From positions 1 through 64,000 of the IMG/VR virus record IMGVR_UViG_3300037297_000066: 64,000 nucleotides of DNA; one strand, written 5' to 3'. The notes below the pieces were generated by a model that searched no databases, was not told where the DNA came from, and saw nothing but the letters and a program-made list of their open reading frames with translations. Shown here one piece after another: positions 1-64,000 of the stretch. How positions within the stretch are numbered: position 1 is the first letter of the stretch; each line of letters starts with the position of its first letter. This DNA comes from a virus. Made by a program: the position numbers and the translations under genes.

Positions 1-2715
1 GTGGAATTCGACTGGTCTATCCTTCACAGCTATCGTCTGTTCCGAGATCTGAATGGGACGGTCAAGCTCTACGTGGATGGGGAGATCGTCGAGTCCCTGA
101 GCTTGACAGCGGATGAGCTACCTTTCTTGGAGGAGATCCCCTCTCCCTTTGAGGAACTGCAAGGGGTCTTCTTTGGTTCTGTTTCTCGACCTGCTAGAAG
201 CGTATCCAAGTGGGACTTCGTCAGCTACTTGGTTTCTCCGACCAATCCTCAGCAGACGGCCCCCTCGTCTTTCGTCAGCTATGAAGCCAACCAGCTTCCA
301 GAAGAAGCCAGTCGTCCTTGGACTCCTGTTGGCTATCACGGAACGGGAACCATCCTCTCGACTGAGTATCTCTTGCTGGAGGCCACGAGTGCTACAGATG
401 CTGCCTCAGCTACCGAAGCTGGCTTGGTAGGCGGAGATTTCCGGGGCTACTTGAGAATGGAGCCGTTGTTGACTCAGGCTTCTGAGTTCACACTGGATGC
501 TCAACTTTCTTTGCTCACCCTCACGCATGGGGTGGACCCTGACGGACTCATGATGTCGGTGGACGATGGGTCCCGAATCATGCAACTGGCCTTCCTCTCT
601 GACGTGGAATCTCCTCGAAAGAGTTACGGAGGAAACGCTCTACCAGGAGACTTCTCTCCCTACGTTTGGTCTTCTATGGGAAGTCAGACAGCGGAGATGA
701 TTGGCAGGGATCTTCGGATCACAGACACCTCTACTACGGACGGGCTAGTCTACTACATCGAGGATACCGCTCCTTCCTCTTCTGTCGATCGAGTGGTAGC
801 CGAAACCTTGGACTACATCCTGGAGGCTCGTTTCAAGGTCCAGTCCTACACAGTCGATGGGAGTGGCTTTGCTGGGGCCTTTGCGCAGGTCTACGACAGC
901 AAACGAGCCGTGGGGATCATGCTCACGGAAGTCTCTGGTACCAAGTACGTCTCACTTCATGCGGATGGGGTGGAGATCCCTTCCGCTCAATGGGCTTTCG
1001 ATTGGGGAGACGGGGCCTATCATACCTACCGGTTGCGAAAGTCCTACTCCGGAGACTTGGTCACACTGTTGGTGGACGGAATTCTAGTGGGGACAGTCCC
1101 CTACTCCTCTTTCGTCTCTCCTGGAACGGATCCTGTGGGTCTCATCAGTTGGGGGTCGTCTACCCCAGCCAGTTCGGCTTCGGAGTCGGTAGTGGATTGG
1201 GCCTATTGCAACGCCTGGAGGGTCTTGGCTTCCCAGAAGCGTTATGTTGGCCTCTGGAAGGGCCCCAGGACGGGGACCCTGGCAGACTACACTCTGCCTT
1301 TGAAAGCCTCAGGGAAAGGCGCTCAGGCGCTCACAAATAGGGTTCAGGACACCTCGGTAAACTTCCTGACTCTAGGTGTAGTGGCGGGTGACTACTTGAT
1401 CGTGGACAGTGGGCCGAATCAAGGGGTCTACCAGATCCAGACAGTTTTCGCTAACTACGTAGAGTTCGCCTCTTCTCTGCCTTTGATCCCCTCTGAGGTG
1501 GACTACCGAATCCCCGACGAGACGGATTGGAGTGTCGAGCACAAGTACCGCCTCTACAAAGATTCCACAGGCCAGATTACGGTCTTATTGGACTCTGCTA
1601 TTGTTCCCCTGTTTCAGGCAGATTACGGTCCTCTTGCGTTGCCTTCGAGCACAGAGGGTCTCGTTCATTCGGTCTCTGGGGGCCTTCCTTCGGTGGTCTT
1701 TGGCTCCTTCAGTTCCGAGCATCTGGAACAATCTCTGTGGGACTTCGTTCGCTATGGGATCACACTCGCTCCGACAGAGCAGAGGATTGCTCCGCACCAC
1801 ATGGTTCTCAACCAGTGGAACGTCATGGAGAGCCCTGAGGTCCTTCGCACAACCCTTCCCCATGACCTGACTGATTTCAAGAGTAGCTCCACGGGCATTG
1901 TCCCCAAGAAGGACCCAGACTTCTTGGAGGATTCTGGGTTGACGGCGTTCACGTTGCTCAACGAGGACACCCCACCTGTTCCACTGACCCAGACATACGA
2001 CACGCAGGCTCCCTACCCTACACAGGAGTACGTTTCTGCTCTGAATCGTCCCGAAGATGTGCTCAACAACGACGGGGACTTCACTTTGAACGATGGGCAC
2101 ATACGGTTCAAGTTGGTGGTTCCAGACGACATCCTCTACAACAGCCTGGATCTCATTGAGCAGACCACGGGGACAGAGTCCCTAATCAAGCCCTTCTGTG
2201 ACAACTGCTCGCCGAACATCAGTGGCTTGAAGTACCAAGAAACGGTTTGCTTGGAGTACACGGGGGATACTCTCCCGGAGAATGATTCAGCGGCTCCTAC
2301 GCCTTGGACTCTTGTCAGTGACAATCCCAGTCAGGTCAGTGCGTCTGCCTCAGGAGGAATTCTGACCTACGGTACAGGAGTTTTGGGGACCAAGACAGTC
2401 TACCGAAATGACACTCCGTTGCCGGATGCTCCAGGGCTTCAGTCTGAGGCGACCTTCAGAATTCGTTTGAAGGACGATGGTACGCTGGGAACAGGGGATT
2501 CTCAGGTACGATTCGGCATTTCGGCCCCTGGGCTGACGGTGGCTTTGGCTTTCGTGACTGAGAGCACTGGTTTGAGGCGGGTGGTGGTCTTTGACCTGAA
2601 TTCAGGCTTGCCCGTGGGAGCCACCACTTTCGATTTTCTTGACGGGGCCTACCACACGTACCGCATCGTTCGAGATCCATCTAGGGCTGAAGTCCGCATC
2701 TTCATTGATAGTTAG
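1..2715 (+). CDS. Tail/virion adhesin-like protein with LamG-like repeats (5' partial)
   Basis: The frame is open from base 1, so the true start probably lies upstream; 904 residues are visible. Copies of a concanavalin A/LamG-like strand pair can be aligned near residues 4-80, 332-408 and 509-590. Each has a Y-x-Y-R-L-type strand followed by a strand ending in DG or DS (YRLFRD/KLYVDG, YRLRKS/LLVDG, YRLYKD/VLLDS). A fourth begins near residue 880 (YHTYRIVRD), but the stop falls right after IFIDS, so the last domain is cut short. Jelly-roll repeats like these are common in carbohydrate-binding tail proteins. It leads a run of co-oriented structural genes; the next starts 37 bp downstream. The adhesin role is inferred from fold type and context. 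Confidence 0.75.
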   Translation: MEFDWSILHSYRLFRDLNGTVKLYVDGEIVESLSLTADELPFLEEIPSPFEELQGVFFGSVSRPARSVSKWDFVSYLVSPTNPQQTAPSSFVSYEANQLPEEASRPWTPVGYHGTGTILSTEYLLLEATSATDAASATEAGLVGGDFRGYLRMEPLLTQASEFTLDAQLSLLTLTHGVDPDGLMMSVDDGSRIMQLAFLSDVESPRKSYGGNALPGDFSPYVWSSMGSQTAEMIGRDLRITDTSTTDGLVYYIEDTAPSSSVDRVVAETLDYILEARFKVQSYTVDGSGFAGAFAQVYDSKRAVGIMLTEVSGTKYVSLHADGVEIPSAQWAFDWGDGAYHTYRLRKSYSGDLVTLLVDGILVGTVPYSSFVSPGTDPVGLISWGSSTPASSASESVVDWAYCNAWRVLASQKRYVGLWKGPRTGTLADYTLPLKASGKGAQALTNRVQDTSVNFLTLGVVAGDYLIVDSGPNQGVYQIQTVFANYVEFASSLPLIPSEVDYRIPDETDWSVEHKYRLYKDSTGQITVLLDSAIVPLFQADYGPLALPSSTEGLVHSVSGGLPSVVFGSFSSEHLEQSLWDFVRYGITLAPTEQRIAPHHMVLNQWNVMESPEVLRTTLPHDLTDFKSSSTGIVPKKDPDFLEDSGLTAFTLLNEDTPPVPLTQTYDTQAPYPTQEYVSALNRPEDVLNNDGDFTLNDGHIRFKLVVPDDILYNSLDLIEQTTGTESLIKPFCDNCSPNISGLKYQETVCLEYTGDTLPENDSAAPTPWTLVSDNPSQVSASASGGILTYGTGVLGTKTVYRNDTPLPDAPGLQSEATFRIRLKDDGTLGTGDSQVRFGISAPGLTVALAFVTESTGLRRVVVFDLNSGLPVGATTFDFLDGAYHTYRIVRDPSRAEVRIFIDS

Positions 2716-2752
2716 GCGTAAGTAGAACGCCAACTGAAGCGGGAGTCCGTAG

Positions 2753-4942
2753 ATGGCTGCTGTTGCGCTGATCAAATTTACTCAGGGGGCTACCGTCGGA
2801 AACGATGGCGAAGCACTTATCGTCAACGGCGGAGCTACGGTTACCATCGAGAATTCAAGCAACACGGATGTAGTTGCTTGGACCATTGACCTGGTGGAAG
2901 CTCCACCTGGAAGCATTCTGCATACCGACCCGGGGACTTGGACGAATCTAGGGGCGGCCAGTGACAACACTCCTGTTGCCAACTTCCTACCTGATGCCGC
3001 AGTGCCTGGTACTTACCGGATTCGGTTAGAGGTCGAGGATGCTTTGGGGGTAACGAATGTGGACATTCGGAATGTCTGCGTTCTGACGGACAACCGTTCC
3101 ATAGTCTTGTCTCCGTACATGGAGCTGCCTCAGCCTCTACCGTTGACGGATCCGTCCAGTCCCCAACCAGACCAAAAGCCCGACGAGTTGAACTTCGGAG
3201 GTCAGAAGCTTGGATGGTGTGGAGGAGCTGGGGGCACTCCTGTCTTCATGAACGATGCCCTGTTGGATTTCGACAAGATGCCTCCGGTAACGGGGCTTTC
3301 AGCGAATGACACTGTTCGTTGGGATGGATCCAAATGGGTCTCTACGTCTGCTATTCAGACGGACGATGCAACAGTTACTCTACAACCAGCCACTGGAGAC
3401 ATCACTCACAAGGTGGCCACGGGGCAGGCCCATGTATTCCAGGTCAACTCCGTAGAAGTCTCTCGGTTTGATGTTTCTAGTGACGATCCTCGTCTGTTAT
3501 TTCCGTTCATTTCAGGACAAGACGCTCGTATCAAGCTGGCCAATCGGACTACTGATGGGGCCGGACAGACTCTCTACATCGAAGGACAAGACGCTCAGGG
3601 TACAAACCAGGACGGCGGGAATGTCGTAGTCAATCTTGGAGCACCTACTGGCAGTGGTGCTCATGGCTCCATGGTGTGGAGTAGTGACGGCACAGACTTT
3701 CTGTCGGTACAACTGACTAGTTCGGACGTCGTCTTGAAGGGGGTGGGTCCGTTTTTCAGCACGGGTCTCAAGATCGTAGCCCCTGACACGAGTTTTATCA
3801 TTGGAACTGCTCTCACGTTGCAGGGGGGTCCTGCAACAGGTATGGCAGGAGATGCGGGAGAGGCTCGTCTGTTTGGAGGTGACGCTGGCACGGATGCGAA
3901 CGGAGGTAACGCCATTGTGGCGGGGGCTGACAGTGGCACTTCTTCAGGCGATCCAGGAGACGCTTTTCTAGAGGGAGGTTCTGCTGCCAGAACTAACTGT
4001 CCTGGTGGGCATGCTTATGTGCGTGCAGGTGGCGGCGATGGGACCGAGGCGGGAGGGGATGTCTACATCGTATCAGGTCTAGGGGGCGCTACTGGGGATG
4101 CTGGCAATGTTTATGTCAATCTGAGAGGGGCTATTGGCGCAGGAGCTGATGGCAAGATCTTTTTGCAGCATGAGGGGGATACTATCCTAGAAGTTCAACT
4201 GGGACCCTATCAGGCGCTTTTCCAAGGGTTGTTCGATCTGGATTTGATCGCTGGAACACCTGCTCTTGCAGACTATGACGGAGCTACGGTAACGGTCAAA
4301 GGAGGGACAGGTAGTGAAACAACAGGCTACGGAGGCCGTGCTTGGTTGTTAGGAGGGGATGCCGCTACCGAAGGATCAAGAGGAGGATCTGCCGTCGTTG
4401 AAGGGGGCGTCAGCGGATCAGTTTCTGGAGATGGTGGAAACGCTTATGTTGAGGGCGGATCGGTTCACAGCAGCCGAACCAACGGAAACGGTGGGGATGT
4501 CTACATAAGAGGGGCTTTTGCCAAAGGGACGGGAGAGGGTGGAAGTGTTTTCTTTCAGTCCGGGTTGTCTCCTTCAGGCAAGCCTGGCAGCATCGACCTC
4601 TATGTTTACAAGAGCAATGGGGGTTCCAATTACGGGACCATCAACTTCCGAACGGGGTCTACCAACCCTCCCAACAACCTTTGCATGGTTCTTGGAGACA
4701 GTGCCCGAGACACTTGGTATTCTGCTTCCGATGGTTGGTATCTGGCCTACGACAGTACTCTAGGAGAAGCTGAGTGGAGAGTGCTTCCCGTACCAAGCAC
4801 AGCTCCCCTCACTATACCGGCAATCTCGAACCCTGGAACGCCTTCCTCCGGGAACTACTACATCTGGGTAGACACGTCGGACAACAAGCTGAAAGCAACG
4901 GCTGACACAGGCAATGTCACGGAGCTAGCGTTGCCGTCTTGA
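2753..4942 (+). CDS. Gly-rich virion protein with N-terminal Ig/PKD-like domain
   Basis: 729 residues. Residues about 20-110 read as a PKD/Ig-like beta sandwich (alternating hydrophobics, GTYRIRLEVEDALG near the end). A linker rich in Pro and Asp follows. The middle (about 355-480 and 520-610) is a Gly/Ala/Asp-rich repeat with GGDAG, GGNA and GGxxxV units spaced like short beta turns, which resembles phage fibre stalks. The last 60 residues look globular (YYIWVDTSDNKLKATAD), as in fibre tips. Position among other tail-type genes supports a fibre or adhesin. No enzyme motif is visible. Confidence 0.7.
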   Translation: MAAVALIKFTQGATVGNDGEALIVNGGATVTIENSSNTDVVAWTIDLVEAPPGSILHTDPGTWTNLGAASDNTPVANFLPDAAVPGTYRIRLEVEDALGVTNVDIRNVCVLTDNRSIVLSPYMELPQPLPLTDPSSPQPDQKPDELNFGGQKLGWCGGAGGTPVFMNDALLDFDKMPPVTGLSANDTVRWDGSKWVSTSAIQTDDATVTLQPATGDITHKVATGQAHVFQVNSVEVSRFDVSSDDPRLLFPFISGQDARIKLANRTTDGAGQTLYIEGQDAQGTNQDGGNVVVNLGAPTGSGAHGSMVWSSDGTDFLSVQLTSSDVVLKGVGPFFSTGLKIVAPDTSFIIGTALTLQGGPATGMAGDAGEARLFGGDAGTDANGGNAIVAGADSGTSSGDPGDAFLEGGSAARTNCPGGHAYVRAGGGDGTEAGGDVYIVSGLGGATGDAGNVYVNLRGAIGAGADGKIFLQHEGDTILEVQLGPYQALFQGLFDLDLIAGTPALADYDGATVTVKGGTGSETTGYGGRAWLLGGDAATEGSRGGSAVVEGGVSGSVSGDGGNAYVEGGSVHSSRTNGNGGDVYIRGAFAKGTGEGGSVFFQSGLSPSGKPGSIDLYVYKSNGGSNYGTINFRTGSTNPPNNLCMVLGDSARDTWYSASDGWYLAYDSTLGEAEWRVLPVPSTAPLTIPAISNPGTPSSGNYYIWVDTSDNKLKATADTGNVTELALPS

Positions 4943-4956
4943 GTGAAAGGTGATCG

Positions 4957-6180
4957 ATGGCTACTGGTGGATGGGGTAGAGGTGCTGGTCGAGACTGGGG
5001 TACTGGGGGTAGTATTGCTGAGTCTGGAGGCCCTCTCACTGAGTACCTGACCGTCGGGGAGTCTCTTGATGTCGATCTGCCTTTCGTTCTTGACGGGGCA
5101 GTAGCTCCTAGCTCGTTCAGGGTCGAAGCAACCTTTTCCTATGCCGTCGATCCCACAGAGGGACTCAATCCTTCCAACTACAGCATTCCTGGCCTGACAG
5201 TTTTAGGTGTTGCAGCTCATCTGACAGACCCTGCCACAGTGGTTTTGACTACGAGTGAGCAGCTCTCGATTCTCTACACTCTGACGGTCACTCCGGTAGT
5301 GGTGGAGAGTACAGCAGGGGACCCTTTGGTCTCGGGTCAGAACACCGCAGCCTTCACTGGATACGGTATCGCTCCTTCATTTCAACCAGCTGCTATGGCT
5401 ACTCGAAAGGTGGAGATCATCTTCTCAGAGCCTATGCTGGAAAATGCGGATTTGATTTCCCCAGCCAACTACACCGTCAAGAGTGTGTCTGGGGCCACCA
5501 TTCCCATCAGTTCTGTAGTCGAATCGGGGCCCAGTCCCATTCAGAGAGTCACTCTCACCTTGGGAGCAGACCTGCAGCCCAACAACCACTATGCTGCTAC
5601 GGTCGATGCCGTTATCAAGTCTGCTGCCTGGGGAGTAAGCGTCTATCCAAATACCGTTCTCTTTTCGTGGATTCCGGGGACTTCTCAAATCAGCATCGGG
5701 ATGTCTCGTTTCTCAGGAGAGGTCTCGGGAGGTTTGCTGGGTCAGCCCCTGGGCCAAATATACTTCTCCCCGGCCCTGGAGACAGCCATTGCTAACTCTT
5801 CTGTCGAGGTGGACGAGGTTTCTCTCTGTACTCGGGCGTGGGACCAGTACACGTTTCCGGAGCTGCCGGACCCCCCTATTCTCTACACCTTCAGTGTAGG
5901 GGAAACTTCGGTAATCGGAAATGTCCTCTGGGCCCCCGCAGAACGGCTTGGGTTGGCCCAGGTCATCCTGCACGATCTCCGTCAGGAAACGATGCCAGCG
6001 GCCGTTGACGGGCCCGCAGACGCCACTTTGGTCGAGACCATTGACATCACCCGGGCTAGCTTCCTAAACGATGAGAGGTGGAAGCTCTACGACGGAGGAG
6101 GAGCCACGGTTTTTTCGACGGCTGACAACCTGACACCAATCGGCCCGGGGCCCACTACGAACATCAACCTACAGCCGTAG
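4957..6180 (+). CDS. Virion protein with SbsA-type Ig-like domains
   Basis: 407 residues starting 14 bp after the previous stop. The N terminus is Gly-rich (MATGGWGRGAGRDWG). Two SbsA/Big_5-like Ig repeats can be read at about 47-130 and 136-235; the second has the usual pattern of KVEIIFSEPM followed by NYTV. These domains occur in S-layer proteins and in phage tail proteins. The C-terminal 170 residues match nothing I know. A structural role is inferred from the neighbours, which form one co-oriented run. Confidence 0.65.
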   Translation: MATGGWGRGAGRDWGTGGSIAESGGPLTEYLTVGESLDVDLPFVLDGAVAPSSFRVEATFSYAVDPTEGLNPSNYSIPGLTVLGVAAHLTDPATVVLTTSEQLSILYTLTVTPVVVESTAGDPLVSGQNTAAFTGYGIAPSFQPAAMATRKVEIIFSEPMLENADLISPANYTVKSVSGATIPISSVVESGPSPIQRVTLTLGADLQPNNHYAATVDAVIKSAAWGVSVYPNTVLFSWIPGTSQISIGMSRFSGEVSGGLLGQPLGQIYFSPALETAIANSSVEVDEVSLCTRAWDQYTFPELPDPPILYTFSVGETSVIGNVLWAPAERLGLAQVILHDLRQETMPAAVDGPADATLVETIDITRASFLNDERWKLYDGGGATVFSTADNLTPIGPGPTTNINLQP

Positions 6181-6224
6181 GGTATTTCCACTTATGTAGC
6201 GGCTATCGTGAACAGGAGATGAGT

Positions 6225-6866
6225 ATGAAGATTTGGGATGCCCTAGGGGCTGCTAAGGCTACGTTCCGAGCCGTCTTGCAAAACCGGTTTGAGGAGCCAA
6301 CCGGAATCAAGATTCGGGGAGACGTTTTCCTCAAGCTGAGGAATGCCTACACTGGGGCCTTGGAGTACGAGTGGGAGAGGCGCAACTTAGTAGTACGGGA
6401 TGCGTCAATCCTGATTGCCAGACTGGTAAAGGACAGCCTGGAACCCCCCCATGGGGCTTTCGTGCTGGCCGTGGGTACTGGGGACACGGGTTGGGATCCC
6501 ATGAACCCTCCTGCTCCTACGGATACCCAAAGGGCTTTGTACGCTGAGCTGACTCGCAAGACCTTTTCGGACACTCAGTTCGTGACGACGGGAGGCTCTC
6601 CTGTGGCCTACCCGACCAAGACGGTGGACTTCACCACCATCTACACAGAGAGTGAGGCGGTTGGGCCGTTGGTGGAGATGGGCCTCATTGGGGGCAACAT
6701 CAGCACCAACATGTCGGTCAAGAACCCCTACAGTCCCCCCAATGGGACATATGACGACACAGTGGACCTTACAACGTACGAAACCCTGCTAAATTACCTT
6801 ACATTTCCAATAATTACAAAGCCTGCAACATCTACGTTATCCATAACGTGGCGATTGACTTTCTGA
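6225..6866 (+). CDS. Putative tail/baseplate structural protein
   Basis: 213 residues. ATG codons at 6219 and 6225 are in frame. The AGGAG at 6214-6218 touches the first but sits 6 nt from the second, so 6225 (MKIWDALG) is chosen. The ending, a beta strand closing in LSITWRLTF, is typical of small phage tail collar or baseplate proteins. A central stretch (about 80-130) reads like a conserved loop with GTGDTGW. The final 90 bp are clearly more AT-rich than the rest and abut the inserted HNH gene. No catalytic motif is seen. Confidence 0.6.
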   Translation: MKIWDALGAAKATFRAVLQNRFEEPTGIKIRGDVFLKLRNAYTGALEYEWERRNLVVRDASILIARLVKDSLEPPHGAFVLAVGTGDTGWDPMNPPAPTDTQRALYAELTRKTFSDTQFVTTGGSPVAYPTKTVDFTTIYTESEAVGPLVEMGLIGGNISTNMSVKNPYSPPNGTYDDTVDLTTYETLLNYLTFPIITKPATSTLSITWRLTF

Positions 6867-7957
6867 TGCCTCACGTTTGCTCTAAGTGCGGACTCCCAGA
6901 GGGGGAAGTAGAGTTTGCGGTTGAGAAAGGCCGTAAAGGTAAGCTTTACAAGCGTTTGGATTGCAGGGGTTGTCGTAAGGCTTATCTGAAAGCCTACTAC
7001 CACAGCAACAAGGAAGGCTACTTCAGGAAGTATCGGGAAGCTAATCGTGAGAGAATGAACCAGAGCTCAATTTGCTGTATTCGTCGTGAGAGACACAGAC
7101 GATACGCCAAGATTCAAACTCTAAAAGAGAACACTCCTTGTACTGACTGTGGTTGCAAATACCCTTACTTCGTCATGGATTTTGATCATCGAGACGCTAC
7201 CACAAAGAAAGACGGCATTTCCTCTTTGGTGAAATCAACGGCTCGCTGGGATCGAGTTCTGGAAGAGATCGCTAAATGCGACCTAGTGTGCGCCAACTGT
7301 CATCGGCTCAGAACGTACAAGGGCCAGCACTGTTACAAGACGAGACGGTATCATTATCACCGGATGATCTTGGATGAGCTGAAGTCTTCCATCCCCTGTT
7401 TGGACTGCGGAGGAACTTTTGCTCCTTGTCAAATGGACTTGGATCACACCGATTCTTCAGCCAAGAGTTGTAACGTGTCTCAGTTGATGAATCGTCCTAC
7501 AGAGCTTCTCGTGGCTGAACTTGAGAAGTGCCATTTGGTGTGTGCTAACTGTCATAGGGTTCGTACCAACACGAGTGTTAGGCCATCTTCTGAAACCCAG
7601 AATCTTGCCCAAAGGTTTGAGGAGATACGATCACGAACCCCTTACCCGGAAGATCAACGCTTTACAGAGTTCCCGTTGGCGCATCTTTTTGGCGCTGTTT
7701 CAGACAGTACTTTGGCTCGTAAAGCGGGAGTTTCAGTGCACATGGTTGCTTACTTTCGACGTAAAGCAGGGGTCAAGGCTTTGAGACCTGCTTCCGAAGG
7801 AACTGCTCCACGATCTTGGCATTCTTTGTTGGGGACTGTACCAGATTCTGAGGTAGCTAGAGTAGCAGGGCTGACTGTGCCCACCATTTACTACCATCGA
7901 AAGCGGTTGGGTATCCCGTCTTATCGGGCCCAGCGTGAGCACGTAGAGGCTTCATAA
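6866..7957 (+). CDS. Double-HNH homing-type endonuclease with C-terminal HTH repeats
   Basis: 363 residues from the ATG of a TGATG overlap with the previous stop; a GTG at 6848 would add six residues. After an N-terminal cysteine module (CSKCG and CRGC), two HNH units follow in tandem. The first has CTDCG, MDFDHRD and CANCHRLRT; the second has CLDCG, MDLDHTD and CANCHRVRT. Each thus has two CxxC knuckles and the D-H catalytic centre. The C terminus has two DNA-binding-like repeats, SDSTLARKAGVSVHMVAYFRR and PDSEVARVAGLTVPTIYYHR. HNH proteins nick or cut DNA and in phages are often free-standing homing endonucleases. It interrupts a block of tail genes, which fits insertion. Two full HNH units in one chain is uncommon. 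Confidence 0.85.
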   Translation: MPHVCSKCGLPEGEVEFAVEKGRKGKLYKRLDCRGCRKAYLKAYYHSNKEGYFRKYREANRERMNQSSICCIRRERHRRYAKIQTLKENTPCTDCGCKYPYFVMDFDHRDATTKKDGISSLVKSTARWDRVLEEIAKCDLVCANCHRLRTYKGQHCYKTRRYHYHRMILDELKSSIPCLDCGGTFAPCQMDLDHTDSSAKSCNVSQLMNRPTELLVAELEKCHLVCANCHRVRTNTSVRPSSETQNLAQRFEEIRSRTPYPEDQRFTEFPLAHLFGAVSDSTLARKAGVSVHMVAYFRRKAGVKALRPASEGTAPRSWHSLLGTVPDSEVARVAGLTVPTIYYHRKRLGIPSYRAQREHVEAS

Positions 7958-10566
7958 TGGCAAAGGACTACGGAGCAGGAGTCAGCGGCTACCTGGAACC
8001 TGATGGGCGTAACTGGGAAACCACAGTCTATCAGGCGGCCAAACCCGTTCTGGACAAGGAGCTCAATCTAGCCCAGGACGCAGCTGCTCTAGCTCGTCCT
8101 CCTGCAACGCCTTCTGGATGGCTAGCTGAGGATCTCATCAAGGGTTCTGCTCCGACTCCTTTCTTCATCAGCAGCACCACGTCCAATCAGTTCACCTTTA
8201 GTTCCCTGAGAGCGCTCGTCAATGGATGGACCATCCTGGTCGAGAACACCCTTCGTAGTGGGGCGAATCAAACTCTGGATCTGGGGGCCTCCCCGAGCGG
8301 AGCTGGAGCCAAGCGTACGGATCTGGTGATCCTGGAAGTGTGGCGACGGCTCTTGAGTGCTAGCCCTTCTACGGACGGAAAGAGCCACACGGCTAGAATC
8401 TGGGCCAACGGCAACGTCAAGGTTTCCTCAGCTGATGATGCTGCCATCAACTACACAGACGACATCCTGGACTCTGCAGTGGGATCGGAGACCACCAAGC
8501 GGGTACAGATTCAGTACCGTCTTCGAGTCATTCAAGATGTGGATCTGTCCGCTGATCCCTACGGAATGACCGACGCCAATGTGGTTGCCAATGCTGTGCC
8601 TACAGCTCCGGCTTCTCCGGACGGTGCGGCAACCACCTGGACCTACTCCAACATGTCGTCCACCTTGAGTGATCCAGGTCTCTGGAGAGCTGGAGACGGC
8701 AACCCTGCCAACACTCTGGGAACTGTAGACGGCTACATGTACGCCATTCCTCTCGTAGCCGTTGAGAGACGGAACGACACGGCCTTCGATCGGAACACCA
8801 ACCACAATGGTGGGGTAGCCTATCCGGCTTCTTCTGATCGTCCTGACGGTTTCTGGTACGACATCATTACCAATCAGGATCTTCTTGACCTGCGGATGGG
8901 GGTCTCTCCTTCGGGATGGGACTTCCAAGAAGTACTAGCCCGCAACCTAGGATGGTTGTTGGACAATGACCTTCAGCAGGAGCGGCTACTCACTACCCAT
9001 GGCGGGGGTGTGTTGGGACACACGGTTCTCTGGGCGGACGAGGTGGGGGTCCTTCCTGGGGATGGAACCACCACTGGGGATACTCCGGGAGCGACCTTTC
9101 TTGGGCAGTTCGATGCCGTTCGAAGAAGGTACTCGGATCGGCCGATCATAGAAACTCTCATCCTGCGATATGAGCCAACGGATGGTTCTGGTGGGGGCCC
9201 CAACTGGCAGACCAACGATACCATCACTATCGACTTCACGGCTTTGAAACTGTACCCCTACCATGCTTCCAGCTACAACTTTGCAGCTCGGGCTCCTGCA
9301 GAGTTCACGGTGCTTGGGTTCGACGACTACCTGGGAGGTGGCGGCAACTACGGGGCCACCTATTTCATCGGTTCTTCAGCTGGCGAAGAAGGACAGCCTG
9401 CTCGATGCAAGCTCAGCGGTCTGGGAGCCATGCCTCAAGGCAGTCTGACTTTGGACATCGGAACAGTTCCTGGGGGCGTCACAGACGAACCTCTCTACAT
9501 TCGGTTGGCCATTGCCTACCCTCCAGGAGAGGGCTTGTCCAAGACTCCTGTCGAGGATTTCGGTACAGACAGTTTCTCCATCAACAATCCGGCTCAGCTT
9601 CCGGCCACGGCACCTATTCTGTTCAGTCAGATGTACGCCAGTTCGGAGCTGGACATCCCTCATCGAGAGGTGCCCCTCATTTACGAAACGGTGAGTTTTG
9701 TACAGACCTTCATCCACACCAACGCTATAGCTACTTTGTTCTTGCCCGAGAGAATGGACAGTATCTCTCAGATCAAGATCAACACGGTCACTTACGGAGG
9801 AAGTTTTTCTCTCTACGCTAGCGGGTATGAGGTCTACATTGCGAATCCGCTTGCCATCTCTCAAGGGGACCTCATCGAGGTGACAGGGGTGGCTCTTCGG
9901 CCGTTGCCTCAGAACGGGGAACAGCTGACCATTTACTACAATGCCCGAGGAGCTCAGACGGTACCCGAGGGGTTTTTGCCTTCCCCTCTCAAGGTCATTC
10001 CTCGCTACATCAGTTCCTCTCTCTACAGCATGACGGTGGGTAGTGGGAGCCCCGAAGAAGCGTATCCGTACGGGTCTCAGTACGTCCAGTCTGGAGGTAT
10101 CTACCCCACCTCAGGAGGTACTTTCTCTGGGGACCATGAACTCGACGCTTCTTCGGCCATCTCCATCGAAGGCTTCAGTTCTGACACAGGCTTCCTGCAA
10201 ATCCCTTGCCATGTTCCGTATGTTCCCGAGCCAGATGAGGCTTGGTATTACCGGAGTCCTGGGGATGTTGATGCTGAAGGGCGTAGTTTCTACAAGACGG
10301 TGTTGACTACGACCTACCGGCCCAACGCTTTTGGAAGCGTTCTGAGCGAACCCAAGCGGCACAAGGTTCTCCTACCCATCGTGGCTGAGCTAGTAGAAGA
10401 CACTAGCTTTGGGTTCCAGGGACAGCTTGTGTTAGTGACCCTGCAACGCTGGGCCTCCTTTGATGATGTGAACGGGATCTACTTTGATCAGAGTCTAGGA
10501 GACAACACGACCACTGCTAGCGTCTACAGGATCAAGGGGAATCTCCTGAGTAACCGGAGTGTCTGA
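7957..10566 (+). CDS. Large tail/baseplate protein, paralogue of the 14138-18115 product
   Basis: 869 residues, starting four bases before the end of the HNH stop region. Roughly the first 300 residues align with the 1325-residue product encoded at 14138. Both share the opening pattern DxGxGVS near residue 5, VQ[IV]QYR[IL]RV near 185, and DPGLWRAGDG followed by LGTVDGY and YAIPL near 240. A 23-base stretch at 8671-8693 is identical to 14876-14898. The rest is beta-rich and unrelated. The shared module probably anchors both proteins to the same tail or baseplate site, with different distal parts. This role is inferred from context and size. Confidence 0.65.
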   Translation: MAKDYGAGVSGYLEPDGRNWETTVYQAAKPVLDKELNLAQDAAALARPPATPSGWLAEDLIKGSAPTPFFISSTTSNQFTFSSLRALVNGWTILVENTLRSGANQTLDLGASPSGAGAKRTDLVILEVWRRLLSASPSTDGKSHTARIWANGNVKVSSADDAAINYTDDILDSAVGSETTKRVQIQYRLRVIQDVDLSADPYGMTDANVVANAVPTAPASPDGAATTWTYSNMSSTLSDPGLWRAGDGNPANTLGTVDGYMYAIPLVAVERRNDTAFDRNTNHNGGVAYPASSDRPDGFWYDIITNQDLLDLRMGVSPSGWDFQEVLARNLGWLLDNDLQQERLLTTHGGGVLGHTVLWADEVGVLPGDGTTTGDTPGATFLGQFDAVRRRYSDRPIIETLILRYEPTDGSGGGPNWQTNDTITIDFTALKLYPYHASSYNFAARAPAEFTVLGFDDYLGGGGNYGATYFIGSSAGEEGQPARCKLSGLGAMPQGSLTLDIGTVPGGVTDEPLYIRLAIAYPPGEGLSKTPVEDFGTDSFSINNPAQLPATAPILFSQMYASSELDIPHREVPLIYETVSFVQTFIHTNAIATLFLPERMDSISQIKINTVTYGGSFSLYASGYEVYIANPLAISQGDLIEVTGVALRPLPQNGEQLTIYYNARGAQTVPEGFLPSPLKVIPRYISSSLYSMTVGSGSPEEAYPYGSQYVQSGGIYPTSGGTFSGDHELDASSAISIEGFSSDTGFLQIPCHVPYVPEPDEAWYYRSPGDVDAEGRSFYKTVLTTTYRPNAFGSVLSEPKRHKVLLPIVAELVEDTSFGFQGQLVLVTLQRWASFDDVNGIYFDQSLGDNTTTASVYRIKGNLLSNRSV

Positions 10567-12440
10567 TGCCATCTACCAAGAATCCTGCTGATGTTGTTGT
10601 TGGTGCTGGCCGGGCACCAGTGGATACAGTACCTGCGTCGGCTTTGGACTTTCCGGTCGATACACAGGTGATGGGCGAACAACTGGCACTAGAGATCGGA
10701 GCGCTTTCTTTTGGGCGACTCAATCGAGGCCCTTCCACTCTGGGATCCACTACTGACTCGACGATTGGCACGGGAAGCGACAGCATCTTTGTAGGGCTCA
10801 CTGCTGGGGATGACATCGAGGACCTGTTCCAGATCGTCAAGGCAGGAACCTACGAAAGAATCATCAACGCTGCTCAGACAGGTTTCGTCAAGGTCACCAG
10901 CATTGCGGGGGCCAGTATTGGAGATGTTTGGTCAGGCGGTCCTATCACGGTAACAGCCGACGAACTTCCAGGTCAGAGCTGGGAGGTACTCTACGCTGAC
11001 CGAACGGGCATCACGTCTCTTCCTGAGGATTCCTTTTCCCAGGGGAAGCTTCGAAACCTGCCCTCTGATAGAGAGAATGTCTTGTATCTCCAGCACGGGG
11101 GCCTGGATGCTCGGTATCGCTGCAAGACCACTACCACTGCCACTGCTCTAGATACAGCAGGGGCGGGGGCTGTCATCATCAGAGATGGGGAGGCTCCTCA
11201 ATCCAAGTCGGTAGATCTAGACTACAACCCTGTCAACCAAACAACGGCCTCTCAACCAGACCCTTACCTGGCTAACTGGATGGTGGAACTCCCTTCCTAT
11301 GGGGACACTGACTACGCCACAGATCGTTCTGGGGAGATGGGGTATGTGTTCAAGACAGGGCATCAGCAACGTCCTGGAGTAGCTGGAGAGTACAACAGCA
11401 AGCACCACCCTCTGAGCAACTTCACCACTCTTTTGCCCAGGGACATTCGAACGGACACCCTGGATGGCGATACGGTCAGAACAAGAATCGCCTACAACGC
11501 TCCGGCTACGCTCAATCCTTCCAACCTTGGTGGAGATCTCATTGATCTGACAGGATCGGACTACTATTGGAACGGTAGTTCCAATTCGGCTATCAATGTC
11601 GGTTTCGATCTTTTGGAGGTGACTTTTCCGGACAGCACGAAGCAGTTTTTCATCATCAAGGATTTGGTGTCTGCTACCCGAGCTCAGGTGGTCACACTTG
11701 GTGGAGCTAGCCCTGACTTCGACCTGGATGTCTCTGTGACGGTTCAGTGGTACCAGGTGATTTTGTGTGCTGGAGGTACTATTGGAAACAGCCTCACAGA
11801 TGACATCCGATGGTCATCTTTCGGGGTTTACCGACCTACTCCTTTGACAGAGGACTCCACTGACGACAAGACGGCTCTTCCTCCTTTCTTCTCGGCTCCT
11901 AGCTCTGCGGGTGAGACAAGTTCGGACGGAAACCTAGAAACGGCCTTGGAGTGGGGAGGGCACAACCCTAGCTCTACCGTTGCGACTGTTAGGAGAAAAG
12001 GACGTCTCTATGGTTGTGGTGGGATGCGATCCTATGGAGGTAGGATTACAGGTTTCCACACCAACCCTAGTTACGGTACTTCAGGTACAGGCGCTACCAT
12101 TACCTTTGTTTTCGATCCTGCCAATGCCAGAGGATCTACAGCTACGCTGCCAGGGATCTCTCTCTACTCTCACGAGTGTACGGCTTCCGCTGCAACAGCT
12201 GTAGCTATCAATCTGTCTTTGGCGGCCGAGTACACGCCTAGTCAGGGAGATCGTATCACTGTTGTGGTTTCCAACGTAAACGGCGCTAACATCACCATGG
12301 GTTGGGAGTCTGGTAAGTTCCTGTTCAGTGGGAGTGATGATTCCATTCCCTTTGGTATTGTAGGTGTCTACAAGTGGGAGGGTGTCTACAGTATTGCAGA
12401 TACCGGCTCCAAGTTCCTGATGACGAGGACGGACTACTAG
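10566..12440 (+). CDS. Putative virion structural protein
   Basis: 624 residues, start coupled to the preceding stop through TGATG. The sequence is Ser/Thr/Gly-rich and beta-rich, without signal peptide, membrane segment or enzyme motif. N-terminal residues 1-60 read like an attachment region (VDTQVMGEQLALEIGALSFG). I do not recognise the family. Its place between two tail-type genes and its composition make a tail, baseplate or fibre part likely. Confidence 0.55.
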   Translation: MPSTKNPADVVVGAGRAPVDTVPASALDFPVDTQVMGEQLALEIGALSFGRLNRGPSTLGSTTDSTIGTGSDSIFVGLTAGDDIEDLFQIVKAGTYERIINAAQTGFVKVTSIAGASIGDVWSGGPITVTADELPGQSWEVLYADRTGITSLPEDSFSQGKLRNLPSDRENVLYLQHGGLDARYRCKTTTTATALDTAGAGAVIIRDGEAPQSKSVDLDYNPVNQTTASQPDPYLANWMVELPSYGDTDYATDRSGEMGYVFKTGHQQRPGVAGEYNSKHHPLSNFTTLLPRDIRTDTLDGDTVRTRIAYNAPATLNPSNLGGDLIDLTGSDYYWNGSSNSAINVGFDLLEVTFPDSTKQFFIIKDLVSATRAQVVTLGGASPDFDLDVSVTVQWYQVILCAGGTIGNSLTDDIRWSSFGVYRPTPLTEDSTDDKTALPPFFSAPSSAGETSSDGNLETALEWGGHNPSSTVATVRRKGRLYGCGGMRSYGGRITGFHTNPSYGTSGTGATITFVFDPANARGSTATLPGISLYSHECTASAATAVAINLSLAAEYTPSQGDRITVVVSNVNGANITMGWESGKFLFSGSDDSIPFGIVGVYKWEGVYSIADTGSKFLMTRTDY

Positions 12441-12442
12441 TC

Positions 12443-13072
12443 ATGAGCACTCTTTACCTGTTTGACAGATACACCACCCCCATAGCGGATTCTCGTCTCG
12501 TGGACGTTCGTTCCTGTGAGATCGACGAAGAGGTGAACATCTCTAGTCGCTTTGCCGTCAAGGCCGAGTCTAGCCTCCAGCTTTCAAATCCCACCGATCT
12601 AAACACACTGCTCACCGACAAGTACGCAGCCATGTTGGCTATGTACCCAGGGTTCACGAACATCGTCTACGATGCTCTGTTGGATGCCACCGGGATCGAC
12701 AGTTCAGCTAGTTCAGCTCCGGCAGTGGTCAGTTTAGGAGAACGAGGAACCATCTCGTTTTTCAACGGCTATATCGAGACCACTACTACTGCCATCGGAT
12801 CAGCTCCTTCTCAGGTAGTGGTGTTGTGGGAAATTCACCGGATCACCAACGATAACCCTAAGACAGGGGTTTACGACCGGTTCTACATGGAGAAGGATGC
12901 TGGGGATCTGACCCAAATGGACATCTCTTTCGATGGGGGCAGCAATTACACTACCGTTCTCCCGGGAGTTCTGGCTTCCATTGCTCCAGGAGTTCAAGGG
13001 ACCCAACTGAGACTTCGGATCACGAACACAGGCTACCCAAAGTATCTAGGTTCCTGGGCGGTCATCTACTGA
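12443..13072 (+). CDS. Putative tail-associated protein, unknown family
   Basis: 209 residues. An upstream in-frame start at 12374 would overlap the previous gene by 67 bp; the ATG at 12443 (MSTLYLFDRY) follows that stop by two bases and is preferred. The protein is beta-rich, with Asp/Gly turns such as FDGGSNYTTVLPG near residue 165. No catalytic residues stand out. The structural role is inferred only from its neighbours. Confidence 0.55.
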   Translation: MSTLYLFDRYTTPIADSRLVDVRSCEIDEEVNISSRFAVKAESSLQLSNPTDLNTLLTDKYAAMLAMYPGFTNIVYDALLDATGIDSSASSAPAVVSLGERGTISFFNGYIETTTTAIGSAPSQVVVLWEIHRITNDNPKTGVYDRFYMEKDAGDLTQMDISFDGGSNYTTVLPGVLASIAPGVQGTQLRLRITNTGYPKYLGSWAVIY

Positions 13073-13086
13073 GTTGGAGATAGGCG

Positions 13087-14118
13087 ATGCCTGAGTTCAA
13101 AAGCGATGCCCTTGTAAAAGCTCCTGCTGGAGTGGTCCTGACTGAAGGGGGAGCTACAGCAGTGGATGCTCTCAGTTCAGCAGCGGCCGAGAGCTACAAC
13201 GTCGTTGGTTCCGTAGCGGGATTGGGGGATGTCAACTCGTACCACTATTCTGAGTCCTCTGTAGGGCTCTGGTTGGGAGGAGCCAACGGGTATGCTTACA
13301 AAGGGGCTAGTGACTACTTTGGGGAGTGGTCTTTCGTGTCCGTAAGTGGAGGGGTATTTGACTTCGCTTCTGATGGGCTTCCTGCGGGCCGCATGATTCA
13401 GTTACGTTCGGGAGCTTCCAATCCTCACTACAAGGATACTCTTGCAGGCTCTTGGAACGTCGGGACTACCTATGCCGGCAGCAAGACTGGCCATGTAGCG
13501 GCTACCTACTCGTCTTACGGTTCTTCTGGTTTCGTAGTGGCCTTTGATGATGGGCAGGTACAGGTGTCTGTTGATGCTCAAGCTTCTTGGGCTATAATTC
13601 GAGCTAGCTCTGGAGCAGGTACCTGTGAAAACAGGTGTCTTTTCACCCGGGAAGACAACAGAGTCATCCTGTTTACTCAAGATGACGTTCGAAGGTGGAA
13701 CCTAGGGGCTTCGTGGACGAGTATAGGCGGCACGTGGAGCAACTTCATTCGAGCCGCCTACAACCCTCTTACCGACAGTTTCTTGGTGATTGCTGACACT
13801 AGCATCTACCTGGGAATCAATGGGGGAAATGACTGGTCGGTGATATCAGTACCCTCCAGTCACTCTTGGGCTACTGTGACGAGTCTGCATCCAGCGGCCG
13901 TAGGTTCAGCTTGGGTTTTGTGGGACTCTTTGGCAGACCATTGGGTCTATTTTCTACAGAGAGCTCCTACTGTTTGGCAAAGTCTTCCTTTCGGGGGGCG
14001 TGGAGGTACAGTACCTCGGGGAATGGGATCCGATGGTCGTCGCTGGTTCCATGTGGATGACAACGAAAACCTGATCATCTCCAATTCAGTGGGCGTTCTT
14101 GCCCCTAGACTTCGTTAG
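13087..14118 (+). CDS. Propeller-like virion protein
   Basis: 343 residues preceded by GGAG nine bases before the ATG. It shows repeated units of about 45 residues with a Trp or Phe strand and S-x-D/G turns (VVAFDDGQVQVSVD, LGINGGNDWSVISV, MGSDGRRWFHVDD), recalling BNR/sialidase-type beta-propellers. Such propellers occur in phage tail proteins that touch glycans. No catalytic Asp/Arg set could be assigned by eye, so an enzyme activity is not claimed. Confidence 0.6.
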   Translation: MPEFKSDALVKAPAGVVLTEGGATAVDALSSAAAESYNVVGSVAGLGDVNSYHYSESSVGLWLGGANGYAYKGASDYFGEWSFVSVSGGVFDFASDGLPAGRMIQLRSGASNPHYKDTLAGSWNVGTTYAGSKTGHVAATYSSYGSSGFVVAFDDGQVQVSVDAQASWAIIRASSGAGTCENRCLFTREDNRVILFTQDDVRRWNLGASWTSIGGTWSNFIRAAYNPLTDSFLVIADTSIYLGINGGNDWSVISVPSSHSWATVTSLHPAAVGSAWVLWDSLADHWVYFLQRAPTVWQSLPFGGRGGTVPRGMGSDGRRWFHVDDNENLIISNSVGVLAPRLR

Positions 14119-14137
14119 ATGAGGATGAGATAGCATC

Positions 14138-17100
14138 ATGACTCAAGACTTTGGCACAGGCGTTTCTCGGGTTCTAGATCCCAGCCAGAGATCCATCAAC
14201 CAGGTGATCTGGCAGCAAGGAAAACCGCCCACTGACGCAGAACTGAATTTCATTCAGCAGATGGCAGAGGACTGGAGAGCCACTCTGCTCATGCGTGACG
14301 TTCCGTCGGGATGGCTGGGAAACGAGATCTCCTCTCAAGATGTCTATGTGACCAACTCCATTTGGAGCAATTGGTTCCGGTTTGGGCAGCAACGAACAGG
14401 TGAGAACCGTGCCATCCAATGGGCCGTCGTCAATGGCTGGCTCATTCCCGTTACGGGGACAGGGACGGGAACTCCTCCAGGCTCTCCCAACGACACTGAC
14501 ACTTGGAACAAAATCACTCTCGACCCTCCCCCCAGTAACTCAGGAGATAGCCGGACAGACTTCATCTTCTTGGAGGCATGGGTAGCCAAGGTTGCTCCAG
14601 ATCCATCTACCACCAACAAACCGGCAGCCTCTTCCATCTACCGGTATGGCAACGTTGAGGGAGGGTACACTTACCTGACAGACGACCTGCAGGATCCTGC
14701 TCTTGGCTTCGAGACTACCCAAAGGGTTCAGGTTCAATACCGTATCCGTGTGGTCACGAACATGGGAGGGTTGTCCACCTACCCAGACGGGTTCAACCCC
14801 ACCTACGTAAAGGGTAGAGGAACGGCTTCTTCGGACACTACCTTCACTTTCTCGAATATGCGAACTGAGCTCGGAGATCCAGGTCTCTGGAGAGCTGGGG
14901 ACGGTACTTCCAACTCCCTGGGAACCGTAGACGGCTACACCTACGCTATCCCACTGGCAGTCGTTTTCCGTCGAAACAGTGTGGCTTGGGATGGGGATCC
15001 TGGCTCGAATCTCAACGGGGGCTACAACCGGAATCCCACAGCTGTAGACCGTACGGGAGCGGCTACTTTCTCTACAACCCCGACCCTGGCCTCGGATATC
15101 GATGATAGTGCCACCACTCTAGTGCTGGTCTCGGCCACCGACATTCCGATGCCTGTCAGTCCAGCCACCAGTGTTTTGATCCAGGTGGATGACGAGATCA
15201 TGAGCTACTCGGTGATCTCAGGGACCAACGTCACGGTCACGAGAGCTCAACAAGGCAGCATTGCCGAGCCACACAAGGCAGGGGCGGTGATCACGGTTCT
15301 GAGTGGTCGTCCTGACGGGTTGTACTCTGACCAGGTTGCTAAGACAGACATCTTCGACCTTCGACATGTCGTCAATCCGAATGGTTTTGACTACGAGACG
15401 CTTCTCCGAAGGAACTTGGATGCTGTTTTGCGAGGGGACTCCTATGCCAACTGGAAGCGTTCGGGAGCAGGTCCTCAAGGCTCTTTCGTCTTCTACCAGG
15501 ACAAGATCGGAACAGCTGCCGCTACGGGCATCACGTTGCTCGACTCGGCGGACAACATCCGGACCATCTTTTCAGATGCCGCTTGTCTGCAGCGAGTGGA
15601 AGTGGCCCTTCAGGGTACTGGATCTCCAGGCCCTGCAGCGGATGCAAGCAAAGACTGGGATCTGAAGATCACAGCTCTCAACACAGCCTCGAACGAGGTC
15701 ACCATTCCCATTTCCCAGTTCCAAGGTACCTTGGGTTCGGACACGGACCAAGTTCGTTTCGCTACGGAGATCACTGGAGGAATTGAGATCCGTTTGAGCG
15801 ACAGTGAAACTCCCATGACTCAAGGGGTGGACTACACAGTAGCTCCTGCCACTCCAACCTATGGGGAAGATCTGGTCATCACTTTCGCAGGGGCTATACC
15901 GGCCAATACGCTGCCTTTGAATGTTGCGAATAACCCTGTAGCTAACGTCTCCTTCCATGTCATGTATGGGCCCGGACGGGGACTCAGCCGTCGTCCTGAT
16001 GCGGTCCACTCGGTCAGCTACCTCAATCCCGATGCGGTGGTTCTTTGCCAGAACCAAAATGTTCCTTCGAACAATGTTCCGCAACGAGTGGCTTGGGCAC
16101 CCGTGTGGTCTGCCTACACGAACATCAACTTCAACGGCAACATGCTTCCAACGGCCGCTGAGTCTTTCATCGACCCAGGGTCAAAGACCATCATTTGCAC
16201 TCCGTTCCGAAGGGTGGGAGCGTTTGGGTACTACTGGAACGCTTTTGACGGCTCCGCAGTGAACCCAGATGGAGGAGGCGGCCAGAGCGTGATGCCTGCA
16301 GCCACACCTTCGGGAGCAGCCAAGTGGACTCTCACGGACCCGCTGGAGCTCTTTGGAATTCTGGGTGGATCTCCTACTTACACCATCGTTCCTCGCAACC
16401 TGATGCCCTATAGAGGGGCTTTCAGAGTTCCCATTCTGAACGCCGCTACTTCGGAGTTCTACGCCGGGATCAACTTTGGGGTGAAGGCGACTACTCTGGC
16501 CACTGATACCCAAACCAACTACCTGGCAACTGCCTTGTTCAGTACTTGGGACTTTGGGTCGAGCGTTCCTCTGACCTACAATACCAAGCTGGTTTGGGCT
16601 TCCAAGAACTTCGCCGGAATGCGTCAGTACACGGAAGACAAGCTAGCCGAAGATCGACAGGGACTGGAGCTGCCTCCTTTCTATGGCATCGCTCGGCTCA
16701 TCGGAGTCTACGAAGCACAAGACTACGAGACCAATCACGGAACGAGCACACAGACCAACCTGCTTCGCCAAAACTTTGACGGGGACACCTTCTGGGTCGA
16801 AACAGACATTGACGGGGACCCCACCTTCATCCTGAATGCAGAGGTCATAGATCTGGAAAGGTCTCCGAATCCGATTGCTGATTTTGCTTCGGGGAACTAC
16901 GTCATCGAAGCCGTCATCTTTGGAACGGATCGAGGAAGCTTCACTCCGGGCAGTACTTGTCGATTGGTGCTTCGTCCTGGACACACGGGAAGCGTTTCTC
17001 AAAACGACACAGATGCTCCCGACCTGATCGTTCCTGGTCCACTCCCCTACGGAGAAGAGGTAGCTATCAACTACAGTCGCAACCCCTACCAAGGGGATGC

Positions 17101-18115
17101 GTGGGGATCCCAGACCAGTCAACTGGACGTAGGTCGTCAAGTGGGTCCCTTGCTTACCTCGACCATCTGGCAGGTCACTTCCAACAGTCTGGATGAGGAC
17201 AACCTGACTCGTCCGAATCAGAAACCTTTGGAGGTTTTGGCTTCCGTAGGTTTCATGACTACGTTGGGGACTGGTCGTCTGGCGGGGCAGGTATCCAGTA
17301 CGGACAACAACTTCACCCAGGTGGGTTGGGAAGACTACTCCAATCCGAGTTCGGCTGTCACCCCTCGTCCTAAAGTAGAGCCCGAAGCTACAGACTCTAC
17401 GGAAAGAACTTCCGTGGTCTTGGGTACCGCCTACCACGGGTGCACCAGCCGGTTACCTTTGGGTGCCTTGTTCAGGGACAAGGATTTCAGGTGTGGGTTC
17501 ACTTGTGGTCCAAACTCTGATGCTGGATTCCCTCGTCAACCGCTTATGTTCTTGAAGGATGAGACTCCTGGCGTCTCCACAGACGGAGGCACTCAGAGAA
17601 CAAGCGTTCGAGAGCAGTCTGAGCTGACATTGAACATCTCGACCACGTCTTCGGGTCAGCCTGGGGAGGTGGTGGTGCACGTGGATGGTGAGCAAGGTAA
17701 TTACGCTTTGCTGACCAACTTCCGAACTAATCGAGGTGGCTCAGCCTTCGTGGCTTCTGGTCCCTATCCAGGAGGCATACTGGAAACCAACTACATCAAG
17801 GCGGGCAACTCCAATACCAAGGGAGCAGTCTTGAGCGGTGTGGCTTACCTAGTCAGGAATGCCCCGACAAATGTGGGAGCTGTGGAAGTCTCTGCTGGTA
17901 GTGAGTTGATGATGCTCGTTGCTACCAGAGCTCGACGTTTGCCAAGCATAGTCACTACCCTGCAGGTGTCTTTGGGCACCAACGGGTATGCAGAGGGCTA
18001 TGCTGCCGCAGACCTGTACCGAGTTGAGGGCCATCCTTTGGTCAGGGACAATGTTCGTCTAGACGTAGACCCGACCACCATCGAACTGGTTCGCAACCCG
18101 TTCGCTAACATCTGA
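14138..18115 (+). CDS. Giant tail/baseplate protein with inserted beta domain
   Basis: 1325 residues, the largest product in the window. Its first 300 residues are paralogous to the 7957-10566 product. Relative to that protein it carries an extra segment of about 75 residues near 308-385 (from TLASDIDDSATTLVLVS to a strand ending in VITVLSG), inserted just before the shared RPDG[LF][WY] motif. Similar small beta modules are frequent in tail proteins. The remaining 900 residues are beta-rich and unidentified. It ends the tail block and is followed by a 59-residue ORF. A tail fibre, baseplate wedge or spike role is plausible. Confidence 0.65.
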   Translation: MTQDFGTGVSRVLDPSQRSINQVIWQQGKPPTDAELNFIQQMAEDWRATLLMRDVPSGWLGNEISSQDVYVTNSIWSNWFRFGQQRTGENRAIQWAVVNGWLIPVTGTGTGTPPGSPNDTDTWNKITLDPPPSNSGDSRTDFIFLEAWVAKVAPDPSTTNKPAASSIYRYGNVEGGYTYLTDDLQDPALGFETTQRVQVQYRIRVVTNMGGLSTYPDGFNPTYVKGRGTASSDTTFTFSNMRTELGDPGLWRAGDGTSNSLGTVDGYTYAIPLAVVFRRNSVAWDGDPGSNLNGGYNRNPTAVDRTGAATFSTTPTLASDIDDSATTLVLVSATDIPMPVSPATSVLIQVDDEIMSYSVISGTNVTVTRAQQGSIAEPHKAGAVITVLSGRPDGLYSDQVAKTDIFDLRHVVNPNGFDYETLLRRNLDAVLRGDSYANWKRSGAGPQGSFVFYQDKIGTAAATGITLLDSADNIRTIFSDAACLQRVEVALQGTGSPGPAADASKDWDLKITALNTASNEVTIPISQFQGTLGSDTDQVRFATEITGGIEIRLSDSETPMTQGVDYTVAPATPTYGEDLVITFAGAIPANTLPLNVANNPVANVSFHVMYGPGRGLSRRPDAVHSVSYLNPDAVVLCQNQNVPSNNVPQRVAWAPVWSAYTNINFNGNMLPTAAESFIDPGSKTIICTPFRRVGAFGYYWNAFDGSAVNPDGGGGQSVMPAATPSGAAKWTLTDPLELFGILGGSPTYTIVPRNLMPYRGAFRVPILNAATSEFYAGINFGVKATTLATDTQTNYLATALFSTWDFGSSVPLTYNTKLVWASKNFAGMRQYTEDKLAEDRQGLELPPFYGIARLIGVYEAQDYETNHGTSTQTNLLRQNFDGDTFWVETDIDGDPTFILNAEVIDLERSPNPIADFASGNYVIEAVIFGTDRGSFTPGSTCRLVLRPGHTGSVSQNDTDAPDLIVPGPLPYGEEVAINYSRNPYQGDAWGSQTSQLDVGRQVGPLLTSTIWQVTSNSLDEDNLTRPNQKPLEVLASVGFMTTLGTGRLAGQVSSTDNNFTQVGWEDYSNPSSAVTPRPKVEPEATDSTERTSVVLGTAYHGCTSRLPLGALFRDKDFRCGFTCGPNSDAGFPRQPLMFLKDETPGVSTDGGTQRTSVREQSELTLNISTTSSGQPGEVVVHVDGEQGNYALLTNFRTNRGGSAFVASGPYPGGILETNYIKAGNSNTKGAVLSGVAYLVRNAPTNVGAVEVSAGSELMMLVATRARRLPSIVTTLQVSLGTNGYAEGYAAADLYRVEGHPLVRDNVRLDVDPTTIELVRNPFANI

Positions 18116-18125
18116 TGGGTGAGTT

Positions 18126-18305
18126 ATGGGGATCCGACAACTAGACTACAAGGACATCGACCAAAAGCTTCGTGAGAAAAGGGCCAGAGCAACCATGCTC
18201 AGTCTCCGAAACGTGGTCGCAAACCCGGGAATTCCAGAGTCACAACGAACCAAGACTCTGGAGCACATGAATCGCATTCAGAAGTGGGTGAGGGGAGAGC
18301 TCTAA
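18126..18305 (+). CDS. Small basic protein, 59 residues
   Basis: Short gene directly after the giant tail gene. The ATG at 18126 is preceded by GGTGAG nine bases upstream, and the frame reads MGIRQLDYKDIDQKLREK... to RIQKWVRGEL. It is strongly helical and basic, with many Arg and Lys. The gene after it starts 25 bp downstream with its own GAGGAG. Function unknown; its position next to a membrane protein could place it in a lysis or assembly group, but nothing in the sequence proves that. Confidence 0.55.
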   Translation: MGIRQLDYKDIDQKLREKRARATMLSLRNVVANPGIPESQRTKTLEHMNRIQKWVRGEL

Positions 18306-18330
18306 CCTTCCTCCCCCGAGGAGCTACGTC

Positions 18331-18783
18331 ATGTCTGAGTTGAGCATTGCTGAAATTGTCACTCGACCAGGAACCTATGTCCTGGCTGTAGTCATCTTCA
18401 TCGTGACGGAACTCATCCGCCGAGTCGTGTTCGTCATCAAGCCCACCTGGAAGAAGCAAGAGCCCCCAGCTAAGCCCTACGCCACTCGAATGGCGATGAT
18501 TTGGCATACTCTGATACTCTACGCCATTCCCGTCCTTCTTGGGGGGTTGAGTGGTTTCTGCGTCACGTCAGAGTTCATCTTCGGTGGAATACAAACTGAT
18601 GGCCGAGTCCTATTGGGAGTCCTGATCGGATTCCTGTCCGGCTACCTGGTCAAAGTTGTGAAGAAGGCCATTGCCGCCAAGACCGGAGTTGACTTCGAGA
18701 AACTATCCCCAGCCTCAGCTACGCCTGCCGGAGGAGCCCCTCAGGGGGACGGAGGAGACGCTACAGAGCCCGAAGAGGGGTAA
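18331..18783 (+). CDS. Three-segment membrane protein, holin candidate
   Basis: 150 residues with three hydrophobic spans at about 17-38 (AVVIFIVTELI region), 53-75 (LILYAIPVLLGGLSG) and 92-112 (LLGVLIGFLSGYLV). A charged, disordered tail rich in Gly, Ala and Glu follows. This size and topology is common for phage holins, which make pores in the inner membrane at lysis, but no endolysin is recognisable beside it. GAGGAG lies about 10 bases before the ATG. A stem-loop spans its stop codon. Holin is a guess from topology; membrane location is firm. Confidence 0.6.
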   Translation: MSELSIAEIVTRPGTYVLAVVIFIVTELIRRVVFVIKPTWKKQEPPAKPYATRMAMIWHTLILYAIPVLLGGLSGFCVTSEFIFGGIQTDGRVLLGVLIGFLSGYLVKVVKKAIAAKTGVDFEKLSPASATPAGGAPQGDGGDATEPEEG

Positions 18784-18798
18784 CCCTCCCCGGGCTCT
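18765..18798. terminator. Hairpin between convergent genes
   Basis: AGAGCCCG at 18765-18772 pairs perfectly with CGGGCTCT at 18791-18798, with an inner GAGGG/CCCTC stem around a GTAA loop that contains the stop codon of the membrane protein gene. It sits between that gene and the convergent lipoprotein gene. No clear T-run follows on either strand, so termination may be weak or factor-dependent. Confidence 0.5.
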
Positions 18799-18828
18799 GA
18801 AAGCCATTCTTGGGGGCTTCTGGAGGCC

Positions 18829-21108
18829 CTACTTGGGCGTCCGGTACAATCGAGCAGGAGTGGCGGTTGCTCCTCCCATGGACATGTTCCAGTAGACGTA
18901 GGAGTCGGACACGTTGAACTCCTGCACGTAGGACTGTATTTCTGGTTGAAGTGTAGCTGGCACCACTTCTTCGAGGGAGCCCCCGTTGATTCCGATCTTG
19001 ACGATCTTCACCGGTGGAGCTTCGAGGTAAGAGACTACGTACAAAGTACTCTCATCAAGTACCAGCAGCGATCCCGACAGGTCATTCGAAAGGGTGTCGT
19101 TGCTGTCGATCGAGTTGTCCCCTAACTCAGCTCGTTGAAGATTGTGGTCATCGGCAACCCAGAAAGCGTAGGTGTCGTTGACGGCCAGCGCCCCTGCCTT
19201 GTGGGGCTTGTACCCAGAATTAAGGTCTGCGGCTGAGAAATCTCCTGCCTTAGCACATGACAGGACCCATCCGTTGGGGTACTGGTTGTTTGTAGCCCAG
19301 TATCCCCACCCTGCCAGGTGTACGTAGGTATCGTCCAACACCATGGCTGTTACTGGCACGGCTGTGAAGGTGTGAAGCAGTTCTGGGCTCCCTCCGGCCA
19401 GAGGCACCCTCCAGAGGGTACTGCTACCTTCGTGGGCACAATCACAGGGGGTTGAGGTGCAGAAGCAGTCATCTAGCTCCTGAACCCAGTAGACGTGTGT
19501 GTCATCGACGGCCAGGTGGTAGTCCGCTGCGTTATTGGTTGGCTGGGAAGACACCAAGTGTTCGACAGTCCCTCCTTCTACCGGCATGGTCCAGATAGAG
19601 AGTGTGAGCAGTGGGGTGTTGAAGTTCATCCAGACAAGGTCGGTTCCATTCGTCACGAGGCCATGGGTAGGAACTTCGCTGTTGGCTACGTTCTCTCCTA
19701 ACGTAGTCGGAGTGGGATTTGAATCGGTTGCTCCGTAGATCGTGTGCGTGTGGGTTCCGTCTCCGTTGTTGTGGCTGTCGATCCAGTACACGTTTGGCCC
19801 AAAGGTGACAGGCCCCCTCATGCTGTTACCGTGGTTGCTCAAGAAGAGGAGCTCAATGTCGTGGCTGCATTCCCCAGCTGAGCATGATCCTGTCTCACAC
19901 GAGTTCCCACAGCCTCCACAGTTCAGGTCATCGTTCCAGATGTCATGCTCGCAGCCATCACCGGGATACCCGTTACAGTCTCCCCAAGTGACCTCACACT
20001 CCCAGGAACATCCTCCCGAGGTGCACACGTCGCTAGCGTTGGCTGGGGCCCCCGAACAGGCGTCCCCGCACCCAAGGCAGTTCGAGAGGGTCCCCAGAAC
20101 CGTCTCGCAGCCATCGGTGGTCCCCCCGCAGTCAGCGTATCCGGCATTGCATTCGGAGCCACAGACCCCGCCTGAGCAGGTCAGATGACTGTTTGCTGGG
20201 GGGGCCGCACACGAAAGCACGGCTCCCCATTGTCCTACGGAATTGCAGGTTTGGGTGGCATCCTGTCCTACACATTCGACCATTCCGGGCTCGCATACCC
20301 CGGTGCAGGCCCCGTTCTGGCAAACGTAGGGACAGATCTCGGTTTCGTACCAACCCGTTCCATCACAGGTTTCGACGTTGTCAGAAACGTTGCAACGGAG
20401 GTTTCCTGTAGGACAAGCAGGTTCTCCTCCACTACCCCCTTCTCCTGAGGTCCCTCCTGTTCCACCTTCTCCTGAGGTCCCTCCTGTTCCACCTTCTCCT
20501 GAGGTTCCCCCTGTGCTTCCTGATCCTGAGGTCCCTCCGGTGCTTCCTGATCCTGAGGTCCCCCCTGTTTCGCTCGAACCGGCAGATCCTCCCAAGGAGT
20601 TTCCAGCAGATCCCCCCAATCCGGCCTCTCCAGAAGTTCCAGCCATTCCGGAGCTTCCTCCTGGGAAGTCCCCTCCACTTCCAGCATCTCCCGAGGCTCC
20701 TGAACTTCCGCTGATTCCTCCGCCTTCACCTCCGGTGGGGTCCTCGGCTCCAGCCTCTCCTCCTGTATGGGAAGCTCCAGCCTCTCCACCCGTTGCAGGG
20801 CTCTGTCCACCCGTTGCAGGGCTCTGTCCACCCGTTGCAGGGCTCTGTCCACCCGTTGCAGGGCTCTGTCCACCCGTTGCAGGGCTCTGTCCACCCGTTG
20901 CGGGGCTCTGTCCACCTGTGCCAGATACCCCTCCGGTGCCTCCGGTCTCAGGTCTGATACCAGTCAGAGTTCCTGCCTGGCCAGAGGCGTTGATGCCGGG
21001 GCCCCCTGCTTCAGGCGTGTGGTCTTCATTCCGTGAAGCACTGGACGTACAGCCCAGTGCGACTGTGACAAACAGTGTCCACAAGATGGTTGCAAAAACT
21101 CGGTACAT
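18829..21108 (-). CDS. Myxobacterial-type surface lipoprotein (possible moron)
   Basis: 759 residues. The ATG at 21108 has GAAGGAG five bases upstream and gives a clean lipoprotein signal (hydrophobic run ending LFVTVALGC, Cys at the lipobox), so an upstream start at 21162 is rejected. Next come a Gly/Thr/Ser linker with six GGQSPAT copies, then TGGTSG-type units. A cysteine-rich zone follows with repeats such as NCLGCGDAC and NCGGCGNSC. The last 330 residues look like a beta-propeller (VYWID, VYWVQ strands). This architecture is characteristic of Myxococcota lipoproteins and unusual in phages. It lies alone on the minus strand with its own intergenic regions, as expected of a host-derived gene expressed from a prophage or for surface change. 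Host origin is inferred. Confidence 0.8.
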   Translation of the reverse strand: MYRVFATILWTLFVTVALGCTSSASRNEDHTPEAGGPGINASGQAGTLTGIRPETGGTGGVSGTGGQSPATGGQSPATGGQSPATGGQSPATGGQSPATGGQSPATGGEAGASHTGGEAGAEDPTGGEGGGISGSSGASGDAGSGGDFPGGSSGMAGTSGEAGLGGSAGNSLGGSAGSSETGGTSGSGSTGGTSGSGSTGGTSGEGGTGGTSGEGGTGGTSGEGGSGGEPACPTGNLRCNVSDNVETCDGTGWYETEICPYVCQNGACTGVCEPGMVECVGQDATQTCNSVGQWGAVLSCAAPPANSHLTCSGGVCGSECNAGYADCGGTTDGCETVLGTLSNCLGCGDACSGAPANASDVCTSGGCSWECEVTWGDCNGYPGDGCEHDIWNDDLNCGGCGNSCETGSCSAGECSHDIELLFLSNHGNSMRGPVTFGPNVYWIDSHNNGDGTHTHTIYGATDSNPTPTTLGENVANSEVPTHGLVTNGTDLVWMNFNTPLLTLSIWTMPVEGGTVEHLVSSQPTNNAADYHLAVDDTHVYWVQELDDCFCTSTPCDCAHEGSSTLWRVPLAGGSPELLHTFTAVPVTAMVLDDTYVHLAGWGYWATNNQYPNGWVLSCAKAGDFSAADLNSGYKPHKAGALAVNDTYAFWVADDHNLQRAELGDNSIDSNDTLSNDLSGSLLVLDESTLYVVSYLEAPPVKIVKIGINGGSLEEVVPATLQPEIQSYVQEFNVSDSYVYWNMSMGGATATPARLYRTPK
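20786..20911. repeat. Six 21-bp tandem repeats inside the lipoprotein gene
   Basis: Six head-to-tail copies of a 21-bp unit (CCACCCGTTGCAGGGCTCTGT on plus, one base over 20 when written whole is avoided here by citing its core GTTGCAGGGCTCTG). Five are identical; the sixth has CGGGG for CAGGG. They encode the GGQSPAT units, so copy number can change by slippage without breaking the frame. Confidence 0.9.
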
Positions 21109-21245
21109 GGATACTCCTTCACACCATAAACGATCATGACCCTTCAATTTTAACCCTGCCATGAATTTTGTTCGTGTGTTTGGTTGTGGGGACTTGTCTC
21201 ACCTTAAGGTTTCCTCTTGTGGTATCATTAGATAGGAGCGGGTCT
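21109..21245. promoter_or_regulatory. Divergent intergenic region, likely promoters both ways
   Basis: This 137-bp gap separates the lipoprotein gene (minus) from the plus-strand operon. It is markedly AT-rich, with CAATTTTAACC and GAATTTTG tracts. On plus, TATCAT at 21223-21228 is a fair -10 element 17 bases before the ATG at 21246. On minus, TATGGT lies about 18 bases before the lipoprotein ATG. No good -35 element is spaced correctly for either. Assignment rests on gap position and base composition. Confidence 0.45.
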
Positions 21246-21782
21246 ATGTCCGAGGAACAGAGCTTTTGGAGCGGTGTTTGGAGTTGCCTAAAGGCCATCG
21301 GAAGAGTGGTTCAAAGGTACGTCCTAGCTCCCGGGGTGGCCTTGGTGGTGGTGGTAGCGGCCGTCTTGTTGGTCGTGCTCGGGGCGAAGAACCTTCAGAT
21401 AGGGGGGGTTCTTGGCCGTCTGTTCGGAAGAAAAGAAGAGGGCAAGAAGACTGTCGAGGTGGCCAATACCATTCCTGAGGGGCGGATAGACTCCGAGGGC
21501 AAGATCATCCCCCCTGGGACCCCCGACAAAGAGGGGATGACCCAAGCTGTCGTGGTGCCTATCGAAAAGCCAGGTCTGTTTGACGACCCTTCTCAGGTGA
21601 AAGTCACTCCTCCTGGTGAGGAGAAACCCATCAAGGTTACTCTTCCCACAGGGGTGAAAGCCAACGACGTGGAGAGCGTGGTGGTAGTCAAGCCCGAGGT
21701 TGTGGCGGTCACTGTCAAGAACGATTCGAAGGTCAGTGGCCAAGATGTGGATGACCTCTTGAGCAAGTACGGAGACATCTAG
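21246..21782 (+). CDS. Membrane-anchored protein, unknown family
   Basis: 178 residues. The ATG at 21246 has AGGAG at 21234-21238, seven bases upstream; an upstream in-frame start at 21168 lacks one. A single strongly hydrophobic segment at about 28-48 (VALVVVVAAVLLVVLGA) anchors the protein. The preceding residues carry few positive charges and the following ones are basic. The rest is a Pro/Val/Lys-rich soluble domain ending in a short helix (VDDLLSKYGDI). It could be a spanin-like or virion assembly factor, but no diagnostic motif is present. Confidence 0.6.
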   Translation: MSEEQSFWSGVWSCLKAIGRVVQRYVLAPGVALVVVVAAVLLVVLGAKNLQIGGVLGRLFGRKEEGKKTVEVANTIPEGRIDSEGKIIPPGTPDKEGMTQAVVVPIEKPGLFDDPSQVKVTPPGEEKPIKVTLPTGVKANDVESVVVVKPEVVAVTVKNDSKVSGQDVDDLLSKYGDI

Positions 21783-21786
21783 ACCA

Positions 21787-22965
21787 ATGAACCTTCCTCT
21801 GAGAGTTGCTGCCCGCTACCACGAACGTCAGCTGCGTCAGTTCTATGCTCGTCTCAAGGCGTCTATGAGCTTGGACGAGGCCAAAGCTACCTTAGGGTTT
21901 CCTCCTTCTGCCAATCCGACTCCTGCGGAAGTGGCCCGAAACTACAAGCAGTTAGCTTTTAAGCTTCACCCAGATCGTGGGGGCGACCCAACCAAAATGG
22001 TCGAGGTCAACGTAGCTCGGGACCTTTTGGAGAATCCTAAACTTCAGGACAAAGGACAGAATGCCCCGGATTATGGGGGTGGCACGCCTACTACCTACGC
22101 ACCAACCAAGCGTGAAGAGATCACGGTTTCCTTCGAAGAAGCCAAAAGCAATGCCAACATTCCCAGTGGGGTCAAATGGCACTTCGTCACCGAGTCTCAC
22201 CACAGTGGGTACTCCAGCAACGAGTACCTTCGTCAAGCCTCTGGATGGGTGGCCGTGGGGGAAACAGATTCAGCCTGGGTCTTCGTGGCAGCTGAGAACT
22301 TCCAGAGCGATGCTTACGTTCTAGGTGATACCCGTCCCAAAGAAGACGTTTGGTCGATCAATTCCTTCAGCCTTCCCAAGAAGAGCCCCGTTGATGCTCG
22401 AACGCTCTACGGCGGGGTGATGAAGGCTTGGAAGAGCTTCGAGTACCTTGAGAAGAAGTTCAATTCCAAGGTTACCCCTGCTGAGGGCTGGGTGTTCAAC
22501 CAGAGACTTCCTCGGGGGCCATCGCTGAGCATCAAGAACTACTTGCTCAACTCGGGGCTCATGGATGAGAGCCAGCTCAAGACGCCTCGCAAGCAGACCA
22601 TCGAAATCGCCTACCACGAGCACTACGGTTACGGCGGCAAGCCTCCTCCCAATGACTATGTCAACATTGGAAGAGGCTACGACAAGTACATCCAGCTTGA
22701 GCTGACTATCAATGGTAAGCCCTACAAACTGCCTCCTGAGGCAACTCTCAAGCTTGTCAAGATGAGAGTCAAAGGCAAGCCTTTCATCGATCGGGTGTTC
22801 GGTGACTACCCTGAGCACAGCCGTCCGAAAAGCGTGACTCGTAACCGGGATGGGAAGCCTATGATGGGCTGGATGGCAAAGAACCTGCCTGGGCTCCCCG
22901 ACTGGGTGAAAAGCTCTCTGGAGGCAGCCTCAACCCAGTCAGCGGCCAAAGGCAAACGGAGATAG
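21787..22965 (+). CDS. J-domain protein with N-terminal RVAARY signature
   Basis: 392 residues. A J-domain occupies about 28-85 with the invariant HPD at 61-63 (KLHPDRGGDP), which stimulates Hsp70 ATPase. The G/F region and zinc centre of true DnaJ are absent. Instead there is a long unknown domain of about 290 residues with aromatic, Gly-rich stretches (HEHYGYGGKPP). The N terminus, MNLPLRVAARY, matches the opening of four other proteins in this window. The ATG is five bases after the preceding stop. A role in recruiting host DnaK to a phage client or in particle assembly is possible. Confidence 0.75.
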   Translation: MNLPLRVAARYHERQLRQFYARLKASMSLDEAKATLGFPPSANPTPAEVARNYKQLAFKLHPDRGGDPTKMVEVNVARDLLENPKLQDKGQNAPDYGGGTPTTYAPTKREEITVSFEEAKSNANIPSGVKWHFVTESHHSGYSSNEYLRQASGWVAVGETDSAWVFVAAENFQSDAYVLGDTRPKEDVWSINSFSLPKKSPVDARTLYGGVMKAWKSFEYLEKKFNSKVTPAEGWVFNQRLPRGPSLSIKNYLLNSGLMDESQLKTPRKQTIEIAYHEHYGYGGKPPPNDYVNIGRGYDKYIQLELTINGKPYKLPPEATLKLVKMRVKGKPFIDRVFGDYPEHSRPKSVTRNRDGKPMMGWMAKNLPGLPDWVKSSLEAASTQSAAKGKRR

Positions 22966-22972
22966 TTTACCG

Positions 22973-23554
22973 ATGACACTAGTCCCCCTTCTACTAGCGC
23001 TTGGTCAAAGCACGGCTCCCTGCGCCGACGATTCGGTGTGTGTACCAAAAGAGGACCTTCGCAAGATGGTCCAGGTGCTCAAGGAGCGGAAGTGCTTGGA
23101 CGATAGCCCTCCCTCTTTCGAGCTGGATCCTATAGTCATTGTCACGGACGAGGAGGGTCGGGTATTCTACTCGGGGGCCAAACCAGAGCCCTACACCGTC
23201 AAGATGAAATGGTGCCATTACGAAGTAGAGGCCCAGGGAGAGGTCAAAGTGGTGGCAGCTCTGGGGGAGAAGTCGGAGTGGGGCTTCCGTTTCCGCCCCA
23301 AGGCTTACCTGGGCTATCTGTTGAACCAGCCGCTCCACGATGGCAACTCATTCAACGACGGGGTTGACGCAGGCTTGGCCTTAGACTTCTTTCATGTGTA
23401 CTGGGCCAACCTGAACGCTACGATAGGGTTCCGGTCGGTCGGTGGGGGTATTGGCTTCGACCTGACCAAGAACTTCGGTTGTTACACAGGATACGCTCTT
23501 TCGTTTTCGGATCCTCTGCACAACCTTGCGGGGGGCGTCTACTTCGCGTTCTGA
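22973..23554 (+). CDS. Secreted outer-membrane-barrel-like small protein
   Basis: 193 residues. A short signal peptide is likely (MTLVPLLLALGQSTA, cleavage before PCADD). A CVPKEDL...KERKC segment near 23-41 could form a disulphide-linked helix. From about 65 on, alternating polar and hydrophobic residues suggest amphipathic beta strands. The chain ends in GGVYFAF, a terminal Phe with alternating hydrophobics as required for insertion by the BAM complex. This points to a small outer-membrane protein made by the phage, comparable in idea to Lom. A spanin-like lysis role is an alternative. Confidence 0.55.
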   Translation: MTLVPLLLALGQSTAPCADDSVCVPKEDLRKMVQVLKERKCLDDSPPSFELDPIVIVTDEEGRVFYSGAKPEPYTVKMKWCHYEVEAQGEVKVVAALGEKSEWGFRFRPKAYLGYLLNQPLHDGNSFNDGVDAGLALDFFHVYWANLNATIGFRSVGGGIGFDLTKNFGCYTGYALSFSDPLHNLAGGVYFAF

Positions 23555-23680
23555 AGCCGATCTTGTGGTAGGCCCTTCGTTCGCTACAACATGTTGGGGT
23601 GGTATTTTTCTCCTCTAAAGGGGTGCCTAGAGCCGTGCATTCGTGTATGTTGATGCGACCTTCCACTAGGACGTTGGGGC
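23555..23680. promoter_or_regulatory. Intergenic region before the replication block
   Basis: A 126-bp gap before the helicase gene. GTGTATGTT at 23644-23652 resembles the GGTGTATnnT box seen before other genes here, but it lies about 30 bases from the ATG, so it would give a short leader. A T-rich run (TATTTTTCTCCTC) precedes it. No strong terminator is visible. Confidence 0.35.
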
Positions 23681-25471
23681 ATGCCGGATGATCCGAAGCG
23701 TACGCCTGCTGAACTGAAGGTGTACGAGCAGCTGAAGAAGGTCCGGGCTTCGAAGACGGTCAGGTTGAAGCCTATCGACCGTTTCCGAGACCATATTCGA
23801 GACCTGGATGGGGAACAGGTGCCCTTCCAGTTTCGCTACTATCAGGTCCAGGGCATCTACCACATGCTGGTCCTCAAGCGCATGCTGCTTGGGGATGATA
23901 CGGGCCTTGGGAAGACGATCGAGACCTTGGGGGCCCTGGCTTACCTTTGGGAGAAGGAGCCTAACAACAAGGTGATGGTCGTAGCTCCGAAGTCGGCTAT
24001 CCGGCAGTGGGCTAGTGAGATTGAGCGCTTTACCCGAGGCATAAAGCCTCTCGTCGTCACGACTCCGAAAGGCAAGACCAAGACCGGAGAGAGCGCTCTA
24101 GACAGAAGAAAGAAGCTGTACCAAGAATGGGTAGAGGCTCCTACGGGACCTGGTGACCCAAAAGTGGTCCTCATTCTCAACTACGCTCTGCTTCAAAGGG
24201 ATTGGAATGCAGAAGGTTACCAACCGCTAAAAGAGAACGGGAAACCGGACCCCAAGAAGCCAGTAGTGCCTGGGGTTTTGGATGCGGCTACTCGGAAACT
24301 AGGCCCTCGTCTAGTGGTGATCTTCGATGAATGCACTGCCTTCAAGTCGATGCGAACCAAGACTTGGGAGGTGTGCCGATACTTGTCTGATCGATCTCAC
24401 CGGGTTTACGGGTTGACGGCAACTCTCCTGAAAAACCATCTGATGGAGGGCTACTGCATCTACAAGGCGATCAAGTCGAATCTGTTCGGAACGAAAACTC
24501 GGTTCTTGGAGGACTACTGCTACACAAAGCTGCAGAACGTTAGCAAAGGGCGTAAGATTCCGATCGTAGTAGGCTACAAGAACTTGGATCATTTTCGAGG
24601 GGTTATTGACCCTTTCTACATTGGTAGGGCCAAGCACATGGTCAGTAGCGAGCTCCCTACTCTGACCACCCGAGAGCTAATTTGCGAGCTGTCCAAGGCA
24701 GAGGACGCCAAGTACGCCGAAGCCCTGACAGGGGTGATCGAGTTGGGGGACGGAGACATCCGAGATTACGAAGAGAACAAGGCTCTGGTCAGCCTCAACT
24801 ACTGTCAGCAAGTGGTCAACTCGATGTCCATGCTGAAGTACTCTGAGGGAGACGAAGTAGGGGGCAACCTGCTTTTTGAAGAGGCATCCCACAAGGTCGG
24901 CAGCCGAGGATCTAAGGAACAAGCTCTGGTAGATCTCATCACGGGGGAGCTCGACGGGCAGAAGGTCATCGTCTACACTCGCTTTGAAAGCTTGGTAGGC
25001 AGGCTTCAAGCCATTCTCTTGAGAGAGGGGGTCAAGAGCGTTCGAATCACCGGTAAGGAGAACGACAAGAAGCGGGCCGAGAGTCAGGCTAAATTCCAAG
25101 ACCTAAACTCTGACACGAACGTGATCTTCATCACCAATGCAGGCTCTGAAGCCATCAATCTACAGGCTGCTATTGGGCTCATTTTCTACGACGCTCCTTG
25201 GAGTTGGGGTGACTACATTCAGATCCTAGGGCGCATGATTCGCATCGGAAGCCCTCATAAGGGAGTGCTTGCCTACCATCTGATTGGAGAGCGTCCTGCC
25301 AAAGGTAAGAAGTCTCGAAAGACCATTGACCATCACGTTCTTGGCCTACTTCGAAAGAAGAAGAGTCTCATTGAGAAGGTATTGGGAGAGGCGGCCGTGG
25401 GAGCTTTGAAGTTCGACAAACCCGGCTCCTCTGCAATGGCCCTCCTGAGAGCTCTGCAAGAGGACGCATGA
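23681..25471 (+). CDS. SNF2-like superfamily 2 helicase
   Basis: 596 residues. Walker A is DDTGLGKTIE near residue 72, preceded by a Q-like motif (FRYYQVQGIYHM). Motif II is DECTAFKS rather than DEAH, motif III LTAT follows, and the C-terminal lobe has a motif V/VI region (GRMIRIGSPHKG). This layout is that of SNF2/Rad54-type DNA translocases, which remodel protein-DNA complexes or aid recombination and replication. No nuclease domain is fused. It opens the replication block and is coupled to the next gene by a four-base overlap (ATGA). Confidence 0.85.
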   Translation: MPDDPKRTPAELKVYEQLKKVRASKTVRLKPIDRFRDHIRDLDGEQVPFQFRYYQVQGIYHMLVLKRMLLGDDTGLGKTIETLGALAYLWEKEPNNKVMVVAPKSAIRQWASEIERFTRGIKPLVVTTPKGKTKTGESALDRRKKLYQEWVEAPTGPGDPKVVLILNYALLQRDWNAEGYQPLKENGKPDPKKPVVPGVLDAATRKLGPRLVVIFDECTAFKSMRTKTWEVCRYLSDRSHRVYGLTATLLKNHLMEGYCIYKAIKSNLFGTKTRFLEDYCYTKLQNVSKGRKIPIVVGYKNLDHFRGVIDPFYIGRAKHMVSSELPTLTTRELICELSKAEDAKYAEALTGVIELGDGDIRDYEENKALVSLNYCQQVVNSMSMLKYSEGDEVGGNLLFEEASHKVGSRGSKEQALVDLITGELDGQKVIVYTRFESLVGRLQAILLREGVKSVRITGKENDKKRAESQAKFQDLNSDTNVIFITNAGSEAINLQAAIGLIFYDAPWSWGDYIQILGRMIRIGSPHKGVLAYHLIGERPAKGKKSRKTIDHHVLGLLRKKKSLIEKVLGEAAVGALKFDKPGSSAMALLRALQEDA

Positions 25472-26319
25472 GCGAAGAGAAGTGCAAGACTTGTGGTTGC
25501 ACTCCCATCGCTGGGTGTGGGGGAAAAGGGTTCATCCGAACAGGAGAGAACCATTGCAAGCCTTGTCCTCACTTGCAGGTGAAGCGACTACGCCAGCATC
25601 TAGGGCCCATCATCTCCAAGGTGCAGCACGTGAAGGGAAGCCCTCTACTCACACCCCCTCACACTGACTTGACGGGGACCAACCTACGGATCCAGATCCG
25701 CACTTGGAACGGGCTTCTTCCGCACTTGAAATGGGCTTTAGCCTGCAAGGGAGTGACTTTCTCTTTCCGAATCATTACGGACGAAGAGATTCGTACTGTG
25801 TTCGTAGGTAGCCGTAATTACAGGTCTATTCCGGTTAAACTCAGAGAGAAAGTACAGACCTACAACTCGATTGCAGATCTCGTGGAGGATCCCGATCTCG
25901 TGATCATCCAGCTAGGCATTCTCCGCTACAAGAACGTGGCCGCCCCTTCTGCTTTCTATGAGGCTCTTCGGATTCGAGAGCGTAATGCCAAGGCTACTTG
26001 GATCGTGGAGTGTGACGGCACTGACTTAGATAGCAGTCAGGTCTACGATTCTACCGTAGGGAGCCATGTGGAAAACAACTACGAGGTAGTTCAAATCGAG
26101 ACGGATGATGAAGGAGACGACGACGAGGACTTTGTCTTCACTGACCATGAGTCAGAGCTAGACACTCGGGAGCCTCCTGCTGAGTACAACGCAAACGTTC
26201 CTGAAGAAGAGGAGTCAGAACTTGAGCCTGAAGAAGAGGGCTCACAAGAGGATGAAGGTTCTGAAATCAACCTAGGCTCTTTCCTCAAGGATAAGCCTAA
26301 GTGGAAGGGTCGTCGATGA
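25468..26319 (+). CDS. Zinc-finger, acidic-tailed replication-block protein
   Basis: 283 residues. The N terminus has CKTCGCTPIAGCGG and CKPC, a likely zinc-binding module. A compact domain at about 60-200 contains VIIQLGILRYKN and TWIVECDG, which resembles the core of a helicase loader without an obvious Walker A. The final 80 residues are very acidic (runs of D and E) and end in a basic patch, KDKPKWKGRR. Being sandwiched between an SNF2 helicase and a DnaB-like helicase, a loader or accessory role in replication is a reasonable inference. Confidence 0.55.
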   Translation: MSEEKCKTCGCTPIAGCGGKGFIRTGENHCKPCPHLQVKRLRQHLGPIISKVQHVKGSPLLTPPHTDLTGTNLRIQIRTWNGLLPHLKWALACKGVTFSFRIITDEEIRTVFVGSRNYRSIPVKLREKVQTYNSIADLVEDPDLVIIQLGILRYKNVAAPSAFYEALRIRERNAKATWIVECDGTDLDSSQVYDSTVGSHVENNYEVVQIETDDEGDDDEDFVFTDHESELDTREPPAEYNANVPEEEESELEPEEEGSQEDEGSEINLGSFLKDKPKWKGRR

Positions 26320-27764
26320 AGCGCCTTCTTCGATCCATCATCGACTTCGACGGTAGGACCAGTCAGGATAGCCTGTCGGTCAACTTTCGCCGGCTACGGG
26401 AGTCCCCTCTCAACTGGATTCGTCCGGCAGACCAACGGATCTTTGGCTTCGTATCGGAGTACTTTCAAGAACATCTAGAGCTTCCGACAGAGCAGTCGGT
26501 CAAGGACTATTTCGTACGGGCAGATGACATCGAAGTTCAGGAACGTCTGTCTGACATCGAAGCGGCTCCGGTCTACACTCGATCTGACTTTGCCCGTCTC
26601 CACAAGGAGCTGTTAGAGGATCAGAATCGAGTAGGGATGCTTTCCCTTCTCAAGGAAACCCAAGAAGTGGTTTCCAAAGGAATGGAAGTAGGGAAAGGCC
26701 GGAAAAAGAAGCGCATCCGAGGAGTGAAGGATGCTGTTCTGTACTTTTCACAAAAAGCTGTTGACTACATCATTCCGGAGCACAACACGAGGGTTAGAGG
26801 GGATGCTCGTGTAGACTCTAATGAGGTTTGGAAGGCGTACCAAGAAGTCAAAGCCACAGCTGGCAAGGCTTATGGCTGCTTCACAGGTCTGGAGAAGATC
26901 GACACCGTGTGCAAGGGCTGCAAGCGAGGAGAGCTCTGGCTACATGCTGCATTTGCTAGCGAATTGAAGACAACATTTGCTATGAACTGGTGCTACAACC
27001 AGGTCACCCACTACAAGCGCAACATCTTCTACGCCAGCTTTGAGATGACCTACGAGCAGCTGCGTAGACAGGTAGCTGTGCTTCACTCAGCCAACCTTCG
27101 ATGGGGTGGCCGAACTCCTTTGGACTACTGCAAAGTTCGAGATGGGGAGCTTAGCCCAGAGGACGAAGCCTTCTTGCAGGAAGTCCTCTACGACTGGGAG
27201 AACAACCCCGAGTACTGTCGGTTCCAGATCTGGTGTCCTGACCACGATGTGAACATGGACGAAGTTCGCATGGAGGTCGAGATAGCTCACAAGTCGATGG
27301 ATGTCGGTCTCTTGGTTCTAGACCATGGGGGTTTGATGGAGCCCAGGACCTATGAACGGGACTACACCATTCGTCTTAACTCGGTCATTCGAGATGCTAA
27401 GAAGCTGGCCTTGCATTTCAATGCAGGGGAGGGGATCCCGCTTTGCTTGCTCTTCCAGATCAACCGAGAAGGCAAGGACTACGCTGACAAGAACGAAGGT
27501 AAGTACAAGATGAGGGCTCTCTCTTACGCCAATGAAGCTGAGAGAAGTGCCGACTACGTGACCACCAGCTATCTGAATGACCAACGTCGAGAGGAAGGGA
27601 ACACGGTGGTTTGCAATTTGAAGAACCGAGAGAATCCTCTCTTCCCTCCACATGAAGTGGCAGTGGACTTCAGTTGCCGGCGCCTGCACAACATGGACAT
27701 CTCCGACCTGGCGGGTGACGACATCAACATCGAGGATATAGAGAGTACTTTGAGCGAGGTGTGA
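26316..27764 (+). CDS. DnaB-like replicative helicase
   Basis: 482 residues. The ATG at 26316 forms ATGA with the previous stop; an upstream start at 26301 is less likely. The C-terminal RecA-like domain begins near 180. Its P-loop reads AAFASELKTTFA: the KTT is kept but the usual GxxxxGK glycines are not. Walker B is LLVLDHGG, and a later segment (LLFQINREGKDY) matches the DnaB motif with Gln and Arg. The N-terminal half corresponds to the collar domain region. It should unwind DNA ahead of the phage polymerase, with the adjacent zinc protein and primase domain as partners. Confidence 0.8.
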   Translation: MKRLLRSIIDFDGRTSQDSLSVNFRRLRESPLNWIRPADQRIFGFVSEYFQEHLELPTEQSVKDYFVRADDIEVQERLSDIEAAPVYTRSDFARLHKELLEDQNRVGMLSLLKETQEVVSKGMEVGKGRKKKRIRGVKDAVLYFSQKAVDYIIPEHNTRVRGDARVDSNEVWKAYQEVKATAGKAYGCFTGLEKIDTVCKGCKRGELWLHAAFASELKTTFAMNWCYNQVTHYKRNIFYASFEMTYEQLRRQVAVLHSANLRWGGRTPLDYCKVRDGELSPEDEAFLQEVLYDWENNPEYCRFQIWCPDHDVNMDEVRMEVEIAHKSMDVGLLVLDHGGLMEPRTYERDYTIRLNSVIRDAKKLALHFNAGEGIPLCLLFQINREGKDYADKNEGKYKMRALSYANEAERSADYVTTSYLNDQRREEGNTVVCNLKNRENPLFPPHEVAVDFSCRRLHNMDISDLAGDDINIEDIESTLSEV

Positions 27765-27765
27765 A

Positions 27766-28428
27766 GTGGCCCGGGACTACCGGAAAGAAGCTCAAGCAGA
27801 GAGCCTGGCTCAAAAAGCCCGGAAGTCATGGTACCGGGATCGAGTACAGCTCCTTCACGATCGAGTCTCCGCTTTCGATGTCCTTCGAGACGGGGGGGTC
27901 CCTCTCAAACAGTCCTCTGACAATCAACCTGAACAGTTTTCTTGCCCCTTCCACGGTCGAGATGAGAATCCCTCGGCCAGGGTCTACCCAGAGGACGCCA
28001 ACGGACCTTCCCATGCCTGGTGTTTCGTGTGTCAGGAACGATGGGACTCCATCACTCTTTGGCGCAAGTTCCACCAGATGGAGGAACAACCGTTTCCTCA
28101 GGTCTTGTCCGCTATGGAGCGTTCATATGGGCTGGAGACACCTGCTTTGCCTGCTGAAGCGGCTCTCAACGAGCAGGTGTCTCGGTCAGATTCGATGTGG
28201 GAGGCGTTCAAAAGTCTTTACGCGGTCTGTGAGACCCGTCTCTGCTCTTCTTACATGACCTTTAAGCATCTAGATGACCGAGATGGGTATCTCAAGTTGG
28301 GGATAGTGCTAGACAAGCTTAGGCACAAGGCTACTCAACGTAGCATTCGTCCAGAAGACGCTCAGAAGGTGCTCCGAAAGGTACTAGACAAGATCGGTGA
28401 AAAAGAGCGAAAGTGCCCTATAGGCTGA
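27766..28428 (+). CDS. CHC2-type primase zinc-binding domain protein
   Basis: 220 residues starting from GTG one base after the helicase stop. Residues about 58-100 form a DnaG-like zinc ribbon: CPFH, then a loop with the DENPS motif, then CFVC. DnaG uses this module to recognise template DNA. No TOPRIM catalytic core follows; the rest is helical, with a conserved-looking basic tail. It could supply template recognition to a catalytic subunit encoded elsewhere, or be a regulator. The downstream gene begins three bases after the stop. Confidence 0.75.
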   Translation: MARDYRKEAQAESLAQKARKSWYRDRVQLLHDRVSAFDVLRDGGVPLKQSSDNQPEQFSCPFHGRDENPSARVYPEDANGPSHAWCFVCQERWDSITLWRKFHQMEEQPFPQVLSAMERSYGLETPALPAEAALNEQVSRSDSMWEAFKSLYAVCETRLCSSYMTFKHLDDRDGYLKLGIVLDKLRHKATQRSIRPEDAQKVLRKVLDKIGEKERKCPIG

Positions 28429-28431
28429 CTC

Positions 28432-28860
28432 ATGGCTAGACGCATGAAACTGGCCAATGAAGAGCTCAAAGGCTTCATCGAGGTGTTGGCCATCCGAATG
28501 GAAAACGGTCAGTGGGAGCCCGAATGGGAGCCTTTGAGGGGCACTCCTTTTGGGCTTCTGTTCAGTGAGGTGAGCAAGGAAGCCTTGGACCACTCACTCA
28601 AGGGGTGGTCCTGGCCTCTGTCAGAAGCCTTGGGACTACAGCCTAGCGGAGCTCTGCTCAAGCTTCCAAAGGAATCCCGTCGGTGTTACAACGAGCAGCA
28701 TTGTGACTTGTACAACGCCAATTGGTGCTTCTTGTTGGCGGAAAGGTTGCCTTGGTGTTTCGAACCAGCAGGAGTCTTCGAGCATTCGGTTCGGAAAGCC
28801 GCTGCCAGGGCCATTGAACACTGGCGTGAAGGTGTGTACTTGATAGTGGTATCGGAGTAG
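28432..28860 (+). CDS. Unknown replication-block protein
   Basis: 142 residues, mixed alpha/beta with many Trp (WSWPLSEAL, NANWCFLLAERLPWCF). It has two Cys separated by few residues (CYNEQHC) but no classic zinc pattern. No family is recognised. It lies between the primase zinc protein and the polymerase with gaps of 3 and 4 bp, so it is surely co-transcribed with replication genes. Confidence 0.55.
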   Translation: MARRMKLANEELKGFIEVLAIRMENGQWEPEWEPLRGTPFGLLFSEVSKEALDHSLKGWSWPLSEALGLQPSGALLKLPKESRRCYNEQHCDLYNANWCFLLAERLPWCFEPAGVFEHSVRKAAARAIEHWREGVYLIVVSE

Positions 28861-28864
28861 CTAG

Positions 28865-31657
28865 ATGGCTCCAAAAGACGACGATTACTCGGATCTGTTC
28901 AACGACAGTGCTCCTGCAGAGCCGCCCCAAAAAAGTCTTTCTCGTCTAGGTTCGGACGATTCAGAGGAAGGTGGATTTGGCCTTTTTGGAGGAGATAACT
29001 CCGAATCGCCTCTGTTCAAACCCTGGATGAAATTCCATGAGTTCACGCTGGTTCAAAGCGTGGAAGAGGTGAAGAAGATCGTAGACGAGGCTATCGAACA
29101 CGGGCGGTGTGGTCTCGACTTGGAGACCGAGGGTTTCGACAACCGTATCGACTACGATGAACAAGGCAATCCCTACACCAAGCATCAGATTGTTGGGTAC
29201 TGCCTCAGTGTCAACGGACATGGCTACTACATCCCTATCCGTCACGAATTCGACACTCTTTACGAGGAGCGCAATCCTAATGTGGTTCCTGCCGAAGCCG
29301 TAGATGCTGAAATCAAGCGTTTGTGCTTGGCTTCGCAGCCTGTTCTCACCGAAGAGGAGCAGAGGACGAATCCTCTCACCGGGATGGGCTTTGAGACCCC
29401 TCCTCAGGTGGTTATCAAGTTCTGGCACTCGAAGTTCGACCAAGAGTTTCTGTACCCCATTACGGGGATAGACCACTGGCATCCAGAAAGCTTCGAAGAC
29501 GGCCTCTTGGCAGCCTACGTCATTTACTCGGATGACAAAGAGAAGGATCTGAAGAGCAAGGCGGCTCAATGGTTGAGGGTCCCCAAGGAGAAGCTAGAAG
29601 CAGCGGGGATGGACTCCAAGGAAGCCGTTCCTTACGAGATGATCAACTTCGTCGATCTGTTTCCCAAAGGAACCCCCAAGAGAGAAAGGCACTTCAAAAA
29701 GCTCTACCCTGAAAAAGGGTCCAATGTGGTGCTCTATGGTTGTTCGGATGCCATCTGCACCGAGTTGCTGTGTGAGTGTCCTAAGATCTTGGAAGGAATG
29801 AAGAGGTATGCCTTCACGTACCGGCTGGAAAAGCAGGTAGTCCAAGCCGTACGGCTGATGGAAAGGGAACGTTGCAAGATCGACAAGGCCGAGGTGCAGA
29901 AGGTCTTCGAAGAAGCTTCCAGTGAACTGGCGGGCTACGAAGAGAAGATCAAGGCCCTAGCTACGAGCCGGGGGTTCAAGGACTTCAACCCTTCCAGTAC
30001 CAGTCAACTCAGTGACTTCCTGTTCACTGACAAGGGTCTGAATATCGAGCCTAAACCCAAGAAACTGGAGAAGTCTGGGCAGTACCAGACGGACACAGAT
30101 ACCCTGGAGAAGTGGGCTGAAAAGCCCAACGCTCCTGATGTCTTGGTTTGGATTGTGAGGTATCGTCAAATCGAGAAGATGATGGGGACGTACCTCACCA
30201 AGTTGATGGAGAACACGGACGAGCACGACCAGCTTCGCTTCAACTTCAAGCAAACAGGAGCCGCTACCGGACGTTTCACAGCCCCTCAGGGAGATGCTGA
30301 CCATGGGTTTGCAGGAATCCCTGTACAGGGCATTCCAGGAAAGGTGGACCCCAAGAAGCCGGCTTGCGTAAACTCCATTCGAAGGGTTTTCGTAGCCCGA
30401 GAAGGCTACACGATGGCCAAGGTGGATTTTGCTGGGGAGGAGCTCCGAATCGTTGCCAACATCTCCCGAGAGCCTTTGTGGACCAAGGAGTTCCTGGAGG
30501 GTACCGGTGATCTCCACACTCTGACGGCTCAAGCCTTCTTCCCGGGCCTCAAGAAAGGGGATGCAGACTTCAAACTCAAGCGAGGTATGGGTAAAATTGC
30601 GAATTTCGCCCTTATTTATGGAGGCGGAGTTCAGGCCATCATGCGGGCCACCAAGTGTGACAACATCGAAGCAGCTAGAAAGAAGGGCAACTTCGACAAG
30701 TCTGTCCCTAAATTTGCTGAATGGGTGAAGAGTCAGCACAGGAAGGTCAAGAAAAACGAAGGGATTACCACAGCCTTTCATCGGTGGATTGCGGTTCCGG
30801 ATGCCAACGTCAAGGCAGGACAGGTGCTGTATGGCCGGGAACTAGGGGAAGGGGACGCTAAGCGGATTCGAGCGGCCTGTGAGCGGAAGAGCACCAACTA
30901 CCCTGTTCAAGGGGCCGCTGCGGACATTTTGAAGGTGTGCCTGGTTCGACTGTATCGGGAGTTCCACATGCGGGGGTGGCTCCGTAATGGGGGCGATGAT
31001 TCCGTCCGAATGGTCATGACGGTGCATGATGAAATCGTGTTCGAGATCAAGGATGAGAAGGTAGAGGAGATCCTGCCTCTCATTTGCAGGGTGATGGAAT
31101 CTCCCCCGGATCTTACTCGTCCTCGCTGGAGGATCCCCTTGATTGTGGAGCCCCTCATCGGCAGGAATTGGGACGGAAAACACGACTGGCTCAGGATATT
31201 GAAGGGGGAGGAACCGTTGCCTGAGTGGTTAGAGGACAAAGTAGATGTAGCCAAAATCGCATCCGATTCTCAGACCCCGACGGAGACTCCTGAAGCTCAA
31301 CCCGTTCAAAATTCTGTTGCCAAGGCTTCCCCTAAGACTACAAAGACGTCATCTCCTGAGAGCCCAGATCCGGTCAAAAGTACGGTCAAAAGTACGGTCG
31401 TCACTTTTGCTTTAGATCGGAACCACCTGACCAAGGCTTCTGTGGGGTTGGTTCGATTGGCTCAGGAAGCTGCTCGCCCCCAGTTGCTAGAAGTCACTGA
31501 GAACTATGAGGATTCCGGTTGCGCTTTGCAGTTGATCACAGCCGACGGACAGGTTCTCATTGAACCCGCACTGGGAGCTGTGGTTTCGCCCCCTCACTTT
31601 TCTCGGGAGCTGAAGCGACTAAATCTCGGTCACACCTATACAATCAGTGGCGGCTGA
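28865..31657 (+). CDS. polA: Family A DNA polymerase with 3'-5' exonuclease
   Basis: 930 residues. The DEDD exonuclease domain shows DLETEG (D85, E87), HSKFDQEFL and YGCSD. The polymerase domain shows TGRFTAPQG near 475, motif A DFAGEELR near 521, motif B KLKRGMGKIANFALIYGGG near 570 and motif C TVHDEIVFEI near 720. All catalytic carboxylates are present, so it should be the replicative polymerase. An N-terminal disordered acidic stretch (1-50) and an extra C-terminal region from about 780, with a Pro/Ser/Thr linker (including a 12-bp direct repeat coding VKST twice) and a small alpha/beta domain, are unusual for the family. The 5'-3' exonuclease domain is absent. Confidence 0.95.
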   Translation: MAPKDDDYSDLFNDSAPAEPPQKSLSRLGSDDSEEGGFGLFGGDNSESPLFKPWMKFHEFTLVQSVEEVKKIVDEAIEHGRCGLDLETEGFDNRIDYDEQGNPYTKHQIVGYCLSVNGHGYYIPIRHEFDTLYEERNPNVVPAEAVDAEIKRLCLASQPVLTEEEQRTNPLTGMGFETPPQVVIKFWHSKFDQEFLYPITGIDHWHPESFEDGLLAAYVIYSDDKEKDLKSKAAQWLRVPKEKLEAAGMDSKEAVPYEMINFVDLFPKGTPKRERHFKKLYPEKGSNVVLYGCSDAICTELLCECPKILEGMKRYAFTYRLEKQVVQAVRLMERERCKIDKAEVQKVFEEASSELAGYEEKIKALATSRGFKDFNPSSTSQLSDFLFTDKGLNIEPKPKKLEKSGQYQTDTDTLEKWAEKPNAPDVLVWIVRYRQIEKMMGTYLTKLMENTDEHDQLRFNFKQTGAATGRFTAPQGDADHGFAGIPVQGIPGKVDPKKPACVNSIRRVFVAREGYTMAKVDFAGEELRIVANISREPLWTKEFLEGTGDLHTLTAQAFFPGLKKGDADFKLKRGMGKIANFALIYGGGVQAIMRATKCDNIEAARKKGNFDKSVPKFAEWVKSQHRKVKKNEGITTAFHRWIAVPDANVKAGQVLYGRELGEGDAKRIRAACERKSTNYPVQGAAADILKVCLVRLYREFHMRGWLRNGGDDSVRMVMTVHDEIVFEIKDEKVEEILPLICRVMESPPDLTRPRWRIPLIVEPLIGRNWDGKHDWLRILKGEEPLPEWLEDKVDVAKIASDSQTPTETPEAQPVQNSVAKASPKTTKTSSPESPDPVKSTVKSTVVTFALDRNHLTKASVGLVRLAQEAARPQLLEVTENYEDSGCALQLITADGQVLIEPALGAVVSPPHFSRELKRLNLGHTYTISGG

Positions 31658-32279
31658 CTATAATATCCCTGTGCCTAAATCGGATCAGCTCGGCATTTGC
31701 AACAACCTGGGAATCCCTGAAGAGGATTTTCGGCTGACATTCTGCAATCGCTGCCTCAGTGAAGAATGTACTCGAAGCCAACTGTCTCAAGGGGGTGCTT
31801 TTGAGCAGAGAGTGCGCACATGGCACGACCGGTTGTTTTCTGACGTGAACAAGATGCCTCCGGAGGATCCTAGGTTTCAGACGATTTCAGCGCAGAAGTT
31901 CGTCACTATTCCTGTAGGGCAGCCTTTGGAGATCCGAGGGAACTGGGTGGATCCAAGGGAACTACAGGAGCCTGTGGAAATTGGGCCCGTGGCTTCAGAA
32001 CCATCCCCAGAGCCGGTATCTGTAGCTCCTCCGGAGAACCCTAAGCCCTCTCTTCCTGCGGAACCTCCCTCAGAACCAGTTCCTTCTCCGGTGACAGTTC
32101 CGGAGAAACCTGTTATGCCTACCCAACCCCTACAAACCCCTGGGGGAGTGGGGAGAATGGTTTCTGGAGGCCCCCCTAAAAAAACTTCCGATCCATGGGA
32201 GCCAGTCGGTGTATCTAGGGAGGGTACCGAAAAGATCGTGTCCCCTGGGGCCCGAATCAAACTAGGCTCCAACACCTGA
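31647..32279 (+). CDS. Cys-cluster protein with Pro-rich tail
   Basis: 210 residues; the GTG at 31647 overlaps the polymerase stop by 11 bases, and a later GTG at 31671 is possible. The N-terminal half has a cysteine pattern CNRCLSEEC, likely a metal site. Residues 100-200 are a Pro/Glu/Ser-rich disordered linker, and the end is basic (GARIKLGSNT). Unknown family. Placement suggests an accessory to the polymerase, but no motif shows this. Confidence 0.55.
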   Translation: MAADYNIPVPKSDQLGICNNLGIPEEDFRLTFCNRCLSEECTRSQLSQGGAFEQRVRTWHDRLFSDVNKMPPEDPRFQTISAQKFVTIPVGQPLEIRGNWVDPRELQEPVEIGPVASEPSPEPVSVAPPENPKPSLPAEPPSEPVPSPVTVPEKPVMPTQPLQTPGGVGRMVSGGPPKKTSDPWEPVGVSREGTEKIVSPGARIKLGSNT

Positions 32280-32288
32280 GGAAACAAC

Positions 32289-32477
32289 ATGCCCGAAGAT
32301 CGCCCATTGAAGATGCAGCACGACATCCACGAGGATGGCAGCCTGCAGTCCGAAGTCATCGAACGAGGAACCCAGAACTGTCAGTTGGCAGTGACGTTGG
32401 CCGAGAAGCTCGGAACCATCGAGAGTGACGAGCGCACCGGTCCCGACTGCGACCGACAGGAAGAAACCGTCATCTAG
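32289..32477 (+). CDS. DUF2997-like small protein
   Basis: 62 residues after a GAGGAA site. It contains DIHEDGSLQSEV followed by a conserved-looking Cys and a helix ending LGTIESD, which fits the pattern of DUF2997 proteins. In bacteria those are often neighbours of DUF1257 proteins and Ycf46-like ATPases, and both lie just downstream here. Codons end in C or G far more often than in neighbouring genes. The family call is based on size, pattern and context and is tentative. Confidence 0.5.
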   Translation: MPEDRPLKMQHDIHEDGSLQSEVIERGTQNCQLAVTLAEKLGTIESDERTGPDCDRQEETVI

Positions 32478-32512
32478 CCTCTGATTTCGGTTGGCAACAC
32501 CCGGATCTTTTA

Positions 32513-32525
32513 GTAGGCTACCTAC
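32513..32525. promoter_or_regulatory. Inverted repeat GTAGG-CTA-CCTAC before the DUF1257 gene
   Basis: GTAGG and CCTAC flank a three-base loop. The stretch AGTAGGCTACCTACCA at 32512-32527 matches GGTAGGCTACCTGCCA at 46412-46427 in 14 of 16 positions. Both lie shortly before a start codon, so this may be an operator for a shared regulator. Confidence 0.4.
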
Positions 32526-32541
32526 CAACGAGGAACAGAAC

Positions 32542-32892
32542 ATGTCCCACAGAATCACCGTCAAGTCCCAAATGACCGACCAAAAGTTGGTCGAGCAAGT
32601 GCTCACAGCCAAGGGTCTCCAGTACTCCGAGAACAACGGCGTATTCCGCATCACCGGCGGCCAGTTCCGGCAGGCCACGATCAACACCAACTCGGGTGAG
32701 ATCACCGGCGACTCCGACTACCAGTCTCGTGAGGTGCTCGGATCCCTGCGGCCGGCGTACACGGAGGCGAAGCTCCGACGTCAGTGCATGATCGACGGAA
32801 TCGACATCGAGTCCCGGCAGGAGATCAAGGTCGGCGGCAAGAACGTCATCCGGATCATCACCAGCCACATGGGACAGTCGGCCTTCGGCTGA
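32542..32892 (+). CDS. DUF1257 / Ycf35-like protein
   Basis: 116 residues. The ATG at 32542 (MSHRITVKSQM) has GAGGAA at 32530-32535; an upstream start at 32491 lacks one. The opening MSH followed by a ferredoxin-like beta strand, the central GDSDYQ and the closing IRIITS strand fit the DUF1257 family, known from cyanobacteria and plastids as Ycf35 and from scattered bacteria. Its biochemical role is not established. Codon use is strongly GC-ending, unlike most of the window, and a terminator follows. It probably works with the DUF2997-like and AAA+ proteins on either side. Confidence 0.7.
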   Translation: MSHRITVKSQMTDQKLVEQVLTAKGLQYSENNGVFRITGGQFRQATINTNSGEITGDSDYQSREVLGSLRPAYTEAKLRRQCMIDGIDIESRQEIKVGGKNVIRIITSHMGQSAFG

Positions 32893-32922
32893 TCCCAACG
32901 TCCGGTAGCGTCGCCTACTGCC

Positions 32923-32957
32923 ACGGCCCTGCTCCCTTCATGGGTGCGGGGCCGTTT
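32923..32957 (+). terminator. Hairpin terminator after the DUF1257 gene
   Basis: ACGGCCC at 32923-32929 pairs with GGGCCGT at 32949-32955, extended by an inner TCCC/GGGT-type stem, followed by TT and a T-rich stretch. It separates the small GC-rich genes from the next ones. Confidence 0.6.
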
Positions 32958-32998
32958 GGCTTGTGGTATACAAGGGGCCTCTCAGAGGAGGCTTCTTG

Positions 32999-33280
32999 GT
33001 GGAGCTCGATGTAGGAATCGAGTTTGACGCCTTGGCAGATGTGTTGTCGGTCTGGGTGAAGAGCTCAGGGATATCGGATGTCCGTGTTGACGATGACCCT
33101 CATCTGGTTCTAGAGATGGATCACGATGGATCTGTAGTGGGGGTTGAGGTGTTGAGTTTCAGTTCCTGGAAGCCCTCTCGTTGGCTAAACCATTCGGTTC
33201 GGGAGTTGGTAGCTCCGGTGCTCCGAAATGTTTTGGACGACTACTTTCAATTCGGCAAATATCCAGGTCAGGTTTCCTGA
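32999..33280 (+). CDS. DUF2283-like small protein
   Basis: 93 residues. AGAGGAGG at 32984-32991 lies seven bases before the GTG at 32999, so that start is chosen over upstream ones. The sequence VELDVGIEFDALADVLSVWV, a middle HLVLEMDHDGSVVGVEVLSF, matches the DUF2283 pattern, a small beta fold of unknown role found in bacteria and often near toxin or CRISPR loci. The last 30 residues are helical and extra. It lies just before a predicted promoter for the AAA+ gene. Confidence 0.55.
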   Translation: MELDVGIEFDALADVLSVWVKSSGISDVRVDDDPHLVLEMDHDGSVVGVEVLSFSSWKPSRWLNHSVRELVAPVLRNVLDDYFQFGKYPGQVS

Positions 33281-33285
33281 TAGTT

Positions 33286-33300
33286 GGTGTACAGGTGGGT
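33286..33300 (+). promoter_or_regulatory. GGTGTA box directly before the AAA+ gene
   Basis: GGTGTACAGGTGGGT abuts the ATG at 33301. The spacing of its TACAGG core to the start codon (6 nt) implies that transcription would start at or next to the ATG. One of a family of similar boxes in this window. Confidence 0.55.
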
Positions 33301-34908
33301 ATGAACCCTGAATTTGTAATGCATCTGCGGGCCCTCTCACGCTTCATTTACTACGTAACGGAGGAGGAGGACACATTTCTGAAGGCCCTACACGAGGGCC
33401 CTTTGGCGAAGCACTCAGATCGAACCTGGGTGTTCAATCCTGCTCTGGGTATGGTTCCTCTGGCTCAGCTCATTCAGGACTGGGGTCAGAAGACTCACCA
33501 GGAAGACCCCAACACTACGAACCTGAACAACGCTCTGGTCACTGCCTACAAGGCGGACCCCAGGGAGGAACAGAACTTCTACATCATCACCGATCCTGAT
33601 CGGTACTTGGTGGAGCCTCACATCCAGCGGCGGTTACTGAATATCGCTCATCAGTTGCATCAGGACATCCGCAACATCAAGATCTTCATCTTCGTCGGGT
33701 CTCGCCTGGTGGTGCCTCAGAAGTTGCAGCGGTACATCGAAGTAGTTCACGATCACGGATTGTCGGACGCTGAGCTGCAAAAGAAGATCAAGGCCAACTG
33801 TGAGCACCTCCACATGCCTGTTCCTCCCAACATCCATAGGGTCTTTCGGGGGCTCACGGATTACCAGGTCGATGCTGCCTGCGCTCAGAGCGTCGTACTT
33901 ACCAGAAAGGACAAGGGTGGGCAGAAGCGTCGTCTCGATCCTAAGATCGTCGGAGACTTCAAGCGTCGGAAGCTTTCCCAGACCTCTCTACTGAGCCATC
34001 TCGACACGGTTGGGCAGGGGTTCGAGAACGTGGGTGGTGTCCAACGGTTCAAGACTTGGGCCGAGAAAACGAAGGCGACCTGGACCGAAGAAGGACAGAA
34101 GTTTGGCCTTCGTCCTCCCAAGGGCGTCCTGGCTGTCGGGGTTTGGGGATGTGGGAAGTCCATTTCCGTCAAGGCCCTAGGCCAGTGCTGGAACCTTCCG
34201 GTAGTCCAGCTCGAAATGGGCAAGCTCCGGTCTAGTGGGGTCGGGGAAACGGAAGCCAACGTCTACCGAGTGACGGGACTCATCGAATCGGTGGCCCCTT
34301 GTATCATCTGGGTGGACGAAGCTGAGAAGTCCATGAGCGGTGGTCAGTCGAGCTCCCAGTCAGATGCTGGCACCACTTCTCGGGCCATCGGCATTCTGTC
34401 CACGTGGCTACAAGAGACCAAGGCCCCCGTTTGCTTGGCCATGACTGCCAATGCCGTGGACACGCTTCCCATCGAATTCATCAACCGGATGGATGAGCGG
34501 TTCTTCTTCAACCTCCCGAGTACCGAGGAGAGGATCGAAATCGCTAAGATCCATATCTCCAAGTGGGGTCAAGATCCCGACAAGTTCAACCTGGCAGAGG
34601 TGGCAGAAAAGGCTGCGAACATGGTCGGTCGTGAGATCGAACAAGCCATTGGAGCCGCCATGGTCGAGTCTTTCGACGCTGGCAAGGATGGTCTGGATGA
34701 GACGATTCTGTTGACGGAACTGGATCGGAAGCCCAGAATCTTCAAGACCATGGCCAAGGAGCTGAAGGAACTCATGGACTGGGTCGGCTACGATCCGGAC
34801 AAGAAAGAGGGCATTAGGGCCCGCTTGGCTTCCAGTGACGAAGATGATGCCATGCAGACTACCTTCCAAATGGTCTCTGATGAGGACGATTCGGAAGACG
34901 ACGACTGA
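33301..34908 (+). CDS. Ycf46-like AAA+ ATPase
   Basis: 535 residues; the ATG at 33301 directly follows a conserved promoter-like box, and longer frames upstream have no support. The N-terminal half holds a degenerate, ATPase-like domain (YYIITDPDRYLVE). The C-terminal half is a full AAA+ domain: Walker A GVWGCGKS, Walker B IIWVDEAEK, sensor 1 AMTANAVD and the Arg finger region INRMDERFF. This arrangement matches Ycf46, known from plastids and cyanobacteria. The tail is acidic. Likely an ATP-driven remodelling factor acting with the DUF1257 and DUF2997-like neighbours. Confidence 0.8.
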   Translation: MNPEFVMHLRALSRFIYYVTEEEDTFLKALHEGPLAKHSDRTWVFNPALGMVPLAQLIQDWGQKTHQEDPNTTNLNNALVTAYKADPREEQNFYIITDPDRYLVEPHIQRRLLNIAHQLHQDIRNIKIFIFVGSRLVVPQKLQRYIEVVHDHGLSDAELQKKIKANCEHLHMPVPPNIHRVFRGLTDYQVDAACAQSVVLTRKDKGGQKRRLDPKIVGDFKRRKLSQTSLLSHLDTVGQGFENVGGVQRFKTWAEKTKATWTEEGQKFGLRPPKGVLAVGVWGCGKSISVKALGQCWNLPVVQLEMGKLRSSGVGETEANVYRVTGLIESVAPCIIWVDEAEKSMSGGQSSSQSDAGTTSRAIGILSTWLQETKAPVCLAMTANAVDTLPIEFINRMDERFFFNLPSTEERIEIAKIHISKWGQDPDKFNLAEVAEKAANMVGREIEQAIGAAMVESFDAGKDGLDETILLTELDRKPRIFKTMAKELKELMDWVGYDPDKKEGIRARLASSDEDDAMQTTFQMVSDEDDSEDDD

Positions 34909-36116
34909 TGACTGCTGGAATTCTCAAGCCTCCCAGTCGTGAGGACCTCCTGGCAGGGAGGCTTGAAGTCGCTGTTTCTTCGACGGCCACTCCTAGCGCT
35001 GAGAATCTGCTTCAGGCTCGGGCGGACCTCAACCGAGACGAGGACCTGAGGCAGATTCTTGAGCGTTTCCGATCCGAGAAACGCTCACGGGACTGGCTGG
35101 CTGATGTGTTGGCTATCCGTATGGCCGTCCTGTGGGGGGACTCCGTACCCTTCTCTGACGTGGTGGAAGTGTGCGGCTACCTCGCTGATGAGGCTGAACA
35201 ACTGGGGGAGGGCATTTACCTGGCTTCCCCTGAGACGGGTAAGGTACAGGCCGTTCTGTCTGAAGAGGACTTGTACCAGCCGGAAATGGTTCCACGAGAA
35301 GGTGGGGGCCTGGCCCAGCCTCTTAAAAGGGTTCGTCCGGATCTGGAAGCGGCCATCATCTGCCACTACCACGAGAAGGACAGAGAGGAGAAAATCCTTA
35401 GGGCCCTGCGTAAGAAGCTACCTTCAACTGAGCTCCTGGTAGATGGGTTTGATTCTAGGCTCCGTATTGCCACTAGGGCGGGCCGTAGTGCCATTGTGCA
35501 GTCTGTGACCCAGATGACTCCAAAGGCTCTCCTAGAAGCAGCTGGGGGCACTACGGGGGCATTCCTGCGCTACCTGGAAGTTGTGACCGACGACAAGGAC
35601 CCAGACCCCTCTTGGCAGGATCTGGGGGAGCATATAGCTGTGGCTAGGTCCCGAATGGGTATTCAGGACCCCACTACCGTCAACCTGCAGTACAACCGGG
35701 AAGCAGCCCTTAGAGGTATAATCCCCCAGCAATGGGTAAGAGGTATAGCCAGTTGGTTGGCCGAACATGTATGTAAGGAGAGGGCTCCTGTGGTGCCCAT
35801 CCCCGTGGAAGATCTCACCGAAGAGGATCTGGCTTCCATTGCTTTCTGGTTGCTACCCCCAGACGCCTATCCCGTGTTTGAACGCCTGCAGCCTGGAATG
35901 CAGGCGATGCCTCTCGAAAACATTGATCCAGTGGGGATCTTCAAAGGAGCCCGTCTTGGGCGCCTGGTGGTGGATGAGAGCTTTGGGGCCTCCAGCCACG
36001 AGTTGTTTGCCCGATGGGAGACCGAGGCTCATCTGAAGTACCGTCTATACCTCAACCCCAAGTCGGTCTATCTGCTTCGACTATCTGGGTTGGCTCACGC
36101 TGCTGTGGTGGTCTGA
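34908..36116 (+). CDS. Unknown partner of the AAA+ gene
   Basis: 402 residues, start coupled to the AAA+ stop by TGATG. The N-terminal 60 residues are helical and charged. The middle includes EIYLASPETGK-like and IICHYHEKDREEK segments but no recognised fold. The C terminus is hydrophobic (LRLSGLAHAAVVV), perhaps an edge strand. Tight coupling suggests a joint function with the Ycf46-like ATPase. I do not recognise the family. Confidence 0.6.
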   Translation: MTAGILKPPSREDLLAGRLEVAVSSTATPSAENLLQARADLNRDEDLRQILERFRSEKRSRDWLADVLAIRMAVLWGDSVPFSDVVEVCGYLADEAEQLGEGIYLASPETGKVQAVLSEEDLYQPEMVPREGGGLAQPLKRVRPDLEAAIICHYHEKDREEKILRALRKKLPSTELLVDGFDSRLRIATRAGRSAIVQSVTQMTPKALLEAAGGTTGAFLRYLEVVTDDKDPDPSWQDLGEHIAVARSRMGIQDPTTVNLQYNREAALRGIIPQQWVRGIASWLAEHVCKERAPVVPIPVEDLTEEDLASIAFWLLPPDAYPVFERLQPGMQAMPLENIDPVGIFKGARLGRLVVDESFGASSHELFARWETEAHLKYRLYLNPKSVYLLRLSGLAHAAVVV

Positions 36117-36364
36117 TGGCGTATTACTCTCTGGTGGTGAAGTCTCCTCGACCTCAAGGAATAACGGATCTCCGGAGGGGTCTAGATGAGGGGATCAACG
36201 CTTTTTCCACCCTGTGGACAGGCAGCCAAGAGGAACTGGTCCAGACCCTAAAAACTGCTGGCGTTGAGATCGTCCAACTGAACCGCCTGGACCAACTCGA
36301 AGAGTGCTCTGCTCAAGACATGTTGTTGCCGGGGGAGTCTCCGGAGAAGTTGCTGGGGCAGTGA
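36116..36364 (+). CDS. Small protein of the AAA+ operon
   Basis: 82 residues. The ATG at 36116 overlaps the preceding stop as TGATG; an upstream in-frame ATG at 36014 lies inside the previous gene and is rejected. The protein is alpha/beta (YYSLVVKSPRPQG, ELVQTLKTAGVEIVQL), with no membrane segment or metal site. Third in an overlapping chain after the ATPase. Function unknown. Confidence 0.5.
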   Translation: MAYYSLVVKSPRPQGITDLRRGLDEGINAFSTLWTGSQEELVQTLKTAGVEIVQLNRLDQLEECSAQDMLLPGESPEKLLGQ

Positions 36365-36388
36365 TGGCCGGTAGTGTGGTAAGGTAGA

Positions 36389-36733
36389 ATGGCTCTCCCT
36401 CGTGTGTCAGTGAGGGGCGCCAAAGACTTGATCCTAGACTACTGCACTCGTCAAGGGCGCCCGGTCCGGGTGGAAGAGCTGGCCAATTACCTGGGGAGTG
36501 ACTGGGACTTGTCCCGAACGGCTGAGTTAGTTCGGGTGATGCTTCGCAAGAGGGAGCTCCGGGAGTCTTCGAAAAAGGAAGAGAAGCTCTACCAGGTGTC
36601 CGGTGTCAGAGCGGCTGTAGATTCTTCCAGACGCTCAAAAGGTAGGCTACAGGCATCAGGGAAAGCACGTGGAAGATCTGATCCACTGTCACAACCAGAA
36701 CAATCCCCAGAGGAGTCTGGGCGTACTCCTTGA
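36389..36733 (+). CDS. Winged-helix-like DNA-binding protein
   Basis: 114 residues. Residues 10-70 read as a winged helix-turn-helix (DLILDYCTRQGRPVRVEELANYL, then a recognition-like helix and a KLYQV wing). The remaining 45 residues are basic and disordered. A weak relative of the GGTGTA box, GTGTGGTAAGGTAGA, abuts the ATG. Its 3' end overlaps the convergent DUF3307-like gene by 128 bp. Likely a small transcription regulator. Confidence 0.55.
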   Translation: MALPRVSVRGAKDLILDYCTRQGRPVRVEELANYLGSDWDLSRTAELVRVMLRKRELRESSKKEEKLYQVSGVRAAVDSSRRSKGRLQASGKARGRSDPLSQPEQSPEESGRTP

Positions 36734-37073
36734 ACCCCTCTTTGCCCTTTTCCACTACGACGGGCGGACGCCGCACGTACCTCATCCACCAGTAGGTTGG
36801 CAGGTACGTGTCGATGAAGAAATGGGTCACTAGGAGCCAGATGCCCGTCATCATCAGCAGGATCTGGAAGTTCTGTAGGGTTCTCCAGAACAGCCATAGG
36901 CATCCCAGCATCAAGGCCGTGTAGAGGACGCAGTGTCCAAGACGAATGAACCAGTCTTTAGACTTTCTCAGGGCTTCTCCGTGACTCTGGAAAAGCCAGT
37001 CACAGACAAAATGGCTCACAATCAGCAAACAAAGGTAGCTTCCCAGAAGGGTTGGTAAACTTGTTGTATCCAT
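36606..37073 (-). CDS. DUF3307-like membrane protein
   Basis: 155 residues with four hydrophobic spans (near 7-25, 44-62, 68-85 and 125-148). An early H-x3-D-W-L-F-Q signature (SHFVCDWLFQS) and a helix with LGHCVLYTALML fit the DUF3307 family, frequent in phages. The ATG at 37073 directly follows a GGTGTA box on the minus strand. It is a single minus-strand gene in a plus-strand block and is divergent from the next gene. Function of the family is unknown. Confidence 0.65.
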   Translation of the reverse strand: MDTTSLPTLLGSYLCLLIVSHFVCDWLFQSHGEALRKSKDWFIRLGHCVLYTALMLGCLWLFWRTLQNFQILLMMTGIWLLVTHFFIDTYLPTYWWMRYVRRPPVVVEKGKEGFKEYAQTPLGIVLVVTVDQIFHVLSLMPVAYLLSVWKNLQPL

Positions 37074-37088
37074 ATCTCACTGTACACC
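37074..37088 (-). promoter_or_regulatory. Minus-strand GGTGTA box before the DUF3307-like gene
   Basis: On the minus strand GGTGTACAGTGAGAT abuts the ATG at 37073. Only four bases separate it from a plus-strand box at 37093, so the two form a back-to-back promoter pair. Confidence 0.5.
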
Positions 37089-37092
37089 AACC

Positions 37093-37107
37093 GGTGTATG
37101 GTTGGGT
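37093..37107 (+). promoter_or_regulatory. GGTGTA box before the 37108 gene
   Basis: GGTGTATGGTTGGGT abuts the GTG at 37108. Its TATGGT core ends six bases before the start codon, consistent with a leaderless transcript. Confidence 0.5.
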
Positions 37108-37371
37108 GTGGCTCTACGAAAAGTGAAGCAAACGTACCTGACGATCGTCAGGACTTACGCTCATCGGGGGGTATTGCCCGAAGTCATTGCGAGGTTCGAA
37201 GCGATGGTTCGGGCATGTAGATCCCAAGAGGAAATGGCCCAGGTGGTTCAAGCCCTGAGAGATTTTGAGCTCGGTCTGCGAAAAGGAACTGACGCAGCCT
37301 CTCTAGTCATTCGGGAAGACGACCCCTTGGGGTTTGACGCATACGAAAAGGAACTCCTGGAATCATGCTAG
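37108..37371 (+). CDS. Small helical protein
   Basis: 87 residues. The GTG at 37108 is chosen because it directly follows the GGTGTA box; a TTG at 37102 would fall inside it. The protein is helical (VRTYAHRGVLPEVIARFEAMV, EEMAQVVQALRDF), with no cysteine or membrane segment. It overlaps the next start by seven bases. Function unknown. Confidence 0.5.
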   Translation: MALRKVKQTYLTIVRTYAHRGVLPEVIARFEAMVRACRSQEEMAQVVQALRDFELGLRKGTDAASLVIREDDPLGFDAYEKELLESC

Positions 37372-37808
37372 GTACACAATTTGCGGCTGTCCAAATTGGA
37401 CAGAAAGAGACAGCCCACAAGGCAATAGAGCACTTCATGAACACAGCTGTGGGGTTGGGTTGTCGATTCCGTACCCTGGAGACTTTTGGGGAGATGACCG
37501 TGGGGTCTAGGAAATTCGTTCGATTTCGAACAGATTGCTGGAAGCTTCAGGAGGTTTCTCAGCAGCTCTTGAAGGAAGGCCGGGGAACGATCCTACCTGA
37601 CGGGAACCGCTACAAGGTTGAGTTTCCCACGGGTCAGAAGGGGACCCTCAATACCACGGTCTTGCAAGCGGCCCCTCTTCCCTCGCAAAACCGGGTGTAC
37701 CGGGGTCCTAAGCTCAAGTTCTGGGATCGCCAATTTGACTTCGATTACAACTCAATGGGAGCCACGACGGGCAGATTTACGTCGTCTCAAGGGGCGGTCA
37801 CTGATTAG
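37365..37808 (+). CDS. Unknown protein with polymerase-like TGRF motif
   Basis: 147 residues. The last 20 residues contain GATTGRFTSSQG, which resembles the TGRFTAPQG motif of the family A polymerase in this window, but no other polymerase motif is present. The body is alpha/beta and basic. It could be a remnant of a polymerase gene or a chance likeness. The stop is followed by a 53-bp gap with GGAGGG before the next gene. Confidence 0.45.
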   Translation: MLGTQFAAVQIGQKETAHKAIEHFMNTAVGLGCRFRTLETFGEMTVGSRKFVRFRTDCWKLQEVSQQLLKEGRGTILPDGNRYKVEFPTGQKGTLNTTVLQAAPLPSQNRVYRGPKLKFWDRQFDFDYNSMGATTGRFTSSQGAVTD

Positions 37809-37861
37809 AGCTTTTATGGTTTCCCCTTTATGAATCCGGTCTCCTGTTCGGAGGGTCCACC

Positions 37862-38515
37862 ATGCTCAGAGAAGCTCATCAGGAACTCGTATCCCTAGCC
37901 CAGGCAATTCGGAAGGAGTTTCCTGACCGAACGGAATTGGCGATCTCTGCTCAAAAGCTGGCTGAAAACCTGGCTTGGGTGCCCAAACAGGCCGCCGCTG
38001 ATGATCAGGATTCCGAAGAAGTGGCTATCGAGACCATTTTCAAGCCACAGCTGCAAAAAGCTCAGGGCAAGATGTCCAGCCAATGGTGGCTGCCTCCCCA
38101 CAATCTGATGGTGAACCGGGCTCTGATGGCGTGGAACTTCTGGCAGTTTTCCATTCTGCCAATGTGGCCCAAGAAGAAGGCATTCCGGCCCGCTTCTGAT
38201 CGTTACCCTGCAGGCATCGTGATTCACCCCATCTGGCAGCCTCTGAACAAGGACTTCGGGGTTCTAACTCCCGAAATCGCTACGAAGATCGTGGGTGTGA
38301 TGAAGAGTGCCAAGAGCATTCCGGAAACGGTTAAGAACGAGGTGGACTGGATCGCCCGGACCTTTAGCGTCCAGATCCCGTCTGCTGTCGTGTCGAAGCT
38401 TCAGGCCGAGTCGGTGAAGGTGGCCAAGCGGCGCATGAACGTGGACCGCTTGAAGGTCAAGGATCGTCTCATCCCCCTGGATGGTAGCAAGCCTATCGAC
38501 CTGCCCCGGTGGTAG
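37862..38515 (+). CDS. Unknown structural or assembly protein
   Basis: 217 residues, preceded by GGAGGG at a good distance. The N-terminal 65 residues are helical and charged. The centre has an aromatic segment (WWLPPHNLMVNRALMAWNFW). The C terminus is basic and helical (KVAKRRMNVDRLKVKDRL). No family is recognised. It abuts the nitrilase-like gene with no gap. Confidence 0.5.
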   Translation: MLREAHQELVSLAQAIRKEFPDRTELAISAQKLAENLAWVPKQAAADDQDSEEVAIETIFKPQLQKAQGKMSSQWWLPPHNLMVNRALMAWNFWQFSILPMWPKKKAFRPASDRYPAGIVIHPIWQPLNKDFGVLTPEIATKIVGVMKSAKSIPETVKNEVDWIARTFSVQIPSAVVSKLQAESVKVAKRRMNVDRLKVKDRLIPLDGSKPIDLPRW

Positions 38516-39268
38516 ATGCTCGTCGCCGCTATCCAGTTTGCTCCACGGTTCAAGGCCGTGGAATCCAACCTGGCTCAGATGGTGGCCTTGGTTGAGACGG
38601 CTATTGATAGGGGCGCTCGACTCATCGTCCTTCCCGAGCTGTGCACCACAGGCTACTCGTTCATGAGTCGGGATGAGGCTGCTCCTTTCGCCGAGGCTCT
38701 CAACACCTGGGAGGAAGGGGGTCCTTCTTTCAAGCGGATGCAGGCTTTGGCTGGGAATGCCCAAGTAGCCATCGTCTGGGGTCTAGTCGAGAAGTACACG
38801 GGAAGGGACAAGAGGTACGGAAGCCTCTACAACTCCCAAGTCCTGATGCCTCCCAAGGGCGCCTATCACGTTCACCGAAAGATCAACCTCTGGGGAAATG
38901 ACTACCTTTGGGCGACCCCTGGGACCGAAAATCCTCCGGTTGTGGAACTCTTTGGAAAGCGGGTGGGAATCGTCATTTGTAAGGACATACGTGACCACAC
39001 GGGAGACAACTCTAAGGAATACTACGAGCCTGGAGACGCTGACATCGTGTGTCTTAGCGCCTCCTGGGGGGACGGAGAGTTCCCTTCAGGACGGTGGATC
39101 AAGTTTGCCAAGAGCAACCAAGTCCACCTGATCGTATCCAACCGGTATGGTCAAGAGGGGGCCAACAACTTCGGAGAAGGCGGCATTTGCATCGTTCATC
39201 CTGATGGCCAGGTTGACTGTGAGGGACTGGTCTGGAGTGAGCCCTGCATCGTCTATGCGGAGGTGTGA
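38516..39268 (+). CDS. Nitrilase-superfamily carbon-nitrogen hydrolase
   Basis: 250 residues. The catalytic triad is visible: Glu41 in VLPELCTTGY, Lys122 in HRKINLW and Cys155 in VICKDIRDH. This fold hydrolyses amides or nitriles; by length it fits a single-domain amidase such as an omega-amidase or N-carbamoyl amidase, and the substrate cannot be told by eye. It starts directly after the previous stop. Carbon-nitrogen hydrolases are rare in phages and might act on NAD-related amides or on peptide or polyamine amides. Confidence 0.8.
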   Translation: MLVAAIQFAPRFKAVESNLAQMVALVETAIDRGARLIVLPELCTTGYSFMSRDEAAPFAEALNTWEEGGPSFKRMQALAGNAQVAIVWGLVEKYTGRDKRYGSLYNSQVLMPPKGAYHVHRKINLWGNDYLWATPGTENPPVVELFGKRVGIVICKDIRDHTGDNSKEYYEPGDADIVCLSASWGDGEFPSGRWIKFAKSNQVHLIVSNRYGQEGANNFGEGGICIVHPDGQVDCEGLVWSEPCIVYAEV

Positions 39269-39270
39269 CG

Positions 39271-40395
39271 ATGTTGGCTACTCGTGTTGCCTTTCGGTAT
39301 CGACTGGCCCTGAACATTCGGCAGAACCTTCAGGACTACCAACGGGCCCGGAAACTCATCGAGGAGGCCCTTCGTAAGGAGGACATCCCTCTTGCCAAAA
39401 AGTTGTTCGTTGGGTTGGGACAGAGGCTAGATCCCTTAGCCACCTTGCTCAAGGATGTGACCATTCAAAGGTCTGATGAGCAACGCAAACTGAAAAACGT
39501 CAAGCAGTGGCTCCACCAACTGTCCTATCCATTCGATCCCAAAAACCTGTCCAGCGACCTCACTGAGCTCGGCTATTGGATTTCCCATACTCTCGACACG
39601 GTGGGGGAATCTCTCAAGTCTTTGGCCCGGGTCCAGTCTCGATTGGAAGGCTACACCAACATCGAGAGAAGCTTCCAGCATGGACCGTATACCATCGTCA
39701 ACAAGTACGGCTACACTCCTGCTGAGTACGAAACACCTCTCAGTGTCCTCGACAGTGCCAGTGAAGCCTGCAAGAAAGCGGGGTTCGGCTCTGTAGTCTA
39801 CGGAGAGGTTTCTCTCGTCACGCCCCGTCAAGTGGGAGGTTCCTACGCTGGGATGTACTCCCAGAAGACTGACAGCATCTTTCTAAACGTGGAGGCCCGA
39901 AATCGGTTCGACGGGGTCTACACCCTGGTCCATGAGCTGGGGCACCGGTACTGGCACAAGAAGCTCAGTGGGGCTCAACGAGAAGCCTACGAGAACGCTT
40001 ATGCTGCTGGGGCGGGGGCCTTGAGCTTGGAAGATCGGGAAGACATGTTCCAGGCTCTCGTAAAGGCGAACTTCGGGCCTCGGAAGGCTGCTCGATTTCT
40101 GAACAACCCCTCTCTTGCGGCAACTTTGCTAGACTATTTCAAGGACAACTACGCTGGAACGGGCAGTAGTGGGAAGGATCTGGCACAAGCTCATGCCCGA
40201 GGGGAACAGTGGGTCTACCGAAACTTTGTCCGACCCAAGCGGCGCTACGTGATCATGGCCAACAAACCTCCTGTGACGGTCACGGACTATGCCACTACCA
40301 ATGTCGGGGAGGACTATGCAGAAACCTTTGCTCACTTCGTTCTGAAGAAGACCATCCCACCCGAGGTGATGGAGAGATTCGAATTGGCCAAGTAG
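39271..40395 (+). CDS. HExxH zinc metalloprotease with RVAFRY start
   Basis: 374 residues. GGAGGT at 39258-39263 favours the ATG at 39271 over the GTG at 39265. The zinc motif HELGH is near 221-225, and a downstream E-D-Y-A-E-T-F segment near 355 offers the third ligand, as in gluzincins. The N-terminal half is a helical domain. It is clearly related to the 54144 product: PYTIVNKYGYT/PFTVVNAGGF and VVYGEVSLVT/VCYGNVLMT occupy matching places. The opening MLATRVAFRY matches four other proteins here. Substrate and site of action unknown; a virion-borne protease is possible. Confidence 0.75.
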   Translation: MLATRVAFRYRLALNIRQNLQDYQRARKLIEEALRKEDIPLAKKLFVGLGQRLDPLATLLKDVTIQRSDEQRKLKNVKQWLHQLSYPFDPKNLSSDLTELGYWISHTLDTVGESLKSLARVQSRLEGYTNIERSFQHGPYTIVNKYGYTPAEYETPLSVLDSASEACKKAGFGSVVYGEVSLVTPRQVGGSYAGMYSQKTDSIFLNVEARNRFDGVYTLVHELGHRYWHKKLSGAQREAYENAYAAGAGALSLEDREDMFQALVKANFGPRKAARFLNNPSLAATLLDYFKDNYAGTGSSGKDLAQAHARGEQWVYRNFVRPKRRYVIMANKPPVTVTDYATTNVGEDYAETFAHFVLKKTIPPEVMERFELAK

Positions 40396-40408
40396 CCGAA
40401 TTCATAGC

Positions 40409-40424
40409 GGTGTAGGATAGGATC
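40409..40424 (+). promoter_or_regulatory. GGTGTA box before the 40425 gene
   Basis: GGTGTAGGATAGGATC abuts the ATG at 40425. It keeps the GGTGTA and a G-rich downstream part but has a looser core than the other boxes. Confidence 0.45.
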
Positions 40425-40685
40425 ATGGCAAAGCTGAACGGAAAGACCCTTTGGGTGGCCCGAGACTACAATCCTGGGATGGAGCCCGGGGAGAACCTGT
40501 TCAAGGTCACGGTGGGGGATTCTCTCATCACCCAGATCAAGGGTACTGCTCGGCCTTGGGACGAACACTGGGCCTTCTATGACTCTCAGCGAGAAGCCGA
40601 AGCTGACGCCAACAAGCGCAGAGAGAAAGGTCAGAAATCGAAACGAGCCGATGGGCCGAATTACGACTACGACCGGCAAACCTGA
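40425..40685 (+). CDS. Small basic protein, unknown
   Basis: 86 residues. A beta-rich N-terminal half (KTLWVARDYNPG, LFKVTVGDSLITQ) is followed by a charged, Lys/Arg-rich tail. No known motif. It stands alone between two GGTGTA boxes, so it may be its own transcription unit. Confidence 0.5.
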   Translation: MAKLNGKTLWVARDYNPGMEPGENLFKVTVGDSLITQIKGTARPWDEHWAFYDSQREAEADANKRREKGQKSKRADGPNYDYDRQT

Positions 40686-40691
40686 TCGTTT

Positions 40692-40706
40692 GGTGTATCG
40701 TAGGGT
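40692..40706 (+). promoter_or_regulatory. GGTGTA box before the ClpX homologue
   Basis: GGTGTATCGTAGGGT abuts the ATG at 40707. TATCGT at 40696-40701 ends five bases before the ATG, which puts the expected transcription start at the start codon. Confidence 0.55.
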
Positions 40707-41989
<1,283 letters not shown>

Positions 41990-41993
<4 letters not shown>

Positions 41994-42472
41994 CCCACAC
42001 CGAAGAATACACCCAGGATTTCCTGGAGTCCGAGGTGATGAGGATCAAAATTCTCATCGAAAAGCATCGGGACGATGTTTGGCTAGTGCGGTTGTTTCGA
42101 GCCCGTCTGAACTGGTTGGAGGCCGCTCTCAAGATGAAAAAGGCAGGTCTGGATGTCCCGCGGGACGAAGACCTGTACCAACGGGTTTGGGATGTGCTTG
42201 TGCGTTATGCGGGAGCCTACGAGGACGAGAAAGGGCGTCAGAGGAGACACTTCATTTGGGCTGCCATGGAGCGGGACAGACTTCGCAGAATGACCGAGTA
42301 TCGCTTCAGTGGAAAGCTCGGTTTTGGAGGCAAGATCTGGCGAGACAACGGGACGCTCTACGTGACCTGCTACAAAGAAGACCAGACCAAGCAACGGCAG
42401 AAAACCATCGAGCGTGTGAACACTGTTTTGAGGGAACTGCAACCGGCCTGTGGAGTGTGGGGACCCCCCTAG
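41990..42472 (+). CDS. Unknown ClpX-operon protein
   Basis: 160 residues, start overlapping the ClpX stop as ATGA. The first 100 residues are helical and very charged (RIKILIEKHRDDVW), followed by a short beta region (GGKIWRDNGTLYVTCYKED). No motif is recognised. The overlap suggests a partner or adaptor of ClpX; an adaptor would fit with the loss of the RKH loop, but this is only context. Confidence 0.5.
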
Positions 42473-42496
42473 TCTATTTGTGGGGTTCCTAAGGCA

Positions 42497-42883
42497 ATGA
42501 CTCTTGCCCAGAAAATCGCCGCCCGGTACCTCAGGAAGCGGAGCTACCTGGCTCCTCATCCGGTTTCCTACTTCATTCGCAAGATCCCTACCTACATCCA
42601 GCAGAAGTGGAAGATCCGGGCCAAGGCCAATCTGGATGTGGCCAAAGATGCCCTGTCAGCAGTGGCGGACATCTCTCTCCCGGATGGCAGCTTCATCGAA
42701 ATCGATATGACCTTCTCCAAAGATCTCTCAGCGGAGTATGTGGAGAACCTTGAGGTCATGGCCTACCCCAAAGGCGGCCGGGGTATTCAGGTGATGCGTC
42801 AGAAGAAGATGCCGTTTTCCAAGCTAGTCCCGAGCGACATCCTCGACGGGGCAATGCAGGAGCTGGAAGAGGCCAAGAAGTAG
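42497..42883 (+). CDS. RVAARY-type N-terminus protein, unknown
   Basis: 128 residues. The opening MTLAQKIAARYLRKR matches the signature of the J-domain protein and three metalloproteases. The middle is basic (IQQKWKIRAKANLD), and the rest is a small beta domain (SFIEIDMTFSKDL) ending in a helix. No enzyme motif. A hairpin terminator follows, so it closes the ClpX operon. Confidence 0.6.
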   Translation: MTLAQKIAARYLRKRSYLAPHPVSYFIRKIPTYIQQKWKIRAKANLDVAKDALSAVADISLPDGSFIEIDMTFSKDLSAEYVENLEVMAYPKGGRGIQVMRQKKMPFSKLVPSDILDGAMQELEEAKK

Positions 42884-42915
42884 GGACCTAGGATCTCCTG
42901 GGTCCTTTACTCTTT
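42884..42915 (+). terminator. Rho-independent terminator
   Basis: GGACCTAGG (42884-42892) pairs with CCTGGGTCC (42897-42905) over nine base pairs with one G-T wobble and an ATCT loop, followed by TTTACTCTTT. It closes the ClpX operon and is 22 bp ahead of a GGTGTA box. Confidence 0.75.
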
Positions 42916-42937
42916 CGGGGAGCTTTTCCGTAGCCTC

Positions 42938-42954
42938 GGTGTATGGTTCCCTTG
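42938..42954 (+). promoter_or_regulatory. GGTGTA box before the DUF1848-like gene
   Basis: GGTGTATGGTTCCCT lies two bases before the ATG at 42955. Because it follows a clear terminator, it is the best positional evidence that these boxes are promoters. Confidence 0.55.
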
Positions 42955-43764
42955 ATGCTCAGCGGTAGAGTCGAAAAGCTCCCTTACTCACTGTCTCGGT
43001 GGACCGACGTCCCGGCTGGAAAGTGGGACTGGTTCCGGAGACGCTTGGACGCTGGGTGGATGATAGGTTTCAGCCCCACGAGAATGGGGTTGCCTGCTCG
43101 CTGGTCCCTGGCCCCGGAGGATGTGCTGGGGCTTGTCTTCTGGACCCGGGACCCCCGAGCTCTCATCCAGGATGTCGATCTCCTCAAGCCATACAGTCTG
43201 GTGATCCACATGACGATCACGGACTGGTGGGAGGTCGAAGATAGGGTTCCCCGCTCTTCTGAGAGCCTCGAATGGTTGAAGCAGGCTGTGGATACCTTCG
43301 GCACTCAGAACGTTGTTTGGAGATTCAGCCCTGTGCCCGCCGTAGATGACGTTGTAGAGCGTTTTGAGCGACTGGTGAAGGCAGTCTACCCCACTGGCCT
43401 AAGAAGCGTCTACATGTCCTTCTTGCAGGAGAATGACCAGCTCTGGGATCCCCGGAATGCAGACGAGCAAAGGCAGGTCATCCGTAGCATGGCTCAAGTC
43501 TGTCCCTCGGACTTCGAGGTGCGTCTCTGCCGGGAGAATCGGGTACCCATCGGGGGGAGCTGCAAACTACTGAACCTCCGTAGAGCAGTATGCGAGGACG
43601 GAAGTCGATTTCATCTTCCAGTTCATGGTCCTGACAGTTCCCTAGTAGATTCGTGTGGTTGCGCCATTTCTGTGGACGCTTTCACCATCAACGAGGGGTG
43701 TAAATTCGGCTGCAAATATTGCTACGCCGTCCAGGAACCGTTAGATCCTATCGAGAAGAGTTGA
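42955..43764 (+). CDS. DUF1848-like Fe-S protein
   Basis: 269 residues. The ATG at 42955 is preferred because an upstream ATG at 42943 would lie inside the promoter box. Features of DUF1848 are present: LGLVFWTRDPRALI, VWRFSPVPAV near 125 and a C-terminal cluster CGCAISVDAF then CKFGCKYCYA. This CxxxCxxC arrangement resembles a radical-SAM type iron-sulphur site, although here it is at the end of the chain. The reaction is unknown for the family. It could modify DNA, tRNA or protein. Confidence 0.65.
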   Translation: MLSGRVEKLPYSLSRWTDVPAGKWDWFRRRLDAGWMIGFSPTRMGLPARWSLAPEDVLGLVFWTRDPRALIQDVDLLKPYSLVIHMTITDWWEVEDRVPRSSESLEWLKQAVDTFGTQNVVWRFSPVPAVDDVVERFERLVKAVYPTGLRSVYMSFLQENDQLWDPRNADEQRQVIRSMAQVCPSDFEVRLCRENRVPIGGSCKLLNLRRAVCEDGSRFHLPVHGPDSSLVDSCGCAISVDAFTINEGCKFGCKYCYAVQEPLDPIEKS

Positions 43765-43795
43765 GAATCTCTCTGTATATGTATAGGATTGAGAC

Positions 43796-44074
43796 GTGAA
43801 TTTGGCATTAGCCTCGTTTTTACCCCCTCCAGACGAAGACTCCAAAGACCTGACCGATCGGGAGATCTCCGAGGCCCTCCCTGCTCCTAGCTGGAGAGAT
43901 GTGGCCAAGAGAATCTCTGAGACCCTGCAAGAGGTTGGAAGTGAGTTTCATGTCAACGGGTACGAAATGCGCCGAAAAAACGGTAGCATGTACTGGCGTA
44001 CCCGGTTGATCGCTCACGGAGAACCTGACATAGTGCTGGTGTTCCGAGCTGATTGGCTCAAGCCTTGTGAGTGA
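43796..44074 (+). CDS. Small unknown protein
   Basis: 92 residues from a GTG at 43796. TATAGG at 43782-43787, eight bases upstream, is a weaker version of the promoter core seen elsewhere. The protein has an acidic N terminus and a beta-rich second half (YEMRRKNGSMYWRTRLIAHG). Function unknown. Confidence 0.45.
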   Translation: MNLALASFLPPPDEDSKDLTDREISEALPAPSWRDVAKRISETLQEVGSEFHVNGYEMRRKNGSMYWRTRLIAHGEPDIVLVFRADWLKPCE

Positions 44075-44081
44075 CATCGCC

Positions 44082-44432
44082 ATGGCAGATTGTGACCTTG
44101 TGGGAGACTCCGAGGAGACCCCCACTACGTTGTGTGACGGGGACCGTACCAACAACGTCTGGATAGACGGTGGCGACCCTGCTGTTGGAAACGGCGCCTG
44201 CATGTTGGATACGATGCGAGAGGACCAAGTCGTCTACGTCCTTCAACGAGACGAACGAGCTCGGGAAGACCTCAAGCGGGTAACCACGAACGAGCGGTTG
44301 TTGGAGTTGGCCAACACAGTGCCTAGCCTTCCCAAAGACTGGCCCGGGGACGCTATTCAAGATGAGCTCAATCCTCCTCGGCAAGTGTTGCTCTACACGA
44401 ATTTCAAGGGGCAGCCCCCCTGGAACCAGTAG
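44082..44432 (+). CDS. Small acidic protein, unknown
   Basis: 116 residues from the ATG at 44082; a GTG at 44067 overlapping the previous gene is an alternative. The N-terminal half is acidic with several Cys (MADCDLVGDSEE, TLCDGD), perhaps a metal site, and the second half is helical and basic. No family recognised. Confidence 0.45.
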   Translation: MADCDLVGDSEETPTTLCDGDRTNNVWIDGGDPAVGNGACMLDTMREDQVVYVLQRDERAREDLKRVTTNERLLELANTVPSLPKDWPGDAIQDELNPPRQVLLYTNFKGQPPWNQ

Positions 44433-44434
44433 CC

Positions 44435-44800
44435 ATGGCAAGTGCTGCTAGGAAGCTGCGGCGTTCTTCTGAGAAAAACCGGAAGCTGACAGAAAAGACC
44501 AGCCAGCTATCGGAGGCTCTCAACGCTCTCAAAAATATGGGGGACCTTGAAGAGATGCTCAACCGAATGGGGGGCATCGCCGAGTACATCCAACGAGCTG
44601 AGATTCAGGTCGAAGAGATCCGTCAGTTGATCGATGCTTTGGTGGAAGACAACCAGACCTTGGCCAATGAACGAGAGGCGGAACGGAGGGTGTTCTGTAA
44701 GGTGATTGCGTTCGTCAGTCAGCAACCCTCATCAGTATCCTCAGAGAGCGTCGAGAAGTTCTTCAACGAGATGCTGAAAGCGGAGCTTGAGGACACATGA
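44435..44800 (+). CDS. Coiled-coil protein
   Basis: 121 residues. Residues 5-90 show heptad spacing (LTEKTSQLSEALNALKNM, then EIQVEEIRQLIDALVEDN), predicting a long coiled coil. The start is basic. No other domain. It overlaps the next start by four bases (ATGA). Possibly an oligomerising scaffold or a structural part. Confidence 0.55.
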   Translation: MASAARKLRRSSEKNRKLTEKTSQLSEALNALKNMGDLEEMLNRMGGIAEYIQRAEIQVEEIRQLIDALVEDNQTLANEREAERRVFCKVIAFVSQQPSSVSSESVEKFFNEMLKAELEDT

Positions 44801-44803
44801 GCC

Positions 44804-45037
44804 ATGGCCAGAAAACAGAAGCTCAACCAGATCACGAAGCCCAAGCGAACGCCCCCTCGGAACGTAGTGGAGTGGAACGCTCTACTGAAGAAGAGCATAG
44901 CTCGGGCGGAGGGACTCAAGGACCGCCGGACAGAGGGACTCAGGGCGGCTCTTTCGACCAACCGTTCCGAGGTAGTGCTTCGGAGGATGGGGATCATCAC
45001 CGAGAAAGACATTCTGAGAGAGTTCCCTACCAAGTAG
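44804..45037 (+). CDS. Small basic DNA-binding-like protein
   Basis: 77 residues in the frame whose codon use fits the rest of the genome (many aag, gag, ctc). It is basic and helical (ARKQKLNQITKPKRTPP, NALLKKSIARAEG). A second ATG at 44797, seven bases upstream in another frame, opens a 180-codon frame covering this gene entirely; its first 80 codons look non-coding, so this frame is preferred for the first part. Function unknown. Confidence 0.5.
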   Translation: MARKQKLNQITKPKRTPPRNVVEWNALLKKSIARAEGLKDRRTEGLRAALSTNRSEVVLRRMGIITEKDILREFPTK

Positions 45038-45096
45038 ACGTAAGCGACTACGAAGACCAACTCCGGGCAGCTTTTGAGGGAGGAGATCCTGCCCAG

Positions 45097-45339
45097 GTGT
45101 GGGAGCTTACCCAGAAGCTCCTACAGGAAACCCGTAGACTAGTGATCGAGGTCGCTAAGTACCGGTTTCGAGTGAACTTTGGGACGGAACTCTGCCAAAA
45201 CTGTACGGGTCTCAAAGCGGGGCCCGGAGTTGTGAGCACTTGTTTTCAGATAAAACAGTGTTATTACAAGCACTTACGAGAAAACGACAACACTCCTCGT
45301 CAAAAGGGTATCCTGGAAGCCCTAGTTGACCGTATATAA
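45097..45339 (+). CDS. Cys-rich protein with unresolved start
   Basis: At least 80 residues from a GTG at 45097. Coding-like sequence already begins near 45034 (DVSDYEDQLRAAFEGGD), but no ATG, GTG or TTG exists there, apart from the out-of-frame ATG at 44797. The gene may start at that ATG, at the GTG, or be reached by a -1 shift from the preceding gene. The protein has CQNC, then two more Cys (STCFQIKQC), a likely zinc site. AGGAG lies about 12 bases before the GTG. Confidence 0.4.
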   Translation: MWELTQKLLQETRRLVIEVAKYRFRVNFGTELCQNCTGLKAGPGVVSTCFQIKQCYYKHLRENDNTPRQKGILEALVDRI

Positions 45340-45413
45340 ATTTTGTCTTGACTTGGTACCCCGGTGTATTGTTTGTTCACTGGGAGTCATAACCAGATGG
45401 AGAACGGATCAAA
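45340..45413 (+). promoter_or_regulatory. Promoter region of the H1-like gene
   Basis: A 74-bp gap with an AT-rich upstream tract (TATATAAATTTTG). TTGTCT and TATTGT, 18 bp apart, make a fair sigma70-type promoter, and the -10 is embedded in a GGTGTAT box at about 45363. The ATG at 45414 is some 40 bases further with GGAG upstream, so this copy would give a normal leader. Confidence 0.5.
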
Positions 45414-46406
45414 ATGGACCTGATTACTGCTGTACAAAACCTTCTCGCAGAGTACCTCAAACTGGAGAAGGAAACCGAAGAGCTTCGAGACCGGGTTGTC
45501 GTACTGCGTCAGCAAGTGGCAGACTCCGAAGCCATTCTCAAGGACATCAACACCAAGGCTGGCATCAAGCCTGCTTTGACCAAGGCGGGTCAACCACGGA
45601 AGCGTCCTGGGCCCCCTAAGGGTTCGAAGAAGGCGGCCAAGAAGGTTGCCAAGAAGACGACAGGCGATGAGAGCCCCAAGAGGGGTCGAGCCCCGTTGCC
45701 CAGGACCAAGACGGGTGAGATCGACTGGCGCACAAAAGAGGGCCGAGCTCACAAGGCCAACCTGATGGCTGCTGGCAAGTGGCCACCGGCAGAGAAGAAG
45801 GCGGCCAAGAAGACCAGCAAGAAGGCGGCCAAGAAGGCGGCCAAGAAGGTTGCCAAGAAGGTTGCGAAGAAGGCGGCCAAGAAGACCAGCAAGAAGGCGG
45901 CCAAGAAAGCTGGTTCTGAGACTACAGCTCGATCCAGAGGGCAGCCAACCTTTCGAGAAGCAGTAGTCATCGCCATGGAGGGTGTGGAGACCTTCCGTGC
46001 CCGTGACGTGTACAACGCTTTGGAGGCCAAAGGATGGCTTCCCAACACCAGCCAGAACGACCCTGTGGCGTATCTGAGCTTCCGGCTCGGGAACATCACG
46101 GACACCTTCGAGCGGGTCAAGCACGGAGTCTACCGGGTTCGGAAAGCCGGAGAGGCTCAGGCGGAGACCAAGCAAGCTTCCGAGCCTGAAGCCCCTGAGC
46201 CCAAGACTGAGACCTCCCCAGCCCCAGAGAAGGCGAAGGGCTCGTCTAAGGGCAACGGAAAGACTCCTGACAAGCCTGCTGAGTCCGAGAAAAGCCAAGA
46301 CTCCCTTGAGCTCAGCCCAGAGGAACGGGAGAAGATCGACAGAACCATGATCGACCTCAAGATCGACGAGGACAAGATCTTCGAAAATCCCTTCGGGGAT
46401 GTTTGA
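45414..46406 (+). CDS. H1-like DNA-binding protein with coiled coil and winged helix
   Basis: 330 residues. Residues 1-45 form a coiled coil (LLAEYLKLEKETEELRD). Residues about 65-170 are Lys/Ala-rich with AAKK, VAKK and TSKK units like bacterial histone H1 homologues, split by a KTGEIDWRTKEGRA segment. Residues 178-245 look like a HARE-type winged helix (FREAVVIAMEGVETFRARDV, then FERVKHGVYRV). The end is a Pro/Glu-rich acidic tail. It probably binds and bends DNA and may shape phage or host nucleoid. H1-like proteins with such repeats are common in myxobacteria. A standard promoter precedes it. Confidence 0.75.
   Translation: MDLITAVQNLLAEYLKLEKETEELRDRVVVLRQQVADSEAILKDINTKAGIKPALTKAGQPRKRPGPPKGSKKAAKKVAKKTTGDESPKRGRAPLPRTKTGEIDWRTKEGRAHKANLMAAGKWPPAEKKAAKKTSKKAAKKAAKKVAKKVAKKAAKKTSKKAAKKAGSETTARSRGQPTFREAVVIAMEGVETFRARDVYNALEAKGWLPNTSQNDPVAYLSFRLGNITDTFERVKHGVYRVRKAGEAQAETKQASEPEAPEPKTETSPAPEKAKGSSKGNGKTPDKPAESEKSQDSLELSPEEREKIDRTMIDLKIDEDKIFENPFGDV
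45790..45912. repeat. Internal Lys/Ala codon repeat
   Basis: Repeated GCGGCCAAGAAG and GTTGCCAAGAAG units coding for AAKK and VAKK. Near-identical DNA units make length changes by slippage likely. Confidence 0.7.
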
Positions 46407-46431
46407 GGTGTGGTAGGCTACCTGCCACACC
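46407..46431. promoter_or_regulatory. 11-bp inverted repeat touching a start codon
   Basis: GGTGTGGTAGG and CCTGCCACACC flank CTA, with one mismatch (or G-T pair). The repeat fills the entire gap between a TGA (46404-46406) and the ATG at 46432. Its centre, TAGGCTACCT, recurs at 32515-32524. It could be an operator for a repressor or a structure that shields the start codon. Confidence 0.5.
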
Positions 46432-46968
46432 ATGAAGATCGGGGATATCGTCGAGCTAGAAGGTTGTTCGAAGCCAGAAGATCGCTATCGTCTCCTTCAG
46501 AAAGATCGTTGGGCACGCACTTTCAAGGCAATCCAGTGGAGTAGCGCCTCTATCGAGGAGTTGCCAGACGACCTGGAACGTCAGGGGAAGTGTAGGGTAA
46601 TCTGCAATCCTGTTGAAGAGTGGCCCTTCGTAGTAATCAAGAACCGAGGTTCTAGGGTTGGACCTGTCGTATCCGTTCTCCGCTCTTCCGAGAACCGTCA
46701 GCTCCAACCCATGAGTGAGTGGGTCCCCACAGACCAGCTACAGTTGGGAGGGGCTCTGTTCTTCAACCCCGAGCTGAGGCTTAGTCGAGGGGAGATCTTG
46801 ATTGCTACTCACCGGAACGGGTCTTTGACAAGAGTTGCCATCACCCCGGCGTTCGGTAGCCTCAGGCTTCGTAAGAAGAGGCTTCTCAAAGCTAACGAGC
46901 CTTCTACTAATCCCACGGCTTTCGATCGGATTATGCAAGACGACTCTTTCGATGAAGGCGAAGAGTGA
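46432..46968 (+). CDS. Unknown protein under a hairpin operator
   Basis: 178 residues, mostly beta, with a first strand KIGDIVELEGCSKPEDRYRL that recalls SH3-like folds and a tail that is helical and acidic (DDSFDEGEE). No known motif. The ATG directly follows an 11-bp inverted repeat. The next gene overlaps by one base (TGATG). Confidence 0.5.
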   Translation: MKIGDIVELEGCSKPEDRYRLLQKDRWARTFKAIQWSSASIEELPDDLERQGKCRVICNPVEEWPFVVIKNRGSRVGPVVSVLRSSENRQLQPMSEWVPTDQLQLGGALFFNPELRLSRGEILIATHRNGSLTRVAITPAFGSLRLRKKRLLKANEPSTNPTAFDRIMQDDSFDEGEE

Positions 46969-47609
46969 TGGCTCGGCTACCTCTGGATGTAGAGAGGACC
47001 TTGGGAGAAGGGGAGGCTGCTCGAACGGAGATTGTTCGACGCTTCGAAAAACAAATACAGTCCCATACTAGTCGCACCAAGGAAGGGGTGACCTGTAGCA
47101 AGGGCTGTGCTCACTGCTGCTACCACCCTCTGTCTGTTTCGCTCTTGGAGGGGGTTTCCTTGTACCGGTGGCTCACAGAGCATTACCTGTGGACCCCGGA
47201 CTTCAAAGACAAGGTGGTTCAACACTCGAAAGCAGTATGGGGTCTCACTCCTGAGATCTGGATGCTGAGCATGGTTGCTTGTCCTATGCTGGACGAGAAG
47301 CTTTGCAGTATCTACCAAGGGCGACCGGCCGTTTGTCGAGTCACGGTATCCACAGGGGACCCTTACTACTGTCACCCTCATCGATTCGGAATCGATGTGA
47401 CGGGCATCGTACCTAGGCATTCCTTTTTGGACGAGTTGATGTATCTGGAAGCAGATCTCCTGAATCGACACCATCAAATCTACGTGGCGTTGCCCTTGTC
47501 CACGGCTTTGCTCTATGGGGAACGAATCGCAAAAGGGGACTTGTCTCTAGAGGATAGTTCTCACACAATAGCCATCGACTACCGTAAGCTCATCCGAGAG
47601 GGTCCCTGA
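46968..47609 (+). CDS. YkgJ-type cysteine-cluster protein
   Basis: 213 residues. The pattern CSKGCAHCC at about 42-50, then CPML, CSIYQGRPAVCR near 103-124, fits the YkgJ/CxxCxxCC family, which is thought to bind zinc or an iron-sulphur cluster. Later parts are helical and the role is unknown. The ATG at 46968 overlaps the previous stop. A smaller protein with a similar cluster lies at 63318. Confidence 0.7.
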   Translation: MARLPLDVERTLGEGEAARTEIVRRFEKQIQSHTSRTKEGVTCSKGCAHCCYHPLSVSLLEGVSLYRWLTEHYLWTPDFKDKVVQHSKAVWGLTPEIWMLSMVACPMLDEKLCSIYQGRPAVCRVTVSTGDPYYCHPHRFGIDVTGIVPRHSFLDELMYLEADLLNRHHQIYVALPLSTALLYGERIAKGDLSLEDSSHTIAIDYRKLIREGP

Positions 47610-47610
47610 C

Positions 47611-48213
47611 ATGTGGTACTGCCCTGACAACCTGTTTGCCTTCGTGGTAGACACCACCACCTATGCGGGAAGTTTCGAACGGACTATGACAGCCTACTGC
47701 ACTGGCTGCATAGGTGAGTGTGGTGTCGGGGAGAGAATGGCTAAAGTCTTCTTGAAGGAAGAGCCCTCCTTCATAAAAGAGCTGCGGAACATAGTTGCTC
47801 AGGTGCATGATGACCATGGCTGCCTACGCCCTGCTAGCATCTTCCCCACTCCCGGCTGGTGGAACGACGGCCTTGGGAACGAGTGGCCTGATGCAGACTG
47901 GGGCAAAGAGCACACCATTGAGCAGTATCGCAAGTCGGCCCAGGAAGCAGGGTTAGACAAGGACAGGCCCGGAAGGCATCCCGCTTACCTGAGCGTAGCC
48001 ATGTTCTTTCACGAGGCCCCGAGACAGGCTTTGATCAGACTCCTTGAGCACCGAGCCAAAAAGTTCGCCCGAGAGGTTGGAGTTATGGGAGGCTTCATAC
48101 CTTCGGATGGCTCAATCGAACCTATTCCAATCACAGGGTTCCGACTGGTTCAGCTGAAACTACAGGTGACGGAGTTGTGGAGCGCTACTGAACGTGAATC
48201 AAGACACCCTTGA
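47611..48213 (+). CDS. Unknown phage protein
   Basis: 200 residues, one base after the previous stop. It contains VVDTTTYAGSFERTMTAYCTG followed by CIGECGVG in the first 45 residues, which gives several close cysteines. The middle is helical and Trp-rich (PGWWNDGLGNEW), and the tail is basic. I do not recognise the family. Overlap of 20 bp with the next start suggests coupling. Confidence 0.5.
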   Translation: MWYCPDNLFAFVVDTTTYAGSFERTMTAYCTGCIGECGVGERMAKVFLKEEPSFIKELRNIVAQVHDDHGCLRPASIFPTPGWWNDGLGNEWPDADWGKEHTIEQYRKSAQEAGLDKDRPGRHPAYLSVAMFFHEAPRQALIRLLEHRAKKFAREVGVMGGFIPSDGSIEPIPITGFRLVQLKLQVTELWSATERESRHP

Positions 48214-48535
48214 AAAAGTCACCTGCATGTGTGGGCACACGTTCTATGCTCACGAGTGCATCAAGGTCAATCTGACGGATCCGGAACGGGAGTCCCTTCG
48301 TAGTATGGGCGTAGACTCTCCTCCCTCGGAGCTGTACTATTGCAAGCCTTGTTGGTCTCTGTTGAACAATCCTGAACGGGCTTCCCAACTCATGAAGGGA
48401 ATGGCTCAGCAGTATCTCCAGCAAATGGGGGTCCCCCCTCAAGAAGCGGAGCAGAAGGCCGAAGCGTACCGTCAGAAGCTGTTACAGAGAGCTCGGGAGG
48501 CGAAAGATGCCAACGACGACACTGTCCCTAAATGA
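48194..48535 (+). CDS. Small zinc-finger-like protein
   Basis: 113 residues from GTG at 48194, overlapping the previous gene. CMCGH and, 38 residues on, CKPC give a CxC-x-CxxC zinc site. The C-terminal half is a Gln/Glu/Lys-rich helix. Could bind nucleic acid. The next gene starts inside its end (29-bp overlap). Confidence 0.5.
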   Translation: MNQDTLEKVTCMCGHTFYAHECIKVNLTDPERESLRSMGVDSPPSELYYCKPCWSLLNNPERASQLMKGMAQQYLQQMGVPPQEAEQKAEAYRQKLLQRAREAKDANDDTVPK

Positions 48536-49202
48536 GATCGTTGCTCACCTGGAAAAGGTCCGAAAAGAGCATGGGGAAGAGACCTTTCAGGCTCAGAGAA
48601 TGATGCTCGCCAAGAAGGTCATCCTGGGGCCCAACGGGGAGACGTTTCTCAAGAAGGCTTGGCCGGGTCTGGATCTAGGAGAGGTTCGCCGACTGGCCTT
48701 AGAGGAGCAGCAGAAGCGGAAGGAACAGGCTCAGGCTGGGCAGGCCCCCGAGCAGATGATGCTAAAGATGCTCCAGCAGCAAGCTCCCAACGTGAAGACA
48801 CAAGGGCAGCTACAGCTCTACATGGCCGCTTTCAACGCCTTGTCTTCTCACATCAACGCTGTCTTCGGAGGGCAAGAAGAGGCCGCTAAAGTTTCTCTGA
48901 GTGCCCTGAATCAGTGCCTGGAGATGGCCCCAAAGATCGCCATGCTTTCAGAACAGGTCGAACAGATCCCCGAAGAGAAGAGAAGCCAAGAGGCTCAGGA
49001 CTTCATGGGGACGCCTAAGGAGTTCGAGGAAGAAGAGATCTGTGAGGGGCTCCTGAAAGAGTTGAAAGGAATCGACTCCCCACAAAGGCTCCAACAGTGG
49101 TACGGTGCCAACCAAGTCCGCCGGGACCGAATCGTGAGTCAAACCCTCCGAAACAAGTTCTTGGATGCCGTTCGCCAGAAGCGTCGAGAGCTAGCCAACT
49201 AG
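48507..49202 (+). CDS. Helical protein sharing a segment with the exonuclease gene
   Basis: 231 residues with GGGAGG six bases upstream. It is long, helical and Gln-rich (MLKMLQQQAPNVKTQGQLQLYMAAF). Its first 25 residues (NEIVAHLEKVRKEHGEE) recur at the end of the 49773-50702 exonuclease product. The DNA is identical over 34 bases (48541-48574 and 50593-50626). Function unknown; perhaps structural or a scaffold. Confidence 0.55.
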   Translation: MPTTTLSLNEIVAHLEKVRKEHGEETFQAQRMMLAKKVILGPNGETFLKKAWPGLDLGEVRRLALEEQQKRKEQAQAGQAPEQMMLKMLQQQAPNVKTQGQLQLYMAAFNALSSHINAVFGGQEEAAKVSLSALNQCLEMAPKIAMLSEQVEQIPEEKRSQEAQDFMGTPKEFEEEEICEGLLKELKGIDSPQRLQQWYGANQVRRDRIVSQTLRNKFLDAVRQKRRELAN

Positions 49203-49207
49203 CTGCC

Positions 49208-49501
49208 ATGAAGAACCTTCCAACCATCTTTGAAGTTCGAGACCAGGAAGAGCTGAAGCTGGTTCGGAAAGCTTTCAAGAAGGTTTTTCCAGAGGTTCGT
49301 CTTCTCCGGGCGGCTAAAGGTGTGAGATCCCTTCAGGTAGTGGCCTACGAAGGAGATGTTGGAAGTCCGAAGGTTCAGAGAGCCATCGCAAAGGCAAAAG
49401 AGAAGGTCAGCAAAGAAGCCTCTGTTCCTTATGGAAGAGTACTCCCTAGGTTGAGCGAGGGCTTCGGAGAAAGAGTGGTTTACGGAGCCCCCCGTCGATG
49501 A
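49208..49501 (+). CDS. Small basic protein, unknown
   Basis: 97 residues. The ATG at 49208 follows the previous stop by five bases; an in-frame start at 49097 would run 106 bp into the preceding gene. It is basic, with a KKVFPEVRLLRAAKGVRSLQVV core. It overlaps the next gene by four bases. Confidence 0.5.
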   Translation: MKNLPTIFEVRDQEELKLVRKAFKKVFPEVRLLRAAKGVRSLQVVAYEGDVGSPKVQRAIAKAKEKVSKEASVPYGRVLPRLSEGFGERVVYGAPRR

Positions 49502-49776
49502 TCATGATAGACGAACTGCACTATCATCCGAAGAGGGTGGGGCGGGTCCCTCCTGGCTACTGGTGTCATCTGACCACTGATGAAGACATTGAGGGGCTAC
49601 ACGAGTTTGCACGGAAGATTGGCCTCAAACGAGAGTGGTTCCAGGACCATCCTATTCACCCACACTACGACCTGACAGCCAGACGCAGGAAAATGGCTTG
49701 GGCTTTGGGAGCCTTGTTCATCCCTGCCCGGGAGCAGGCTAGAGCTCGACTCAAGAAAGTAGGAGTACTCAGATGA
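49498..49776 (+). CDS. DUF4031-like protein
   Basis: 92 residues. The pattern HLTTDEDIEGLHEFARKIGL, then WFQDHPIHPHYDL and a helix with KMAWALGALFI, fits DUF4031, a short family of unknown function common in phages and bacteria. An alternative start lies six bases on (49504). It overlaps both neighbours by ATGA. Confidence 0.65.
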   Translation: MIMIDELHYHPKRVGRVPPGYWCHLTTDEDIEGLHEFARKIGLKREWFQDHPIHPHYDLTARRRKMAWALGALFIPAREQARARLKKVGVLR

Positions 49777-50702
49777 AGGGTAAGTTCAAAGACTCAAGGT
49801 GCCTTTGTTTCGTGGACACCGAAACAAGCGGTTTGGATCCTCACAAGCACGAGATCTTGGAGATCGCCGCCATTCGATTGAGGCAGCCCACTCCTGAGTC
49901 TGGGAAGTTCGAGATGCCTGTGGAAGAGGGTCGAATACACTACTACGTGAAACCGACTCGATCGGTTGATCCTCTAGTGGCCAAGATCAACGGTTACTCA
50001 CCCGAGGAGTGGGAAAAGAGGGGCGCTGTTTCCCTTCACGTAGCCTTAGGAGGTCTACTGCTTATCCTAGATGACAGTCGGATGGCGGGTCAGCATCCAA
50101 AGTTCGATTTCGACTTCATCAAGGAGGGTCTGGATCGTTTGGGGTGGGGATGGCCTTGGAAGTGTAGCTATCACCTCATCGACGTGGCCTCTATGGCTTG
50201 GCCGCTAGTGGTTCACCGGTTGCTTCCTGGCGTCCGACAGGGAGGACTCGTAGAGCTCCTAGGGTTGGGGAAGCAGACTCACGGGGCTCTCGATGACGTG
50301 GAACAGTGCGTGAAGGTCTACATCAAGCTCCTGGAGATGTACCAACTCGACCTGACGCAGCTTCCCAAGCAGACCGAGACGGAGCAGGATAAGCTTCAGA
50401 TCAGCCCTGAGCTACGCAGTCTGGCCAAGTACTACTTGGTTTCATGTGGGGAAAAAATCCCAGCAGGGTCTATTGATAGATGGCGTGCTTTGGAAGCTGC
50501 TTGTCAGGGAACGTCTTTTACTTGTCAGGACGTTCTGAGGCAGGTGGAGTCCGAGGCAGCCTCCATAAATGAAGCCTCCATAAATGAAGCCATTGCTCAC
50601 CTGGAAAAGGTCCGAAAAGAGCATGGAGAGGAAAACCCTCCAGAGCCTGAAAAAGTCGAGAACGTAGTGTGGGCGAAAAGGCTCCGGATTCTTCAACGCT
50701 GA
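49773..50702 (+). CDS. DnaQ-type DEDDh 3'-5' exonuclease
   Basis: 309 residues. Motifs of the DEDDh group: VDTETSGLDP near 14-23, GQHPKFDFDF near 109 and HGALDDVEQC near 170-179, with His and Asp in place. These enzymes trim 3' ends for proofreading or RNA/DNA turnover. A C-terminal extension of about 110 residues carries two copies of a 15-bp unit (NEASI repeated) and a segment copied from the 48507 gene (NEAIAHLEKVRKEHGEE). The extension looks like a fused duplication rather than part of the enzyme core. Confidence 0.85.
   Translation: MKGKFKDSRCLCFVDTETSGLDPHKHEILEIAAIRLRQPTPESGKFEMPVEEGRIHYYVKPTRSVDPLVAKINGYSPEEWEKRGAVSLHVALGGLLLILDDSRMAGQHPKFDFDFIKEGLDRLGWGWPWKCSYHLIDVASMAWPLVVHRLLPGVRQGGLVELLGLGKQTHGALDDVEQCVKVYIKLLEMYQLDLTQLPKQTETEQDKLQISPELRSLAKYYLVSCGEKIPAGSIDRWRALEAACQGTSFTCQDVLRQVESEAASINEASINEAIAHLEKVRKEHGEENPPEPEKVENVVWAKRLRILQR
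50559..50588. repeat. 15-bp direct repeat in the exonuclease gene
   Basis: Two exact tandem copies of GCCTCCATAAATGAA, coding for NEASI-type units, directly before the segment shared with the 48507 gene. This fits slippage or a recombination joint. Confidence 0.8.
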
Positions 50703-50711
50703 AAGCGTGAC

Positions 50712-50906
50712 ATGTCCGATTCACCAAAAGGCAAAGTGGTGGGGTTCAGCGCCCATGAAACTCAAAGGCTCATGGTGTTGGATTACGATCTAAAGGGCCG
50801 CACCAAGGATGAAGCTGAGAAGCTTGTGAATGAGGGAAAGGCTCGTTGGGTTCTGGAACCCGGGGCTGTTCTGACTCTGGAGATATTGGAGGTCGAAGAT
50901 GAGTAG
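50712..50906 (+). CDS. Small beta/helix protein
   Basis: 64 residues, nine bases after the exonuclease stop. It has a central helix (TKDEAEKLVNEGKARWV) between beta strands and ends in an acidic strand (TLEILEVEDE). No known motif. It overlaps the next start by eight bases. Confidence 0.5.
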   Translation: MSDSPKGKVVGFSAHETQRLMVLDYDLKGRTKDEAEKLVNEGKARWVLEPGAVLTLEILEVEDE

Positions 50907-51072
50907 CGCATATAGTCCTTGGTGGCGAAGGTTTCTCCAACGCTACTGTCCGTTCCTCTTCAAGAAGTGCCATGGGGAAAACTATCACTGGCGATGGGAT
51001 CGAGAGTGTCACTGTCGAGTGAACGAGTATACTGCCGACTGGAATGGGGGCGTCTACTACTTCCCTCGTTGA
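50899..51072 (+). CDS. 57-residue Trp/Cys-rich protein
   Basis: Short frame from the ATG at 50899, which overlaps the previous stop. The product is very rich in Trp, Tyr and Arg and has four cysteines, two in CHC near 37-39. Codons fit the neighbours. The next gene starts eight bases after its stop. A small zinc or membrane-interacting protein is possible; the role is unknown. Confidence 0.5.
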   Translation: MSSAYSPWWRRFLQRYCPFLFKKCHGENYHWRWDRECHCRVNEYTADWNGGVYYFPR

Positions 51073-51079
51073 GGCAGGA

Positions 51080-51940
51080 ATGGCCAAGAAACCTTTCCAA
51101 GAGAAAGACTTTACCCCTGAGTTTGAGGCCAAGCTGCTTCAAAAGGTCAAGGAACACTTTCCTGATCCCATTTGCCCAGAGTGTGGGGCTACCTTGGTCT
51201 TTTCGGACGGGCCTGGTCGGAGGATGCGTTACCGAGGAGAGGACGGCTACGAGGTTCCCGAGGGCTTGGGCTACCGGGAGTGTCCTCAGTGTGGAGCTCA
51301 ATGGCTGACGGCTTCCCAGATCAAACAGCTCAGCGAGGCTTTCGAAGCACAGCGTAGGGAAAGACACCCTCCTCTTCTTAAACGACTGGTGATTCTGGAG
51401 ACACCTTTCGCAGCCTTGTCCTATGAGGACATAGCCAAGAACCTGGACTACACCAGAAGGTGTGCTCGGCATTGTCTGGACGTTGGAGACGCCCCTTTTG
51501 CCTCCCATCTGATCTACACACAGGCCCTGGACGACACGATCCCTTCTCTTCGAACGCTGGGCATCGAAGCAGGGCTCCTGTGGGGCAGCCAAGCGTCTGC
51601 TTCAGTCGTGTACACTGACTTGGGGATCACTCCAGGGATGGAGAAGGGGATGGCCCGAGCCATCAAGGAAGGGCGTGAGGTTGAGGAGAGAACCCTTCCA
51701 GAGGAGTACTGGAAAATCACTCTTCCGGTATTTCCGGGTTCCCCAAGGCTCTGCAAGGACTGTGCTTACTTGCAACCTGGGAACGAGTGTCCTGTGCTGG
51801 GAGGGAGTGAACTTCACGACGCTCTGGACGTGGTGTCCTACGTGGAGAACCCTTTCAGTGCCAGTCCTGAAGGGGTTCCGGTTGTGAGCGTAACCGTGAA
51901 CCCTGACGAGATGGGTTGTTTGTGCTTCAAATCGAGGTGA
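51080..51940 (+). CDS. Nucleoside deoxyribosyltransferase-like domain protein with zinc ribbons
   Basis: 286 residues. The ATG at 51080 is favoured by GAGGCAGG upstream over an in-frame start at 51044. A zinc ribbon (CPECG...CPQCG) at about 31-75 is followed by a fold with LETPF, FASHLIYTQALDD, GLLWG and VVYTDLGITPGM, which matches the DUF7768 family, related to nucleoside 2-deoxyribosyltransferases. A Cys cluster (CKDCAYL...C) precedes the end. It could handle nucleotide or base-modified substrates. The family call is from pattern only. Confidence 0.6.
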   Translation: MAKKPFQEKDFTPEFEAKLLQKVKEHFPDPICPECGATLVFSDGPGRRMRYRGEDGYEVPEGLGYRECPQCGAQWLTASQIKQLSEAFEAQRRERHPPLLKRLVILETPFAALSYEDIAKNLDYTRRCARHCLDVGDAPFASHLIYTQALDDTIPSLRTLGIEAGLLWGSQASASVVYTDLGITPGMEKGMARAIKEGREVEERTLPEEYWKITLPVFPGSPRLCKDCAYLQPGNECPVLGGSELHDALDVVSYVENPFSASPEGVPVVSVTVNPDEMGCLCFKSR

Positions 51941-51943
51941 AGG

Positions 51944-52108
51944 ATGCCTTACACCGTGATTAGAATTGACGGAACGGCCAAACAGTTTTCAAAGTCGGAC
52001 GCTGCCATACAGTTTCTCATCGAGAGCGAAGGGTACGCAGAGCTGCTCGATTCCGGGGGGAGAAAGCTTCTTCAGAAAGGTCTCCCCCCGACCGGACACC
52101 TTCACTGA
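51944..52108 (+). CDS. 54-residue protein
   Basis: Short frame from the ATG at 51944, with GGTGAAGG overlapping the previous stop as ribosome site. It starts MPYTVIRIDGTAKQFSKSD and has a central helix (DAAIQFLIESEGYAELL). It precedes the second metalloprotease gene by 42 bp. Function unknown. Confidence 0.5.
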   Translation: MPYTVIRIDGTAKQFSKSDAAIQFLIESEGYAELLDSGGRKLLQKGLPPTGHLH

Positions 52109-52150
52109 CCACGGCCTCACCGAGATTTCACTGATGGGCCCGATCCAGTA

Positions 52151-54151
52151 ATGGACCCGCTTTTTGTCCGGATAGCTGCCAGGTACCAAAAGAAGAAGAC
52201 CCTGGATACGGGCACTGTCGTCTACGAGTACACCAAGCGGCAGGTGCAGCTCCGGAACCGGGAAAAGGCTCGTAGGCTGGAAAGCCTGCGCTCGAACATC
52301 AAGAGCCTCCAGAGCCAGGTCAAGAAGGACCTGGCTTCTGACGACCCTGAGACAAAGCTGACTGCTTTGGCCATCGGGCTGATTGATGCCACCTACGAAC
52401 GTGTAGGAAACGACTCTTCGGCCAAAGATGGTCATTTTGGGGTGACCGGCTGGACTAGGGGACAGGTCAAGTTCAGCGGAAAGAAAGCGACCATCTCCTA
52501 CGTCGGCAAGAGCGGCGTCAGGCAGTCCAAGACCGTGACCGATGCCCAGCTCGTCTCGGCTCTGAAAGACGCTTGTGAGGGCTCTGAGGGCGAGGATGGG
52601 GCAATCTTCGGTGGGCCCGTCCGTATCGACGCCCCGAAGGTCAACCGGTACCTCAAGAAGTTCGATATCACTGCAAAAGATCTTCGGGGGTTCCATGCCA
52701 ACCGGGAGATGAAGGAACGCCTCAAGAGGATCCGAGCTGAGGGTCCTGAGCTCCCCCACGGCCGGAAGGAAAAAGACAAGGTCCTAAAGGACGAGTTCAA
52801 GAAGGCTCTGGAGGAGACAGCCAAGGCGGTAGGACATGAGGCTTCCACGCTCAGGAGCCAGTACCTGGTTCCGGACCTAGAGCCGGACTTTATGGCGGAT
52901 GGTCGGGTAGACGGGAAGATGACCAAAAAGGGGACCACCTACGAGGTCAACCAGGCATTCATCGACAAGCTTCGGAAAGACTTCCTGACCCTCATTGGCA
53001 ACATCAAGCGGATCAAGACTGACCGTGACCGAGAAATGGTCCGGAAAGGGTTCCAAGCCTGGAGGAAGTACTTCGAGAAGACCATCTTCAAGAACTGGCT
53101 CAACAACAAGGACGTGAAGGGGGAGAGTTGGGGCTACGCTGTTCGCAAGCCTGCTTGGGACTTCTACCTGGAGCTCACCCTTCCCGAGGACCCCAACCAG
53201 TGGAAGAACTGGGAGAAGAGAGTCCGACGCAAGGGGCAGGTGGTCTGGAAGGAACTGAAGGATGTTGCTGCTCGTTGGGAACGACAGCGAGAGATGGAGC
53301 TCCAGTACGGACTAGAGGGAGAGTCGTTGACGCTGCCTCCCCGAGGCGAAGCCCCCTCTGAAGAACGAGTCACTCTGGAAGGCTTCACGGTCGTCCTCAT
53401 AGGCTTGCAGCTTCGCACCGGGGATCACCCAAGCGACTATGATCAGCGAATCAGAGAACTGGAGAAGTTCAAGTCGGAGCTGAAACGGTACAAGGGCCAA
53501 GCGGCCAAGCACTTCCCGTTGTTGCTCAAGGCCAAGATCCCCATCTACTTTGACTACACGATGGGGCTCGACAAGGGAGGGGACTACGACCTGTACGAAG
53601 GCAACAAGCTTCGGGTCAACCCTTCGAGTACCGTTTCGAGTGGGGACAAGGATGCTGTTTGGGTGCTGGCTCACGAAATGAGTCACCACATCTGGAAGAC
53701 ATTTCTGGGAGGTGAGGCTCACAAGTTGTGGGATACCATGCTCGGAGGGACTGCGGATTTGGATCTCACCGAGCTCATGCATCGATGGCCCGAGGAGATC
53801 ACGTACACAAGCGACTTCGTTCGGAGTATGAGCGACAAGGATCCTATATACGCTCTTCGAGTGGACGTAGCGAGTGGGTGGCAAGATGCTACGAATCTAT
53901 GGAAGCGAGAGGACTTCCAGAAGCTTCTGGCTGAAGGCACCCGATCTGTGAAGGTTCCCGCCATCCCCATCTCGGCCTACGCTGGGAAGAACCAGGAGGA
54001 GGCATTTTGTGAGGCTATCGGAGCTCTTGTGAGCCGAGGGCCCCGAGCCATCCACCCTAAGGTTCGTTGGGTCCTCTCTCTCATGTTTCCGGGTCAGATC
54101 AGGATGGCCTTTGTTGTACTAGCTCGCTACCTGGAGTCTAAGCGTGGATGA
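52151..54151 (+). CDS. Large HExxH metalloprotease with RIAARY start
   Basis: 666 residues. The zinc motif HEMSH lies near 508-512 and a later EEAFCEAIGAL segment offers the third ligand. The C-terminal tail region (YAGKNQEEAF) aligns with the two other proteases. N-terminal 400 residues are helical and charged, with no known fold. The opening MDPLFVRIAARY matches four other proteins here. The next gene overlaps by eight bases. Probably a member of the same protease set with a different targeting or regulatory part. Confidence 0.7.
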   Translation: MDPLFVRIAARYQKKKTLDTGTVVYEYTKRQVQLRNREKARRLESLRSNIKSLQSQVKKDLASDDPETKLTALAIGLIDATYERVGNDSSAKDGHFGVTGWTRGQVKFSGKKATISYVGKSGVRQSKTVTDAQLVSALKDACEGSEGEDGAIFGGPVRIDAPKVNRYLKKFDITAKDLRGFHANREMKERLKRIRAEGPELPHGRKEKDKVLKDEFKKALEETAKAVGHEASTLRSQYLVPDLEPDFMADGRVDGKMTKKGTTYEVNQAFIDKLRKDFLTLIGNIKRIKTDRDREMVRKGFQAWRKYFEKTIFKNWLNNKDVKGESWGYAVRKPAWDFYLELTLPEDPNQWKNWEKRVRRKGQVVWKELKDVAARWERQREMELQYGLEGESLTLPPRGEAPSEERVTLEGFTVVLIGLQLRTGDHPSDYDQRIRELEKFKSELKRYKGQAAKHFPLLLKAKIPIYFDYTMGLDKGGDYDLYEGNKLRVNPSSTVSSGDKDAVWVLAHEMSHHIWKTFLGGEAHKLWDTMLGGTADLDLTELMHRWPEEITYTSDFVRSMSDKDPIYALRVDVASGWQDATNLWKREDFQKLLAEGTRSVKVPAIPISAYAGKNQEEAFCEAIGALVSRGPRAIHPKVRWVLSLMFPGQIRMAFVVLARYLESKRG

Positions 54152-55370
54152 CCTGCTTCCCATTCGGGTAGCCGTGCGAGCTCTACGCCATGCTGACAGC
54201 ATTGGCGACCCTGTGAATCTGCTGTCTCGGTTGGAGATGATCCCTCTGAATGAGGCCCTGCTTGTCGAGACCAAACAGATGGGGGAAGCCTTGAAAAAGG
54301 TGTCCCCTCAACAAGTAGCTGAGATCCTTGTCGATCGTAATCGAAGCAAGGAGGAGGAGAGCATCGCCTCTACCTACTACCAGTACGATCGGGCTCTTAG
54401 GAAGCTACGGCTCCAGATAGGGTGGGACTTCGAGGCAGCCAAAAGGGCAGGAGCCGAGCGACTGTTCCTAGCTCTGCTCCAACAACTAGCGCTACCCAAC
54501 AAGCTCAGGAGGCAGGTAGAGAAGGCTGCCCAGTTCTACTCTCGAACCAGAGTCCGGGCCCCTAAAGGGGTGAAGGTCATCGAAGCCTACGAAAAGTTCA
54601 TCAAGGACTTCAAAGGCCACCTGCTGACTGCCAGGACCGCTCTGAAGGTAGGTAAGGCCCACGGGGAGGAAGGCGAAGCCGCTACGAAGCTTCGAGCAGG
54701 CCCCTTCACGGTCGTCAACGCTGGAGGGTTCGACTCCGAATTGATGGATACCGTTGCCAAGGTAGTCAAGAAAGCGGCCAGCCTGCTTCAAGGAAAGGGT
54801 CTCGGAAAGGTCTGCTACGGCAATGTGCTCATGACCAACACGGTAGGACGTTCGTCAAAGCTACTAGCGTTCTACATGGTCTCCGAAGACGAGGTACTGA
54901 TCCGAGCCAACCTCAAAGGTAAAGAACACGATACGGTACGGACCTTGATTCATGAGTTGGGACACCGTCTCTACTACAAGTTCCTCAGTCGAGATCAGAA
55001 GACAGCTGTTATCACTCTCTACAGACAGCTCAGCTTCAAGGAAAGTGATCGGGTCCGGGAAATGCTCAAGGACCCTGCCAACCGACCTGATGTCGGAGAC
55101 ACCTACCAGGAAGGTCGCAAGAAGTACGAAGTGACCAATGTGACCTACGATACGGTTTTCCTGCAAAGCAAGGACGACCCTCGACGGAAGGGCAAGATCA
55201 AGCTCGTTCACTACCTCCAAAACAAGGGACTCGACACACTTGGAGGAGCTTTCGTCAGTGGGTACGCCAAGAAGGACCCTGAGGAGAACTTCTCGGAGAT
55301 GCTGGCGGAGTACTGCCTAGGAAGGCTATCTCCTGACCAGGTGAAGTTGTTGGAACCGATTCTGAGCTAG
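54144..55370 (+). CDS. HExxH metalloprotease, paralogue of the 39271 product
   Basis: 408 residues from a GTG overlapping the previous stop. HELGH near 270-274 and EENFSEMLAEY near 385 supply the zinc ligands. Segments PFTVVNAGGF, VCYGNVLMT and TLIHELGHRLYYKF align with the 39271 product. Between the two zinc motifs an inserted small domain reads VGDTYQEGRKKYEVTNVTYD, perhaps SH3-like. The opening, MDDLLPIRVAVRA, carries the shared signature with Ala in place of Tyr. It ends the plus-strand block and meets a minus-strand gene tail to tail. Confidence 0.75.
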   Translation: MDDLLPIRVAVRALRHADSIGDPVNLLSRLEMIPLNEALLVETKQMGEALKKVSPQQVAEILVDRNRSKEEESIASTYYQYDRALRKLRLQIGWDFEAAKRAGAERLFLALLQQLALPNKLRRQVEKAAQFYSRTRVRAPKGVKVIEAYEKFIKDFKGHLLTARTALKVGKAHGEEGEAATKLRAGPFTVVNAGGFDSELMDTVAKVVKKAASLLQGKGLGKVCYGNVLMTNTVGRSSKLLAFYMVSEDEVLIRANLKGKEHDTVRTLIHELGHRLYYKFLSRDQKTAVITLYRQLSFKESDRVREMLKDPANRPDVGDTYQEGRKKYEVTNVTYDTVFLQSKDDPRRKGKIKLVHYLQNKGLDTLGGAFVSGYAKKDPEENFSEMLAEYCLGRLSPDQVKLLEPILS

Positions 55371-55606
55371 TCTAGAAGTTGCAACTGCGGTCCTACCACC
55401 CTAGCCCACAGCAGGTCAGGCCCGACTTCTGGGACTTCCAGAACCCGAGAGGGATCTCGATCTTTCCAAAACTCGTTGTGGGCAAGGACATTAGCCCGCT
55501 GAACCTTCTTGGTGAACGAGGGGGCTTCCTTCAGTTCTGCGACCCATCGATCATCGATCTTCTGTCCGACCTTCGTGTTACGGGGTACGTTCGTCCAAAC
55601 TGGCAT
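55367..55606 (-). CDS. Small basic protein, unknown
   Basis: 79 residues. Its stop overlaps the stop of the convergent protease gene in a CTAG palindrome. It is basic with helical and loop segments (VAELKEAPSFTKKVQRANV). No motif recognised. It is the last gene of the minus-strand block at this end. Confidence 0.5.
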   Translation of the reverse strand: MPVWTNVPRNTKVGQKIDDRWVAELKEAPSFTKKVQRANVLAHNEFWKDRDPSRVLEVPEVGPDLLWARVVGPQLQLLD

Positions 55607-55685
55607 GGCTTTTCCTTTTGGCTAGAACCCGGTCATAGGCGGCCTCAGCCTGCTCCTGAGTCTGGGGAAGGTTCGCAGACCATTC

Positions 55686-55976
55686 TCAGTTGAGAGGCTT
55701 TCCAAGGAAGGACCTGCCGCACTCATTGCAGTCGAAGACTTGAACGACGCCATCGTCTTCGGGTAATTCAATCACAGGTCCAGCACTAAGCTTTCCGCCG
55801 CATTCAGGGCATGCTTGAGCGCCCTCAGGCAACGGATCTACGGGTTCCACGTCTTGAGGATCGAACTCCTCGAAGGCTTTCAGAACCTGTTGTTGGGCCT
55901 CTTCCCTCTGATCTTCAGGGATGTGATCGAAGGCGCCTTTTTGGAAGACCACCTTCAGCTTTTTCTTGGCAGCCAT
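55686..55976 (-). CDS. Small zinc-ribbon protein
   Basis: 96 residues from the ATG at 55976. The C-terminal half has CPECGGKL and CNECGRSF, a zinc ribbon. The N-terminal part is basic then helical and acidic. The 35 codons that follow the stop in the same frame look like coding sequence, but lack a start codon. It overlaps the upstream gene by 22 bp. Confidence 0.55.
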   Translation of the reverse strand: MAAKKKLKVVFQKGAFDHIPEDQREEAQQQVLKAFEEFDPQDVEPVDPLPEGAQACPECGGKLSAGPVIELPEDDGVVQVFDCNECGRSFLGKPLN

Positions 55977-56188
55977 CGTTTCCACCACCGATAGTCAGCG
56001 AGCCGGTTGAGTTCTCTGGTGAGTTGGTCGGAGGTTTTGAAGTCCCCTCGATCTTTGGCCTGGTTGATTTTGGTCACGAGGGCAGCCATCTGTCGGTTTT
56101 TACGTTGCTCCATGAGGGTGTCTACGAACCCCAGGAGAGCAAACACTCCTGCCAGGATGATGAGGACTTTGTAGCCGTGTTCTAGCAC
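55955..56188 (-). CDS. Single-pass membrane protein
   Basis: 77 residues from the GTG at 56188, chosen because a GGTGTA box lies directly before it. It has one membrane segment near 6-24 (KVLIILAGVFALLGFVD) followed by a basic helical part (KNRQMAALVTKINQAK). Function unknown. Confidence 0.5.
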   Translation of the reverse strand: MLEHGYKVLIILAGVFALLGFVDTLMEQRKNRQMAALVTKINQAKDRGDFKTSDQLTRELNRLADYRWWKRWLPRKS

Positions 56189-56204
56189 GGCCCTACTATA
56201 CACC
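56189..56204 (-). promoter_or_regulatory. Minus-strand GGTGTA box before the membrane protein
   Basis: GGTGTATAGTAGGGCC on the minus strand abuts the GTG at 56188. TATAGT is the best -10-like core among these boxes and ends six bases before the start codon. Confidence 0.55.
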
Positions 56205-56228
56205 ATCTTTTGATGTGCTGCCTCAAGT

Positions 56229-56594
56229 ATGACGGACCTGGATGTCAGGTGGGAACGCAACTTCCAGGCAACTCTCAGACGCAAAGGCATCCTGGAGAGA
56301 GCCGTAGCCTATTTGGGAGGCCGCTGCTGCATCTGTGGCTACAACGCTTGTCTGGAAGCTTTCGATTTGCATCACGTAGACCCGCAGGAGAAAGACTTCA
56401 ACGTATCGGAGCATGTCACCAGTTTCGAGGCCATCCTTCCTGAGATCAAGAAGTGCGAGCTTCTCTGCTGCCGGTGCCACCGAGAGACCCATGCGGGACT
56501 ACATCCGAGCCACATCGTCATGGAAGACGATGATAGGGGTTACGACCCGGACGACCTACCTGAGGGGTTGGGTGAAGTCCTACCGTCCTTGTAG
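56229..56594 (+). CDS. HNH endonuclease
   Basis: 121 residues. HNH pattern: CCICGYN, then FDLHHVDPQEKDF (His-His centre), then LLCCRCHRETHAG. Isolated on the plus strand inside a minus-strand block, which is usual for mobile HNH genes. The tail is acidic. Its end overlaps a small membrane protein gene on the other strand by 55 bp. A homing or nicking role is likely. Confidence 0.8.
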   Translation: MTDLDVRWERNFQATLRRKGILERAVAYLGGRCCICGYNACLEAFDLHHVDPQEKDFNVSEHVTSFEAILPEIKKCELLCCRCHRETHAGLHPSHIVMEDDDRGYDPDDLPEGLGEVLPSL

Positions 56595-56674
56595 CCTTGT
56601 ACGTATCCGCAGGTGATTCCTACAAGGAATAGGAGCAATGGCAGGGCTCCTGTAGCAAGGGCATCCCAAGGCAT
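56540..56674 (-). CDS. 44-residue membrane protein
   Basis: From the ATG at 56674. Residues 7-27 are hydrophobic (ATGALPLLLFLVGITCGYV), followed by a short basic tail. It overlaps the HNH gene tail to tail. Upstream in-frame starts would enter the next gene. Small and hence less sure. Confidence 0.45.
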   Translation of the reverse strand: MPWDALATGALPLLLFLVGITCGYVQGYKDGRTSPNPSGRSSGS

Positions 56675-56676
56675 CG

Positions 56677-57057
56677 TCAGCACTCCTCCAGCACTCCGTT
56701 TCTGAGCCATCCGTGGTACTGCCATCCTCCCCCTGGCTTTTGGCCTATGGCGATACTAGGAATGGCTGTGATCTTTGGGGGTGTCCCGGTTCTTGGCCAC
56801 CCGGGCCCGCTTGCTGAGGGGGCGTCGATCATCCAATCCCCACCTGGGGTACGGACAACCAAGCTGAGTCCGTCGGGACCTTCGAACTCGGGCATTCCGT
56901 GGAACCAGTCAGCGTCCCACATAGCCCCCAGGGGAGCCGGAGGAACCCCCTCCTGCTCCGTGTTCCGGAGCTGGTAGACTTTCCCGTCAGGAGCCTTCCA
57001 GAGCCTGTCAGACCCCTCTACGGGTTCGAGCATGAAGCATTCGATCCGGCTCTTCAT
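56677..57057 (-). CDS. Unknown phage protein
   Basis: 126 residues. The ATG at 57057 (MKSRIECFMLEPVEG) has GGGAG upstream; a longer frame from 57252 lacks a site. The protein has a conserved-looking W-rich core (GAMWDADWF, GGDWMIDAPS, GWQYHGWLRNG) like a family often found in phages. No catalytic motif is recognised. Confidence 0.55.
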   Translation of the reverse strand: MKSRIECFMLEPVEGSDRLWKAPDGKVYQLRNTEQEGVPPAPLGAMWDADWFHGMPEFEGPDGLSLVVRTPGGDWMIDAPSASGPGWPRTGTPPKITAIPSIAIGQKPGGGWQYHGWLRNGVLEEC

Positions 57058-57208
57058 CACGGACTCCCTCTTTAAGCCACTGGGCTTTGCTTCAAAAGGG
57101 GGTGATTCTGGTTTGACAAGGCAAGCTTTTTCGGAAGAAATGAGGGGAAACAACTCCAGCTCTGCGGTTTTAAGGCAGAGACTCCAGAGACTAAGTCCAG
57201 GTAGCTTT
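57058..57208. other. 151-bp gap without a clear gene
   Basis: Between two minus-strand genes. It holds a small hairpin, CTCTGC (57160-57165) with GCAGAG (57175-57180), and a T-rich stretch, but no T-loop typical of tRNA and no promoter box. The reading frame that crosses it has no ribosome site. Confidence 0.4.
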
Positions 57209-57403
57209 TCATTTCCGGAGAATCCTACCGCACTTGGGGCAGTAGGCGACAACCCCTTTTCGAGGCTTGGTGGGGATTCTCATACGGGCACCACAGACGC
57301 AGAAGGGTTCCTCTTCAGGCTCCTGTCGCTTTCTATCGTCGGGGACCACCATTCCTGCCACAGAAAGCATGGCAGCCATGGCCAAGGCGGTGTCCTTCTT
57401 CAC
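57209..57403 (-). CDS. Small zinc-ribbon protein with hydrophobic start
   Basis: 64 residues from GTG at 57403. Residues 4-18 are hydrophobic (TALAMAAMLSVAGM), perhaps a signal or anchor. CVCGARM and CPKCG form a zinc ribbon in the second half. It overlaps the upstream gene by four bases. Confidence 0.5.
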   Translation of the reverse strand: MKKDTALAMAAMLSVAGMVVPDDRKRQEPEEEPFCVCGARMRIPTKPRKGVVAYCPKCGRILRK

Positions 57404-57579
57404 TCGATCTTCCTTCCCTTTACCTTGAGGTTCTTGTTGGTCAGCTCGATGTCTCTTTGCCGGCCGCTGAACTCCAAGAGGTTCTCGATGAGCTGATCCA
57501 CAAGTAACTCTCGGGCATCCTGCATGCGGTCAGAGGCCACGTCTAGCTCGACGGTGACGGAGAATCTGTAGGTATTCAT
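57400..57579 (-). CDS. 59-residue protein
   Basis: From the ATG at 57579. It starts MNTYRFSVTVELDVASD and has a long helix (DARELLVDQLIENLLEF), then a basic tail. The opening resembles that of the small gene at 59414 (MLNTVRVRYSIEVEIPND), so the two may be distant relatives. It overlaps the next gene by four bases. Confidence 0.5.
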   Translation of the reverse strand: MNTYRFSVTVELDVASDRMQDARELLVDQLIENLLEFSGRQRDIELTNKNLKVKGRKIE

Positions 57580-57583
57580 GGTG

Positions 57584-57793
57584 CTAGTACGTGCCCCTCC
57601 GATGTCTCAGCTTTCTACGCTGGGGCGATGGGATCTCCCATATGGTATTGACCTCATCTATAAACATTGAGGGACAGACGCCTACCATCCGAGCGCCTGG
57701 AGGCGGTTTATTGTCCAAGACGATTCTGTCACAGTTTTTCCCGTATTTCAGGTAGCCAGGGATCTTGGTCACTTTGATGATGTGTTGGGCCAT
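57584..57793 (-). CDS. Small basic protein, unknown
   Basis: 69 residues from the ATG at 57793, directly after a GGTGTA box; an upstream start at 57826 would lie before the box. It is basic with one strand-rich part (IVLDNKPPPGARMVGV). No motif. Confidence 0.5.
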   Translation of the reverse strand: MAQHIIKVTKIPGYLKYGKNCDRIVLDNKPPPGARMVGVCPSMFIDEVNTIWEIPSPQRRKLRHRRGTY

Positions 57794-57809
57794 AACCCCA
57801 CCATACACC
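57794..57809 (-). promoter_or_regulatory. Minus-strand GGTGTA box
   Basis: GGTGTATGGTGGGGTT on the minus strand abuts the ATG at 57793. TATGGT ends six bases before the start codon. Confidence 0.5.
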
Positions 57810-57843
57810 AGTCCTAGAGAAACCAACCGATGGTTCTCGCAGG

Positions 57844-58773
57844 TTACAAGGCTAGGCTTTCCCCTGGAAGAGGGTCTGAATGGCAGGTGGCTCTCCGACC
57901 TACGATTATGAGTTCCCCCACGGGCCCCCGCTTCCCTCCCTTGGAGTTGATGCTTCGACGAGCTTTTACCTCACGAATCTCGAATCCTCGGTACAACTCT
58001 CGGATGAGCAAGGTGTCGGAATTTGATTCCACGACATGAGCCCCTAGCTGGACCAGGTGCTTGAACACTTCAGCCAGCCGTTCCTGAGCCTGGGAGTCAA
58101 ACCCACCAGACGTGTAGTTGGCAAAGTTGCTGGTAGAGGAAAGAGGTGCGTAGGGAGGATCCAGGTAGACTGTGTCCCCTGGTTTAACCAGTCTTTCTAG
58201 GGCTGAGTAGTCCCCATTGTGGATCTCGGCCTTGTTGAGCACTTTGGAACATGCTTGAAGGTTTTCGGAATCGAACACCTGAGGAGCTCTTTTCCACTTG
58301 CCATAAGGAACGTTGAACTGACCCTTCTTGTTGACCCTGTAGAGCCCGTTGAAACAGGTCTTGTTCAGGTAGATCAGACGAGCGGCTCGCTGAATGGGAG
58401 TCAAGGATTCTGGGACTTGAGCTCGGACTCTCAAGTACTCGTCCTTGTTGATCGGCAACTTTTCCAGTTCTCGAATCAGGTCATCCGGGAAGCTCCGGAT
58501 AGCCTGGTAAGCAGACACCAACTCGGCATTCCAGTCGTTGAGAACGGCTCTTTCAAAGCGTCCTTCGTTGGCTAGAGCAAAGAAGACGGCACCCCCTCCC
58601 ACGAAAGGCTCGAAGTAGGTATTGATCTTGGGAGGCAGGATTTGCAGCAGTTGAGAGACCAGCTGACGCTTGCCTCCGGCCCACTTCACGAAGGGGTGAG
58701 CGGGGGGCAGCTTTTCTTCCTCTTGGGGGGCGAATGGGAGGTCGTCGTCAAACATGGCGTTCACTACAGGCAC
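57844..58773 (-). CDS. dam: Dam-type DNA adenine N6-methyltransferase
   Basis: 309 residues. Motifs: FVKWAGGKRQL (AdoMet-binding motif X), EPFVGGGAVFF (motif I) and DPPYAP (motif IV, catalytic), in the order of the D12 class. It should methylate adenine, probably at GATC-like sites, to protect phage DNA from restriction or affect timing. Start could be GTG at 58773, touching the RNase HII stop, or ATG at 58755 (MFDDDLPF). The gene ends about 50 bp before a minus-strand promoter box for the next gene. Confidence 0.9.
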   Translation of the reverse strand: MPVVNAMFDDDLPFAPQEEEKLPPAHPFVKWAGGKRQLVSQLLQILPPKINTYFEPFVGGGAVFFALANEGRFERAVLNDWNAELVSAYQAIRSFPDDLIRELEKLPINKDEYLRVRAQVPESLTPIQRAARLIYLNKTCFNGLYRVNKKGQFNVPYGKWKRAPQVFDSENLQACSKVLNKAEIHNGDYSALERLVKPGDTVYLDPPYAPLSSTSNFANYTSGGFDSQAQERLAEVFKHLVQLGAHVVESNSDTLLIRELYRGFEIREVKARRSINSKGGKRGPVGELIIVGRRATCHSDPLPGESLAL

Positions 58774-59487
58774 TCAGCCATCATCCAGGAAACTCAACGG
58801 ATCTTCTTCTGTTTCCTTTTTCACCATTCTGGCCACGGGGGCGTAACTTCGACGATGGATGGGACAGGGGCCCAAACGCTCCAGAGCTTCCTTGTGAGCT
58901 TTGGTAACGTACCCCACATGCTTCTCGAATCCGTAGCCTTTGTACAGATTCGACATCTGAGCCATGACCTGGTCTCGGTAGACCTTGGCAAAGATGCTGG
59001 CCAAACCTACCGCTGGCACCTTCAAATCAGCCTTGGGAACGCTCAAGACGTACTTTGGATCTATGGCCAGGTCTATTTCGAGGTTGCCGTCGAGAACGAC
59101 CAAAGAAGGGGATGCTTCAGGCACCCTCTCAAGCACCTTGAGGATAGCATCCTTGAAGGCACGCTTGCGAGCTTTGGCTGGGGTGAGCGAATCGATCTCC
59201 TGAGAGGATAGCTCCACTAGGGCTAGCAGGAAGGTGTAGTCTTCCCGGTACTTCTCGACGATTTGCTTCCGACGACGGGCCGTCAGGGCTTTCGAATCCG
59301 TGACCTGGGGGTCATCCCAGTGTGCAGGAGCAGCTACGGCACAGACCACGAGGGGCCCTGCCATGGCACCCCAGCCTACCTCGTCAGCCCCTATGACGAA
59401 CCCTTCGAATCCGTCAACCCTTGCTATGCCTGTCTTGCGTCGCATACACACCGACCAATCGGCTCCTGATACTGCCTGGCCAGCCAT
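58774..59487 (-). CDS. rnhB: Ribonuclease HII
   Basis: 237 residues. The catalytic pattern GADEVGWGAMAGPLV (D35, E36) and later LDGN and SIFAKVYRD match RNase HII, which removes RNA from RNA-DNA hybrids, such as primers. A later start (59445, MRRKTGIARVDG) is possible, since the first 14 residues are atypical and overlap the next gene. It is paired with the Dam gene. Confidence 0.9.
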   Translation of the reverse strand: MAGQAVSGADWSVCMRRKTGIARVDGFEGFVIGADEVGWGAMAGPLVVCAVAAPAHWDDPQVTDSKALTARRRKQIVEKYREDYTFLLALVELSSQEIDSLTPAKARKRAFKDAILKVLERVPEASPSLVVLDGNLEIDLAIDPKYVLSVPKADLKVPAVGLASIFAKVYRDQVMAQMSNLYKGYGFEKHVGYVTKAHKEALERLGPCPIHRRSYAPVARMVKKETEEDPLSFLDDG

Positions 59488-59599
59488 GAAAGTGCAAGGC
59501 TTGCTTCACCTCTCTCACGAAAAAGAGGGCTTCTAGAGCCAGGGTGTCGTTCGGGATTTCAACCTCAATGCTATACCGCACTCGTACCGTGTTGAGCAT
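59414..59599 (-). CDS. 61-residue protein
   Basis: From the ATG at 59599. It starts with a strand-rich part (MLNTVRVRYSIEVEIPND) and continues with a helix. It overlaps the RNase HII start by 74 bp, and by 29 bp the next upstream gene. Resembles the opening of the 57400-57579 gene. Confidence 0.4.
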   Translation of the reverse strand: MLNTVRVRYSIEVEIPNDTLALEALFFVREVKQALHFHGWPGSIRSRLVGVYATQDRHSKG

Positions 59600-60035
59600 G
59601 GTGTCGAAAGTAGTCCAGCTCGTAGTCTACGGGCCAACTTCTCTTCGTCCATTTCTCGTAGAGTACCCTCTGCTTGGCCCTCCTCTCAGCCCTTTCAGCC
59701 TTGTAGTCCTGGCAGAGCAGCCGCAACACTTGGGAGTCGCAGTAGTTGCGGATGGCCTCTTCTTGGCTCCTGCACATCAGCTCGTAGAGCGAGGGTTCTT
59801 TGGTTGTCTGAGGGGGCTTCACAGCTTTTGAAGGGGGCTCTCCGTGCTTGTGGTCCAGGCAACAGGTGGCGATGACTTCGTAGCCCCGGAAAAAGAAACC
59901 GCCTTGCCACCCCTGAACCGGACGGGGGTCCATCTTTGCCACCTTGCTCCAGCAGTTGGGAGGCTCCAACCTCACCTTTGATGGGATGTCCACCGGGTTG
60001 CTGCAGCCGGGATAGTCACAGACGGGGTAGTTCAC
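59571..60035 (-). CDS. Zinc-binding-like protein, tandem paralogue A
   Basis: 154 residues from GTG at 60035. Starts NYPVCDYPGCSNPV with close cysteines, then QGWQGGFFF, CCLDH, and ends in a KRVLYEKWTKRSWPV segment. The gene directly upstream has the same order of parts, so they are tandem paralogues. The Cys/His residues could bind zinc. Function unknown. Confidence 0.55.
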   Translation of the reverse strand: MNYPVCDYPGCSNPVDIPSKVRLEPPNCWSKVAKMDPRPVQGWQGGFFFRGYEVIATCCLDHKHGEPPSKAVKPPQTTKEPSLYELMCRSQEEAIRNYCDSQVLRLLCQDYKAERAERRAKQRVLYEKWTKRSWPVDYELDYFRHHAQHGTSAV

Positions 60036-60039
60036 AACA

Positions 60040-60423
60040 CTAGCCTACGGGCCATGCTCTACGAGTCCATTTTTCGTAGAGAGCTTTCTGCTTGGCAGAG
60101 TTCTGGTTTTCGGCTTCAATTTTGTCTAAGGCTTCGAAGACCCTCTGGTCCTCTATGGCTTGAATCTCCGCTCGGCCTCTTTGGTGCCATGGAACATTCT
60201 CGGTTTGAACTTGTCGAACAGCTTTTGCTTCCCGAGCATGGTCAGCACAGTAGGTCTTGACTACCCGCCCTTCCTCGAAGAGAAAGCCGCCTTGCCACCC
60301 TTGAAGGGGAGGGCTTTCTTCATTCAGGAGCCTCATCCAACAGGTGGGCGCCTCCAAGTTCACCCGGGCTGGGATCAGAACAGGCTTGTCGCAGCCCGGG
60401 TGTTCGCAAACAGGAAAGCTCAC
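60040..60423 (-). CDS. Zinc-binding-like protein, tandem paralogue B
   Basis: 127 residues. SFPVCEHPGCDKPV, QGWQGGFLF, YCADH and KALYEKWTRRAWPV match the downstream paralogue at the same relative places. The linker between is shorter. Four bases separate the two genes. Function unknown. Confidence 0.55.
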   Translation of the reverse strand: MSFPVCEHPGCDKPVLIPARVNLEAPTCWMRLLNEESPPLQGWQGGFLFEEGRVVKTYCADHAREAKAVRQVQTENVPWHQRGRAEIQAIEDQRVFEALDKIEAENQNSAKQKALYEKWTRRAWPVG

Positions 60424-60827
60424 GCCGTCATTCTACGACGTTTCTTCTCCCGATTACGAGCAGTTTTTCCGGGACTCCCGATTCCAAACCGCTTCTTGGG
60501 TTTGTCCCTCGACATCTGCCTGGACTCTCGTTCCTGAGCCTGCTCGATGTACAAGTCTTCGTGGACCTGGAGCTCCTGTTCGACATAGTGCTCAGCATCC
60601 CGAACCAGTTCAGAGACGTCGGCCCAGTAGGAATGAATTTCGATCTTGCCTCGGGAAGTGGCCTCGACGGGCAAGAACGGAATGAGTCGGCTAGGATCCT
60701 TCTTTCCAAAGGTACCGACTTGGATGCTGAACTTGGGTTGGCGGTACAGGTCGAGCTTCTGAACTCGAACTACCAGGTTTCCTCGAACGAACTCTTTAGC
60801 GGTTTCCCATTGTGGTCTAGCTGGCAT
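60420..60827 (-). CDS. Basic protein, unknown
   Basis: 135 residues with GGAGAAG upstream. An N-terminal beta-rich part (NLVVRVQKLDLYRQPKFSI) is followed by a helix and a very basic tail (GKTARNREKKRRRM). It may bind nucleic acid. It overlaps the next gene by four bases. Confidence 0.5.
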   Translation of the reverse strand: MPARPQWETAKEFVRGNLVVRVQKLDLYRQPKFSIQVGTFGKKDPSRLIPFLPVEATSRGKIEIHSYWADVSELVRDAEHYVEQELQVHEDLYIEQAQERESRQMSRDKPKKRFGIGSPGKTARNREKKRRRMTA

Positions 60828-60864
60828 CTATCTTCTCCGGTTGGAGGGGGTTGTTACGGTTGAC

Positions 60865-61143
60865 TTAAGGAGGGGTGGGTTCGGGATCGTGGCAGAACAA
60901 CTTCCGCCACCAAGGACGGTTGAGCCAAGCGACCAAAGCATCCCTGTACTCTTGATCTTCTCTGGCCTCTTCTTCAGTAACGGGGGCGTGGGTGTGCAGG
61001 TTGATTGTCCTGTTCAAAGCCATGACCGCCAAAGAGTGGAACTCAGGGGGCAGGTTGTCGAAGTTGAAAGTGGCAGAGACGGTGCCTACTTGCTCTCCTC
61101 GATGAATGAGGACCAAACATTCGGGTATGTTGAAACCAGCCAT
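60865..61143 (-). CDS. Small unknown protein
   Basis: 92 residues. First half beta-rich (ECLVLIHRGEQVGTVSATF), then an acidic helix and a Pro/Trp-rich end. No motif recognised. Confidence 0.45.
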   Translation of the reverse strand: MAGFNIPECLVLIHRGEQVGTVSATFNFDNLPPEFHSLAVMALNRTINLHTHAPVTEEEAREDQEYRDALVAWLNRPWWRKLFCHDPEPTPP

Positions 61144-61178
61144 TACTACCCTCTCAGTTCGTAAAACATCGTCCGTTC

Positions 61179-61421
61179 CTAGTAGGCTTCCACTTGCCAG
61201 TGGCTGTGAGGAAGATCTGCTGAGCCCACTCCAGGGATCCCAATCCCCACCAGAAGATCCAGGTTGTTATCTGATTCTTCCACCATCTCTTCCACCTTGG
61301 AGACCGTGGTTCGAAATCGCTTGGCACACTGTTGAAGGGTGGGCCACACAGTTCCCTTCCCAGCAGCTTCGTGGCGTTTGGCGAACCGTCGGGCGTATTG
61401 GTGTAGAGCTTCAGGAGTCAT
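61179..61421 (-). CDS. Small HTH-like protein
   Basis: 80 residues. Residues 25-55 (WPTLQQCAKRFRTTVSKVEEMV) look like a helix-turn-helix. Overlaps the preceding gene by 11 bases. Possibly a DNA-binding regulator of this block. Confidence 0.45.
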   Translation of the reverse strand: MTPEALHQYARRFAKRHEAAGKGTVWPTLQQCAKRFRTTVSKVEEMVEESDNNLDLLVGIGIPGVGSADLPHSHWQVEAY

Positions 61422-63321
61422 CGGGTCCTACTTTGCGGTTTCCAGCGTGGTACTCCTCGGCCATCAGCAAGAGGGGTGCCCACTGGAGGTAGTTGGCTCG
61501 GGTCCGGGGATCCTGGAAAAACTGGAGGTAGCCCCCCGGCGTGTAGGCATCCACGTTGAGAAGGTCTTTGGCGTCCACTGTGTAGGACGTTGGGATCGTT
61601 TCGGAGTCGCTTCTCCACTGTCGGTGCAAGCGTTCCCGTTCCCAGACATAGGTGGCTCGTCGCTTGCGAGGCTGCCACTTCTCGATTCGAGCAATGTCAC
61701 CGGGCCCCGGGTTTCCGTAAGGCCGTAGCCGAGTGTGACGATAGGCTTTCTCGTAACCTCTTCGTCGAACTTCCTTTTCGTAGTCCTTTTCTGCTGCGTA
61801 GCGTTCCCAAGCTTCTTGCTGACCCACCGTTAGGGACCCTGTCTTGAGGCTTGCGTTGAGCCTTGTACGGTAAGCCTCGAAGTCAGGGGCGTCCCCGGCC
61901 ACGAGTGCCCGAGACTCGTCGTAGACCAGCTCAAAAGCACTCCGGAACCCGTCGTCTTCCCAGGTTCTCCAAGGCGGATGGGGGTGAAAGACAGGAGATC
62001 GGTCTAGGAGACCTTGAAGGATCAGGGCGATCCGGTTGTGCTTCTGGATCTCCCCGGCGATGTGTGCAGCAATGTCGTCGTAGTGAACGTTGGACTGGTC
62101 GAACGGTTTGTAATCCCGAACGGTTTGTCGCCTGGATCCTTGATATCTCCAACGATCCTTTTGGGGACAGGTCCTGAGCTTACGAAGCCGCTCCGCCTCT
62201 TCTCTCTCCTCTTCCTCCAAGAGCCCTTGGCGCTCATCGTCCGTGATGAGCCTATCCACGCGGTCAGCAAACATTCGGGCCCAGAGCTTGCCCCCCAGCT
62301 TTTGCCGATCAAGATCTGGGAACAGCTTCTTGTCGAACTCGATAGCGGTAGCCATACGGTAGAGGTTGTCCCCATTCCGCAGGTACAGGAAAGTCTGCTT
62401 ATCCGCTTCATAGGCGAACAAGAAGTTGATGAACTCGGACAAGCTCATGTACGGCCGGCCCTGTTGCTTGGAGTTACGACGGACTTTGAAAGCCACCACG
62501 CAGCGAGGGAAGGGGAGGATGCGATCCCGGTTTGCAGGGACGGCCAGCCACTGGTCAAACTCCTCGATGTTCTTGAAGGACATCCCTCCAGTCTGATAAG
62601 CGAGCAGGCACTCTTCGTCCATGTAGTGTCGTCGTTGCAGCAGATGCACCTTGGCATCGACGGCCGCACAATCCCCCTCGGTAATCTGGACCACCTTCTC
62701 TGAGAGCCCAGCGTAGAGCTCGACGTTGAAGATCCGGCCCTGGATGACGTCTATGACCTTTTCCATGCCCCGAGCTTTAGCCTTAAGGGGGATGAGGTCG
62801 GCACACATCCATTCGGCCAGCGCTTTGTTGGCCCGTTCGATCTCTTTGAACAGAGCTGGAAGGGTTTTGTCTTTGGCTTTGACCAAAGCCTTCTCGTACC
62901 CCTTCAGGTCCCCGCTTCCGGAGTTCAGAGTGGCCAGGGCCTTCGTTTCGGTTCCTGACTGCAGCTCGGGGCTGGGAGCCACCGCCAACTTGGCGGTGAT
63001 TTCGTGAACCCGGGCCATGAGCTTGGCCACCCGTTTTTGGTACTTGGTTCGCTGGTTCTCGATGAAGTCCTGGGGACGGTGCTCCCGTTCACACACGTCC
63101 CAAAACTCATCCAGGTGGACGCGAGCTATGTAGCAGACTCCCTTTAGCTCGGCGTAGTTCGAGCCAACGTGAACTACACACCCAAGCCAACAACCCCCCC
63201 GGTCGAGGGCATCGTCATGCTTGTCCCCCTGGACCCAATACCACTGGCCGACTTCGACTTTCTCGTTGTCGGGAAGTTCCTTCGTGGGAACTACCTTGGG
63301 TTTGGCAATGGATCGGGTCAT
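61411..63321 (-). CDS. Large unknown phage protein
   Basis: 636 residues. The ATG at 63321 overlaps the upstream stop as TGATG. The N-terminal part has an SH3-like strand pattern (VGQWYWVQGDK, ELKGVCYIARV). A helical middle section (about 85-190) follows, then a domain with YMDEECLLAYQTGG and FPRCVVAFKVRR. A charged linker and a basic Arg-rich tail end the chain. No known enzyme motif. By size and place it may be a virion-borne or early host-takeover protein. Confidence 0.55.
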   Translation of the reverse strand: MTRSIAKPKVVPTKELPDNEKVEVGQWYWVQGDKHDDALDRGGCWLGCVVHVGSNYAELKGVCYIARVHLDEFWDVCEREHRPQDFIENQRTKYQKRVAKLMARVHEITAKLAVAPSPELQSGTETKALATLNSGSGDLKGYEKALVKAKDKTLPALFKEIERANKALAEWMCADLIPLKAKARGMEKVIDVIQGRIFNVELYAGLSEKVVQITEGDCAAVDAKVHLLQRRHYMDEECLLAYQTGGMSFKNIEEFDQWLAVPANRDRILPFPRCVVAFKVRRNSKQQGRPYMSLSEFINFLFAYEADKQTFLYLRNGDNLYRMATAIEFDKKLFPDLDRQKLGGKLWARMFADRVDRLITDDERQGLLEEEEREEAERLRKLRTCPQKDRWRYQGSRRQTVRDYKPFDQSNVHYDDIAAHIAGEIQKHNRIALILQGLLDRSPVFHPHPPWRTWEDDGFRSAFELVYDESRALVAGDAPDFEAYRTRLNASLKTGSLTVGQQEAWERYAAEKDYEKEVRRRGYEKAYRHTRLRPYGNPGPGDIARIEKWQPRKRRATYVWERERLHRQWRSDSETIPTSYTVDAKDLLNVDAYTPGGYLQFFQDPRTRANYLQWAPLLLMAEEYHAGNRKVGPDDS

Positions 63322-63608
63322 CCGTCGCTTCTCCACCTCATTCGAGTCAACTGTTGTTCACGCTGAGTGTTGAACAAGGGACTGGAACATCCGGCTCCAA
63401 TCGCCAAGCCTTTTCGGGCGGCTTCATGGGCTTTCCCTGTAGTTTCCAAGAGAAGCAAGCAACGGTATCGTCTGGCTCTCTCGTTCCATTGGAGCCCCGC
63501 ACACACCCCTTTCTCATCCAGGCCGTAGATAGACTGTCCGGCAACACATTGCACTTTCTGGCAACAGTAGCCGCAGCCTACACAGGGGTGTACTGGTGCT
63601 TGGGTCAT
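63318..63608 (-). CDS. Small CxxCxxCC cluster protein
   Basis: 96 residues. CVGCGYCCQKVQC near 9-21 resembles the cluster of YkgJ-type proteins, as in the larger protein at 46968. A further Cys and a basic end follow. Start and stop both overlap neighbours by TGATG. Metal-binding is likely; function unknown. Confidence 0.6.
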   Translation of the reverse strand: MTQAPVHPCVGCGYCCQKVQCVAGQSIYGLDEKGVCAGLQWNERARRYRCLLLLETTGKAHEAARKGLAIGAGCSSPLFNTQREQQLTRMRWRSDG

Positions 63609-63853
63609 CTATGCTGGAACCTCTTGGAGTCCACTGCCAGGATGAGCTCGTCTCCCTGGTGGAGTAGCATGACGTTGAGGCCCTCGGCATAGAGTTGACC
63701 AGCCAATCTCAAGTAGGCAGCCAAGACGAAAGACTGATTCGACTTGGGGAGCTCTACGGTCTTTCCGTGCTCTAAGTCGAGTTTCCTCAGAGTCTCCTCT
63801 ACCTGGGGGGCTCGGGTCCAGTTGACAACGGTGATCTTGGTTGGTTCAGGCAT
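63605..63853 (-). CDS. Small unknown protein
   Basis: 82 residues from the ATG at 63853 (MPEPTKITVVNW), overlapping the upstream stop as TGATG; a longer frame is rejected. It has alternating strand and helix parts (AAYLRLAGQLYAEGLNVMLL). No motif. Confidence 0.5.
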   Translation of the reverse strand: MPEPTKITVVNWTRAPQVEETLRKLDLEHGKTVELPKSNQSFVLAAYLRLAGQLYAEGLNVMLLHQGDELILAVDSKRFQHR

Positions 63854-63990
63854 CACGATCCTTCTCGGTCGAAGAACTCCTCTAGATCCGTCAGGTAGCA
63901 AGCCAGATGGGGTTCTCTTTTGGGTTTTGAGGCGAAGTGTATCTCCTTACGCACCCGATCGATACTCACTACGTAGACGGGAGTCGGCAT
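63853..63990 (-). CDS. 45-residue protein
   Basis: Short frame from the ATG at 63990 with AAAGG upstream. It starts MPTPVYVVSIDRVRKEIHF and ends DLEEFFDREGS. Its stop overlaps the next start as TGATG, like others in this block, which supports it being real. Confidence 0.45.
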   Translation of the reverse strand: MPTPVYVVSIDRVRKEIHFASKPKREPHLACYLTDLEEFFDREGS

Positions 63991-64000
63991 ACCTTTCTCT

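What the first reader, a model, noticed from the sequence alone, without database searches (positions are those of the whole stretch)
33286..57809. Recurring GGTGTA(T/C)nnTnGGG box directly before start codons: likely leaderless promoters
The box is found at 33286, 37093, 40409, 40692 and 42938 on plus, and at 37088, 56204 and 57809 on minus, each ending 0-2 bases from an ATG or GTG. The TATNNT or TACAGN core ends 5-7 bases before the start codon in nearly all. If this core is a -10 element, transcription begins at or beside the start codon, which gives leaderless mRNAs. The box at 42938 follows a terminator. No constant -35 is seen, so a phage-specific factor or extended -10 use is possible. 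The G-rich part is too close to act as a normal Shine-Dalgarno site.
Basis: partly seen in the sequence, partly recalled or inferred. Interest (0 to 1): 0.8.

Follow-up and report, generated by a model that had tools for sequence, protein, structure and literature searches.

The report
Leaderless-mRNA promoter box of huge phages
A short DNA signal, GGTGTA, placed about ten bases before the start codon of dozens of genes in this huge bacterial virus and its relatives, looks like a promoter that starts the messenger RNA at the start codon itself, so these messages would carry no leader for the ribosome to bind.

Summary
The box is real. All eight sites exist; four match the strict pattern, which occurs 27 times in the 437-kb phage record and never in a reversed control. 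A weight matrix finds 101 sites against 4, 60 of them 1-3 nt before a start codon with an open frame; random places give 2.5%. Two strict boxes head two CRISPR-array leaders and another box precedes the tmRNA gene, so the box marks transcription starts, not translation. In about 30 related huge-phage records only GGTGTA and its distance to the start codon persist: pooled over six genomes, 160 ATGs at 10 nt against 2 in control. The geometry puts the start codon at +1. There is no -35 element, and divergent pairs 3-7 nt apart leave no room for one. A second, bipartite leaderless class resembling ECF-sigma promoters differs from phage to phage. The box is nearly absent from the late structural region. 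Leaderless promoters are strongly supported by sequence; no transcript has been mapped and the recognising factor is unknown. Closest precedents: Thermus phage phiYS40 and the Deinococcus TANNNT promoters. New variant of a known kind.

The parts
33286..33299 (+). class I box GGTGTACAGGTGGG; ATG at 33301 (535-aa ORF to 34908)
   Evidence: 16.7 bits
37075..37088 (-). class I box GGTGTACAGTGAGA; ATG at 37073 (155-aa ORF 36606-37073)
   Evidence: (19.0 bits); divergent pair with 37093
37093..37106 (+). class I box GGTGTATGGTTGGG (strict); GTG at 37108 (87-aa ORF)
   Evidence: (20.1 bits); 4 bp from the divergent box
40409..40422 (+). class I box GGTGTAGGATAGGA (weak 3' half); ATG at 40425 (86-aa ORF)
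   Evidence: (12.3 bits)
40692..40705 (+). class I box GGTGTATCGTAGGG (strict) before the ClpX-like gene 40707-41993
   Evidence: 20.4 bits; a box is also present before the orthologue in G001, G003, G014 and G019
42938..42951 (+). class I box GGTGTATGGTTCCC; ATG at 42955 (DUF1848 gene 42955-43764), downstream of a terminator-like hairpin
   Evidence: (13.0 bits); box before the orthologue in G001 and G014
45363..45376 (+). further candidate box GGTGTATTGTTTGT, intergenic, 45 nt from GGTGTA to ATG 45414 (would be leadered)
   Evidence: (14.2 bits)
56191..56204 (-). class I box GGTGTATAGTAGGG (strict); GTG at 56188 (77-aa ORF)
   Evidence: (22.2 bits)
57796..57809 (-). class I box GGTGTATGGTGGGG (strict); ATG at 57793 (69-aa ORF)
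   Evidence: (23.0 bits)

Best explanation
The box is the class I promoter of a clade of huge tailed phages. It is a -35-less element, YGGTGTA plus a lineage-specific 3' half (YNGTRGGG here). TA occupies the -12/-11 place of a -10 element, the G-rich stretch is the discriminator, and transcription starts at or within about 2 nt of the start codon, giving leaderless mRNAs for many genes of the non-structural region. The same box starts the two phage CRISPR arrays and the tmRNA. Shown by sequence: motif, enrichment, spacing, conservation, non-coding targets, lack of -35. Inferred: transcript 5' ends, early timing, leaderless translation. Unknown: the factor, either a phage sigma-like protein or host RNA polymerase, redirected or not.
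For: 27 strict hits vs 0; weight matrix 101 vs 4; 60 of 101 sites have a start codon 1-3 nt downstream, random 2.5%. CRISPR leaders at 99436 and 108955 share sequence that begins at the box, and arrays follow. GGTGTA ends 18 nt from the tmRNA and 25 nt from a tRNA-Val 5' end. Clade-wide GGTGTA-N8-11-ATG: own 73 vs 5, G003 91 vs 5, G010 82 vs 4, G014 71 vs 0; peak at N=10 (160 vs 2), where the A of ATG is +1 if TA is -12/-11. The ClpX box is kept in five genomes whose DNA polymerases are 43-53% identical to this one. Box genes lack SD (1 of 16) while other genes show SD ~11 nt upstream. Divergent boxes 3-7 nt apart leave no -35 space. No conserved -35. GGTGTA is depleted in the coding sense strand in G014 (13 vs 35 expected) and G019 (19 vs 38).
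Against: No RNA data. 18 of 101 strong sites have no start codon with ORF >=50 within 30 nt; some are RNA genes, others unexplained. Depletion in coding sequence is weak in this phage and absent in G003. Outside ClpX and a few genes, box positions are only weakly conserved between orthologues (p 0.0006-0.06). No factor is tied to class I.
Confidence: 0.85

Rival explanations
1. The box is a translation signal: a non-SD ribosome-binding or start-codon context element in a leadered mRNA.
For: Tight spacing to ATG/GTG and a G-rich 3' part.
Against: Strict boxes start two CRISPR leaders, and boxes precede the tmRNA and a tRNA, which are not translated as mRNAs. The G-rich part is too close for SD pairing and is not conserved in relatives. 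Other genes in the same genomes use ordinary SD at ~11 nt.
Confidence: 0.04
2. The box is an operator for a phage repressor or activator; a separate promoter lies elsewhere.
For: Strong uniform consensus; divergent boxes form inverted repeats 3-7 bp apart, like a dimer site.
Against: Most boxes are single and strictly oriented towards the gene; the distance to the start codon is fixed at -10-element distance; no second conserved element within 60 bp upstream in class I.
Confidence: 0.07
3. Class I is an ordinary extended -10 promoter of the host primary sigma; nothing phage-specific is involved. (This is a sub-reading of who recognises the promoter; it is compatible with leaderless transcription.)
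For: TANNNT-like core with G-rich discriminator in this phage; no multisubunit RNAP found (PF00562 none; no DFDGD-type motif); TANNNT leaderless promoters are common in Deinococcus-Thermus (PMC12340547).
Against: T at -7 is not kept in G014 or G001, GGTG upstream is part of the shared core, and TG sits one base off the classical extended -10 place. Three bacterial/archaeal bins that hold relatives' contigs show no enrichment (21 vs 21, 55 vs 59, 45 vs 44), though these may not be hosts.
Confidence: 0.3

Closest known systems
Thermus thermophilus phage phiYS40 middle/late leaderless transcription (PMC3594737, citing Sevostyanova 2007)
   Same: A phage that makes most transcripts of a temporal class leaderless
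   Different: Here sites lie in the replication/accessory part and are nearly missing from the structural region; a GGTGTA box conserved across a clade of ~300-500 kb phages; host unknown
Deinococcus-Thermus TANNNT -10 adjacent to ORF (PMC12340547); mycobacterial leaderless genes (PMC4633059)
   Same: A -10-like element directly before the start codon, no SD, no needed -35
   Different: Core is GGTGTA, not TANNNT; -7 T dispensable in some relatives; found in phages, not host chromosomes
phiKZ/AR9 non-virion RNAP promoters (TATG; AACA-N6-TA/G; PMC5312081)
   Same: Short jumbo-phage promoters near the start site
   Different: Sequence differs and no phage multisubunit RNAP was detected here
ECF-sigma promoters (relevant to class II)
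   Same: Class II: -35 GGAAAA / CCGAAC / GTTAAGAT with -10 CGTCT / CGTAGTA / CGTGTARTA
   Different: Leaderless, and the pair changes from phage to phage; cognate sigma only inferred

Membership tests
Leaderless promoter (-10 element abutting the start codon) | -10-like element at fixed distance so that +1 falls on the start codon | tested here: met
   GGTGTA-N9/10/11-ATG peak 92/160/71 vs 3/2/0 in control
Leaderless promoter (-10 element abutting the start codon) | no Shine-Dalgarno before the gene | tested here: met
   SD-like in 1/16 box genes vs 91/286 others (small sample)
Leaderless promoter (-10 element abutting the start codon) | transcript 5' end at the start codon | not testable with these tools
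   needs RNA from infected cells
sigma70 TANNNT -10 element | T-12, A-11 and T-7 all conserved | tested here: not met
   TA fixed by the search core; T-7 81% (own) and 65% (G003), no preference in G014
sigma70 extended -10 | TG at -15/-14 | tested here: not met
   TG lies at -14/-13 in this register; the register itself is inferred
phiKZ-type phage RNAP promoters | phage encodes its own multisubunit RNAP | tested here: not met
   no PF00562 match, no catalytic motif; very divergent subunits not excluded
ECF-type phage sigma factor (proteins A/B at 271-274 kb) | sigma regions 2 and 4 | tested here: inconclusive
   A: PF04542 E 0.02 own, 7e-7 in G003; B: PF08281 E 0.0024; Foldseek no hit E<=0.001, though the top hit of B is an ECF sigma at E 1.7
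sigma70 region 4 protein (C at 334433-335101) | Sigma70_r4 domain above the curated cut-off | tested here: met
   PF04545 E 7e-13, 48 bits; kept in most relatives

The most novel reading that the evidence does not exclude
A large lineage of huge phages runs its non-structural half through two leaderless promoter codes: an invariant -35-less GGTGTA code, and a fast-changing ECF-like bipartite code made by a phage-encoded, self-regulating tandem of sigma-like proteins. The phage would thus impose leaderless translation on hosts not known for it.
Probability: 0.45. Interest if true: 0.8.

Novelty: new variant of a known kind. Interest (0 to 1): 0.68.

Why it matters
It gives a promoter code for a widespread but uncultured group (over 400 IMG/VR contigs carry its capsid gene). 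It allows correct start-codon and operon calls, and separates genome regions with and without the box. It also sets up a test of how phages redirect host RNA polymerase and get leaderless mRNAs translated. No paper describing this box was found in the searches made.

Tried and rejected
RBS reading (rejected by CRISPR/tmRNA boxes). Phage multisubunit RNAP (not found). Host by relatives: PolA finds no bacterial contig; the capsid protein finds three MAG contigs in bins of different phyla, so no host call. The box in nearest isolates: no excess in Tunturi_5 (6 vs 5), a small one-sided excess in Bacillus phage G (13 vs 5), 29 vs 11 in the metagenomic phage LR745208. A late promoter motif for 303-437 kb: none found. 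Structure models of A and B (pLDDT 72 and 70) gave no significant fold match. A literature search for the word GGTGTA with phage gave only an unrelated paper.

Full report
1. What was checked. The window is bases 1-64000 of a 437,331-base IMG/VR virus record; I read the whole record as pieces. It is a tailed phage: capsid, terminase, family A DNA polymerase, DnaB, ClpX, GroEL, ~53 tRNAs and a tmRNA. All eight boxes exist as stated; four fit the strict pattern and four deviate in the 3' half.

2. More than chance. GGTGTAYNNTNGGG occurs 27 times, its reversed control 0 times. A weight matrix gives 101 sites at >=14 bits vs 4 in the reversed sequence. Of those, 60 have an ATG/GTG with an open frame of >=50 codons exactly 1-3 nt downstream; random positions give 2.5%. 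Sites lie almost only from 33 to 303 kb; the rest of the record, with the structural genes, has almost none. No upstream column is conserved.

3. A transcription signal. Boxes 99436 and 108955 are followed by two near-identical ~190-bp leaders and then CRISPR arrays with ~28 and >20 repeats; the likeness of the two leaders begins at the box. Box 302854 lies just before the tmRNA and box 301939 before tRNA-Val. These are not translated as mRNAs, so the box is not a ribosome signal. If TA is -12/-11, a gap of 10 nt puts the A of ATG at +1; this is the commonest gap. Box genes lack SD, others have it at ~11 nt. Twelve divergent pairs exist, eight with only 3-7 nt between boxes, so a -35 has no room.

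4. Relatives. DNA polymerase relatives show GGTGTA-N8-11-ATG far above control in most of 28 records; a box stands before clpX in all five genomes compared. Only YGGTGTA and the distance are shared. T at -7 and the G-run vary, which limits the simple TANNNT reading. The capsid protein is 90-93% identical among these phages while the polymerase is ~50%. The box is weaker in LR745208 and not in clear excess in Tunturi_5 or phage G; three MAG bins show no excess.

5. Second class. De novo search of -40..-1 found a bipartite class, also leaderless: here GGTTAAGATC-N9-YTCASGTGTARTAGGGG-N-ATG (41 sites for the -35 part vs 0 reversed); G003 CCGAAC-N17-CGTAGTA (51 sites); G014 GGAAAAAG-...-CGTCT; G019 CCTTAACTT-...-CCGTTCTA. 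These look like ECF-sigma promoters. Phage proteins A and B are neighbours in all 15 loci that gave A, though not in G031; they have weak sigma region 2 and HTH/region 4 likeness. In this phage, G003 and G014 a class II-like site lies upstream of A (here with a different -10), suggesting self-regulation. That A/B read class II is inference. Protein C has a clear sigma region 4 and is conserved.

6. Mechanism, with status. Shown by sequence: motif, spacing, orientation, non-coding targets, clade conservation, no -35. Inferred: initiation at the start codon, leaderless translation, early timing. Unknown: the class I factor (host sigma, A/B, C or another).

7. Known things. Leaderless phage mRNAs are known in Thermus phage phiYS40 (PMC3594737); TANNNT leaderless promoters in Deinococcus-Thermus (PMC12340547); short start-site promoters in phiKZ and AR9 read by phage RNAPs (PMC5312081); phage sigma factors in other jumbo phages (PMC7824862). 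The GGTGTA code and its pairing with a variable ECF-like class were not found described in the papers searched. Verdict: real, leaderless promoter strongly supported, new variant of a known kind.

Noticed in passing
record 64850-271256 (outside window; L009-L019): Second leaderless promoter class GGTTAAGATC-...-SGTGTARTA-...-ATG, ~40 sites, with differing counterparts in relatives
   Followed up: partly
record 271325-272470 and 272901-273686 (L019): Tandem sigma-like genes A and B, diverging fast between phages, preceded by a class II-like site
   Followed up: partly
record 99638-101600 and 109160- (L010, L011): Two phage CRISPR arrays whose repeats are degenerate in a way that seems to keep the palindromic stem by paired changes, plus a Cas7 gene at 104379
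   Followed up: no
record 352702-353580 (L023): Major capsid protein 90-93% identical across phages whose polymerases are ~50% identical; over 400 IMG/VR contigs
   Followed up: partly
record 111116-112093: A minus-strand ORF that matches part of the capsid protein at ~39%; Pfam finds nothing in it
   Followed up: no
proteins of record 104-304 kb (alignment A2 set): An adenylosuccinate synthetase-like protein (PF00709, PHROG 1211), possibly linked to base modification; position not pinned
   Followed up: no
record 198887-, 202097+, 105393+: Strong boxes with no start codon nearby, perhaps small RNAs
   Followed up: no
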